In this document: piece by piece, positions 1 to 64,000 of the stretch
How positions within the stretch are numbered: the first letter of the stretch is position 1
Layout: each line of letters opens with the position of its first letter
NCBI GenBank assembly: GCA_947650365.1
Contig: CANTAL010000002.1
Location: 317,501 to 381,500 of the forward strand
Direction of reading: 5' to 3'
Source of the DNA: Chamaelirium japonicum
Taxonomy: Eukaryota > Streptophyta > Magnoliopsida > Liliales > Melanthiaceae
DNA length: 64,000 nt
Notes under the pieces: model-generated
What the model was told of the DNA's origin: nothing
Database searches by the model: none
Seen by the model: only the letters and a program-made list of their open reading frames with translations
Position numbers and translations under genes: made by a program

Positions 1-3000
1 AGGCATGTTTGATGGCTTTTTCTTTCTTCCATCACACAATACGTTATCAGCACGAACATGTCATGCCCAGCCGACCAGTTGCAAGGAAACAGAGAGTAAA
101 ATGAAGACAGAATTAGAGTTTTGGAATTTGGCTTCATTCTTACTTCACACCTATACCTGTGGCCAATGGACTGGAGCAGGACTTCTTCTCTCTTCTCTTT
201 TTATTTATCTCTTCATTCTCTTCTCTCTTCTTCTATCTCTTCATTGGAGTTTTGTAATTTAGATTCCTTCTTACTTCACACATATACTAGTAGCTAATGG
301 ACTAGAGCAGGGCTTTTTCTCTCTTCTCTCTTCGTTTATCTCTCCGTTCTCTGCTCTCTTTTCCGTCTTCGTTTCTCTCTTCGTTTTCTTGTGACGAAGA
401 GATAAATAAAGAGAGAAGAGAGAAGTAGTCCTGCTCCAGTCCTTTGACCACGGGTATAGGTGTGAAGTAAGAAGGAATCTAAATTCTAAAACTTCACTTC
501 TGTCTTTATATCTCTCTCTATTTTCTTATTACTGGTCGGTTAGGCTCAACATGGTCGTGCTGATAACGTGTTATGTGATGGGAGAAAGAGATAGCCGTCA
601 AATGTGCCCCACCCAAACGGGGTCGTATAAATATTAAGAAGTGGAGTTTTGAAATTTAGATTCGTTCTTACTTCACATCTATACCCGTGGCTAATGGACT
701 AGAGTAGGACTTCTTATCTCTTCTCTCTTCGTTTATTTTTCCGTTCTCTCCTCTTTTCTTCTCTCTCTTCTGTCTTCGTTTTTCTCTCTATTTTCTTGTG
801 ACTCGTCGGTTGGGCTCGAGATGTTCATGCTGATAACGTGTTGGGAGAAAAGAATAGAAGAGAGAAGAGAATAGAGAGATAAACGAAGAGAGAAGAAGTC
901 CTACTCCAGTCCATTCGCGATGAGTATTGGTGTGAGGTAAAAAGGAATCTAAATTCCAAAACTCCACTGCTTAATAATATAATTAAATCTCTCCGTTCTC
1001 TTCTCTCTTCTCCTATGGATTAGTGTTTCCTATAGATTACTTAGGCCTTAAGTAAGCTTACCCTATAAATAATATATAACCCCTTTAGGGTGAGGTATGT
1101 TTGGCGACTCTCTCTTTCTCCCATCTCACAACATGTTATCAGCACGAACATGTCAAGCCCAGCCGACCAGTTGCAAGAAAATGGACAGAAAAAACAAAAA
1201 CAGAAGTGGAGTTTTGAAATTTAGATTCCTTCTTACTTCACACCTATACCTGTAGCCAATAGACTGGAGCAGGACTTCTTCTCACTTCTCTCTTTATTTA
1301 TCTCTCCGTTCTCTTCTCTCATATTCTCTCTTCTCTGTCTTCATTTCTTTCTCCATTTTCTTGCGACTGGTCGGTTGGGCTTGATATGTTCGTGCTAATA
1401 ACGTGTTATAAGATGGGAGAAAGAGAGAGCCGTCAGACGTGCCCCACCCTAAAGGGGTCGTAAATTATTTATAGGGTAAGCTTACTTAGGGACTAAACAA
1501 TCTATGTGAAACCTAAAATAATTTTAAAATTATATCATCTCAATATCTAAATATATTAAATAGTTATTTAAATTAATAAAAATAGACAGGAGTAGGACTT
1601 CAATAATTTAAAAATCAAATTGAATATCTCAATGTATATTAAATAATTATTTATGATAATTAAATAATTAAGTAGAATAGACTTATATTTTATATTATAA
1701 ATAAAGACAGAATCGAGAAGAGAATAGAGAGATAAACATAGATAGAAGAGAAAAAAAGTCCTGCTATAGTCCATTAGCCACGAATATAGGTGTGAAGTAA
1801 GAAGGAATCTAAATTTCAAAACTCCATAGAAAAGAGAAAAGAAGAGAGAAGAGAATGGAGAGATAAATGAAGATAGAAGATAAAAGAAGTCCTGCTCCAG
1901 TCCATTGGCCACGGGTATAGGTATGAAGTAAGAAGGAATCTAAATTCCAAAAATCAACTTCTGTCTTCGTTTCTCTCTCCGTTTTCTTGCAACTGGTCGG
2001 TTAGGTTCGACATGTTTGTACTGATAACGTGTTGTGAGATGGGAGAAAGAGAGAGGCGTCAAACGTGCCCTACCCTAACGGGGTCGTATAAATATTAAGA
2101 AGTTGAGTTTTGGAATTTAGATTCCTTTTTACTTCACATCTATACCCATGGCCAATGGACTGGAGTAGGTCTTCTTCTATCTCTTCTCTCTCCATTCTCT
2201 TCCCTCTTCTCCTATGGATTTGGGTTTCCCATATATGACATATGCCCTAAGTAAGCTTACCTTATAAATAATATATGACCCCTTTAGGGTAGGGCACGTT
2301 TGACGGCTCTCTCTTTCTCATATCTCATAATATATTATCAGCACGAACATATCGAGCCCAGTCAACCAGTCACAAAAAATGGAAAGTTAAACGAAGACAG
2401 AAGAGAGAAGAAAAGAGAAGAGAACGGAGAGATAAAGGAAGAGATAAGAGAAAAGAAGTCCTACTCCAGTCCATTCATCATGGGTATAGGTTTGAAGTAA
2501 GAAGGAATCTAAATTCTAAAACTCTACTTCTCAATAATATTATCTCAATGTTATTATGATTATCATAGTAAATTCCAAAACTTTCTACATTTTAATTAAA
2601 TAATTAATTTAATTAAAAAAATTATAGTAAAATTATCAGCCCGAAAAGAGAAGAAGTCCTGCTCGAGTCCATTAGCCACAGGTATAGGTGTGAAGTAAGA
2701 AGGAATCTAAATTTCAAAACTCCACTTCTCAATATTTATGCGACCCATTTAGGGTGGAGCATGTTTGACGGCTCTCTCTTTCTTCCATATCACAACACAT
2801 TATCAGTGCAAACATATCAAGCCCAACTTACCAGTCACAAGAAAATAGAGAGAGAAATAAAGACAGAAAAAAAAGAAGAAGTGAGAAAATAAAATGGAGA
2901 GAGAAACAAAGGCAGAAGAGAGAGAAGAGATAAACGAAAGGAGAAGAGAAAAGAAGTCCTGTTCCAGTCCATTGGCCATAGGTATAGATGTGTAGTAAGA

Positions 3001-5689
3001 CGGAATCTAAATTCAAAAACTCAATTTCTTAATATTTATATGACCCCTTCAGGGTGGGGCATATTTGACGGCTCTCTCTTTCTCCTATCTCACAACACGT
3101 TATCAGCACAAACATGTCAAGCCCAGCCGACCAATCATAAGAAAACAAAGAGAGAAATGAAAACAGAAGAGAGAGAAGAAGAGAGAAGAAAATATAGAGA
3201 TAAACGAAAGGAGAAGAGAGAAGAAGTCTTGCTCTAGTCTATTGGCCACGGGTATAGGTATGAAGTATGAAGGAATCTAAATTCCAAAACTCCACTTCTC
3301 AATAATATAATTAATTCTCTCCATTCTCTTATCTCTTCTCCCAGGGATTAGGGTTTCCCATAGATTGCTTAGGCCCTAAGTAAGCTTACCCTATAAATAA
3401 AAAATAATATACGATCCCTTTAGGATGGGGTACGTTTGACGGCTCTCCCTTTCTTCCATCTCACAATATGTTATCAGCACGAACATATCGAGCTCAGCCG
3501 ACCAGTCGTAGGAAAAATGGAAAGAGACATGAAGATAGAAGTAGAGTTTTGGAATTTAGATTCCTTCTTACTTCACACCTATACTCGTGGTCAAAGGACT
3601 AGAGCAGGACTACTTCCCACTTCATTTATCTCTCCATTCTCTTCTCTCTTCTTCTCTTTCTTCTGTCTTTTTTTATCTATAAATTTTCTTTTGACTGGTC
3701 GGCTGGGCTTGACATGTTCGTGCTGATAACGTGTTGTGAGATGGGAGAAAGAGAGAGTCGTTACACGTGTCCCACGCTAAAGGGATCACATAAATATTAA
3801 GAAGTAACGTTTTGGAATTTAGATTCCTTCTTACATCACACCTATACCCGTGGCTAATGAACTAGAGCATGACTTCTTCTCTCTTCGTTTATCTCTCTGT
3901 TCTCTTCTCTCTTTTCTCTCTTTTCTGTCTTTGTTTCTTTCTCTATTTTCTAGTGACTGGTCGGTTGGGCTCAACATATTCGTGTTGATAACGTGTTGTG
4001 AGGAGAGAGAAGTGAACCTAATTAAAATAATTTAAATCTCTCTAGTTTTAATAATTAAATAGAAGTATGTCCTTATCTTCTCTCTCTTCTGTGGAGTTTT
4101 GGAATTTAGATTCCTTATTACATCACACCTATACCCATGGCCAATGGACTGGAGCAAGACTTCTTCTCTCTTCGTTTATCTTTCTGTTCTTTTCTCTTTT
4201 CTTCTCTCTCTTCTTCTTTCTCTTCTCTCTTCTTCTCTCTCTTTTTTGGAGTTTTGGAATTTAGATTCTTTTTTACTTCATACCTATACCCATAGCCAAT
4301 GGACTAGAGCAGGACTTCTTATCCCCTTCTCTATTCATTTATTTCTCCATTTTTTTTTCTTTTGTACATAAATAATTTATTTAAATAATATAATTATTTA
4401 ATTGGGAGAGAAACAAAGACAGAAGAGAGAGAAGAAGAGAGAAGAGAAAGGAAAGATAAATAAAGAGAGAAGACAGAAGAAGTCCTGCTCTAGTCTATTT
4501 GCAACAGGTAAAGGTGTGAAGTAAGAAAGAATCTAAATTCCAAAACTACACAGAAGAGAGAGAAGAAGAGAGAAGAGAACAAAGAAATAAACAAAGACAG
4601 AAGTAAGTTTTGGAAATTAGATTCCTTCTTACTTTACACCTATATCCATGGCCAATGGACTAGAGCAGGACTGCTTCTCTCTTCTCTTTTCATTTATCTC
4701 TTCTCTTATCTCTTCTTCTCTTTTCTGTGGAGTTTTGGAATTTAGATTCCTTCTTACTTCACACCTATACCTGTGGCTAATGAATTAGAGCAAGACTTCT
4801 TCTCTCTTTTATCTTTATTTATCTCTCTGTTCTCTTTTCTCTTCTTTTCTCTTTTCTGTCTTCGTTTCTCTCTTTATTTTCTTTCGACTAGTCGGCTGGG
4901 CTCGACATGTTCGTACTGATAACGTGTTGTGAGATGGGAGAAAGATAGAGCCGTCAAACGTGTCCCACCCTAAAGGGGTCGTATAAATATTAAGAAGTGA
5001 AGTTTTGGAATTTAGATTCCTTCTTACTTCACACTTTTTTAATAATTAAATAACAATTAATTTAATTAAAAAAATTATAGTAATATTACTATGATAATCA
5101 TAAAAACGTTGAGATGATACTATTAAGAAATGGAGTTTTGGAATTTAGATTCCTTCTTACTTTACACTTATACCCGTAGCCAATGGACTGGAGTAGGACT
5201 TCTTCTCTATTCTCTCTTTGTTTATCTCTTTGTTCTCTTCTTTCTTTTTCTCTCTCTTCTATCTTCGTTTTTCTCTTAATTTTCTTGTGACTGGTCGGCT
5301 GGGATCGACATGTTAGTACTGATAACGTGTTGTGAGATAGGCAAAAAAAAGAGAATGGAGTGATTTAATAATATTATTAAGAAGTAGAGTTTTGGAATTT
5401 AGATTCCTTCTTACATCACACCTATACCCATGGCTAATGGACTGGAGCATGACTTCTTCTCTCTTTTTTCTTCGTTTATCTCTCCATTCTCTTCTCTCTC
5501 TTCTGTCATCATTTCTCTCTCCATTTTCTTGTGACTGGTCGGCTGGGCTCGACATGTTTGTGCTGGTAATGTATTATGAGATGGGAGAAAGAGAGCCATA
5601 AAACGTGCCCCACTCTAAAGGGGTTGTATATTATTTATAGGGCAAGCTTACTTAGGGCCTAAGCAATCTATAGGAAACCCTAATTCATG
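1..5689. repeat. Array of TRIM-like repeat family, mixed orientation
   Basis: This stretch has no gene. It is packed with diverged copies of the array family, recognised by ATCTAAATTCCAAAACTCCA or its complement, by the GTTATCAGCACGA-type motif and by long CT/GA tracts; the copies lie on both strands. Short AT-rich modules sit at about 1,495-1,690, 2,526-2,640, 4,020-4,075, 4,375-4,415 and 5,035-5,120. The order of these modules is the reverse of that in 10.4-18.8 kb, so the block is one half of a smaller palindrome centred near 9.4 kb. The 1,495-1,690 segment has no clear partner elsewhere in the window. All ORFs here are short and serine/leucine- or glutamate/arginine-rich, as expected from the tracts, and I do not regard any as a gene. 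Confidence 0.85.
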
Positions 5690-6523
5690 GGAGAGATCCG
5701 ACGGTGGATATCCATCCGATCGAACGATCGCATAACAGTTGTAATATTTTAAATTTTTATAAAGAAAAATATAAATTATTTTTAAAGCAAAAAAATTCAG
5801 GTATGCCTTATCTTCCTTCTTTACTTTCTATTATTTAATTAATTTAATTAGTTTAATAAATTAAATTTTTAAATAATTAAATAAATATTTAATTATCTAT
5901 ATAATGAAATAACTAAATAATTTTATTAATTAATTTATTATTTAAATATTAAAATAAATAAATATTTAATTATTATTTAAAATAATATTAAATTATTTAA
6001 AAAAATATTTTATTATCTATATATTCAAATAATTACATAATAATTTATTTTAATTATTATTTGGTTAATTATAAAATTATTTAATAATTAAATTATTTAT
6101 TTGATTAATTAAATTATCTATTTAATATATTTCTATACTAAATAAGTTTTTAAATATTTAAATAATTAACTAATTATTTAATTATTTTATAATAAAATAA
6201 TATTTTAAGAAATTTTTAATAAAATAAATTAATAAAGTAATTATATAATTAAATAAATATTTTTTTCTTTAATAATTTAATAGTTACCTAATTTAATTAT
6301 TTTATAATATAATAATAATAAATAAATAAAATAATAAATTTAATTAAATAAATAGATAATTAAATAATTAAAAGTAATTAATTATTTTACTTAAATATTA
6401 ATTATTATATTATTTAAATTATTAAATTATTTAATAATATAATAAATGATTAATTTAATTAAAAAATTTATAGTAATACTACTATGATAATTATAATAAT
6501 ATTGAGATGATACTATTGAGAAG
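5690..6523 (-). repeat. AT-rich core module of the array family (minus orientation)
   Basis: A long AT-rich stretch lies between two fixed borders. One border carries GATCCGACGGTGGAT and the near-palindrome CGATCGAACGATCG. The other carries the complement of GTATCATCTCAA next to the GAGAAGTGGAG motif. Orientation is set by the TATA-to-primer-site direction of the family. The inverted partner in the right arm is 61,056-61,778. I see no coding capacity. Confidence 0.75.
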
Positions 6524-7216
6524 TGGAGTTTTGAAATTTAGATTCCTTTTTACTTCACAACTATACCCGTGACCAATGGACTGGAGCATGACTTCTTCTC
6601 TCTTTATTTATCTCTCCATTCTTTTCTCTCTTCTTCTGTTTATTCTGTGGAGTTTTGGAATTTAGATTCTTTCTTACTTTACACTTATACGTGTGGCCAA
6701 TGGATTGGAGTAGGACTTCTTCTCTTTTCTCTTTTCGTTTATCTCTTCATTCTCTTCTCTCTTCTTCTCTGCTCTATCTTCGTTTCTCTCTCCGTTTTCT
6801 TATGACTGGTCGGCTGGGCTCGACATATTCATACTGATAATATATTGTGAGATGGGAGAATGAGAGTGCAGTCAAATGTGCCCCACTCTAAAGGGGTCGT
6901 ATATTATTTATAGGGTAAGTTTACTTAGGGATTAAGCAATCTATAGGAAACCCTATTCTATGGGAGAAGAGAGAAGAGAACGGAGAGATTTAATTATATT
7001 ATTGAGAAGTAGAGTTTTGGAATTTAAATTCCTTCTTACTTTACACCTAAACCCCTTGTGAATGGGCTAGAACAGGACTTCTTCTCTCTTTGTTTATCTC
7101 TCCATTCTCTTCTCTCTTCTTCTCTCTCTTCTGTCTTCGTTTCTCTTTCCGTTTTCTTATGATTAGTCAGCTGGGCTCGACATATTCGTGCTGATAACGT
7201 GTTATGAGATGGGAGA

Positions 7217-7392
7217 ATGCTTATTAATTTTATTTATTTCAATTAATATTTTTTAAATATTATAAAGTATATTATTTCTTTAAATATTTAAATAGTATCA
7301 TCTCAGCGTTATTATTTAAATATTTAATTATAAAATATTGCAAAATTATTAAATAATTTATATAAATTTATGAGCATGAAAAATATTTTATT
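7217..7392 (-). repeat. Small AT-rich module (type 2), minus orientation
   Basis: An AT-rich piece of about 175 bp lies between the complement of the CTCCCATCTCA end and the AGAAATAAAATATTTTT border. The same module occurs at 11,641-11,817, 16,977-17,153, 40,659-40,836, 45,974-46,150 and 60,170-60,344. The copy at 60,170 is its mirror partner and is very similar base for base. Confidence 0.75.
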
Positions 7393-8476
7393 TCTCTTCT
7401 TCTCTCTTTTTTTATTTCTTCTTTCTCTTCTATTTTCTTCTCTCTCTTCTGTGTTCGTTTCTTGCTCTATTTTCTTTGACTAATCGGCTGGGCTCGATAT
7501 GTTCGTGCTATAACGTGTTGAGAGAGGAGAGAAGAGAGAAGAAGAGAGAAAAGAAATGAGAGATAAACGAAGAGACAAAAAGTCCTGCTCCTGTCCATTA
7601 GCCACGGGTATAGGTATAAAGTAAAAAGGAATCTAAATTTGAAAACTCCACTTCTCAATAATATAATTAAATCTCTCCGTTCTCTTCTCTCTTCTACTAT
7701 GGATTAGGGTTTCCTATAGATTGCTTAGTCCCAAAGTAAGCTTGCCCTTTAAATAATATACTACCCTTTTAGGGTGGGGAATATTTGACGGCTCTCTATT
7801 TCTCCCATTTCATAATACGTTATCAGCACGAATATATCGAGCCTAGCTGACAAGTCACAAGAAAATGGAGAGAGAAACGAAGACAGAACAGAGAGAAGAA
7901 GAGAGAAGAGAATAAACAGATAAATAAAGAGAGAAAAAAGAAGAAGCCCTACTCCAGTCCATTGACCACGGGTATAGGTGTGACGTAAGAAGGAATCTAA
8001 ATTCCAAAACTTCACTTCTCAATAATATAATTAAATTTCTCCATTTTTTTTTCTCTTCTCCTATAGATTAGGGTTTGATATAGATCGATTAGGCACTAAC
8101 TAAGCTACCCTATAAATAATATATGACCCATTTAGGGTGAGGCACGTTTGACAGTTCTCTCTTTCTCCCATCTCACAATACGTTATCAGCACGAATATGT
8201 TGAGCCCAGTTAACCAGTCGTAAGAAAACGAAGAGAGAAACGAAGACAGAAGAGACAGAAGAAGAGAGAAGAGAACAGAGAGATAAATGAAGAGAGAAAA
8301 GATAAGATGTCCTGCTCAATTCCATTGACCATGGGTATATGTGTGAAGTAAGAAGGAATCTATATTTCAAAACTCCACTTCTGTCTTCGTTTTTCTCTCC
8401 GTTTTCTTACAACTGGTCGGCTGGGATTGACATGTTCGTGCAGATAACGTGTTATGAAATAGGAAAAAGAAAGAAT

Positions 8477-8481
8477 CATCA
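8477..8481 (-). other. Empty target site corresponding to the copia insertion
   Basis: On the minus strand this reads TGATG, in a context matching both flanks of the copia element: the sequence before 49,320 on one side and the sequence after 59,333 on the other. Here the two flanks join directly with a single copy of TGATG. The rare variant CAGATAACG near 8,440 is mirrored by CGTTATCTG near 59,363, which confirms that the loci correspond. Confidence 0.8.
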
Positions 8482-11400
8482 AACATACTCCACCCTAAAG
8501 AGGTCGTATATTATTTATAGGGTAAGCTTACTTAGGGCCTAAGCAATCTATAGGAAACTATAATCCATGCGAGAAGAGAGAAGAGAATGGAGAGATTAAT
8601 TATATTATTGAGAAGTGGAGTTTTAGAATTTAGATTCCTTCTTACTTCACATCTATACCCGTGGCCAATGGACTGCATCAGGACTTTTCTCTTTTCTCTT
8701 CGTTTATCTCTCTGTCCTCTTCTCTCTTCTTCTCTTTCTTCTGTCATCGTTTCTATCTCCGTTTTCTTGTCTTGCCTGGGCACGATATGTTCGTGTTGAT
8801 AACGTGTTGTGAGATGGGAGAAAGAGAGGGCCATCACACATGCTGCACCCTAAAGAGGTCATATAAATATTGAGAAGTAAAGTTTTTGAATTTAGATTCC
8901 TTCTTACTTTACACCTATACCAGTGGCGAATAGACTGGAGTAAGACTTGTACTATCTTCTCTCTTCATTGATCTCTTTATTCTCTTCTCTCTTTTGTCTT
9001 CATTTCTCTCTTAATTAAATAATTATATTATTTAATTAAATTATTTAGGTAGAAGAAAGAACAGAACGGAGAGATAAACAAAGAGAGAAGGGGAGAGGAA
9101 GTCCTGCTCCAGTCTATTGAGCACGGGTATTGGTGTGGAGTAAGAAGGAATCTAAATTCCAAAACTCTACAGACGAGAGTAAAGAAGAGAGAAGAGAAGA
9201 AAGAAGATAGAGAAGAATAGAGAAGAGAACGTAAAGATAAACTAAAAGAGAAGATAGAAGAAGTCCTGCTCTAATCCATTGTCCACGGGTTTAAGTGTGA
9301 AGTAATAAGGAATCTAAATTCCAAAACTCCACAAAAGAAAAATAAGATAAGAACAGACTTCTATTTAATTATTAAAACTAGAGATATTTATATTATTTTA
9401 TTTAGGTTCTCTTCTCTTTTCTCACAACACATTATCAGTACAAACATGTCGAGCCCAACCAACTAGTCACAAGAAAACGGAGAAAGAAATAAATACAGAA
9501 GAGAGAGAAAAAGAAAAAAAAGAATGGAGAGATAAACGAAAAGATAATAGATTAGAAGTCCTACTCCAGTCCATTCGCCATGGGTATAGGTGTGAAGTAA
9601 AAAGGAATCTAAATTCTAAAACTCCACTTCTCAATATTTATATGACCCCTTTAGGGTGCGGCACGTGTGCCGGCTCTCTATTTCTCCCATCTCACAACAC
9701 GTTATCAACACGAACATGTCATGCCCAGCCGACCAGTCACAAAAAAACGAAGAGAGAAACAAAGATATAAGAGAGAAGAGGACAAAGAGATAAACAAAGA
9801 GACAATAAAGAAGAAGTCCTGCTCAAGTCCATTGGCCAAGGGTATAAGTGTGAAGTAAGAATGAATCTAAATTCAAAAACATCATAGAAGAAAGAGAAGA
9901 AGAGAAATGAAAACGAAGAGATAAATAAAGAGAGAAGATAGAAGAAGTCCTACTCTAATCCTTTGGCTATGGGTATAGGTGTGAAGTAAGAAGGAATCTA
10001 AATTCCAAAACTTCACTTCTGGCCTTGTTTCTCTCTCTGTTTTTTTACGACTAGTCAGCTGGGCTCGATATATTCGTGCTGATAACGTGTTGTGAGATAA
10101 GAGAAAGAAAGAGCGTCAAACATGCCCCACCCTAAAGGGGTTATAAATTATTTATTATTTATAGGGTAAGCATACTTAGGGCCTAAGCAATCTGTGGGAA
10201 ACCCTAATCTATGGGAAAAGAGAGAAGAGAATGTTGAGTGTAAATTATATTATTGAGAAGTGGAGTTTTGGAATTTAGATTACTTTTTACTTTACACCTA
10301 GACCCGTAGTTAATGGACTAGAGCAGGACTTCTTCTCTCTTCTGTCTTCATTTATCTCTCCGTTCTCTTCTTTCTTGTTCTTTCTCCTCTGCCTTTATTT
10401 CTCTCTCCGTTTTCTTGTGACTGATCGGCTGGGCTCGATATGTTCATGCTGATAACGTATTGTGAGATAGGAGAACGAGAGAGATGTTAAATATGCTCCA
10501 CCCTAAAGGGGTCATATAAATATTGACAAGTTGAGTATTGGAATTTATATTCCTTCTTACTTCACACCTATATCCGTAGCCAATGGCCTGGAGCAGGACT
10601 TCTTCTCTCTTCGTTTATCTTTTCATTCTCTTCTCTCTTTTTCTCTCTTCTGTCTTCGTTTCTCTCTTTGTTTTCTCTTCTCTCTTTTTCTCTCTCTTCT
10701 GTCTTCGTTTCTCTCTTCGTTTTCTTGTGACTGGTAGGCTGTGCTCGACATGTTCGTGCGGATAACATATTGTGAGGTAGAAGAAAGAAAGATCCATCAA
10801 ATATGCCCCACCCTAAAGGTGTCATATAAATATTGAGAAATAGAGTTTTGTAATTTAGATTCCTTCTTACTTTACACCTATACCCGTGGCTAATGGACTG
10901 GAGCAGGACTTTTTCCCTTTTCGTACTGATAATATTACTATAATTTTTTTAATTAAATTAATCATTTAATTAAAATAAAGAGAGTTTTGGAATTTACTAT
11001 GATAATCATAATAACATTGGGATGATACAATTGAGAAGTGGAGTTTTGGAATTTTGATTCCTTCTTACTTCACACCTATTCCCATGGTGAATATACTGGA
11101 CCATGACTTCTTATCTTTTCTCTCTTTATTTATCTCTCCGTTTTTTTCTTTTTTCTTCTCTCTTTTGTCTTCGTTTCCCTCTCCGTTTTCTTGCGACTGG
11201 TCAGATGGGCTCAACATGTTCATGCTGATAACGTATTGTGAGTTAGGAGAAATAAAGAGCCATCAAACATGCCCCACCCTAAAGGGGTCGTATATTATTT
11301 ATAGGGTATGCTTACTTAGGGCCATAGCAATCTATAGGAAACCCTAATCCATGGAAAAAGAAAGAAAAGAACGAAGAGATTTAATTATATTAGTGAGAAG

Positions 11401-11640
11401 TAGAGTTTTGGAATTTAGATTCCTTCTAACTTCATACCAATACCCTTGGTGAGTGGACTGGAGTAAGACTTCTCTCTTTATTTATCTCTCTGTTCTCTTT
11501 TTTCTTCTCACAACACATTATCAGCACGAACATATCGAGCCCAGCCGACCAGTCACAAGAAAACGGTGCGAGAAACGAAAACAGATGAGAGAGAAGAAGA
11601 GAGAAGAGAACATAGAGATAAATAAAGAGAGAAGAAGAGA

Positions 11641-11817
11641 AATAAAATATTTTTTATGCTCATAAATTTATATAAATTATTTAATAATTATGTAATGTTT
11701 TATAATTAAATATTTAAATAATAACATTGAGATGATACTATTTAAATATTTAAAGAAATGATATTCTTTATAATATTTGAAGAAATATTAATTAAAACAA
11801 ATAAAATAAATAAGTAA
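11641..11817 (+). repeat. Small AT-rich module (type 2), plus orientation
   Basis: This module of about 177 bp runs from ATAAAATATTTTTTATGCTC to the CTCCCATCTCACAACACG border. It takes the place normally held by the TATA-bearing part of the LTR-like module. Its direct duplicate is 16,977-17,153 and its mirror partner is 45,974-46,150. Confidence 0.75.
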
Positions 11818-12520
11818 TCTCCCATCTCACAACACGTTATCAGCATGAACATGTCGAGCCTAGTAGACCTGTCACCAAAAAACAAAGAGAGAAACGAAGA
11901 CAGAAGAGAGAGAAGGAGAGAGAAGAGAGCGGAGAGATAAACAAAGAGAGAAGAGAGAAGAAGTCCTGCTCCAGTCCATTCACCACGGGTATAGGTGTGA
12001 AGTAAAAAGGAATCTAAATTCCAAAACTCCACTTCTTAATAATATAATTAAATCTCTCCATTCTCTTCTCTCTTCTCCCATTGATTAGGGTTTCCTATAG
12101 ATTGCTTAGGCATTAAGTAAGCTTACTCTATAAATAATATATGACCCCTTTAGGGTGCGGCACATATAACGACTCTCTTTTTCTCCCATCACATAATATG
12201 TTATCATTATGAACATATCGAGCCCAGCCGACCAATTACAAGAAAATGGTGAGAGAAACGAAGACAGAAGAGAGAGAAGAAGAGAGAAGAGAACAAAGAG
12301 ATAAATAAAGAGAGAAAAGATAAGAAGTCCATTCGCCATAGGTATAGGTGTGAAGTAAGAAGGAATCTAAATTCTAAAATTCCATAGAAGAGAGAGAATA
12401 AAAGAGAAGAGAACGGAGTGATAAATAAAAAGAGAAGAGAAAATAAGTCCTTCTCAAGTCCATTGGCCACGGGTATAGGTGTGAAGTAAGAAAGAATCTA
12501 AATTTCAAAACTCCACTTCT

Positions 12521-13399
12521 CAATAGTATCATCTCAATATTATTATGATTATCATAGTAATGTTATTATAATTGTTTTTAATTAAATTAATTATTATTTA
12601 TTTATTAAATTATTTAAATAATTAAATAATTATGTTTTTATAAAATAATTAAATTTTTTAACTTATTTAATTATTTTAATTATTTATTTTTTATTTTCTT
12701 AAGAAATAATTAAATTATGTACTAATTTAATTATTTAAATTATTAAATAAAGAAATATTGATTTAATTATATAATTAATTAATTATTTTATTTTATTAGT
12801 TATTTCTTAAAATATTATTTTATTTTTAAATAGTTTATTAATTATTCAATTATTTAAACATTTAAAAACTCATTTAATGAAGAAATATATTAAATAGATT
12901 ATTTACTAAAATTAATAAATAATTTAAGTATTAAATAATTTTATAGTTAAATAAATAATAATAAAATAAATTATTATACAATTAAATATTTAAATAATTA
13001 TTTTATTAAATTATAAAATATATATTGAAATTAATAAAAAAATTAATTATATAATTAAGTAATAAAATTAAAAATAAATTATATAACTATTTACTTATTA
13101 TTTAAATAATTAGTTAATTATTTGAATATATAAATAATAAAATATTTTTTTAAATAACTTAGTATTTAAATAATTTAGGTATTTAATTATATAAATAATA
13201 AATATTTTTTTAATTATTTAATTATTTAATTTATTAAACTAATTAAATTAATTAAATAATAGGAAGTAAAAAAGGAAGATGAGGTAATTAGAATTTTTTA
13301 TTTAAAAAATAATTTATTTTTTTCTTTAAAAAAATTTAAAAAATTACAACTGTTCTAAGATCGTTCGATGGGATGGCTATCCACCGTCTGATCTCTCCC
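12521..13399 (+). repeat. AT-rich core module of the array family (plus orientation)
   Basis: This is a long AT-rich core, almost free of G and C. It begins CAATAGTATCATCTCAATAT and ends in the GATCGTTCGATGGGATGG and CCACCGTCTGATC border, which leads into CTCTCCCATGGATTA. The direct duplicate is 17,881-18,754 and the mirror partner is 44,311-45,262. The start carries TTATTATGATTATCATAG, also found inverted at the ends of related AT blocks. No ORF of note is present. Confidence 0.8.
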
Positions 13400-16300
13400 A
13401 TGGATTATGGTTTCCTATATATTGCTTTGGCCCTAAGTAAGGTTACCCTATAAATAATATACGACCCCTTTCCAATAGATTGCTTAGGCTCTAAGTAAGT
13501 TTACTCTATAATTAATATATGACCCTTTTAGGGTGGGACACGTTTGACGACTCTTTTTTTTTCCCATCTTATAACACGTTATCAGCACGAACATATAGAG
13601 CCCAGCTGACCAGTCATACAAAAACGGAGAGAGAAATGAAGACAAAAGAGAGAGAAGAAGAGAGAAGATAACGAAGAGATAAATAAAGAGAGAAAAGAAA
13701 AGAAGTCCTGCTCTAGTCCGTCGGCCATGGGGATAGGTGTGAAGTAAGATGGAATCTAAATTCCGAAACTCCACTTCTTAATAATATTATTAAATCTCTT
13801 CGTTCTCTTCTTTCTTTCACCTCACAATATTTTATCAGCACGAAAATATCGAGACCAACCGACTAGTCATAAGAAAACGGAGAGAGAAACGAAGATCGAA
13901 GAGAGAGAAGAAGAAAGAAGAGAACGGAGAGATAAACGAAGAGAAAAGAGAGAAGAAGTCCTGTTCCAGTCCATTGGCCATGCATATAGGTGTAAAGTAA
14001 GAAGGAATCTAAATTCCAAAACTCTACAGAAAAGAGAGAAGAAAAGAGAAGAGAACATAGAGATAAATAAAGAGAGAAGAGAGAAGAAGTCCTGCTCCAG
14101 TCCATTGTCCACGGGTATAGGTGTGAAGTAAGAAGGAATCTAAATTCCAAAACTCCACTTATATCTTTATATATCTCTCCATTATCTTTTCTCTTCTTTT
14201 CTCTCTTCTGTGTTGTTTTAGAAGTTAGATTCCTTCTTACTTCACACCTATACCCATGGCTAATGGACTGGAGTAGGACTTCTTCTCTCTTCTCTTTTTA
14301 TTTATCTCTATGTTCTATGTTCTCTCTTCTTCTTTCTCTTCTGTCTTAGTTTCTCCCTCAATTAAATAATTATATTATTTAATTAAATTATTTAGGTAGA
14401 AGAGAGAAGAAAACGGAGAGATAAACGAAGAGAGAAGGGCAAAAGTAGTCCTGCTCCAATCTATTGGCCAAGGGTATAGGTGTGAAGTAAGAAGGAATCT
14501 AAATTCCATAACTCCATAGAAGAGAGAGAAGAAGAGAGAAGAGAACGGAGAATAGAGAAGAGAGAGATGAATCGAGAAGAGAACGTAGAGATTAACGAAG
14601 GGAGAAGAGAGAAGAAGTATTGCTCCAGTCCATTGGCCACAGGTATAGGTGTGAAGTAATAAGAAATCTTAATTCCAAAACTCCACAGAAGAGAGAGAAG
14701 ATAAGGACAGACTTCTATTTAATTATTAAAACTAGAGAGATTTATATTAATTTATTTAGGTCCTTTTCTTTTTTCTCATAACATGTTATCAGCACGAACA
14801 TATTGAGCCCAACCGACTAGTCACAAGAAAACGGAGAGAGAAACAAAGATAAAAGAAAGAGAAAAAGATAGAAGAGAACGGAGAGATAAATGAAGAGAGA
14901 AGAGAAAAGAAGTCCTGCTCCAATCCATTGGCCATGGGTATAAGTATGAAGTAAGAAAGAATCTAAATTCCAAAACTTCACTTCTTAATATTTATACGAC
15001 CCATTTAGGGTAGGGCATGTATGATGGCTCTCTTTCTCCTATCTCATAACTCGCTATCAGCACAAATATATCAAACCCAGTCGACCAGTTATAAAAAAAT
15101 AGAGTGAGAAACGAAGACAGAAGAGAAAGAAGAGAGAAGTGAACAGAGAAATAAACAAAAAGAAAAGAGAGAAGAAGTCTTGCTCCAATCCATTGGCCAT
15201 GGGTATAGGTGTAAAGTAAGAAGGAATCTAAATTCAAAAACTCAATAGAAGAGAGAGAAGAAGAGGGAAGAGAATAGAGAGATAAATAAAGAGAGAAAAA
15301 AGAAGAAGTCCTACTCTAATCCAAAACTTCACTTATTTCTTCATTTCTTTCTCCGTTTTCTTACGACTGGTCAGCTGGGCTCGATATGTTCGTACTGATA
15401 ACATATTGTGAGATGGGAGAAAGAGAGAGCTATCAAACGTGCACCACCCTAAAGGGGTCGTATATTATTTATTATTTATAGAGTAAGCTTACTTAGGGTC
15501 TAAGCAGTCTATGGGAAACCCTAATCCATGGGAGAAGAGAGAAGAGAATGGAGAGATTTAATTATATTATTGAGAAGTGGAGTTTTGGAATTTAGATTAC
15601 TTCTTACTTCTTACCTAGACTTGTGGCCAATGAACTGTAGTAGGACTTTTTCTTTCTTTCTCTTCGTTTATCTCTCCGTTCTCTTATATCTTGTTCTCTT
15701 TCTTCTATTTTTTCTCTATCTTTGTTTTCTTATAACTGATCGGCTAGGCTCGACATGTTCATACTGATAACGTGTTGTGAGATAGGAGAAAGAGAGAGCC
15801 GTCAAATATGCACCACCCTAAAGGGGTCATATAAATATTGAGAAGTTAAGTTTTTAAATTTAAATTCTATCTTACTTCACACTTATACTCGTGGCTAATG
15901 GACTAGAGCAGGACTTCTTGTCTCTACGTTTATCTCTTCATTCTCTTCTATCTTCTTTTCTTTCTTTTGTCTTTGTTTCTCTCTCCATTTTCTCTTCTCT
16001 TTTCTTTTCTCTCTTCTGTATTTGTTTCTCTCTCCGTTTTCACTTGACTGGTAGGTTGGGCTCAATATGTTCATTTTGATAAAGTATTGTGAGGTGGAAG
16101 AAATAGAGAGCCATTAAACATGCCCCACCCTAAAGGGGTCATATAAATATTGAGAAGTAGAGTTTTGTAATTTAGATTCCTTCTTACTTCATACGTATAC
16201 CCATGGCCAATGGACTGGAGCAGGATTTCTTCTCTTTTCTTATTGATAATGTTACTATAATTTTTTTAATTAAATTAATTATTTAATTAAAATGAAGGGA

Positions 16301-17880
16301 GTTTTGGAATTTACTATGATAATCATAATAACTTTGAGATGATGCTATTGAAAAGTAGAGTTTTGGAATTTAGATTCCTTCTTACTTCACACTTATACCC
16401 ATGGCGAATGGACTGGAGCAGGACTTCTTTTCTCTTTTCTCTTTGTTTATCTCTCCGTTCTCTTCTCTTTTCTTCTCTTTTCAGTCTTCGTTTCTCTCTT
16501 TGTTTTCTTTCGACTAGTCGGCTAGGCTCGACATGTTTATACTGATAACGAATTATGAGATGGGAGAAAGAGAGAGCCATCAAACATGCCCCACTATAAA
16601 GGGATCATATTTATTTATAGGGTAAGCTTACTTAGGGCTTAAGTAATCTATGGGAAACCCTAATCCATAGGAAAATAGGGAAGAGAACGGAGATATTTAA
16701 TTATATTATTAAGAAGTGGAGTTTTGGAATTTAGATTCCTTCTTACTTCACTCCTATACCCTTGGAGAATGGACTGGAGTAAGACTTCTTCTCTTTTCTC
16801 TCTTCATTGTTCTTTCCGTTCGCTTCTTTCTTCTTCTCTCTTCTCACAACACGTTATCAGCACGAACATGTCGAGCCTAGCCGACCAGTCACAAGAAAAT
16901 GGTGCAAGAAATGAAGACAGAAGAGAGAGAAGAAGAGAGAAAAGAACAGAGAGATAAATGAAGAGAGAAGAAGAGAAATAAAATATTTTTTATACTTATA
17001 AATTTATATAAATTATTTAATAAATATATAATGTTTTATAATTAAAAATTTAAATAATAATATTGAAATAATACTATTTAAATATTTAAAGAATAGATAC
17101 ACTTTATAATATTTAAAGAAATATTAATTGAAATAAATAAAACAAATACGTAATCTCCCATCTCACAACACGTTATCAGCATGAACATGTCAAGCCCAAT
17201 GGACCAGTCATAAAAAAACAGAGAGAGAAATGAAGACATGAGAGAGAGAAGAAGAGAGAAGGAGATAGAAGAGAACGAAGAGATAATGAAGAAATAAGAG
17301 AGAAGAAGTCTTGCTCCAGTCCACTCGCCACGGGTATAGTTGTTAAGTAAGAAGAATCAAAATTCAAAAATTGTACTTCTTAATAATATAATTAAATCTC
17401 TCCATTCTCTTCTCTCTTCTCCTATGGATTAAGGTTTCCTATAGATTACTTAGGCCCTAAGTAAGCTTACCTTATAAATAATATACGACCCCTTTAGGGT
17501 GGGGCATGTTTGACGGCTCTCTCTTTCTCCTACTTCATAATATATTATCAGTACAAATATTTTGAGCCCAACCGACCAGTCACAAGAAAATAAAGAGGGA
17601 AACGAAGATAGAAAAGAGAGAAGATGAGAGAAGAGAACGAAGAGATAAACGTAAAGAGAAGAGAGAATAAGTTCTACTCCAGTCTATTGGCCATATGTAT
17701 AGGTGTGAAGTAAGAAGGAATCTAAATTCCAAAACTCTACAGAAGAGAGATAAAAAGAGAGAAGAGAACAAAGAGATAAATGAAGAGATAAATGAAGAGA
17801 GAAGAAGTCTTACTCAAATCCATCAGCCACGGGTAAAGGTGTGAAGTAAAAAGAAATCTAAATTCCAAAACTCCACTTCT
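13400..17880. repeat. Array block, second 5.3 kb unit
   Basis: This gene-free block of family copies on both strands is the direct duplicate of about 8.5-12.5 kb. Its mirror in the right arm is about 39.95-44.3 kb. It contains an AATTAAATAATTATATTATT module near 14,360, a TTCTATTTAATTATTAAAAC module near 14,710, a small AT module in minus orientation at 16,243-16,350 and the type 2 module at 16,977-17,153. ORFs here are products of the CT/GA tracts. Confidence 0.8.
16977..17153 (+). repeat. Small AT-rich module (type 2), plus orientation
   Basis: Same module and borders as 11,641-11,817, displaced by about 5.33 kb. The mirror partner is 40,659-40,836. Confidence 0.75.
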
Positions 17881-18754
17881 CAATAATATTATGTAAACGT
17901 TATTATGATTATCATAGTAATATTACTAAATTTTTTTAATTAAATTAATAATTTATTTAATTATTTAATAATTTAATAATTTAAATAATTTTTTAATTAA
18001 TTTTTTTATAAAATAAATAATTTATTTACTTATTTAATTATATAGTTATTTAATTAAATTTATTTATTTATTTATTATTATGAAAATATTTAATATTTAA
18101 ATTAGGTAACTATTTAATTATTTAAATTATTAAATAAAAAAATAATAGTTTAATTATATACTTATTTAATTTATTTATTTTAATTGGTATTTTTAAAATA
18201 TTATTTTATTATTAAATGATTAAAAAATAAGTTTATTATTTAAATATTTAAAAACTTATTTAGTGAAGAAATATATTAAATATATTATTTACAAAAACAA
18301 ATAAATAATTTAATTATTAAATAATTTTATAGTTAAATAAATAATAATGAAATAAATTATTATGTAATTAAATAATTAAATCATTAAATAATTATTTTAT
18401 TAAATTATGAAATTTTAATTAAAATTAATAAAAAAAATTAATTATTTAATTAAGTAATAAAATAAAAAATAATTTAATAACTATTTACTTGTTATTTAAA
18501 TAATTAGTTAATTATTTAAATATATAAATAATAAAATATTTTTAAATAACTTAATATTTTTTAAAATAATCAAATAAATATTTATTTATTTTAATATTTA
18601 AATGAAAATAAATTATTTAAATAATTTAGTTATTTATTTATATGGATAAATAAATATTTTTTTAATTATATAATTATTTAATAATTTAATTTATTAAACT
18701 AATTAAATTAATTAAATAATAAGAAGTAAAGAAGGAAGATGAGGTACACCCGAT
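17881..18754 (+). repeat. AT-rich core module (plus orientation)
   Basis: AT-rich core with the same start as 12,521-13,399, ending in the AAGAAGGAAGATGAGGTACA border sequence and then running into an ATTTTAGATTCC family copy. The mirror partner is 38,971-39,951, which carries the same border in complement near 39,080. Confidence 0.75.
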
Positions 18755-21700
18755 TTTAGATTCCTTTTTACTTCACACCTATACCCGTGGGCAATGCACT
18801 GAAGTAGATCTTTTTTTCTCGTCTCTCTTTATTTATCTCTCTATTCTTTTTTTACTTCTTCTCTCTCTTTTGTGTTCTTTTTTCTTTCTGTTTTTTTGTG
18901 ACTGGTCGGTTGGGGTCGACATATTTATACTGATAATGTGTTGTAAGAGGAAAGAAGAAGAGAGAAAAGAATGGAGAGATAAACGAAGAGAGAAGTCCTA
19001 TTCATGTCCATTTACCACGGGTATAGGTAAGAAGTAAGAAGGAACCTAAATTCCAAAACTCTATTTCTCAATAATACAATTAAATCTCTCCGTTCTCTTC
19101 TTGATCTCTTATATGGATTAGGGTTTCCTATAGATTACTTAGGCCCTAAGTAAGCTAACCTTATAAATAATATACGACCCCCTCAGGGTGGGGAACGTTT
19201 AATGGCTCTCTCTTTCTCGTATCGCACAACACATTATCAGCACGAACATGTCGAGCCCAGCCGACTAGTCACAAGAAAATAAAGAGAGAAATAAAGAGAG
19301 AAGTGGAGTTTTAGAATTTAGATTCCTTCTAACTTTACACCTATACCCGTGGCCAATGGAGTGGAGCAGGACTTCTTCTCTCTTATCTCTTTGTTTATTT
19401 CTCCGTTCTCTTCTATCTTCTCCCATAGATTAGGGTTTTATATAGATTGCTTAGGCCCTAAGTAAGCTTGCCCTATAAATAATATACGACCATTTTAGGG
19501 TGGGGCATGTTTGAAGGCTTTCTCTATCTCCCATCTCACAATACATTATCAGCACAAAAATATCGAGCCCATCTGACTAGTCGTATGAAAACGGAGAGAG
19601 AAATGAAGACAGAAGTGAAGTTTTGGAATTTAGATTCCTTCTTACTTCACATCTATATCCGTGGCCAATGGACTGGAGTAGGACTTCTTCTATTTTCTCT
19701 CTTTATTTATCTCTCTATTCTCTTCTTTCTTCTTCTATCTCTTCTGTGGAGTTTTGGAATTTAGATTCCTTCTTGCTTCACACCTATACCCATGACCAAT
19801 GGACTGGAGTAGGACTTATTCTCCCTTCTATCTTTGTTTATATCTCCGTTCTCTTCTCTCTTCTTCTCTCTCCTTTATCTTTGTTTCTCTCTCCGTTTTT
19901 TTAGGGCTGGTCGGTTGGGCTCGACATGTTCGTGCTGATAACGTATTATGAGATGAGAGAAAGAGCGAGCCGTCAAACTTGCCCCACCCTAAAGGGGTCA
20001 TATATTACTGAGAAGTGGAGTTTTGGAATTTAGATTCCTTCTTACTTCATACCTATACCCATGACGAATAGACTAGAGCAGGACTTCTTCTCTATTCTCT
20101 CTTTGTTTATCTCTCCGTTCTCTTCTTTCATTTTTTCTCTTCTCACAACACATTATCAGTACGAACATGTTGAGCCCAGCCGACCTATCACAAGAAAACG
20201 GTGAGAGAAACAAAGACTGAAGAGAAAGAAGAATAGAGAAGAGAATGGAGAGATAAATAAAGAGAGAAGAAGCCCTACTCCAGTCCATTGGCCACGGGTA
20301 TAGGTATGAATTAAGAAGGAATCTAAATTCTAAAACTTTACTTCTTAATATTTATACGACCCCTTTATAGTGGGGCACGTTTAACGGGTCTCTCTTTGTC
20401 CTATCTTATAACACATTATCAGTATGAACATGTCGAGCCCAGCCGATCAGTCATAAAAATATAGAGAGAGAAACAAAGACAGAAGTGGAGTTTTTGATTT
20501 TAGATTTCTGCTTACCTCAAACCTATACCCGTGGCTAATAGACTGGAGTAGGACTTCTTCTCTCTTCTGTCTTTATTTATCTCTCTGTTCTCTTTTCTTT
20601 TCTTCTCTCTCTTCTATGGAGTTTTGGACTAGAGCAAAACTTTTTCTCCCTTCTATCTTCATTTATCTCTCTGTTCTTTTCTCTATTCTGTCTTTGTTTC
20701 TCTCTCTATTTTCTTGTGACTTGTCGGCTGGGATCGACATGTTCGTGCTGATAATGTGTTGTGAGATGGGAGAGAGAGAGAGAGCCGTCAAATACGCCCC
20801 ACCTTAAAGGGGTCGTATAAATATTAAAGAGTAGAGTTTTGGAATTTAGATTCCTTTTTACTTCACAGCTATACCCGTGTCCAATGGCCTGGAGCAGGAC
20901 TTCTTCTCTCTTCTCTGTTTGTTTATCTCTTCGTTCTCTTTTCTCTTTTCTCTTCTCTCTCTGCTGTCTTTATTTCTCTCTCTGTTTTCTTGTGACTAGT
21001 CGATTGGGTTCGACATGTTCATGCTGATAACATGTTATGAGAAAAGAGAAGAGAGAAGAGAAGGGAGAGATAAATGAATTATTTAACGATTGGGCTCGAT
21101 ATGTTCATACTGATAACGTATTGTAAGATGGGATAAAGAGAGAGCTGTCATATGTGCCCCACCCTTTATATTATTTATATGGTATGCTTACTTAGGGCTT
21201 AAGCAATCTATGAGAAACCCTATTCCAAAAGAAAGATCCGACGGTGGATAATGAACTAGAGTAGGTCTTCTTCTCTCTTCTCTCTTCATTTATCTCTCTG
21301 TTGTCTTCTCTCTTCTTTTTAATCTTCTGTGGAGTTTTGGAATTTACATTCCTTCCTACTTCACACCTTTATCCGTGGTCAATGGACTGGACCAGGACTT
21401 CTTCTCTCTTCTTTCTTCGTTTATTCCCTCTTCTTCTTTCTCTTATGTCTTCGTTTCTCTCTCTCTCTTCTATCTTTATTTTTCTCTTTGTTTTCTTGTG
21501 ACTGGTCGGCTGGGCTCGACATGTTCGTGCTGATAACATATTTTGAGAAGAGAGAAGAAGAGAGAAGAGAATAGAAAGATAAGCGAAGAGAGAAGAAGTT
21601 ATACTCCAATCCATTCGCGATGGGTATAGGTATGAAATAAGAAGGAATCTAAATTCTAAAACTCCACTTCTCAATAATATAATTATAATCTCTCTGTTCT

Positions 21701-24700
21701 TTCTCTCTTCTCCCATGGATTGCTTAGGCCCTAAGTAAGCTTACACCATAAATAATATACAACCCCTTTTGGATAGGGCACGTTTGACGGCTCTCTCTTT
21801 CTCCCATCTTACAACATGTTATCGGATTTTTTCTGACTTCACACCTATACCCGTGGCCAATGGAATAGAGCTGGACTTCTTCTCTTTTCCCTCTTTGTTT
21901 AACTCTCTGATCTCTTCTCTCTTCTTCTATCTCTTCTGTCTTCGTTTATCTCTCCATTTTCTTATGACTGGTCGATTGAGCTCGAAATGATCGTGCTGAT
22001 AACGTGTTGTGAGATGAGTCAAAAAGAGAACCGTCCAACGTGCCCTACCTTAAAGGGATCGTATAAATATTAAGAAGTGGAGTTTTGGATTTTAGATTCC
22101 TTTTTACATCACACCTATACCCATGGCCAATGCACTGGAGTAGGTCTTCTTCTCTCTACTATCTTCTCACATCATTTATCTCTCCATTCTCTCTGTTCTT
22201 TTCTCTCTTCTGTCTTCGTTTCTCTCTCTATTTTTTTATGACTGGTCGGTTGGGGTTGACATGTTCATGCCGATAACATATTGTGAGAAAAGAGAAGAGA
22301 ACAAAGAGATAAATAAAGAGAGAAGAGAACATAGAGATAAACGAAGAGAGAAGAAGTCATGCTCATGTCCATTTACCCCAGGTATAGGTACGAAGTAAGA
22401 AGGAACCTAAATTCCAAAACTCTATTTCTTAATAATATAATTAAATCTCTTTGTTCTCTTCTTTATCTCTCATATGGATTAAGGTTTCCTATAGATTGCT
22501 TAGGCCCTAAATAATCTTGCCTTTTAAATAATATACGACCCTCTTAGGGTTAGGAACGTTTGACGGCTCTCTCTTTCTCCCATCTCACAACACATTATCA
22601 GCACGACCATGTCAAGCCCAGCCGACCAGTCGTAAAAAAACAGAGAGAGAAATGGAGACAAAAGTGGAGTTTTGGAATATAGATTCTTTCTAACTTTATA
22701 CCTATACCTGTAGCCAATGGACTGGACCAGGACTTATTCTCTCTTCTATCTTCGTTTAATTTTTTGTTCTCTTCTATCTTCTCCCATGGATTTGGGTTTC
22801 TCATAGATTGCTTAGGCCCTAAGTAAGTTTACCCTATAAATAATATACGACCCCTTTAGGGTAGGGCACGTTTGACGACTTTCTCTTTCTCCCATCTCAT
22901 AACACGTTATTAGCACGAACATGTCGAGCCCATCCGACCAGTCGTAAGAAAATAGAGAGAGAAACGAAGACAGAAGTGGAGTTTTGGAATTTAGATTCCT
23001 TCTTATTTCACACCTATACTCGTGGCCAATGGACTGGAATAGGACTTCTTCTCTTTTCTCTCTTTATTTACCTCTCTATTCTCTTCTCTCTACTTCTCTC
23101 TCTTTTGTGGAGTTTTGGAATTTAGATTCCTTTTTACTTCATACCTATACTTGTGGCCAATAGACTAGAGCAGGACTTCTTCTCTCTTCTCTCTTCTCTC
23201 TTTGTTTATCTCTTCGTTATCTTCTCTTTTCATCTCTCTCTTTTGTCTTCATTTCTCTCTCCGTTTTCTTGTAATTGGTCGGTTGGGCTCGACATATTCA
23301 TGCTGATAATGTATTATGAGATAGAAGAAAGTAAGCACCATCAAACATGCTCCACCCTAAAGGGGTTGTATATTATTTATAGGGTATGCTTACTTAGGGC
23401 CTAAGCAATCTATGGAAAAACCTAATCCATAGGAAAAGAGAGAAGAGAATAGTGAGATTTAATTATATTATTGAGAAGTGGAGTTTTAGAATTTAGATTA
23501 CTTCTTACTTCATTCCTATACCCATGGCCAATGGACTGGAGTAGGTCTTCTTCTCTCTTCTATCTTTGTTTATATCCCGTTCTCTTCTCTCTCCTCTGTC
23601 TTTGTTTCTCTCACTGTTTTCTTGCGACTGGTCGGTTGGGCTTGATATGTTCGTACTGATAACGTGTTATAAGATGGAAGAAAGAGAGAGCCGTCAAATG
23701 TGACCGACCCTAAAATAATCGTATATTATTTATAGGGTTAGCTTACTTTGGGCCTAAGCAATCTATGGGAAACCCTAATCCATGGAAGAAGAGAGAAGAG
23801 AATGTAGAGATTTAATTATATTATTAAGAAGTAGAATTTTTGACTTCTTCTCTATTCTCTCTTCTTCTCTCTTCTCACAACACGTTATAAGCATGAACAT
23901 ATCGAGCCCAGCCGACCAGTTGCAAAAAAATAGAGAGAGAAACAAAGACAGAAGAGAGAGAAGAATAGAGAAGAGAACAGAGAGATAAATAAAGAGAGAA
24001 GAGAGAAGAAGCCCTACTCTAGTCCATTGGCCACGAGTATAGGTGCGAAGTAAGTAGGAATCTAAATTCTAAAACTCCACTTCTCAATATTTATACAACC
24101 CCTTTATGGTGGGGCATGTTTGACGGGTCTCTCTTTGTCCTATCTTACAACACGTTATCAGCACGAATATATCAAACCCAACCGACCTGTCCCAAGAAAA
24201 AGGAGAGAGAAACAAAGACAGAAGTAGAGTTTTTGAATTTAGATTTCTTCTTACTTCACACCTATACCCATGGCCAATGGATTGGAGCAGGACTTCTTCT
24301 CTCTTCTCTCTTCATTTATCTCTCTGTTCTATTCTCTTTTCTTTTCTCTCTTCTATAGAGTTTTCGACTGGAGTAGGACTTCTTTTCCTTTCTATCTTCA
24401 TTTATCTCTCCGTTCTCTTCTCTCTTTTTCTCTCTTTTGTCTTTGTTTCTCTCTTCGTTTTCTTGTGACTGGTCGGCTGGGATCGACATGTTCGTACTGA
24501 TAACGTGTTGTGAGATGGGAGAGAGAGAGACGTCAAATATGCCCCACCTAAAACGATCGTATAAATATTGCGAAGTGGAGTTTTAGAATTTAGATTCCTT
24601 CTTACTTTACAGCTATACCCATGGCCAATGGACTGGAGTATGACTTCTTCTCTCTTCTCTCTTCGTTTATCTCTTCATTCTCTTTTCTCTTCTTCTCTCT

Positions 24701-25712
24701 CTTCTCTCTTCGTTTCTTTCTTTGTTTCCTTATGACTGGTCTGCTGGGCTCGACATGTTCGTGTTGATATCGTGTTATGAGAAGAGAGAAGAGAATAGAG
24801 AGATAAATAAAGAGAGAAGAGAGAAGAAGTCATGTTCTATGTTATTTAACTAATATATGATTGTGAAAAAAACAGAGAGAGAAACAAAGACAGAAGAGAA
24901 AGAAGAAGAGAGAATAAAACGAAGAGATAAACAAAAAGAGAAGAAGTCCTGCTCTAGTCCATTGGCCACAGGTATAGGTGTAAAGTAAAAAAGAATCTAA
25001 ATTCTAAATCTCTACTTCTCAATATTTATACGACCTATTTAGGGTGGGGCATGTTTGATGGCTCTTTTATTCTCCCATCTCACAATACTTACCATATAAA
25101 TAATGTACAACCCCTTTAGGGTGGGGCACGTTAGACGGCTCTTTCTTTCTCCTATCTCACAACATGTTATCAGCATGAATATATCGAGCCCAACCGACCA
25201 GTCATAAGAAACAGAGAGAGAAATAAGACAGAAGAGAGAGAAGAAAAGAGAGAAGAGAATAGAGAGATAAACGAAGAGTAAAGAGAGATGAAGTCCTTCT
25301 CCAGTCTATTAACCACGGGTATAGGTATGAAGTAAGAAGGAATCTAAATTCCAAAACTCCACTTCTATCTTTGTTTCTCTTTTCGTTTTCTTGCGACTGG
25401 TCGGCTGGGCTCAATAGGTTCATGCTGATAACGTGTTATAAGATGGGAGAAAAAAAGAGCCGTCAAACGAGCCCCACCCTGAAGGGGTCGTATAAATATT
25501 AAGAAGTAGAGTTTTGGAATTTAGATTCCTTCATACTTCATACCTTACCCGTGGTCAATGGACTGGAGTGGGACTTCTCTCTTCTCTTTTCGTTTATCTA
25601 TCCGTTCTCTTCTATCTTCTTCTAACTTCTCTCTTCGTTTATCTCTCCGTTCTCTTCTCTTTTCTTTTCTCTCTTTTATCTTCATTTCTCTCTCCGTTTT
25701 CTTATGACTTAT
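18755..25712. repeat. Array block with 3.4 kb direct duplication
   Basis: This gene-free block of family copies contains a direct duplication of about 3.4 kb. The segment starting near 19,000 (CATGTCCATTTACCACGGG) recurs near 22,360 with shared rare variants such as GGAACCTAAATTCC and CTCATATGGATTA or its close match. Up to 24,280 the block mirrors 32,921-38,970. From 24,280 to 25,712 I found no mirror partner. At 21,331-21,668 two opposed half-copies form a hairpin-like unit of about 340 bp. Confidence 0.75.
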
Positions 25713-25909
25713 TGTGACGACCAAGATCCAATAGGCCAATAGCCAAGAGCCAAGACTCCTGAGGCGAGAATGCCAAGATGGATGAGGTGAGGTGAGGTGA
25801 GGTGAGGTGTACAAGGCCATGAGTTAGCCCCACATCGCCTGGAGAGAAGGAGATCCTGAGCTACTTATATAATTTCCCCTCCCAAACATAGAAGACGCGT
25901 TTTAAAACC

Positions 25910-26010
25910 GTGCGCCGCTACGGAATTCGTAAGAACTCCGTAGTTAAGCATGCTCGGGCGAGAGTAGTACCAGGATGGGTGACCTCCTGGGAAGTTCTCG
26001 TGCAGGCATG
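25910..26010 (+). repeat. 5S rRNA-like domain in Cassandra LTR 1
   Basis: The domain resembles plant 5S rRNA from GAACTCCGTAGTTAAGC through GGGCGAGAGTAGTACCAGG to GATGGGTGACCTCCTGGG. This covers the internal pol III promoter (box A, intermediate element, box C). Equivalent domains lie at 26,316-26,417, 26,733-26,833, 31,510-31,610, 31,933-32,033, 32,355-32,453 and 32,776-32,875. It belongs to the element and is not a ribosomal gene: the 5' part of the molecule does not match 5S, and the context is an LTR. Confidence 0.9.
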
Positions 26011-26053
26011 GGCAAAGCGGACAAAATCTTGTGTGTTTGGGGCGGATGTTACA

Positions 26054-26133
26054 AAATGGTATCAGAGCCGGTTCTCCTCGGGATGGGGGGGTCTAACCCT
26101 ACACGAGGACGTGTAGCCATAAGGGGGGTGGAT
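26054..26133 (+). repeat. Cassandra internal region with tRNA-Met primer site
   Basis: An 80-bp stretch between two LTRs. TGGTATCAGAGCC lies a few bases after the LTR end and AAGGGGGGTGGAT lies directly before the next LTR. These are the primer-binding site and polypurine tract, and nothing else of note is present. The same region recurs at 26,461-26,540, 31,655-31,735, 32,078-32,157 and 32,499-32,578. Confidence 0.88.
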
Positions 26134-26877
26134 TGTGACGACCAAGATCTAATAGGCCAATAGCCAAGAGCCAAGACTCCTGAGGCGAGAATGCCAAGAT
26201 GGATGAGGTGAGGTGTACATGGCCATGAGTTAGCCCCACATCGCCTGGAGAGAAGGAGATCCTGAGCTACTTATATAATTTCCCCTCCCAAATATAGAAG
26301 ACGCGTTTTAAAATCGTGCGCCGCTACGGAATTCGTAAGAACTCCGTAGTTAAGCGTGCTCGGGCGAGAGTAGTACCAGGATGGGTGACCACCCTGGGAA
26401 GTTCTCGTACGGGCACGGGCAAAGCGGACAAAATCTTGTGTGTTTAGGGCGGATGTTACAAAATGGTATCAGAGCCGGTTCTCCTCGGGATGGGGGGGTC
26501 TAACCCTACACGAGGACGTATAGCCCTAAGGGGGGTGGATTGTGACGACCAAGATCCAATAAGCCAATAGCCAAGAGCCAAGACTCCTGAGGCTAGGATG
26601 CCAAGAAGGATGAGGTGAGGTGAGGTGAGGTGTACAAGGCCATGAGTTAGCCCCACATCGCCTGGAGAGAAGGAGATCCTGAGTTACTTATATAATTTCC
26701 CCTCCCAAACATAGAAGACGCGTTTTAAAACCGTGCGCCGCTACGGAATTCGTAAGAACTCCGTAGTTAAGCGTGCTCGGGCGAGAGTAGTACCAGGATG
26801 GGTAACCACCCTGGGAAGTTCTCGTACGGGCACAGGCAAAGCGGACAAAATCTTGTGTGTTTGGGGCGGATGTTACA

Positions 26878-27194
26878 GGTCGGTTGGGCTCGATATGTTC
26901 ATGCTGATAACGTGTTTTGAGATAGGAGAAAGGGAGAACCATCAAACATGCCCCACCCTATAGGGGTCGTATATTATTTATAGGGTAAGCTAACTTAAGG
27001 CCTAAACAATCTATGGGAAAAAGAAACGAAGACAGAAGAGAGAAGAAAATGTAGAGAGAAACGAAGATATAAGAGAGAGAAGAAGAAAAATGAGAACAAA
27101 GAGATAAACGAAGAGAGAAGACAGAAAAAGTCTTGCTTTACTCTATTCGTCACGGATATAGGTGTAAAGTAAGAAGGAATCTAAATTCCAAAAC
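26878..27194. repeat. Array block after the left Cassandra array
   Basis: Family sequence resumes abruptly with GGTCGGTTGGGCTCGATATG, the continuation expected after the TTTTCTTATGACT found before the Cassandra array. The array therefore sits inside one family copy. No gene is present. Confidence 0.75.
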
Positions 27195-28400
27195 TCCACT
27201 TCTCAATAGTATCATCTCAACGTTATTATGATTATCATAGTAATGTTACTATAATTATTTATTTAATTATTAAATAATTTAATAATTATATAATTTATTA
27301 ATTAAGTTTTTAGTAAAATAATTAATTAATTTAATTATTTAATTATCTAGTTATTTAATTATTTTTTTAATATTAACAATATAAAGTAAACTAATTAAAT
27401 GAATATTGAGAGAGAAGAGATAAGAAGTCCTGCCTAGTCCATTCGCCACGGGTATAGGTATGAAGTAAGTAGGAATCTAAATTTTAAAACTCCATAGAAA
27501 AGAGAAAAGAAGAAAGAAGAGAACAAAGAGATAAATAAAGAAAGAAGAAGTCAAGCTCCAGTTCATTGGCCACGGATATAGGTGTGAAGTAAGAAGGAAT
27601 CTAAATTTCAAAAACTCCACTTTACAATAATTTATTTTATTAAGATAATTCAATAACTATTTATACTATAATAATTATATTTAATTAATTATTTTACTAA
27701 AAACTTAATTATTAAATTATTAAATTATTTAAAATATTTAATAAATAAATAAATGGTTAATTTAATTAAAAAAATTATTGTAATATTACTATGATAATCA
27801 TAATAACTTCGAGATGATACTATTGCGAAGTGGAGTTTTGGAATTTAGATTCCTTCTTACGTCACACCTATACCCGTGGCTAATAGACTGGAGCAGGACT
27901 TCTTCTCTCTTCTCTCTTCATTTATCTTTATGTTATCTTCTCTCTTCTTCTCTCTTTTCTGTTTTTGTTTCTCTCTCTGTTTTTTTTTCTCTTCTTCTCT
28001 CTCTTCTGTGGAGTTTTGGAATTTAGATTTCTTCCTACTTCATACCTATACTCGTGGCTAATTGATTGGAATAGGACTTCTTCTCTCTTCTCTCTTTATT
28101 TATCTCTTCGTTCTCTTCTTTTTTTTTCTCTTTCTTCTATGGAATTTTGCAATTTATATTCCATCGTACTTCACACCTATACCCATAGCGAATGGACTGG
28201 AGCAGGACTTCTTTTCTCTTCTCTATTAATATATATTTAATTAGTTTATTTTATATTGTTAATACTAAAAAAATAATTAAATAACTAGTTAATTGAATTT
28301 TTAAATAAATTCAAATTATTTAAATATCTCTTATATTATTTATTAAATTAAATTATTAATAACGTGTTTAATAAATTTTATTTAATTTAAGCTCGTCATA
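27195..28400. repeat. Small palindrome in the central spacer
   Basis: The arm at about 27,195-27,460 (AT module, then TAATATTAACAATATAAAG, then family sequence) is repeated in reverse complement at about 28,180-28,330 (CTTTATATTGTTAATACT-like, starting from the family side). The centre is near 27.8 kb. In between are further family copies and an AT module with TTACTATGATAATCATAATA at 27,627-27,830. No gene. Confidence 0.65.
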
Positions 28401-30309
28401 TTTATGTCTCCGTTCTCTTCTCTCTTTCTTCCATCTCACAATACGTTATCAGCACGAATATGTCGAGCCCAGCGGACCAGTCGCAAGAAAACGGAGAGAG
28501 AAATAAAGACAGAAGTGAACTTTTGGAATTTAGATTCCTTCTTACTTCACATCTATACTCGTGGTCAATGGAATAGAATAGGAGTTCTTCTCTCTTCTAT
28601 GTTCGTCTATCTCTCCGTTCTTTTCTTTTTTCTTCTCTCTCTTCTGTCTTCGTTTTTCTCTCCGTTCTCTTTTCTTTCTTTTTCTCTCTCTTCTGTGGAG
28701 TTTTGGAATTTAGATTCCTTCTTACTTCATACCTATATCCGTGTGAAGTATAGGTGTAAAGTAAAAAGGAATCTAAATTCCAAAACTTTACTTCTGTCTT
28801 TATTTCTTTCTCTGTTTTCTTATGACTAATCGGTTGGGCTCGATTTGTTCGTACTGATAACGTGTTGTGAGATGTGAGAAAGAGAGAGTCGTTAAACGTG
28901 TGCTACCATAAAAGGGTCATATAAATACTGAGAAGTAAAGTTTTGGAATTTAGATTCCTTCTTACTTTTCTTTTCTCTTTTCTTCTCTCTTCTCACAATA
29001 TATTATCAGCACAAACATGGCGAGCCCAGCCAACCAGTCACAAGAAAATAGAGAGAGAAACGAAGATAGAAGAGAGAGAATAAGAGAGAAGGAACAGAGA
29101 GATAAACGAAGATAGAAGAGAGAAGAAGTCATGTTCGAGTCCATTCGCCATGGATTTAGGTGTGAAGTAAAAAAGAATATAAATTCTAAAACTCTACTTC
29201 TGTCTTTGTTTCTCTTCCCGTTTTCTTTTGATTGGTCGACTTGGCTCAATATGTTCGTGCTGATAAAGTATTGTGAGATGGGAGAAAGAGAGAGCCGTCA
29301 AACATGCCCCACTCTACAGGGGTCATATATTATTTATAGGGTAGGCCTAAGCAATCTATAGGAAACCCAAATCCATGAGAGAGATCCGACGGTGGACAGC
29401 CATCCTTCTTACTTCACACTTATACTTGTGGCGAATGGACTCGAGTATGACTTCTTCTCTCTTCTATCTTTGTTTATCTCTCTGTTTTCTTATATATTCT
29501 TCTTTTTTTTCTGTCTTCGTTTATCTCTTCACTCTCTTCTCTCTTTTTCTCTCTTATATGTCTTTGTTTTTCTTTTTGTTTTTTTATAACTGGTCAGTTG
29601 GGCTCGACATATTCGTGCTAATAACGTGTTGTGAGGTGGGAGAAAGTGAGAAGAGAACAGAAAGATAAACACAGAGAGAATTGTTAAATATTAAATTATC
29701 TTACAATACATCATCAGTACGAACATATCGAAGAAAGAAGAGAGAAGAGAGAAGAGGGAAGAGAGAAGAAGTCCTGCAATCAATTAATCAGAATTTAAAT
29801 AACTCTTATAAATAATATTCATACCTAATCCATATTTATATCTCTTCTACCTACAATCAATTAAATATAGGTCTTTTTTCTTCTAGTTTTCTTCATTCAC
29901 CTCAATGTTATAATTAGTTAAGTAATCATATATCATAATAATGCTACTATAATTTTTCTAATTAAGTTAATCATTAAATTAAAATAAAGAGAGAAGAGAA
30001 TTTAATATGATAATCATAATAACATTGAGATAATACTATTGAGAAGTGGAGTTTTGGAATTTAGATTCCTTCTTACTTCATACCTATAACCGTGGCCAAT
30101 GGACTGGAGCAGAAGTTCTTATCTCTTCGTTTATCTCTCCGTTCTCTTCTATCTTCTTCAATCTCTTCTGTCTTCGTTTCTCTCTCCGTTTTCTTGTGAC
30201 TAGTCGGCTGGGCTCGATATGTTCGTGCTGAAACGCATTGTGAGATAGAAGATTGCTTATTTATTTTATTTATAGACTGGAGCAGGACTTATCCTCTCTT
30301 TTCTCTTTA
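28401..30309. repeat. Array block in the central spacer
   Basis: Family copies occur on both strands. The ORF of 141 codons at 28,404-28,829 reads through a leader and two CT-tract modules and is judged a by-product of the repeat. A segment at about 29,776-29,940 does not look like the family and I cannot assign it. A small AT module in minus orientation lies at 29,930-30,030. The phrase GATCCGACGGTGGACAGCC at about 29,385 is a core border joined directly to an ordinary family copy. Confidence 0.7.
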
Positions 30310-31060
30310 TTTATAATTTAATTAAAAAAGAATAATCTCAATGTTATTATGATTATCATAGTAATGTTACTATAATTGTTTTAATTAAATTATTTATTTA
30401 TTAAATTATTTAATAATTTAAATAATTTTAATAATTTAAATAATTTAATTATTAAGTATTTAGTAAAATAATTTATTTAATATTGAATAGATAATTTATT
30501 TAAATAATATACGAAGAAATATTATGGAAACCCTATTTATTAAGTATCATAGTTTAATTATTTTAAATTATAGTTATATTACTATGATAATCATTATTTC
30601 TTTAATTAGTTATTTAAATCATCTCAACGTTATTATGATTATAAAAAAATATTTTTTTAATTAAATTATTTATTTGTTTAAGTAAATAATCTATTTAATA
30701 TATTTCTTCACTAAATAAAATTTTAATTAAAAATAAATAATAGTTAAAGAAATAATTAATAAAATGAATTAATAAATTAATTAAATAATTAAATAATTAT
30801 TTCTTTATTTAATAATTTAAATAATTAAATAGTTACCTAATTAAATTATTTAATAATATAATAATAATAAATAAGTAAAATAATAAATTTAATTAAATAA
30901 CTAGATAATTCAATAATTGAGTAAATTAATTATTTGACTAAAAACTTAATTATTTAAATTATTAAATTATTTTAAATATTTAATAATTAAATAAATAATT
31001 AATTTAATTAAAAAAATATAGTAATATTACTATGATAATCATAATAATGTAGAGATGACT
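30310..31060. repeat. AT-rich block with inverted ends
   Basis: An AT-rich block that starts with CAATGTTATTATGATTATCA and ends with the complement-like TACTATGATAATCATAATAA, so its ends are inverted repeats. A second pair of the same motif lies inside it, near 30,585 and 30,620-30,640. It may be two AT cores joined head to head. No coding capacity is visible. Confidence 0.65.
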
Positions 31061-31201
31061 GGTCAATCCTAATTATCTATAGGGTAAGCTTACTTAGGGC
31101 CTAAGCAATCTATGGGAAACCCTAATCAAGGGGAGAGATCTGACGATGGATAGTGATCCGATAATTAGAGAGAGAAGAAGAGAGAAGAGAGAAGACGTCC
31201 T
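31061..31201. repeat. Short array remnant before the right Cassandra array
   Basis: This carries the complement of the TATA-side module (TAGGGTAAGCTTACTTAGGG) and a GATCTGACGATGGATAGTG core border, followed by GA-tract sequence running directly into the Cassandra LTR at 31,202. No gene. Confidence 0.7.
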
Positions 31202-32920
31202 TGTGATGACCAAGATCCAATAGGCCAATAGCCAAGAGCCAAGACTCCTGAGGCGAGAATGCCAAGATGGATGAGGTGAGGTGTACAAGGCCATGAGTTA
31301 GCCCCACATCGTCTGGAGAGAAGGAGATCCTGAGCTACTTATATAATTTTCCCTCCCAAACATAGAAGACGCATTCTAGGTGGTTCGATGGTAACCATGC
31401 TAGTGCAAAACCTTGAGGTTGAGGGTTCAAGTACCCAAGAGATCAATAAAGGACAATATCTTGTGTTTGGGGGCTCACCACCTTTTCTGCCAAGACGCGT
31501 TTTAAAACCGTGCGCCGCTACGGAATTCGTAAGAACTCCGTAGTTAAGCGTGCTCGGGCGAGAGTAGTACCAGGATGGGTGACCACCCTGGGAAGTTCTC
31601 GTACGGGCACGGGCAAAGCGGACAAAATCTTGTGTGTTTGGGGCGGATGTTACAAAATGGTATCAGAGCCGGTTCTCCTCGCTATGGGGGGGGTCTAACC
31701 CTACACGAGGACGTGTAGCCCTGAGGGGGGTGGATTGTGACGACCAAGATCCAATAGGCCAATAGCCAAGAGCCAAGACTCCTGAGGCGGGAATGCCAAG
31801 ATGGATGAGGTGAGGTGAGGTGAGGTGAGGTGTACAAGGCCATGAGTTAGCCCCACATCGCCTGGAGAGAAGGAGATCCTGAGCTACTTATATAATTTCC
31901 CCTCCCAAACATAGAAGACGCGTTTTAAAACCGTGCGCCGCTACGGAATTCGTAAGAACTCCGTAGTTAAGCGTGCTCGGGCGAGAGTAGTACCAGGATG
32001 GGTGACCTCCCTGGGAAGTTCTCGTGCGGGCACGGGCAAAGCAGACAAAATCTTGTGTGTTTGGGGCGGATGTTACAAAATGGTATCAGAGCCGGTTCTC
32101 CTCGCTATGGGGGGGTCTAACCCTACACGAGGACGTGTAGCCCTAAGGGGGGTGGATTGTGACGACCAAGATCCAATAGGCCAATAGCCAAGAGCCAAGA
32201 CTCCTGAGGCGAGAATGCCATGATGGATGAGGTGAGGTGAGGTGAGGTGAGGTGTACAAGGCCATGAGTTAGCCCCACATCGCCTGGAGAGAAGGAGATC
32301 CTGAGCTACTTATATAATTTCTCCTCCCAAATATAGAAGACGCATTTTAAAACCGTGCGCCGCTACGGAATTCGTAAGAACTCCGTAGTTAAGCATGCTC
32401 GGGCGAGAGTAGTACCAGGATGGGTGACCTCCTGGGAAGTTCTCGTGCAGGCACGGGCAAAGCGGACAAAATCTTGTGTGTTTGGGGCGGATGTTACAAA
32501 ATGGTATCAGAGCCGGTTCTCCTCGGGATGGGGGGGTCTAACCCTACACGAGGACGTGTAGCCATAAGGGGGGTGGATTGTGACGACCAAGATCCAATAG
32601 GCCAATAGCCAAGAGCCAAGACTCCTGAGGCGAGAATGCCAAGATGGATGAGGTGAGGTGAGGTGAGGTGAGGTGTACAAGGCCATGAGTTAGCCCCACA
32701 TCGCCTGGAGAGAAGGAGATCCTGAGCTACTTATATAATTTCCCCTCCCAAACATAGAAGACGCGTTTTAAAACCGTGCGCCGCTACGGAATTCGTAAGA
32801 ACTCCGTAGTTAAGCGTGCTCGGGCGAGAGTAGTACTAGGATGGGTGACCACCCTGGGAAGTTCTCGTACGGGCACGGGCAGAGCGGACAATATCTTATG
32901 TGTTTGGGGCGGATGTTACA
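31202..32920 (+). mobile_element. Cassandra TRIM, tandem array of four LTRs and three internal regions
   Basis: Same element as at 25.7 kb and in the same direction, although the surrounding arms are inverted. The LTRs are 31,202-31,654 (enlarged by a SINE), 31,736-32,077, 32,158-32,498 and 32,579-32,920. The internal regions of 80-81 bp carry the initiator tRNA-Met primer site and a purine tract. The third LTR and its following internal region share variants (AAGCATGCTC, GTGACCTCCTGGG, GCCATAAGG) with the first LTR and internal region of the left array. The two arrays therefore probably descend from one tandem array and not from separate insertions. The right end of this array is also the inner end of the right palindrome arm. 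Confidence 0.93.
31373..31491 (+). mobile_element. Short tRNA-derived SINE inside a Cassandra LTR
   Basis: A 119-bp insertion is flanked by the 7-bp duplication AAGACGC (31,366-31,372 and 31,492-31,498). Without the SINE and one duplication the LTR returns to 327 bp, a normal length in this array. A pol III box A-like TGGTTCGATGG lies at 31,381-31,391 and a box B-like GGTTCAAGTACC at 31,424-31,435, about 43 bp downstream, as in tRNA-derived SINEs. The 3' end (CACCACCTTTTCTGCC) has no poly-A tail. I do not recognise the family. Confidence 0.8.
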
Positions 32921-35900
32921 AGAAGTCCTGCTCCAATCCATTCGCCATGGTATAGGTGTGAAGTAAGAAGAAATCTAAATTAAAAAACACCACTTCTGTC
33001 TTTGTTTCTCTCTACGTTTTCTTGGGACAGGTCGGTTGGGCTTGATATATTCGTGCTAATAACGTGTTGTGAGATAGGACAAAGAGAGACCCGTCAAACA
33101 TGCCCCACCATAAAGGGGTCGTATAAATATTAAGAAGTGGAGTTTTAGAATTTAGATTCCTACTTACTTCGCACCTATACTCGTGGCCAATGGACTGGAG
33201 TAGTGCTTCTTCTCTCTTCTCTCTTTATTTATCTCTCTGTTCTCTTCTCTATTCTTCTCTCTCTTCTGTCTTTGTTTCACTCTCTGTTTTTTTGCGACTG
33301 GTCGGCTGGGCTTGACATGTTCATGCTGATTACGTGTTGTGAGGAAAGAGAAGAAGAGAGAATAAAGAAGAAGTCAAAAACTCCACTTCTTAATAATATA
33401 ATTAAATCTCCACATTCTCTTCTTTCTTCTCCCATGGATTAGGGTTTTCCATAGATTGCTTAGGCCCTAAGTAAACTTACCCTATAAATAATATATGATC
33501 CTTTTAGGGTGGGTCATATTTGATGGCTCTCTCTTTCTCCTATCTCATAACACGTTATCAGTACGAACATGTCGAGCCCAACCGACCAGTAGCAAGAAAA
33601 CGGAGAGAGAAACAAAGACAGAGGAGAGAGAAGAGAACAGAGATATAAACGAAGATATAAGAGGGAAGAAGACCTACTCCAGTCCATTGGCCACGGGTAT
33701 AGGAATGAAGTAAGAAGGAATCTAAATTCTAAAACTCCACTTCTTAATAATATAATTAAATCTCACTATTCTCTTCTCTTTTTTCCTGTGGATTAAGGTT
33801 TCTCATAGATTGCATAGGCCCAAGGTAAGCATACCCTATAAATAATATACAACCCCTTTAGGGTGGAGCACGTTTGATGGTGCTCACTTTCTTCTATCTC
33901 ATAATACATTATCAGCACGAATATGTCGAGCCCAACCAACCAATTACAAGAAAACAGAGAGAGAAATAAAGACAAAAGAGAGAGATGAAAAGAGAAGAGA
34001 ACGAAGAGATAAATAAAGAGAGAAGAGAGAAGAGAGAAGAAGTCCTGCTCCAGTCCATTGGCCACAAGTATAGGTGTGAAGTAAGAAGGAATCTAAATTC
34101 CAAAACTCCATAGAAGAGAGAGAAGTAGAGAGAAAAGAATAGAGAGGTAAATAAAGAGAGAAAATAGAAGAAGTCCTACTCTAGTCCATTGGCCACGAGT
34201 ATAGGTGTGAAGTAAGAAGGAATCTAAATTCCAAAACTCCACTTCTGTCTTTGTTTCTCTCTCTATTTTCTTACGACTGGTCGGATGGGCTCGACATGTT
34301 CGTGCTGATAACGTATTATGAGATGGGAGAAAAAGAAAGTCATCAAACGTGCCCTACCCTAAAGGGGTCATATATTATTTATAGGGTAAGCTTACTTAGG
34401 GCCTAACCAATCTATGAGAAACCCAAATCCATAGGAGAAGATAAAAGAGAACGAAGAAATAAACGAAGATAGAAGAGAGTTGAAGTCCTGCTCCAATCCA
34501 TTAGCTACCTGTATAGGTGTAAAGTTAGAAGGAATCTATATTCCAAAACTCTACTTTTGTCTTTATTTCTCTCTCTATTTTTTTATGACTGGTCGGCTGG
34601 GCTTGACATGTTCGTGCTGATAATGTGTTGTGAGATGGTAGAAAGGGAGAGCCGTCAAACGTTCCCAACCCTAAGAGGGTCGTATATTATTTAAAAAGTA
34701 AGATTACTTAGGGCCTAAGCAATCTATAGGAAACCCTAATCTATATGAGAGATAAAGAAGAGAACAAAGAAGTTTAATTATATTATTAAGAAATGGAGTT
34801 TTGGAATTTAGGTTCCTTCTTACTTTGTACCTATACCCATGGTAAATGGACATGAGCAGGACTTCTTCTCTCTTCGTTTATCTCTCTGTTCTCTTCTCTA
34901 TTTATTTATCTCTCTGTTCTCTTCTCTCTTCTCACAACATGTTATCAGTATGAACATGTCAACCCCAACCGACCAGTCGCAATAAAACAGAGAGAGAAAC
35001 AAAGACAGAAGAGAGAAAAAAACGGAGAGATAAATGATATAAGAAGAGAGAAGAGAGAAGAGAGAAGAAGACCTGCTCCAGTGCATTGGCCACGGGTATA
35101 GGTATGATGTAAAAAGGAATCTAAAATCCAATATTCCACTTCTCAATATTTATATGATCCCTTTAAAGTAGGGCATGTTTGATGGCTTTCTTTTCGACTC
35201 ATCTCACAATACATTATCAGCACAATCATTTCGAGCTCAACCGATAAGTCACAAGAAAATGGAGAGATAAACGAAGACAGAAAAGATAGAATAAGAGATC
35301 AGAGAGATAAACAAAGAGAGAAGAGAGAAGAAATCCAGCTCTATTCTATTGTCCACGGGTATATAGGTGAAGTCAGAAAAAATCTGACAATGTGTTGTAA
35401 GATGGGAGAAAGAGAGAGCTGTCAAACGTGCCCCATCCAAAAGGGGTCGTATATTATTTGTGGTGTAAGCTTACTTAGTGCCTAAGAAATCTATGGGAAA
35501 CCCTAATCCATGGGAGAAGAGAGAAGAGAATGGAGAAATTATAATTATATTATTGAGAAGTAGAGTTTTAGAATTTAGATTCCTTCTTACTTCATACCTA
35601 TACCCATGGCGAATGGATTGGAGCAGGACTTCTTCTCTCTTCGTTTATCTTTCTATTATCTTCTCTTTTCTCAAAATACGTTATCAGCATGAACATATCG
35701 AGCCCAGTCGACCAGTCACAAGAAAACAAAGAGAAAAACGAAGATAGAAGAGAGAGAGAGAAACAAAGACAAAAGAGAGAGAAGAAAAGGGAATAAATAA
35801 AGAAAGAAGAGAGAAGAAGTATTGGTCCAGTCCATTGACCATGGGTAAAGGTGTGAAGTAGAAAGGAATGTGAATTCCAAAACTCCACAGAAGATTAAAA

Positions 35901-37134
35901 ATAATAGAGAAGAGAACAGAGAGATAAATGAAGAGAGAAGTGAGAAGAAGACCTACTCTAGTTCATTATCCACAGTCGGATCTTTCTTTTGGAATAGGGT
36001 TTCTCATAGATTGCTTAAGCCCTAAGTAAGCTTACCATATAAATAATATAAAGGATGGGGCACATATGAGGGCTCTCTCGTTATCCCATCTTACAACACA
36101 TTATCAGTATGAACATATCGAGCCCAACTGTTAAATAATTAATTTATCTCTCCGTTCTCTTCTCTCTTCTCTCTTCTCATAACACGTTATCAGCATGAAC
36201 ATGTCAAGCCTAGTCGACCAGTTACAAGAAAACAGAGAGAGAAATAAAGACAGAAGAGAGAGAAGAAAAGAAAAGAGAACGAAGAAATAAACAAACAGAG
36301 AAGAGAGGAGAAGTCCAGCTCCAGGCCATTGGTCATGGGTATAGCTGTGAAGTAAGAAGGAATCTAAATTCCAAAACTCCACTTCTCAATATTTATACGA
36401 CCCCTTTAGGGTGGGGCATATTTGACGGCTCTCTCTCTCTCTCTCCTATCTCACAACACATTATCAGCCCGAACATGTCGATCCCAGCCGACAAGTCACA
36501 AGAAAATAGAGAGAGAAACAAAGACAGAATAGAGAAGAGAACAGAGAGATAAAGAAAGATAGAAGGGAGAAAAAGTTCTGCTCTAGTCCAAAACTCCATA
36601 GAAGAGAGAGAAGAAATGAAAAGAGAACAAAGAGATAAATAAGGAGAGAAGAGAAAAGAAGTCCTGCTCCAGTCTATTAGCCACGGGTATAGGTGTGAAG
36701 TAAGAAGAAATCTAAAATCAAAAACTCCACTTCTGCCTTTGTTTCTCTTTCTATTTTTTTATGACTGGTCAGCTGGGCTCGACATGTTCATGCTAATAAT
36801 GTATTATGAGATAGGATAAAGAGAGACCCGTTAAGCGTGCCCCACCATAAAGGGATCGTATAAATATTGAGAAGTAAAGTTTTAGAATTTAGATTCCTTC
36901 TTAATTCACACCTATACCCGTGGCCAATGCACTGGAGCATGGCTTCTTCTCTCTTTATTTATCTCTATATTCTCTTCTCTCTTCTTCTCTCTCTTCAGTC
37001 TTTGTTTCTCTCTCCGTTTTCTTACGACAGGTCGGCTGGGCTCAACATATTCGTACTGATAATGTGTTGTGAGAAGAGAAAAGAAGAAAGAAGAAAACGG
37101 ACATATAAACAAAGAGAGAATAGAGAAGAAGTCC

Positions 37135-37366
37135 TGCTCCAGTATATTCGTCACGGGTATAGGTATGAAGTAAGAAGGAATCTAAATTCCAAAACTCCAC
37201 TTCTCAATAATATAATTAAATCTCCCCGTTCTCTTCTCTCTTCTTTTATGGATTAGGGTTTCCCATAGATTTCTTAGGCCCTAAGTAAGCTTACCCTATA
37301 AATAATATACAACCCCTTTAGGGTGGGGCACGTTTGATAGCTTGCTCTTTCTCCCATCTCATAATA
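37135..37366 (+). repeat. Representative LTR-like module of the array family
   Basis: A clean example, 232 bp. It starts TGCTCCAGT after a purine tract and contains the conserved GGAATCTAAATTCCAAAACT, then GGATTAGGGTTTCCCATAG. A TATA box TATAAATA follows at 37,297-37,304, then CCCCTTTAGGGTGGGGC and a pyrimidine-rich end CTCCCATCTCATAATA just before the primer-site-like motif. The reading as an LTR rests on this order (purine tract, TG start, TATA, CA-type end in most copies, conserved primer-site-like motif) and is an inference. Confidence 0.5.
37297..37304 (+). promoter_or_regulatory. TATA box of the array family (example)
   Basis: TATAAATA sits in a conserved frame, AAGCTTACCC before and ATATACRACCCC after. 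The same box recurs in dozens of copies on both strands, so the array is dotted with potential opposing pol II promoters. Activity is not shown by the sequence. Confidence 0.5.
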
Positions 37367-37380
37367 CGTTATCAGCACGA
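37367..37380 (+). other. Primer-site-like constant motif of the array family (example)
   Basis: CGTTATCAGCACGA follows the LTR-like module and is among the best conserved sites of the family on both strands. It is not complementary to the CCA end of a tRNA. Its complement TCGTGCTGATAACG looks like an anticodon arm with loop CTGATAA, as in an isoleucine tRNA, so priming from an internal or half tRNA is possible (inference). The downstream internal stretch to 37,498 is a leader (GAGCCCAGTCGACCAGTC) and a purine-rich tract. Confidence 0.4.
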
Positions 37381-38970
37381 ACATATCGAGCCCAGTCGAC
37401 CAGTCGTAAGAAAACGGAGAGAGAAATGAAGATAGAGAAGAGAGAAGAAGAAATAAGAGAACGGAGATATAAACGAAGATATAAGGGAGAATAAGTCCTA
37501 CTCCAGTCCATTGGTCACGGGTATAGGTGTGAAGTAAGAAGGAATGTAAATTCCAAAACTCCATAGAAGAGAGAGAAAAAAAGAAAAGAGAATAGAGTGA
37601 TAAATAAAGAAAGAAAATAGAAGAAGTCCTACTCCAGTCCATTGGCCACGGATATAGGTGTGAAGTATGAAGGAATCTAAATTCCAAAACTTCACTTATG
37701 TCTTCGTTTCTCTCTCCGTTTTTATACGACTGGTCAGATGGGCTTGATATTTTTGTGCTGGTAACGTATTGTGAGATGGGAGAAAGGAAAAGCCGTTAAA
37801 CATTCCCCACCCTAAAGGGGGCGTATATTATTTATAGGGTAAGCTTACTTAGGGCCTAAGCAATCTATATGAAAGCCTAATCTATGGGAGAAGATAAAAG
37901 AGAACGGAGAAATAAGCAAAGAGAGAAGAGAGAAGAAGTCCTGCTCCACTCCATTGGCCACGGGTATAGGTGTGAAGTTAGAAGGAATCTAAATTCTAAA
38001 ACTCCACTTCTGCCTTTGTTTCTCTCTCCATTTTCTTGCGACTGGTCGGTTGGGCTCAACATGTTTGTGCTGATAATGTGTTGTGCGATAGGAGAAAGAG
38101 AGAGCCGTCAAACATTCCCCACCCCTGGGGGTCGTATATTATTTATAAGGTTAGCTTACTTTGGGCCTAAGCAAACCATAGGAAACCCTAATCCATATAA
38201 GAGATCAAGAAGAGAACAGAGAGATTTAATTGTATTATTGAGAAATAGAGTTTTGGAATTTAGGTTCCTTCTTACTTCATACCTATACCCGTGGTAAATG
38301 GACATGAACAGGACTTCTCTCTTTGTTTATCTCTCTGTTCTCTTCTCTCTTCTTCTCTCTTCTTACAACACGTTATCAGTATAAACATGTCGACCCCAAC
38401 CAACCAGTCACAAAAAAACAGAAAAAGAAACGAACACAGAAGAGAGAGAAGAAGAGAAAAAAGAACAAAGAGAACAAAAAGATAAATGAAGAGAGAAGAG
38501 AGAAAAAGACCTGCTTCAGTGCATTGGCCACGGGTATAGGTGTGAAGTAAAAAGAAATCTAAAATCCAAAACTCCACTTCTTATGAGAAGTGGAGTTTTG
38601 GAATTTAGATTCCTTTTTACTTTATACCTATACATGTGGCCAATGGACTGGAGCAGGACTTTTTTTCTCTTCTCTCTTCTCTCTTCGTTTATCTCTTTGT
38701 TTTCTTCTCTCTTCTTTTCTTTCTTCTGTCTTCATTTTATTCTTTATTTTCTTGTGACTGGTCAGCTGGGTTCGATATATTTGTGCTGATAACGTATTGT
38801 AAGATGGGAAAAAGAGAGAGCCGTCAAACGTGCCCTATCCTTAATGGGTTGTATATTATTTATAGGGTAAGCTTACTTAAAGCCTAAGTAATCTATAGGA
38901 AAGGGGTTGTATATTATTTATAGGGTAAACTTACTTAGGGCCTAAGCAATCTATAGGAAATCCTAATCCA

Positions 38971-39951
38971 TGGGAGAGGATCGACGATGGATATCTATCC
39001 TATCGAACGATCTTATAACTGTTGTAATATTTTAAATTTTTTTAAAGAAAAATATAAATTATTTTTAAAGTAAAAAATTCGGGTGTACCTCATCTTCCTT
39101 CTTTACTTCTTATTATTTAATTAATTTGATTAGTTTAATAAATTAAATTATTAAATAATTATATAATTAAATAAATATTTATTTACTTATTTAAATAAAT
39201 AACTAAATTATTTAAATAATTTATTTTTATTTAAATATTAAAATAAATAAATATTTATTTGATTATTTAAAAAAATATTAAGTTTTTTAAAAATTATTTT
39301 ATTATTTATATATTCAAATAATTAACTAATTATTTAAATAACAAGTAAATAGTTATTAAATTAGTTTTTATTTTATTACTTAATTAAATAATTAATTTTT
39401 TTATTTATTTTAATTAAAATTTCATAATTTGATAAAATATTTATTTATTAATTTAATTATTTAATTACATAATAATTTATTTCATTATTTTTTATTTAAC
39501 TATAAAATTATTTAATAATTATATTATTTATTTGTTTTTGTAAATTATCTATTTAATATATTTCTTCACTAAATAAGTTTTAAAATATTTAAATAACAGA
39601 CTAATTTTTTAATTATTTAATAATAAAAAAATATTTTAAGAAATACCATTTAAAATAAATAAAATAAATAAGTATATAATTAAACTATTTTTTTATTTAA
39701 TAATTTATATAATTAAATAGTTACCGAATTTAAATATTTAATAATTTAATAATAATAATAAATAAATAAATTTAATTAAATAACTATATAATTAAATAAT
39801 TAAATTAATTAATTATTTTATTAAAAATTTAAATATTAAATTATTTAAATTATTAAACTATTTAATAATTAAATAAATTATTAATTTAATTTTAAAAAAA
39901 TTAGTAACATTACTATGATATTCATAATAGCATTGACATAATAATATTGAG
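38971..39951 (-). repeat. AT-rich core module (minus orientation)
   Basis: Long AT-rich core of about 980 bp with the full border near 38,975-39,010 (GATCGACGATGGATATC, CGAACGATC) and the GATGAGGTACACCC border in complement near 39,080. It mirrors 17,881-18,754. No coding capacity. Confidence 0.78.
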
Positions 39952-42900
39952 AAGTGGAATTTTGGAATTTAGATTCCTTCTTACTTCACACCTTTACCCA
40001 TGGCTGATGGATTCAAACAAGACTTTTTCTCTCTTTATTTATCTTTCCGTTCTTTTCTCTCTTCTTATCTCTCTTCTGTGGAGTTTTGGAATTTAGATTC
40101 TTTCTTACTTCACACCTATACATATGGCCAATGGACTAGAGTAGGACTTGTTCTTTTTTCTCTCTACGTTTATCTCTTCGTTCTCTTCTCTCGTCTTCTC
40201 TCCTTTCTGTCTTCGTTTCCCTCTCTATTTTCTTGTGACAGGTCGGTTGGGCTTGAAATATTCATGCTAATAATTTATGAGATAGGAGAAAGAAAGAGCC
40301 GTCAAACATGCCTCACCCTAAAAGGGTCGTATATTATTTATAAGGTAAGCTTACTTAGGGCCTAAGCAATATATAGGAAACCCTAATCCATCGTAGAAGA
40401 GAGAAGAAAATGGAGAGATTTAATTATATTATTGAGAAGTGAAGTTTTGGAATTTTGATTCCTTCTTACTTAACAACTATACCCATGGCGAATGGACTGG
40501 AGCGAGACTTCTTCTCTCTTATCTCTTTATTTATCTCTCCGTTCTCTTCTCTCCTTTTTTCTTCTCTTTTTTCTATTTTTATTTCTCTCTCCGTATTTTT
40601 ATGACTGGTCCATTGGGCTCGATATGTTCGTGATGATAACATATTATGAGATGGGAGATTGCTTATTTATTTTATTTATTTTAATTAATATTTCTTTAAA
40701 TATTATAAAGTATATCGTTTTTTTAAATATTTAAATAGTATCATTTCTATATTATTATTTAAATATTTAATTATAAAACATTATATATTTATTAAATAAT
40801 TTATATAAATTTATAAGCACAAAAAATATTTTATTTCTCTTATTCTCTCTTTTTTTATCCCTCCATTCTCTTCTTCTCTCTATTTTGTCTTCGTTTCTTG
40901 CACCGTTTTCTTGTGACTGGTCAGCTAGGCTGAACATGTTCATGCTGATAATGTATTGTGAGAAGAGAGAGGAAGAGAGAATAGAACAGAAAGAACAATG
41001 AAGAGAGAAAAGAGAAGAAGTCTTACTCATGTCCATTCACCACGGGGTATAGGAGTGAAGTAAGAAGGAATCTAAATTCCAAAACTCCACTTCTCAATAA
41101 TATAATGAAATATCTCCGTTCTCTTCCCTATTCTCCCATTAATTAGGGTTTCTCATAGATTGCTTAGGCCCTAAGTAACCTTGCCCTATAAATAAATACG
41201 ATCCCTTTATAGTGGGGCATGTTTGATGGCTCTCTCTTTCTCCCATCTCACAATTTGTTATCAGTATGAACATGTCGAGCCCAGCCGACCAGTCGTAAGA
41301 AAACGAAGAGAGAAACGAAGACAGAAAAGAGAGAAGAAAAGAAAAGAGAACGGAGAGATAAACAAAGAGAAAAGAAAGAATCTAAATTCCAAAACTCTAC
41401 TTCTCAATAACATCATCTCAAAGTTATTATGATTATCATAGTAAATTCCAAAACTCTCTTTATTTTAATTAAATAATTAATTTAATTAAAAAAATTATAG
41501 TAACATCATCAATACGAAAAGAAAAGAAATCATGCTCCAGTCCATTGGCCATGGGTTACGTATAAAGTAAGAAGGAATCTAAAATACAAAACTCTACTTC
41601 TCAATATTTATATGATCCCTTTAGGGTGGGGCACATTTGATGGCTCTCTCTTTCTTCCACCTCATAATACGTTATCAGAATAAACATATTGAGCCCAGCC
41701 TACCAGTCAAGTGACGAACACAGAAGAGAGAGAAGAAGAGAGAAGAGAAAATGCAGAGAGAAAAGAAGAGAGAAAAGAATGAAGAGATAAACGAAGAGAG
41801 AAGAAGTCCTACTCTAGTTCATTAGCCATGAGTATAGGTGTGAAGTAAGATGGAATCTAAATTTAAAAACTCAACTTCTCAATATTTATACGACCCCTTT
41901 AGGGTGGTGCACATTTAACGGCTCTCTCTTTCTCCTATCTCACAACACGTTATCAGTATGAACATGTTGAGCCTAGCCGATCAGTTATAAGAAAACAAAG
42001 ATAGAGAAAAAATAGAAAAGAGAGAACAGGATAGAAGAGAACGGAGAGATAAACGAAGAGAAAAGAGAGAAGAAGTCCTACTATAGTCCATTGGCCACGG
42101 GTCTAGGTATAAACTAAGAAGTAATCTAAATTCCAAAACTCCACTTCTCAATAATATAATTAAATCTCTCCATTCTCTTCTCTCTTCTCCCATGGATTAG
42201 GGTTTCTCATAGACAGCTTAGACCCTAAGTAAGCTTACTCTATAAATAATAAATAATATACGACCCCTTTAGGGTGGTACATTTTTGATGGCTCTCTCTT
42301 TCTCCCATCTCATAACATGTTATCAGTACGAACATGTCAAGCCTAGCTAACCAGTCATAAGAAAACGGAGAAAGAAACGAAGACATAAGTGAAGTTTTGG
42401 ATTAGAGTAGGACATCTTCTTTCTTCTCTCTTTATTTATCTCTCTATTCTCTTCCCTCTTCTTCTCTCTCTTCTGTTGAGTTTTTGAATTTAGATTCTTT
42501 CTTACTTTACACCTATACCCGTGGCCAATGGATTGGAGCAAGACTTCTTCTCTCTTGTCTTTTTGTTTATCTCTCTGTTCACTTCTCTCTTCTTCTCTCT
42601 CTTCTGTCTTCGTTTCTCACTCTATTTTCTTATAACTGGTCGATTGGGCTCGATATATTCGTGCTAATAACGTGTTATGAGATAGGAGAAAGAGAGAGCC
42701 ATCACACGTGCCCTATCCTAAAGGGGTCGTATAAATATTAAGAAGTGGAGTTTTGGAATTTAGATTCTTTCTTACTTCATACTTAAACCTATGTCCAATG
42801 GATTGGAGCAGGACTTCTTTTCTCTTCTCTCTTCGTTTATCTCTCCATTCTCTTCTATCTTTTTCTCTTTCTTTTATCTTTGTTTCTCTCTTCGTTTTCT

Positions 42901-44310
42901 TTTAACTAGTCGGTTGGGCTCAATATGCTCGTGCTGAAAACGTATTGTGAGAAAAGAGAAGAGGACCTAAATAAATTAATATAAACCTCTTTAATTTTAA
43001 TAATTAAATAGAAGTCTGTCCTTTTCTTCTCTCTCTTCTATAGAGTTTTGGAATTAAGATTCCTTATTACTTCACACCTATACCTGTGGCCAATGGACTG
43101 GAGCAATACTTCTTTTCTCTTCTCTCTTCGTTAATCTCTATGTTCTCTTCTCGATTCTTCTCTCTCTTCTCCATTCTCCGTTCTCTTCTCTCTTCTTCTC
43201 TCTTTTCTATGGAGTTTTGGAATTTAGATTCCTTCTTACTTCACACCTATACCCTTGGCCAATGGATTGGAGCAAGACTACTTTTGCCCTTCTCTCTTCG
43301 TTTATCTTTCCGTTCTCTTCTCTCTTCTACCTAAATAATTTAATTAAATAACATAATTATTTAATTGAGGGAGAAACTAAGACAGAATAGAAAAAAGAAG
43401 AGAGAAGAGAATAGAGAGATAAATAAAGAGAGAAGAGAGAAGAAGTCCTGCTCCAGTCTATTAGCCATGGGTATAGGTGTGAAGTAAGAAGGAATTAAAA
43501 TTCTAAAACTACACAGAAGAGAGAAAAGAAGAGAAAAGATAACGGAAATATATATAAAGATATAAATAGAGTTTTGGAATTTAGATTTCTTCTTACTTCA
43601 TACCTATACCCGTAGACAATGGACTGGAGCAGGACTTCGTCTCTCTTCTCTCTTCATTTATCTCTCTGTTCTCTTCTCTTTTCTTCTCTCTTTTCTGTGG
43701 AGTTTTGGAATCTAGATTCCTTCTTACTTTACACCTATACCCATGGCCAATAGACTGGAGCAGGACTTCTTCTCTCTTCTCTCTTCGTTAATCTCTTCAT
43801 TCTCTTCTTTCTACTTCTCTCTCTTCGATCTTCGTTTCTCTCTCCGTTTTCTTATGACTGGTCGGTTGGGCTCGATATTTTCGTGCTGATAAATTATTAT
43901 AAGGTGGATGAAAGAAGAGAACGGAGAGATTTAATTATATTATTGAGATGTGGAGTTTTGGAATTTAGATTCTTTCTTACTTCACACCTATCCCCGTGGC
44001 CAATGGACTAGAGCAAGACTTCTTTTCTTTTCTCTCTTCGTTATTTTCTCTCCTCTTCTTTCTCTTATGTCTTCATTTCTCTCTCCGTTTTCTTATGACT
44101 GGTCGGCTGGGCTCGATATATTCGTGCTGATAACATGTTATGAGATGGAAAAAAGAAAGAGTCGTCAAACATGTCCCACCCTAAAAGGGTCATATATTAT
44201 TTATAGAGTAAGCTTACTTAGGGCCTAAGCAATCTATGGGAAAGGGGTCGTATATTATTTATAGGGTAACCTTACTTATGGCCTAAGCAATATATAGGAA
44301 ACCATAATCT
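39952..44310. repeat. Array block, mirror of the second 5.3 kb unit
   Basis: Gene-free family copies. Marker modules in reversed order are the type 2 AT module at 40,659-40,836, a small AT module at 41,405-41,520, TTTTAATAATTAAATAGAAG at about 42,990 and TTAATTAAATAACATAATTA at about 43,340. These match 13.4-17.9 kb. The 121-codon ORF at 40,000-40,365 is a repeat by-product. Confidence 0.8.
40659..40836 (-). repeat. Small AT-rich module (type 2), minus orientation
   Basis: Mirror partner of 16,977-17,153, with the same borders in complement. Confidence 0.75.
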
Positions 44311-45262
44311 ATGGGAGAGATCAGACGGTGGATAACCATCTCATAGAACAATCTTAGAACAGTTGTAATGTTTTAAATTATTTTACAGAAAAAAATAAAT
44401 TATTGTTAAAATAAAAAATTCATATTACCTCATCTTCTTTCTTTACTTCCTATTATTTAATTAATTATATTAGTTTAATAAATTAAATAATTAAATAATT
44501 AAAAAATTAAAAAATATTTAATTATTTATATAATTAAATAACTAAATTTTTTAAATAATTTTTTTATTATTTAAATATTAAAATAAATAAATATTTATTT
44601 AATTACTTCAAAAAATATTAAGTTATTTAAAAAAATATTTTATTATTTATATATTCAAATAATTAACTAATTATTTAAATAATAAGTAAATAGTTATATA
44701 ATTTATTTTAAATTTTATTACTTAATTAAATAATAAATTTTTTTATTAATTTCAATATATATTTTATAATATAATAAAATAATTATTTAATTATTTAATT
44801 GTATAATAATTTATTTTATTATTATTTATTTAACTATAAAATTATTTAATATTTAAATTATTTATTTATTTTAGTAAATAATATATTTAATATATTTCTT
44901 CACTAAATGAGTTTTTAAATATTTAAATAATTAACTAATTATTTAACTATTTAATAATAAAATAATATTTTAAAAAATAACTAATAAAGTAAAATAATTA
45001 AATAATTAAATAATTAAATCAATATTTCTTTATTTAATAATTTAATTAATTAAATCAGTACATAATTTAATTATTTAATAATATAATAAAATTTAAATAA
45101 TTTAAATAATTAAATAAGGTAAAAAAATTAATTATTTTACAAAAAATATAATTATTAATTTTTTTAAATAATTTAATAATTAAATAAATGATTAATTTAA
45201 TTAAAAAAAATTATAATAACATTACTATGATAATCATAATAATATTGAGATGATACTATTGA
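44311..45262 (-). repeat. AT-rich core module (minus orientation)
   Basis: AT-rich core of about 950 bp starting with GGGAGAGATCAGACGGTGGA and ending with ATTGAGATGATACTATTGAG. It mirrors 12,521-13,399 and directly repeats 38,971-39,951 at a spacing of about 5.3 kb. Confidence 0.8.
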
Positions 45263-48200
45263 GAAGTGGAGTTTTGAAATTTAGATTCCTTCTTACTGCA
45301 CACCTATACCCGTGGCCAATGGACTTGAGTAGGACTTCTTATCTCTTCTCTCTTCATTTATCATTCCGTTCTCTTCTCTCTTATTCTCTCTCTTCTATGG
45401 AGTTTTGGAATTTAGATTCCTTCTTACTTCACACCTATACCTATGGCGAATGGACTGGAGCAGGACTTCTTATCTTTTCTCTCTTCATTTATCTCTTCGT
45501 TCTTTTCTCTCTTCTTCTCTCTCTTCTATTTTCGTTTCTCTCACTATTTTCTTGTAATTGGTCGGCTAGGCTAGACATGTTCGTACTGATAACATATTAT
45601 GTGATTGGGGAAAAAGAGAGCCGTCATATGTGCCGCACCCTAAAGGGGTCATATATTATTTATAGAGTAAGCTTACTTAATCCTAAGTAATCTATAGGAA
45701 ACCCTAATCCATGGGAGAAGAGAGATGAGAATGGAGAGATTTAATTATATTATTAAAAAGTGTAGTTTTGGAATTTAGATTCCTTTTTACTTCACACCTA
45801 TACCCGTGGCGAATGGACTGGAGGAGGCCTTCTTCTCTCTTCTCTCTTTGTTTATCTCTCCATTCTCTTCTCTCTCCTTCTCTCTTTTCTGTTTTTGTTT
45901 TTCTTTTTGTTTTTTGGTGACTGGTCTGCTGGGCTCGACAAGTTCATACTGATAACATATTGTGAGATAAGAGATTACTTATTTATTTTATTTATTTTAA
46001 TTAATATTTCTTCAAATATTATAAAGAATATTGTTTCTTTAAATATTTAAATAGTATCATCTCAATGTTATTATTTAAATATTTAATTATAAAACATTAC
46101 ATAATTATTAAATAATTTATATAAATTTATGAGCACGAAGAATATTTTATTTCTCTTCTTCTCTCTTTACTTATCTCTCCATTCTCTTCTCTCTTCTTCT
46201 CTCTCTTTTGTCTTTGTTTCTCGCACTGTTTTCTTGTGACTGGTCAGCTGGGCTCGATATGTTCGTGCTGATAACGTGTTGTGAGAAGAGAGAAGAGAAC
46301 ATAGAGGTAAATAAAGAGAGAAGAGAGAAGTCTTACTCCAGTCCACTCACCAAGGGTATTGGTGTGAAGTAAGAAGGAATCTAAATTCCAAAACTCTACT
46401 TCTCAATAATATAATTAAATCTCTCCGTTCTCTTCTTTCTTTTCCTGTGGATCAGGGTTTCCTATAGATTACTAAGGCCCTAAGTAAGCATACCTTATAA
46501 ATAATATATGACCCCTTTAGGGTGGGGCATGTTTGACGGCTCTCTCTTTCTCCTAACTCACAATACGTTATCAGCACGAACATGTCGAGCCCAGCCAACC
46601 AGTCGCAAGAAAACGGAAAGAGAAACAAAGATAAAAGAGAGAAGAAAAAAGAAGAAAATAGAGAGACAAATAAAGAAAGAAAAGATAGGAAGTCATGCTC
46701 CAGTCTATTCACCATGGGAATAAGTGTGAAGTAAGAAGGAATCTAAATTCCAAAACTCCACTTCTCAATAGTATCATCTCAATATTATTATGATTATCAT
46801 AGTAAATTCCAAAACTCTCTTTATTTTAATTAAACGATTAATTTAATTAAAAAAATTATAGTAACATTATCAGTACGAAAAGAGAAAAAGTCCTGCTCCA
46901 GTCCATTAGCTACGGCTATAGGTATAGTAAGAAGGAATCTAAATTACAAAACTCCATTTCTCAATATTTATATGACACCTTTAGGGTGGGACACATTTGA
47001 TGGATCTTTCTTTCTTCTACCTCACAATAAGTTATCAGCACGAACATGTCGAGCACAGCCTACCAGTCATAAGAAAACGGAGAGAAAAACGAAGACAGAA
47101 GAGAGAGAAAAAGAGAGAAAAGAAAACGGAGAGAGAAACGAAGATAGAAGAGAGAGAAAAAGAGATAAGAGAACGAAAAGATAAACGAAGAGAGAAGAAG
47201 TCCTGCTCCAGGCCATTAGCTACGGATATAGATGTGAAGTAAGAAGGAATCTAAATTCCAATACTCAACTTCTCAATATTTATACGACCCCTTTAGGGTG
47301 GAGCACATTTGACGTCTCTCTCTTTCTCCTATCTCACAATACATTATGAGCATGAACATGTCGAGCCCAGCCGATCAGTCACAAGAAAACGCAGAGAGAA
47401 ATAAAGACAGAGGAGAAAGAACAAGAAAGAAGAGAACGGAGAGATAAATGAAGATAGAAGAGAGAAGAAGTCCTGCTCTAGTCCATTTACCACGGGTTTA
47501 GGTGTGAAGTAAGAAGTAATCTAAATTCCAAAACTCCACTTCTCAATAATATAATTTACACTCGCTATTCTCTTCTCTCTTTTCCCATGGATTAGGGTTC
47601 CCTATAGATTGCTTAGGCCCTAAGTATGCTTACCCTATAAATAATAAATAATTTATGACCCCTTTAGGGTGGGGCACGTTTGACGCTTTCTTTTTCTCTT
47701 ATCTCATAATACGTTATCCGCATGAATATGTCGAGCCCAGCTGACCAGTCGTAAGAAAACAGAGAGAGAAACGAGGCCAGAAGTGAAGTTTTGGAATTTA
47801 GATTCCTTCTTACTTCATACCTATACCATGGCCAAAGGATTGGAGTAGGACTTCTTCTTTCTTCTCTCTTCATTTATCTCTTCATTCTCTTCTCTCTTCT
47901 TTTCTTTCTTCTATGGAATTTTTGAATTTAGATTCCTTCTTACTTCATACCTATACCCGTGGCCAATAGACTTGAGTAGGACTTCTTCTTTATTGTCTCT
48001 TCGTTTATCTCTTTGTCCTCTTCTCTCTTCTATTTTTGTTTCTCTCTCTGTTTTTTTATGACTGGTCGGTTGGGCATGACATGTTCATGTTGATAACGTG
48101 TTATGACATGGGAGAAATAGAGCGCCGGCACACGTGCCGCACCCTAAAGGGGTCGTATAAATATTGAGAAGTGGAGTTTTGGAATTTAGATTCCTTTTTA

Positions 48201-49324
48201 CTTCACACCTATACCCATGGCGAATGGACTGGAGCAGGACTTCTAATCTCTTATCTCTTCGTTTATCTCTCCGTTCTTTTCTCTCTTTTTCTCTCTCTTC
48301 TGTCTCTATTTCTCTCTTCGTTTTCTTGTGACTAGTTGGTTGGGCTCGACATGTTCGTCCTGATAATATATTATGAGAAGAGAGAAGAGAACCTAAATAA
48401 AATAATATAAATATCTCTAGGTTTAATAATTAAATAGAAGTCTGTTCTTATCTTCTTTCTCTTTTGTGGAGTTTTGGAATTTAGATTCCTTATTACTTCA
48501 CACTTATACCCGTGGCCAATGGATTGGAGCAGGACTTCTTCTATCTTCTCTTTCTGTTTATCTTTATGTTCTCTTCTCTATTCTTCTTTCTCTTCTCTAT
48601 TCTCTTCTCTCTTCTTCTCTCTCATCTGTAGAGTTTTGGAATTTAAATTCCTTCTTACTCCACACCTATACTCGTGGCCAATGGACTGGAGCAGGACTTC
48701 TTCTCCCATTCTCTCTTTGTTTATCTCTCCGTTCTGTTCTCTCTTCTACCTAAATAATTTAATTAAATAATATAATTATTTAATTAAAAGAAAAACGAAG
48801 ACAAAAAAGAGAAGAGAATAAAGAGATAAACGAAGAGAGAAGATAGTAGAAGTCTTACTCCAGTCTATTCACCACTGGTATAGGTGTAAAGTAAGAAGGA
48901 ATCTAAATTCAAAAACTCTACTTCTTAATATTTATATGACCTCTTTAGGGGGCAACACGTGTGATGGCCCTCTCTTTCTCCCAACTCACAACACGTTATC
49001 AACACGAACATGTCGTGCCCAGGCGAGACAAGAAAACGGAGATAGAAACGATTACAGAAGAGAGAGAAGAAGAGAGAAGAGGACAGAGAGAAAAACGAAG
49101 AGAAAAGAGAGAAGAAGTCCTGATGCAGTCCATTGGCCACGGGTATATATGTGAAGTAAGAAGGAATCTAAATTCTAAAACTCCACTTCTCAATAATATA
49201 ATTAATCTCACCATTCTCTTCTCTCTTCTCGCATGGATTAGAGTTTCCTATAGATTGCTTAGGCCCTAAGTAAGCTTACCCTATAAATAATATATGACCT
49301 CTTTAGGGTGGGGTATGTTTGATG
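45263..49324. repeat. Array block, mirror of the first 5.3 kb unit
   Basis: Gene-free family copies matching 8.5-12.5 kb in reverse complement, including the rare variants GCCGGCACACGTGCCGC near 48,125 and GTGCCCAGGCGAGACAAG near 49,014. It ends at the copia target TGATG. The 146-codon ORF at 45,250-45,690 spans CT tracts and is not considered a gene. Confidence 0.8.
45974..46150 (-). repeat. Small AT-rich module (type 2), minus orientation
   Basis: Mirror partner of 11,641-11,817 and direct duplicate of 40,659-40,836. Confidence 0.75.
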
Positions 49325-51462
49325 TGTTAGGATTGATGTGTTCTAAGCTTGTAAAACTTTATGTTTTGGTCTAATAAAGATTGATAGTTATTAATATATG
49401 AGATGCATATAGGTGCGTAACATAGTTACGTGTTCTTTTGAGAACAGAGAGCCATGGTTATATGGTAGTCCACTGAGTTGAAGACTGAGTGGATTGGTCC
49501 CATATAACCTAAATAAGTTCGCAGCTATGATCAGGTTGGTCGCCTCATCATGTTAAGCTATTGGCGATGACAGTTCATGGGATGTCTTCACCATGGTCAT
49601 CACCAGGCACAGTGTCTGTGGCTGAACGGAACTAACACGGTGTACAGATCAGTGAGCAGACACTGGTACACTAAGCCGTGTTTCTGCTTAGGGTAAAATG
49701 GTCCTAAACCCTGAGGAACCACGACTGATGGACTAACCAGTTGCGTGGTGCTTTGGCGCACCAATGTGTGAGGGTCCATATGCAGTGATCCAAAACCACG
49801 GTGTACTGGGTTACCCGGCTGGCGTTGCATTAGCGTGTCACTCCTGCAGGCCATCCACACCCCTGATGGGAGGTGCGTTCCTTGGTGTGACTTACACTGT
49901 ACCAAACCCAGGCCTGGTGGTCATCAGTTTGACTGTTGACCGGGTTCGATTACTCGATGGGGTAATCAGAGGTACGATGTATAGGTCAACCTGGAAGGAA
50001 CCAAGTCATATGATCATTCGAGTCTGACGGTAGTCTTCACCGCTCGAAGTGAATCATGGCATCAAGTGGAGGGACAGGGGGTTTACTACTACTAAGCGGA
50101 GAGCAGGGGTATGATGGAGAATATAGTAAGTCTGGGTGAATTGGAGTGCAGCCTGCGTCGCACTCTGGGTGGCTACGCAGGTTAACTCGAGCTCAGAGGA
50201 TCGATGGTACACTCGGGTAGTGTGTCGATCGAGCTTGAGTTGGAAGCCATGAACCCCGGTCCCTGATGGTTCCACCTTATCAACATTATGTACGGTTCTT
50301 GAACCGTCTCCTCGGAACACCATAAGCATGAGGAAGAAAGAAGTATACGCTCCGTGTGTGCTTGGCACTAGAGCATGGTAGATGCGTAACTACATACGAG
50401 TACCAAGGGTTGAGCCCGAGACTAGTGCAGAGTCGTATGTAGTAATCCCTAGCCATAAGTGAACTTCGCTGCATAGGTGCGATGCACCGGGGTATGTTGC
50501 GAGTTGACTAGTTGACTTTGCTAGAGGCACCCTCCGATGGCCTCAGTTAATAGTAAGTAACTAGTAGATATCACTTAAGTAATGGCCGCTAGGTATCGCA
50601 CGCTAGAAATGGTCAAAATGAGGCGTCGGGGCGTTTTGGTAAAAACCTCACTCTGCCGGACCTCACTGTTGGCCGATCCTAGTGGTGGGACACCTCACCA
50701 GGGCCGACCCTATGATGTAGGGATGAGAATCCCTCATCTATAGGGCCGGCCATATAGATAGGGATGGGGCGATAAATCGGTTAAGATCGAGCCCTAAAAA
50801 GTGGGAAAACGGATAAATACGCGGAGAGATAAAAAGGAGATAATGGAGAGATAATGAGAGGGAGTTATTATCCCCTTGGATCCTTATCCAAGGGGGGATG
50901 GCCGGCCCTATAAAGGGAGCTATGGGCGCCGGCCCCATGTGATGCAAAAAAAATCCGAACCCCCTCCTCTCTCTAATCTCTCTAGTTCTCTCCCTAATCT
51001 CTCTCCGTTTCCCGCTTGCTACTTCGTCTTCCTCGCGTGGAGTTCTGAAGAAGGAGAAGGGTCGTTCTTCGAAGGCACTCAGAGATCCGAGAGCGACGTT
51101 CCGTGCATCGTGTGAGATCGGGTGAACAAGAAGGCAACATCTCCATTCGTACCGTCGGCATCTTCGCGAACGATCTTCCGTCTCCATCGACAAAGAAGAT
51201 AATTCTCCACGGTTAAAAGATCCGTACGAAAGGTATGTGTAATCTAACATGTAGATCTAGCGAGCATTATGATTTGCATCCATGCTAGTTAATCATTACG
51301 CTAGATTGCCGTTAGGGGTTTTCGATTCTCGTGCATACACATGCACACATATGTAGATTAGTTTCTATGAAAATTTAAATAGTGTAACGTGCACCATGAA
51401 CGGTCTTTCGACCGCCAAAATCGTTTCCGCTGTGAGCCTCTGACCCGGATTAGATTCCAACA
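49325..51462 (+). repeat. 5' LTR of the copia element
   Basis: The 2,138-bp LTR runs TGTTAGGATTG to TTCCAACA. It has a TATA box at 50,909-50,914 and a pyrimidine-rich CTCTCTAATC region after it. The ORFs inside it on either strand (up to 170 codons) occur in both LTRs and show nothing that I recognise, so I do not treat them as genes. Confidence 0.95.
50909..50914 (+). promoter_or_regulatory. TATA box in the copia 5' LTR
   Basis: TATAAA lies between GGCCGGCCC and a downstream GCGCCGGCC, so the box sits in the loop of a GC-rich inverted repeat. The copy in the 3' LTR is at 58,775-58,780. Transcription would start some 30 bases downstream. Confidence 0.6.
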
Positions 51463-51464
51463 AT

Positions 51465-51477
51465 TGGTATCATAGCC
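51465..51477 (+). other. Primer-binding site of the copia element
   Basis: TGGTATCATAGCC begins two bases after the 5' LTR. It resembles the complement of the 3' end of initiator tRNA-Met, the usual copia primer. Confidence 0.75.
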
Positions 51478-53209
51478 GCATTAGTGGTGTGCGTTTCACG
51501 TTTTTTCATGAAACTAACATGTGTGCGCATGATGAATGCGTGAGATCATCGGGGTTCTTACGCTTAGATCATGCATATGTATAGATTGTGCTTGTTCTAT
51601 TAATCATTCTTGCAGGGCGCCGCTATAAAAAATCTAGATCTATGATTTGTGTTTGCTACCGGGGGTCGGACCCCGAGATAGCAAATGTCTGGATTTGCTT
51701 TCTATGTGTGGATTTGTAATTGAGCCGTAGATTGGGCGAGTGATGGGGGTTGACCATCCTCGGTTTCCCATGGCTTTTTCCTAGGTGTGTTTTCTTTTCT
51801 TTCTAGGAAATTGTGTACGACCGAGCACTTGCTCGTAGCGTACTAGACTTTTTCGGTTACAGATCGAGAAGAAAGATGTGCCAAAGAAATCCACCATCGG
51901 GAGCGGAAGCGGAACCCTGGAGGAAGAAGACGATCCGGCAAAGTGTTCGCGAGAGCGACGGAGGAGCCGGACCGAAGAACCTTGCGAAGAAAGCTAGAGG
52001 CCTGCGCTGTGCTAATTAGGTTCAGGGGTCGGACCCTGAACTTAATTCAGTTTTAATGGTTGCTTTCTTTAATTAGTTCTTTAAGCTTCATATCGAACCC
52101 CGATGAGATAATGTGATTATCAGTTTTCAGAGGGATGCCTTTCCCCTCCGGTCCAAGCGACTGTTTGAGGTTAGGATCCCGCTAGATGACGCCTATTATT
52201 TAGTTGACTTTTGATGTTAGTGGGATCCCATCACATATGGTTATGCCACCATTAGGAGAGCACCCGACTAGTCGGGTGTGCCTATTTGGCCAGCATCGAA
52301 ATCAAAGATGAGATGGAGATCCATTGAACATCAATTGTCAAATCTATAAGCGAGGCGCCATGACTAGTGGGAGTCCTTTCCAGTGAGTCTGACTCTAGGA
52401 TTAGCTCCAGAGCATTAGCGTGATAACCAATTTTGCAAAGCATCGATACTCTTGGAATATGTAATGTGACCCTTGAATGGAGAAATCCACTTGAGGCAGG
52501 GACTATGATATTCCGAGAGTGATTAATGCTAGGCGAAAGGTTTAAACACTAGTGGGAGCATGGTGTGACCAGGGTCTAGTATTTAGGAGGTCGCTACCTT
52601 TGCATTTGCATAAATTCATACTCGCAAAATAACCCTCAGATTTATAAGGGATGCAAGAGACGACTTTTAAAAGATCCTCTGGCCTCCACGGCCAGTCGTT
52701 TTGTGTTTGGGTGGGGATGCATAACTTCACACCCCCTAGGGTGGGAGCTGTGTGTTTCCATGCCAAATTACTTAATGACCTCCCTGTGGATATGGCGATT
52801 ACGGGGCCAGGAGAGAAGGGCTTTTCATCCCACCCTAGTGGGGGCCGCATGAACTCCCGTGTCGTAATTGCTTAGGCTCGTGGGTAAGCATCCTAAGTAC
52901 ACGTGAGGTATTCGTTGCGAAGACAACGGTGATCACGTGGTACTGGCCGAAAGATAACCATGGTCCATCACAGCCCTTAGTTGGCAGATTTGGATAGGGT
53001 CAAGGAAAAGGCCCGTGTAAGCGGATTGACGCTGTATGATGCCCCCTAGGGCAGGTACAGCCGATTCCGAGATCTTACATACATGGTTAATTAATCCATA
53101 GAGATGGCTTCGCTTGAGGGTAGCGTCGACATATGGATATAATTAGCTTGTTTTAAAAATCCATAAAATAAGTTTTTATGCATACTCATTATTCAATCTT
53201 TATTTTCAG
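51478..53209 (+). other. Long untranslated leader of the copia element
   Basis: About 1.7 kb lies between the primer site and the gag start. It holds only short ORFs and no domain that I recognise. Its last bases, CTTTATTTTCAG, are an excellent 3' splice-site match placed directly before the ATG of the polyprotein. A donor match AAAG/GTATGT lies in the LTR at 51,229-51,238. Confidence 0.6.
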
Positions 53210-56200
53210 ATGACTAAGTTAGACCCCCTGTCCGCCATCCTAAATGACCACAAACTTACCGGTCCCAACTATGAGGATTGGAAGCGCAACCTGTACCTGG
53301 TCCTAAGGATTGGTAAACATATGTCAGCCCTTAATGACCCTGAGCCAGATTTGCCAGGATCCAATGCCACAGAGGCACAGTTAAAGGCATTCACTGACTG
53401 GAAGGAATCTAATGAGATATGTAAATGCTATATAATAGCATCCTTGCAAACAACTCTGCAGAAGCAAGTCGAGGAGATGCCCGATGCTTCTGACATGATG
53501 TTGTACTTGAAGGAGATGTTTGAAGGTCACAATCGCGTTACGCGATACCTTACCATCAAGAAACTCGTCGGCACTAAGATGTCCAATGGGACGCTGGTTC
53601 GGGAACACATGATGAAAATGTTTGGGTTCCAGAACGAACTAGATACCATGGACATTGTGCTAGAAGGCGAGGTGATGACAGACATCTTCCTCTCGTCACT
53701 GTCTGGAGCCTTTGAAGGCTTTGTCACCAACTTTAATTTGAACAAGTTGGCTATGACAAATGCAGAGCTTCTAGGAGCTCTCCAAGCAGCTGAGGATGGC
53801 TTCAAGCAGAAGGGCGAAGCATTTCACGTGCAACGCAGATCCTTCAAGAAGCCTGGTAAACCTCAGGGCAAGAAACATAAAAGGAAACCTAAGTCACTGC
53901 CTGTGCAGGACTCTGCTGGAGCCTCTGGGTCTGGAGAATCAAAGAAACCGGGCACGAAGTGCTTCCGGTGTGGCCAGAAGGGTCATTGGAAGAAGGACTG
54001 CAAGAAGCCTCAGAATGCTGGTGAAGGTAATCTACAACTCTTAGTTGTTGAATCATTTCTTTCAAGTAATAGTACTTTTGCTAGTTGGATTGTGGATTCT
54101 GGATCCACTAACCATGCCTGTAACTCTCTTCAGGGGTTTCGGGAAAGCAGAAGATTGCTTGATGGAGAGGTGACCCTGAGCATGGGAACTGAGGCCGTGG
54201 CTGCTGCTGAAGCTATTGGAGATGTTAATCTTAGTTTTTCGAATAATAAGACTTTGACTCTTAGAGATGTCTTTTATGTACCGTCCTTGCGACGTAACTT
54301 AATTTCTGTTTCTTCTTTAGTTAATGAAGGTTATTCAGTTTATTTTGATGCTTCTGGTGTGTCATTTAAACTGAATGGAACTTTTATAATAAGAGGAATG
54401 GTTCAGAATCATCTCTATGTTGTAAGTCCTAAATTTGAAAAGGATAACATAATAACTTCAGTATTTAATGTTAATTCATCTAAGCGTAAGAATCCTTCGG
54501 AAAATTTAACCCACCTGTGGCACTTACGACTTGGGCATATTGCCTTAGATAGGATCCATAGAATGGTGAAGGCCGGGCTTCTGGAAACAGATCCTACGGA
54601 GATCCTTCCCACCTGTGAATCCTGCCTGGAAGGCAAGATGACCAAGAGGTCCTTTAAAGGCAAAGGAGTAAGAGCTACTGAGGTGTTAGAGTTAATCCAT
54701 TCGGATGTGTGTGGACCCATGAACGTCAAGGCGATAGGAGGCCATGAGTATTTCATCACATTCATTGATGATTACTCAAGATATGGTTACATTTACCTGA
54801 TGCATCGGAAGTCGGAATCCTTTGACATGTTCAAAGAGTTCAGGGCTGAAGTAGAAAAGCAGACAGGTAAATATATAAAAACCCTTCGATCAAATCGAGG
54901 AGGTGAATACCTATCTGACGAGTTCCTAGGGTATTTGGTGGAGCATGGGATAAAATCCCAGTTAACTGCTCCAGGTACCCCACAACAGAATGGAGTTTCC
55001 GAGAGAAGGAATCGAACCTTGTTGGACATGGTTCGTAGCATGATGAGTTACGCCAGTTTACCAATGACCTTTTGGGGATATGCCCTACAAACAGCAGTTT
55101 ATATTCTGAATCACGTTCCGTCTAAGTCAGTACCTCTGACCCCTAGAGAACTGTGGTCAAAGCGAAAGCCATTGATACAGCATTTCAGAATATGGGGATG
55201 CCCTGCACATGTGCGAAGGGATAAGAGGGAAAAGATGGAATCTAAAACCAGAGTATGCTTATTTGTAGGGTATTCCAAGGAGACCAAAGGTGGTCTATTT
55301 TATGATCCTGAGGAAAAGAAAGTGATCGTTTCTACGAACGCCTATTTCCTAGAACAGGATTATATTGTGGACCACAAACCTACTAGTAAGGTAGTTCTGG
55401 ATGAACTGCTGGGTACTAGTTCAGATAGCGCATCCAAAAGCATAGTGGGAGCTGACATTACAGATAATAATATACCAGATACTGTAGAACCTGTTAATCC
55501 TGTAACACCACCACCACCTCGTCGCAGTGGGAGAAACATTAGAGCTCCTGACAGATACTATGGAGAAACCTTATTGGTTGATCCAGAGGGTCAGGAGGAT
55601 GACCCACTGAGCTACGATGAGGCAGTGGGAGCTTCTGACAGCTCTGACTGGCAAAAGGCTATGGAGGTAGAAATTGAATCAATGTCCCATAACGCAGTCT
55701 GGACTCTTGTTACACCATCATCCAATATTAAACCTATTGGGTGTAAGTGGGTGTATAAGAAGAAGAGAGGATCCGATGGTACAATAGAGACTTATAAAGC
55801 TAGATTAGTTGCCAAGGGTTACACCCAGAGAGAAGGGATCGACTTTGACGAAACCTTCTCGCCGGTAGCTATGATAAAGTCTATTCGGATCCTCCTATCC
55901 ATTGCAGCCCATTATGACTGGGAGATCTGGCAAATGGATGTCAAGACAGCATTCCTTAATGGAAATTTGGAAGAAGACATTTATATGATTCAGCCACCAG
56001 GCTTTGAGTCAGAGGGTCAGGAACATCTAGTTTGCAAGTTGCAGAAGTCCATTTATGGACTAAAGCAAGCATCTAGAAGTTGGAACATCCGTTTTGATCA
56101 GGCAATCCAGTCATATGGATTTACTCAAAACGAGGATGAACCATGTGTATACAAGAGGACTGATAAGACCACAGTAGTATATTTAATACTTTACGTAGAC

Positions 56201-57175
56201 GATATTCTGCTCATTGGAAATGATGTAGGAACATTGTCAACGGTAAAGGTCTGGTTGTCAACACAGTTCGATATGAAAGACCTAGGTGAAGCGAGTTATG
56301 TTTTGGGGATCAAGGTAACACGTGATCGCCAGAACATGATTCTCTCGCTGTCACAGGCTGCGTATATAGATAAGGTTATGGCTAGATTTGACATGCAAAA
56401 CTCCAAGAAGGGTTTTGTGCAATTTAGACATGGCATAAAACTGTCTAAGGATCAATGTCCTAAGACACCTGAGGAGAGAGCAGAAATGCAGAAGATACCT
56501 TATGCTTCGGCATTAGGTAGTCTAATGTATGCTATGCATTGTACAAGGCCTGATATCTGTTTTGCAGTAGGAATGATGGGTCGGTTTCAGTCAAATCCGG
56601 GTCCAGATCACTGGACAGCTGTGAAGTGTATACTCAAGTACCTTCGTAGAACAAGGGACTATGAGTTGGTTTACACTGGACAAGAACTGACGCCGATTGG
56701 ATATACAGATTCTGACTTTATATCAGATTTAGAATCCAAAAAGTCGACATCAGGTTTTGTGTTTGTGCTAGGAGGAGGAGCGGTTAGTTGGCAGAGTGTG
56801 AAGCAGAAATGCATCGCAGACTCTACCACAGAGGCTGAGTACGTTGAAGCGTGCGAGGCAGCCAAAGAGGCGGTATGGCTCAAGAAATTCCTTACGGATT
56901 TGGGATGTGTACCAGAGGCCCAGTTACCTATTGTGCTTTACTGCGACAATAGTGGGGCGGTAGCACAAGCTAAGGAGCCAAGACATCACCAAAAGGGGAA
57001 GCACATCGAGCGCAAGTTCCACTTGATTCGGCAGTTTCAAAAGCAAGGGCGAGTAGCAGTGACGCAGATTGCATCTACAGATAATATTGCTGATCCTTTC
57101 ACAAAGGCAATACCTACCAAAGCATTCGAGCGACATGTGGACGCGATGAGAGTCAAAACCATTTTGCTTCGCTAG
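53210..57175 (+). CDS. Copia Gag-Pol polyprotein
   Basis: A single frame of 1,321 codons. It is the capsid and enzyme precursor of the retrotransposon, assembled into cytoplasmic virus-like particles in which the RNA is copied to DNA. Gag occupies roughly residues 1-230 and matches the UBN2/copia gag type ([13 protein letters not shown] near the start). A CCHC zinc knuckle follows at 251-264, and the aspartic protease has DSGS at 296-299. The GAG-pre-integrase zinc-binding stretch (HLWHLRLGH) is near 434 and the integrase core at about 490-610. Reverse transcriptase spans about 829-1,070 with YVDD at 995-998, and RNase H about 1,160-1,290, opening with YTDSD. The ATG at 53,210 is the first in frame and follows directly on a splice-acceptor-like sequence. 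Total length is normal for copia polyproteins. Confidence 0.95.
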
Positions 57176-57178
57176 ACC

Positions 57179-57189
57179 AAGTGGGAGAT
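57179..57189 (+). other. Polypurine tract of the copia element
   Basis: AAGTGGGAGAT lies directly before the 3' LTR and just after the polyprotein stop. It is the usual start site for plus-strand synthesis. Confidence 0.75.
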
Positions 57190-59328
57190 TGTTAGGATTG
57201 ATGTGTTCTAAGCTTGTAAAACTTTATGTTTTGGTCTAATAAAGATTGATAGTTATTAATATATGAGATGCATATAGGTGCGTAACATAGTTACGTGTTC
57301 TTTTGAGAACAGAGAGCCATGGTTATATGGTAGTCCACTGAGTTGAAGACTGAGTGGATTGGTCCCATATAACCTAAATAAGTTCGTAGCTATGATCAGG
57401 TTGGTCGCCTCATCATCTTAAGCTGTTGGCGATGACAGTTCATGGGATGTCTTCACCATGGTCATCACTAGGCACAGTGTCTGTGGCTGAACGGAACTAA
57501 CACGGTGTACAGATCAGTGAGCAGACACTGGTACACTAAGCCGTGTTTCTGCTTAGGATCAAACGGTCCTAAACCCTGAGGAACCACGACTGATGGACTA
57601 ACCAGTTTTGTGGTACTTTGGCGCACCAATGTGTGAGGGTCCATATGCAGTGATCCAAAACCACGGTGTACTGGGTTACCCGGCTGGCGTTGCATTAGCG
57701 TGTCACTCCTGCAGGCCATCCACACCCCTGATGGGAGGTGCGTTCCTTGGTGTGACTTACACTGTACCAAACCCAGGCCTGGTGGTCATCAGTTTGACTG
57801 TTGACCGGGTTCGATTACTCGACGGGGTAATCAGAAGTACGATATATAGGTCAACCTGGAAGGAACCAAGTCATATGATCATTCGAGTCTGACGGTAGTC
57901 TTCACCGCTCGAAGTGAATCATGGCATCAAGTGGAGGGACAGCGGGTTTACTACTACTAAGCGGAGAGCAGGGGTATGATGGAGAACATAGTAAGTCTGG
58001 GTGAATTGGAGTGCAGCCTGCGTCGCACTCTGGGTGGCTACGCAGGTTAACTCGAGCTCAGAGGATCGATGGTACACTCGGGTAGTGTGTCGATCGAGCT
58101 TGAGTTGGAAGCCATGAACCCCGGTCCCTGATGATTCCACCTTATCAACATTATGTACGGTTCTTGAACCGTCTCCTCGGAACACCATAAGCATGAGGAA
58201 GAAAGAAGTATACGCTCCGTGTGTGCTTGGCACTAGAGCACGGTAGATGCGTAACTACATACGAGTACTAAGGGTTGAGCCCGAGACTAGTGCAGAGTCG
58301 TATGTAGTAATCCCTAGCCATAAGTGAACTTCGCTGCATAGGTGCGATGCACCGGGGTATGTTGCGAGTTGACTAGTTGACTTTGCTAGAGGCACCCTCC
58401 GGTGGCCTCAGTTAATAGTAAGTAACTAGTAGATATCACTTATGTAATGGCCGCTAGGTATCGCACGCTAGAAATGGTCAAAATGAGGCGTCGGGGCGTT
58501 TTGGTAAAAACCTCACTCTGCCGGACCTCACTGTTGGCCGATCCTAGTGGTGGGACACCTCACCAGGGCCGACCCTATGATGTAGGGATGAGAATCCCTC
58601 ATCTATAGGGCCGGCCATATAGATAGGGATGGGGCGATAAATCGGTTAAGATCGAGCCCTAAAAAAGTGGGAAAACGGATAAATACGCGGAGAGATAAAA
58701 AGGAGATAATGGAGAGATAATGAGAGGGAGTTATTATCCCCTTGGATCCTTATCCAAGGGGGGATGGCCGGCCCTATAAAGGGAGCTATGGGCGCCGGCC
58801 CCATGTGATGCAAAAAGAATCCGAACCCCCTCCTCTCTCTAATCTCTCTAGTTCTCTCCCTAATCTCTCTCCGTTTCCCGCTTGCTACTTCGTCTTCCTC
58901 GCGTGGAGTTCTGAAGAAGGAGAAGGGTCGTTCTTCGGAGGCACTCAGAGATCCGAGAGCGACGTTCCGTGCATCGTGTGAGATCGGGTGAACAAGAAGG
59001 CAACATCTCCATTCGTACCGTCGGTATCTTCGCGAACGATCTTCCGTCTCCATCGACAAAGAAGACAATTCTCCACGGTTAAAAGATCCGTACGAAAGGT
59101 ATGTGTAATCTAACATGTAGATCTAGCGATCATTATGATTTGCATCCATGCTAGTTAATCATTACGCTAGATTGTCGTTAGGGGTTTTCGATTCTCGTGC
59201 ATACACATGCACACATATGTAGATTAGTTTCTATGAAAATTTAAATAGTGTAACGTGCACCATGAACGGTCTTTCGACCGCCAAAATCGTTTCCGCTGCG
59301 AGCCTCTGACCCGGATTAGATTCCAACA
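57190..59328 (+). repeat. 3' LTR of the copia element
   Basis: 2,139 bp, with the same ends as the 5' LTR, followed by the second TGATG. The differences from the 5' LTR are scattered substitutions and about one single-base length change by eye. Confidence 0.95.
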
Positions 59329-60521
59329 TGATGACTCTCTCTTTCTCCCATTTCATAACACGTTATCTGCACGAACATGTCAAGCCCAGCCGACTAGTCG
59401 TAAGAAAACAGAGAGAAAAACAAAGACAGAAGTGGAGTTTTGAAATGTAGATTCCTTCTTACTTCACACCTATACCCATGGTCAATGGAATAGAGCATGA
59501 CATCTTATCTCTTCTCTCTTTATTTATCTCTCTGTTCTCTTCTCTCTTCTTCTGTCTCTTCTGTCTTCGTTTTTCTCTTCGTTTTCTTGCGACTGGTTGG
59601 CTGGGCTCAACATATTCGTGCTGATAACGTGTTATGAGATGAGAGAAAGAGAGAACCGTCAAACATGCCCTACCCTAAAGGGTCGTATATTATTTATAGG
59701 GTAGCTTAGTTAGTGCCTAATCGATAATTTCATGCTGATAATCTGTTATAAAATAGGAGAAATAGAGAGCCGTGAAATATTCCCCACCCTAATAGGGTCA
59801 TATATTATTTAAAGGGTAAGCTTACTTTGGGCCTAAGCAATCTATGGGAAACCCTAATCCATAGTAGAAGAGAGAAGAGAACGGAGAGATTTAATTATAT
59901 TATTGAGAAGTGGAGTTTTGAAATTTAGATTCCTTTTTACTTTATACCTATACCCGTGGCTAATGGACTGGAGCAGGACTTCTTGTCTCTTCGTTTATCT
60001 CTCATTTCTTTTCTCTCTTCTTCTCTTTTCTCTTTTCTCTCAACATGTTATAGGACGAACATGTCGAGCCCAGCCGACCAGTCAAAAGAAAATAAAGCGA
60101 GAAATGAACACAGAAGAGAGAGAAGAAGAGAGAAGAGAAAGAAGAAATAAATAAAGAGAGAAGAAGAGAAATAAAATATTTTTCATGCTCATAAATTTAT
60201 ATAAATTATTTAATAATTTTGCAATATTTTATAATTAAATATTTAAATAATAACATTGAGATGATACTATTTAAATATTTAAAGAAATAATATACTTTAT
60301 AATATTTAAAAAATATTAATTAAAATTAATAAAATTAATAAGCATTCTCCCATCTCATAACATGTTATCAGCACGAATATGTCGAGCCCAGCCGACCAGT
60401 CATAAGAAAACGGAGAGAGAAACGAAGACAGAAGAAAGAGTAGAAGAGAGAAGAGAATGGAGAGATAAACAAAGAGAGAAGAGAGAAGAAGTCCTATTCT
60501 AGTCCATTCGCCAGGGGTTTA
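59329..60521. repeat. Array block beyond the copia element
   Basis: Family copies continue from the point interrupted by copia and match 7.0-8.48 kb in reverse complement. A minus-oriented primer-site-like motif lies at 59,616-59,629. The type 2 AT module is at 60,170-60,344. No gene. Confidence 0.8.
60170..60344 (+). repeat. Small AT-rich module (type 2), plus orientation
   Basis: Mirror partner of 7,217-7,392, nearly identical including the GCAATATTTTATAATTAAAT stretch. Confidence 0.8.
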
Positions 60522-60781
60522 TGTTGGAATTGGATCTGCTTATCAGAGTCGCAGCGGAAGCAAAAGATAGATCCGAAGATCATACGGTGTATGTTTTATT
60601 ATAATTAATTTTACAAAATAATCTACATGCAAATCTATGATCTTAGCATATGTGCGGATACCCTAGAGACACACTACAATCTACGGAAGACATACATGCA
60701 TCTAGTTAGTTGTTTAGAGTCATCATACCTTTTGGATCTATGATCCAGAGAGAACGGAATGATGATGAACCGCACGTGAAC
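60522..60781 (-). mobile_element. Fragment of another copia-type LTR (3' end), minus strand
   Basis: About 260 bp that do not belong to the array. Read on the minus strand they end GCTTCCGCTGCGACTCTG..ATTCCAACA, closely resembling the end of the 49-59 kb copia LTR (TTTCCGCTGYGAGCCTCTG..ATTCCAACA). They also share an AAAGGTATG donor-like site. The rest differs, so this is a related but distinct family. Only one end is recognisable, so it is an old fragment. In the left arm the matching place (about 6,800-7,040) has family sequence instead. Confidence 0.7.
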
Positions 60782-61055
60782 GAGAGAGAAACGAAGACAG
60801 AACAGAGAAGAAGAGAGATGAGAATGAGAATATAAACGAAAAGAGAAGAGAGAAGAGGTCCTACTCCAATCCATTGGCCGCAGGTATAAGTGTGAAGTAA
60901 GAAAAAATCTAAATTTTAGAACTCCACAGAAGAAAGAGAAGAAAAGAGAAGAGAACAGAGAGATAAATGAAGAGAGAAGAAGTTATGCTCCAGTCCATTG
61001 GCCACGGGTATAGGTGTGAAGTAAAAAGGAATCTAAATTTCAAAACTTCACTTCT
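60782..61055. repeat. Array block between LTR fragment and AT core
   Basis: Ordinary family copies in plus orientation (purine tract, then LTR-like modules with GGCCACGGGTATAGGTGTGA), mirroring about 6.52-6.80 kb. No gene. Confidence 0.8.
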
Positions 61056-61778
61056 CAATAGTATCATCTCAACACTATTATAATTATCATAGTAATATTA
61101 CTATAATTTTTTTAATTAAATAAATCATTTATTAAATTATTAAATAATTTAATAATTTAAATAATATAATAATTAAGATTTAAGTAAAATAATATATTTA
61201 TTTAATTATTTAATTATCTATTTATCTAATTAAATTTATTATTTTATTTATTTATTATTATTATATTATAAAATAATTAGATTAGGTAACTATTAAATTA
61301 TTTAAATTATTAAATAAAAAAATAATTATTTAATTCTATAATTACTTTATTAATTTATTTTATTAGATATTTCTTAAAATATTATTTTATTATAAAATAA
61401 TTAAATAATTAGTCAATTATTTAAATATTTAAAAACTTATTTAGTATACAAATATATTAAATAGATTATTTAAATAATAAAATAAATTATTAATTATTAA
61501 ATAATTTTATAATTAACTAAATAATAATTAAAATAAATTATTATGTAAATATTTGAATATATAGATAATAAAATATTTTTTAAAATAATTTAATATTATT
61601 TTAAATAATCAATTGAATATTTATTTATTTTAATATTTAAATAATAAATAAATTATTTAAATTATTTAAATATTTAATTATATCGATAATTAAATATTTA
61701 TTCAATTATTTAAAAATTTAATTTATTAAACTAATTAGATTAATTAAATAAAAGAAAGTAAAGAAGGAAGATGAGGCA
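61056..61778 (+). repeat. AT-rich core module (plus orientation), interrupted by gypsy
   Basis: AT-rich core starting CAATAGTATCATCTCAACAC and ending AAGGAAGATGAGGCA where the gypsy LTR begins. It mirrors 5,804-6,523, where the same border reads uninterrupted in complement. Confidence 0.8.
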
Positions 61779-61812
61779 TGTGGGTGCAAATTTTGGCAAG
61801 AAGTCTGCAAAC

Positions 61813-62043
61813 AGCGGGACCCACCAGCCCTGCCTGGTGGGCCCCTGAAGACCACAGCGGGACCCTGGCGCCGTCTGTGGGCCCCTGAAGACTACAGCGG
61901 GACCCACCGGCTCTGCCTGGTGGGCCCCCAAAGACTACAGCAGGACCCACCGGCCCTGCCTGGTGGGCCCAAGAGCCTGTGGAATCCCCTAGGAGACGAC
62001 AGCGGGGCCCACCAGCTTTACCTGGAGGATCCCTAGATACGAC
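61813..62043 (+). repeat. GC-rich tandem repeats in the gypsy U3
   Basis: Five imperfect units of about 40-62 bp, each opening AGCGGGACCC or close to it. Three contain the self-complementary CCCACCRGC..GCCTGGTGGG. They lie upstream of the TATA box, a place typical of promoter repeats. The second unit contains TGGCGCCGTCTGTGGG (61,866-61,881), nearly the same as the primer site of the element. Confidence 0.75.
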
Positions 62044-62076
62044 AGCAGAAAATCGCCATTTACCACCAGGAAATTC

Positions 62077-62084
62077 TATAAATA
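62077..62084 (+). promoter_or_regulatory. TATA box of the gypsy LTR
   Basis: TATAAATA, followed by a stretch suited to a transcription start about 30 bases on. It lies about 390 bases before the LTR end. Confidence 0.65.
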
Positions 62085-62471
62085 GCAGCCCTTCGAATGT
62101 AAATAGATCCGAATTTCAGTTCTGAGATTTGATTTTCAGAAACCCAGAGCTCTGGAATTCTTCAGCTTCCCCTCCTCCTCCTCTCATCGATCTTCTTCTT
62201 GTCTTCGAAGAGATCAGAGTGGTTTCGGTGATACTCGGCCTATCGAGATCACTTCGATATAAGTGTTAGTGAATTCGGGTTGCTCCCTATAGCACGGAGA
62301 CGTAGGCTTCGGTTGAACTCCAAGATCACATCTTTTGTGTCAAACTCTCTCTGTTTGCATATTGAAAGTTCCAACTCCGATCAACAGATCGAACAATGAT
62401 CTTCGACTCGAACCTCAATTGACTGGTGCGGCGAAGTCTTCGGGTCGGCACGAAGATTTTTCCCGACAGTT

Positions 62472-62487
62472 TGGCGCCGTTTGTGGG
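62472..62487 (+). other. Primer-binding site of the gypsy element
   Basis: TGGCGCCGTTTGTGGG lies three bases after the LTR. The first ten bases match the complement of a plant tRNA-Asp 3' end, as in Athila/Tat relatives. The tRNA assignment is tentative. Confidence 0.7.
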
Positions 62488-62627
62488 ATCGAACGAGAAG
62501 CCAAGTTCGCTCTACAACAAAGATAGATCGGTTGAGAAGACAACCGATCAGACTTCCTAGCCCCTTCAGTTGAGCAAACAATCGTTCGGACGTCGGCACT
62601 CTCATTGTATCCTTCGCTCTCTACTAA

Positions 62628-64000
62628 ATGGTGAGAACGAAGCATCAGGGTCAACCAGAAGGAAGTAACACTCAACAAGTTCATCCTGAGACTCGATCAA
62701 TGAGTCAAAGGCTCAACTTCGGACAGCCCCTTGCTGTCCCCGAGATGGAGGTTCGCTCAGGTAGCGGGAGATCGGTCGATCGACCAATCGCCCAACTCGC
62801 CCAACAATCAATTGGGCAAACTACCCCCGCTCCTGCTGAAGACCCTCCATCGACTTATCAAATCTCGACGATCGACTTCCAATTACTTCAATTGGCAAAA
62901 CAGAACGACGCCCTTACCGTTGAGAGGGATGCTCTTAAAAAGGCGGCCTCCGAGGCTGGGATTGCTGTTCCTATCCCCTCTACTAATGAGAGGGTCGATC
63001 TTCCACGACAATCAATCCACTCCGAGCAACGGAGATCAATGGGCACTGCTGCCCTTGAGAGGATTCATCGTGACCCAACTCCTTCTGCTGCCCCATGGAA
63101 GCAAAGTGTTTGGGATCGCCTCGATGATGAGTCCTCCCAATCCTCTTCTAGTTGCAACTGCGACAGGAAGGCACCTTCAAAACCCGACATCTCAAGGAGA
63201 CATCAGATGAAAGGGGTTCCCTCAAAGAGTAGAGTTTCTCTATCTATTCCACTTCAGCGTGGGCTTGGATCAAACCTTCGTCACCGACTCGAACCTGCTG
63301 ATACTCGGAGGCCTGAACAAGACCTCTCGATCTTGCCTCTCGATCTACATCCAAGTCGAGGGCATGGTCGTAGGGATGGATACTCCTCTGCCGGACCTCT
63401 CCATCGAAGCCTCTTCGAGTTGACATTTCCAAGGGGATGGAGAACTCCCACTCTCCCCAAATTCAATTGTGTCAAAGGAGATCCAACTCTCCATATACTA
63501 GCCTTCAAGCAAGCCTTGACGCCGCACGAAGAAGAGAACAACGTGCTCTGTCGCACCTTCGCCGGGAGCCTCGACGAGCCATCTCTCGATTGGTACCATA
63601 ACCTTCGAGCGGGATCCATCACCCGATTTGATGTTTTGGCCAGTCACTTCGTGCAGCATTATCAATTAAACATGAAGCCGGAGAAGAAGCTCGACTCCCT
63701 CTATCGGTTGAGGATGGGTGCCGATGAGAGTCTCCGCAGCTTCACAAGGCGATTCCGCAACGAGCACGCCGCCCTCTCCGGGAGACATCTGGATGATGAA
63801 GCTATCATGTTGGCTTTCCAGAATGCACTCCGCTTCGACCAACACATCTACAATGACTTAATCCGCAATCCCCCTCCTTCCCTGGGTTCAATGTTTGATC
63901 GAATCCAGAGGGAGATTGAGGTTGAGGACGATCAAGTCGCCCGAAAAGGGCAAGAGTCGAAGCGAAGGCCTACTGAGAGAGAAGCTCCGAAATATGCTGT
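62628..64000 (+). CDS. Gypsy Gag (or Gag-Pol) frame, open to window end
   Basis: One continuous frame from ATG 62,628 with no stop up to the window edge, 457 codons so far. The first 270 residues are hydrophilic, rich in S, R, P and Q, and low in recognisable features. From about residue 275 to 380 lies a Retrotrans_gag (PF03732-type) domain: GDPTLHILAFKQAL, then SLDWYHNL, FDVLASHFVQHY and LRSFTRRFRNEHAAL. It would form the particle shell of the retrotransposon. Because the frame has no stop in view it is easily missed, and overlapping ORFs on both strands (for example 62,731-63,210 plus) are shadows of it. The continuation, and whether pol is fused, cannot be seen. Confidence 0.85.
   Translation, partial: MVRTKHQGQPEGSNTQQVHPETRSMSQRLNFGQPLAVPEMEVRSGSGRSVDRPIAQLAQQSIGQTTPAPAEDPPSTYQISTIDFQLLQLAKQNDALTVERDALKKAASEAGIAVPIPSTNERVDLPRQSIHSEQRRSMGTAALERIHRDPTPSAAPWKQSVWDRLDDESSQSSSSCNCDRKAPSKPDISRRHQMKGVPSKSRVSLSIPLQRGLGSNLRHRLEPADTRRPEQDLSILPLDLHPSRGHGRRDGYSSAGPLHRSLFELTFPRGWRTPTLPKFNCVKGDPTLHILAFKQALTPHEEENNVLCRTFAGSLDEPSLDWYHNLRAGSITRFDVLASHFVQHYQLNMKPEKKLDSLYRLRMGADESLRSFTRRFRNEHAALSGRHLDDEAIMLAFQNALRFDQHIYNDLIRNPPPSLGSMFDRIQREIEVEDDQVARKGQESKRRPTEREAPKYA

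Follow-up and report, generated by a model that had tools for sequence, protein, structure and literature searches.

A giant imperfect palindrome fills most of a 64,000-nucleotide stretch of the Chamaelirium japonicum genome (hereafter the window; assembly GCA_947650365.1, contig CANTAL010000002.1, positions 317,501 to 381,500). The best explanation, to which we assign a probability of about 0.8, is an inverted segmental duplication in a silent, satellite-like, repeat-rich block, without a selected function for the palindrome itself. Most likely it is a commonplace relic left in repeat-rich chromatin and not a device at work, and nothing in its letters calls for a function.

Architecture of the palindrome

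The initial annotation had described arms of roughly 18.5 and 18.9 kb around an 8.6-kb spacer. Self-blastn of the window, from which the best 80 inverted and the best 50 direct matches were listed, and an alignment of the arms bear this out, with collinear arms joined by one continuous inverted diagonal. The left arm (5803..24298, plus strand) comprises 18,496 bp. The right arm lies on the minus strand and measures 18,856 bp without an inserted Copia element, which divides it into an inner part (32920..49324), matching 8477-24298 in inverted orientation, and an outer part (59329..61779), matching 5803-8481. From the outer end inwards, the diagonal pairs 5803-6792 with 61779-60782 (92.4%), 7045-7840 with 60524-59721 (93.0%), 8084-8481 with 59725-59329 (93.0%), 8477-18757 with 49324-39075 (90.9%, 14,501 bits), 18752-20007 with 38566-37303 (91.0%) and 20001-24298 with 37214-32920 (91.8%). 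Between its third and fourth pieces the diagonal skips the Copia element at 49325-59328.

Global alignment with Copia removed gives an arm identity of 92.1% over 18,079 aligned positions. Identity rises to 92.9% (K2P 0.075) over 17,829 positions, 1,262 of them different, when the stretch opposite a foreign block is also removed. This block, 257 bp of the right arm (60525..60781), stands where the left arm has a module segment and shows 63% identity in its arm-alignment window; no self-match in the window overlaps it by more than 60 bp. The arms are separated by 57 indel events, and five gaps in their alignment reach at least 30 bp. One of these gaps, of 514 bp at left position 18752, most likely reflects sequence deleted from the left arm, since what the right arm has there recurs in the other copies of a 5.3-kb unit.

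Misassembly, from a folded read or from mis-joined haplotypes, classically shows up as inverted arms. The arms, however, differ by 7% substitutions along their length in addition to the 57 indel events, and a Copia element with a clean target duplication sits in one arm only. An assembly artefact is accordingly hardly credible, and the earlier statement that the arms are truly diverged holds.

Mirror pairing and family background

A single repeat family fills the window, which made a control for background similarity necessary. The window was divided into 150-bp tiles and the best match of each tile outside itself was recorded. In the left arm, 109 of 123 tiles matched best at their mirror position on the opposite strand, as did 114 of 125 in the right arm; among the other 14 and 11, respectively, a single right-arm tile had no match at all. 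Median best identity was 92.6% in each arm. Tiles of the left flank (n = 38) had a median of 88.5% and a maximum of 94.1%, and those of the spacer (n = 39), which include part of the second Cassandra-like array, 86.8% and 96.6%. The best non-mirror matches of left-arm tiles had a median of 87.3% and reached 94.5%. Single tiles thus overlap the background; the deciding evidence is that collinearity extends over 18 kb.

Among the self-blastn matches listed, long off-diagonal pairs of the family mostly show 77-86% identity against 91-93% on the main diagonal, and the next-best inverted diagonals are stretches of 4.5-5 kb with 80-84% identity, shifted by about one 5.3-kb unit. The largest off-diagonal inverted matches among the best 80 listed are 80-85% identical and score at most 4,961 bits. 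Two collinear inverted copies therefore stand far above background similarity, as an inverted segmental duplication should, and family-level similarity does not account for the tiles and the diagonal. The proposal that paired positions share rare variants was assessed solely through these best-match tiles.

Satellite modules and older layers

The DNA of the palindrome is a complex satellite-like array. Profile searches of the window, seeded from one place, recovered 155 copies of module B (82 on the plus strand), 121 of module P (56 on plus), 76 of module T (34 on plus) and 166 of the pyrimidine-rich module C (89 on plus), which overlaps B. Modules, AT-rich blocks and labelled elements cover 87% of positions 1-49324. 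Written as strings of modules with C omitted, the left arm resembles the reverse-complemented right arm along most of its length, and the two strings part locally, around gaps, at the foreign block and at a handful of weak modules. Among the consensus sequences, T includes CCCTATAAATAATATACGACC and P includes CTCACAACACGTTATCAGCACGA; we read these as TATA region, LTR end and primer-site region from an LTR retrotransposon. The array modules may thus be built from promoter and leader pieces of such an element. An exact pattern search with the module consensus returned 0 matches in viral contigs and 0 in bacterial and archaeal genomes, as expected for plant DNA. No host gene was recognised in the palindrome, and ARAGORN (bacterial code) detected no tRNA gene in the window. 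Six open reading frames of at least 120 aa lie outside the inserted Copia and Gypsy-type elements, all in module DNA and 121-146 aa long.

A higher-order unit of 5.3 kb is present in two copies per arm. In the left arm these occupy 8882..13286 and 14215..18746 (both plus strand), mirrored by 43944-48917 and 38584-43510, respectively. The copies are direct repeats with 82.1% identity in the left arm and 81.9% in the right. As they are only about 82% alike within each arm, the units are older than the palindrome. Parts of the unit recur in inverted orientation further out, with 80.5% identity between 5617-8031 and 13471-11022 and 82.7% between 2187-3664 and 11379-9886, and weaker, older inverted copies are nested inside and around the arms among the matches listed. 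These nested copies indicate that the block flipped orientation more than once, the 93% palindrome being the newest large step seen.

Inserted elements and the ends of the arms

The Copia LTR retrotransposon (49325..59328, plus strand, 10,004 bp) is found in the right arm only. Its LTRs (49325-51462 and 57190-59328, plus strand) are 98.7% identical (K2P 0.013), the target-site duplication TGATG is present on both sides, and the open reading frame at 53210-57175 (gag-pol, 1,321 aa) carries RVT_2, rve and copia-type gag domains. The palindrome is older than Copia, since K2P is 0.075 between the arms versus 0.013 between the LTRs.

A Gypsy-type LTR retrotransposon (61779..64000, plus strand) ends the right arm; the window contains its start, and the second LTR falls outside. 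The first LTR, bounded by TG..CA, spans about 61779-62468 on the plus strand (TGTGGGTGC...CCCGACA) and is followed by a PBS-like TTGGCGCCG. A gag frame with a Pfam Retrotrans_gag match opens at 62628 and stays open to the end of the window. Position 61779, included in the outermost diagonal piece, is already the first base of this LTR, and its pairing with the left arm is due to chance.

The left flank (1..5802, plus strand) belongs to the same satellite family and has no mirror partner inside the window. In self-blastn, 5617-8031 aligns with 13471-11022 and with 44241-46777, and 5617-6466 aligns with 38900-39783, in each case straight across 5803. As three other family copies cross it, 5803 is no natural border of the left arm; most likely, the right arm was interrupted by the Gypsy-type element at the equivalent point. 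The initial annotation had the palindrome extend to 61778. The match does reach this far, but the Gypsy-type LTR begins there, and a natural end is not demonstrated. Beyond the window, past the Gypsy-type element, the palindrome probably goes on, and the left flank 1-5802 is predicted to have its mirror partner there.

The spacer (24299..32919, 8.6 kb) consists of array modules and two Cassandra-like tandem arrays. The first array (25711..26877, plus strand) has three 5S-like copies in a 417-bp unit, with TGGTATCAGAGCC beside the LTR end. In this array, a PBS and a purine tract, identified by eye, bound a short internal domain (..gttaca aaa tggtatcagagcc .. aaggggggtggat tgtgacg). The second array (31202..32920, plus strand; start approximate, placed by eye) has four 5S-like copies and a self-offset of 423 bp. 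Its first LTR is interrupted, and it adjoins the inner end of the right arm. Seven Rfam 5S_rRNA matches above the gathering score fall in the two arrays, spaced by ~417-423 bp, and the 5S-like sequence lies within the LTR, as in Cassandra TRIMs. Together with features of the retrotransposons, these arrays also mark the window as very probably plant DNA.

Inverted matches inside the spacer are short, mostly 77-89% identical and on no single diagonal among the best 30 listed. A continuation of the arms past the inner Cassandra-like array was considered and rejected: among the best 30 matches listed, those for the left-side part before the first Cassandra-like array are scattered, short and 78-88% identical, again on no single diagonal. 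As the match does not resume beyond this array, the original centre of the palindrome has been lost or rearranged. Neither original breakpoint is visible, because a rearranged Cassandra-like array coincides with the inner end and a Gypsy-type LTR with the outer one; the mechanism left no diagnostic duplication junction.

Foldback elements are recognised by long inverted repeats composed of internal repeats, and the long inverted repeats described here are indeed made of internal repeats. The Tetris element of Drosophila virilis ties such transposons to satellites (PMC4079207). It is nevertheless very unlikely that the palindrome is a giant transposon of the foldback type, with terminal inverted repeats made of internal repeats. 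The left end at 5803 lies inside family sequence that runs outward, and the right end is the start of an LTR. Termini of its own with a target-site duplication were looked for and none is visible within the window, outside which the true ends may lie, and the six frames in module DNA reach only 121-146 aa.

Ageing of the arms

Differences between the arms were compared with 200 shuffles, using the longest exact run and the standard deviation of identity in 200-column windows. The longest run, 102 bp, is close to the mean of 105 among the shuffles, of which 104 of 200 reach 102. The standard deviation is 0.0206, compared with a shuffled mean of 0.0181 and a maximum of 0.0211. Divergence is near-uniform and a little uneven, its spread lying near the top of the shuffled range. 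There is no sign of recent gene conversion, as no long identical tract joins the arms; with 92.9% identity and a longest run such as shuffling produces, they do not resemble a palindrome maintained by conversion. Differences spread almost as in shuffles fit one duplication without recent conversion. The suggestion that the structure is a source of recombination is plausible, but the pattern of differences bears no mark of recent conversion between the arms.

C/T-type differences affect 161 of 566 CpG sites versus 619 of 4,984 other C sites, a CpG excess. Such CpG-biased decay would be expected of methylated, silent DNA. Substitution rates of 1.3e-8 or 6.5e-9 per site and year place the split of the arms very roughly at ~2.9 or ~5.8 million years, respectively, and the faster rate gives a similarly rough age of ~0.5 million years for Copia.

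Hairpins and small RNAs

The arms could conceivably give rise to very long hairpin transcripts, as had been proposed at the outset. A hairpin small-RNA locus would go further: transcripts reading through both arms would fold back, and dicing them into 21-24-nt siRNAs would silence the retrotransposon family of origin. The long self-complementarity of the arms is real, the T consensus carries TATAAATA and occurs on both strands (34 of 76 copies on plus), and CpG-biased decay fits methylation. In Arabidopsis, dsRNA from IR71 yields siRNAs (PMC12825306). Here, however, one transcript would have to span ~56 kb, taking in both Cassandra arrays as well as Copia, and nothing indicates that arm pairing has been conserved, since differences accumulate almost as in shuffles. 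Nor are giant arms necessary, as local inverted pairs suffice for dsRNA. The window contains 57 such pairs (arms of at least 200 bp, identity of at least 75%, loop of at most 1 kb, overlapping pairs counted separately), which cover 47% of positions 1-49324. We regard a hairpin locus as unlikely. A broader version, in which nested, multi-scale inverted promoter and leader modules of a retrotransposon would form a plant silencing cluster whose dsRNA silences a live LTR family, and in which the inverted duplication of 18.5 kb or more would be the most recent large step of growth, is more doubtful still. If small RNAs do arise here, the locus would allow a test of whether long inverted satellites feed plant silencing.

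Origin of the palindrome

For the inverted segmental duplication, the following origin can be proposed. Short modules were first amplified in both orientations and assembled into 5.3-kb units, an order shown by the identity classes. A single event then copied at least 18.5 kb in reverse; the copying is evident in the arms, and its mechanism was most likely break repair or template switching between inverted copies. Subsequently, the arms drifted by point mutation and small indels, with CpG changes in excess. Copia, and most likely the Gypsy-type element, entered the right arm. The palindrome presumably persists because the block is silent. The locus makes visible, base by base, how a satellite block grows through inversion in addition to tandem copying, and offers a relative clock running from modules to 5.3-kb units, palindrome and Copia.

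Comparison with known systems

Tandem Cassandra TRIMs combine 5S-bearing LTRs with a short internal domain, and both spacer arrays share the tandem 5S-LTR layout described for these elements (PMC7215508). With respect to the palindrome, the Cassandra-like arrays are merely passengers.

Close plant counterparts are described from willow sex chromosomes, where a 20-kb sequence lies in the inverted arms of palindromes W.P1 and W.P2, W.P1 spanning ~42.7 kb with a 2.6-kb spacer (PMC7023750). Both systems have spaced inverted arms and LTR retrotransposons. The willow palindromes, however, contain genes and show evidence of gene conversion, their arms averaging >99% identity (96-99% for arms 3b/4b; PMC7023750), whereas the arms described here are 93% identical, bear no mark of recent conversion and contain no recognised host gene. 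Arabidopsis IR71 is likewise a long inverted repeat in a plant genome, its ~3 kb dsRNA being processed to siRNAs via DCL2, DCL3 and DCL4 (PMC12825306). For IR71 the siRNA output is demonstrated, whereas the present structure is about six times longer and interrupted.

Satellites can originate from foldback elements such as Tetris, which shares with the palindrome a modular build, inverted repeats of internal repeats and satellite-like arrays (PMC4079207). In contrast to Tetris, no transposon termini or target duplication were found in the window, and the modules look retrotransposon-derived. Because these foldback-defining features were sought and not found, the structure is classed as an inverted segmental duplication. 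The palindrome thus belongs with inverted segmental duplications of satellite-like blocks, an already known class.

Within positions 1-64000, 57 local inverted pairs were found (arms of at least 200 bp, loops of at most 1 kb, identity of at least 75%, overlapping pairs being counted separately), and such pairs cover 47% of 1-49324. Inverted pairing thus spans scales from a few hundred bases to the 18.5-kb arms. Each of the two large arms carries three AT-rich blocks of 700-858 bp, at 5813-6512, 12527-13282 and 17880-18737 on the left and at 39095-39934, 44430-45255 and 61066-61765 on the right; the other eight of the 14 AT-rich segments called (at least 92% AT per 100 bp) are shorter.

The right arm also contains a foreign block of 257 bp (60525-60781), whose reverse-strand end reads ..CCAATTCCAACA and which is perhaps a piece of another LTR element. 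Both LTRs of the Copia retrotransposon in this arm hold an antisense open frame on the minus strand, one of 170 aa (50738-51250) and the other of 156 aa (58646-59116), and these frames may have arisen by chance.

In the spacer between the arms, two tandem arrays of Cassandra-like units, with three (25711-26877) and four (about 31202-32920) 5S-like copies, share the same orientation and are ~94-96% identical across their long matches. Inspection by eye revealed no clear target-site duplication at either array. The first LTR of the second array holds an insertion of ~110 bp (about 31380-31491), possibly a SINE, within which lies the stretch GGTTCAAGTACCC, similar to a pol III B box.
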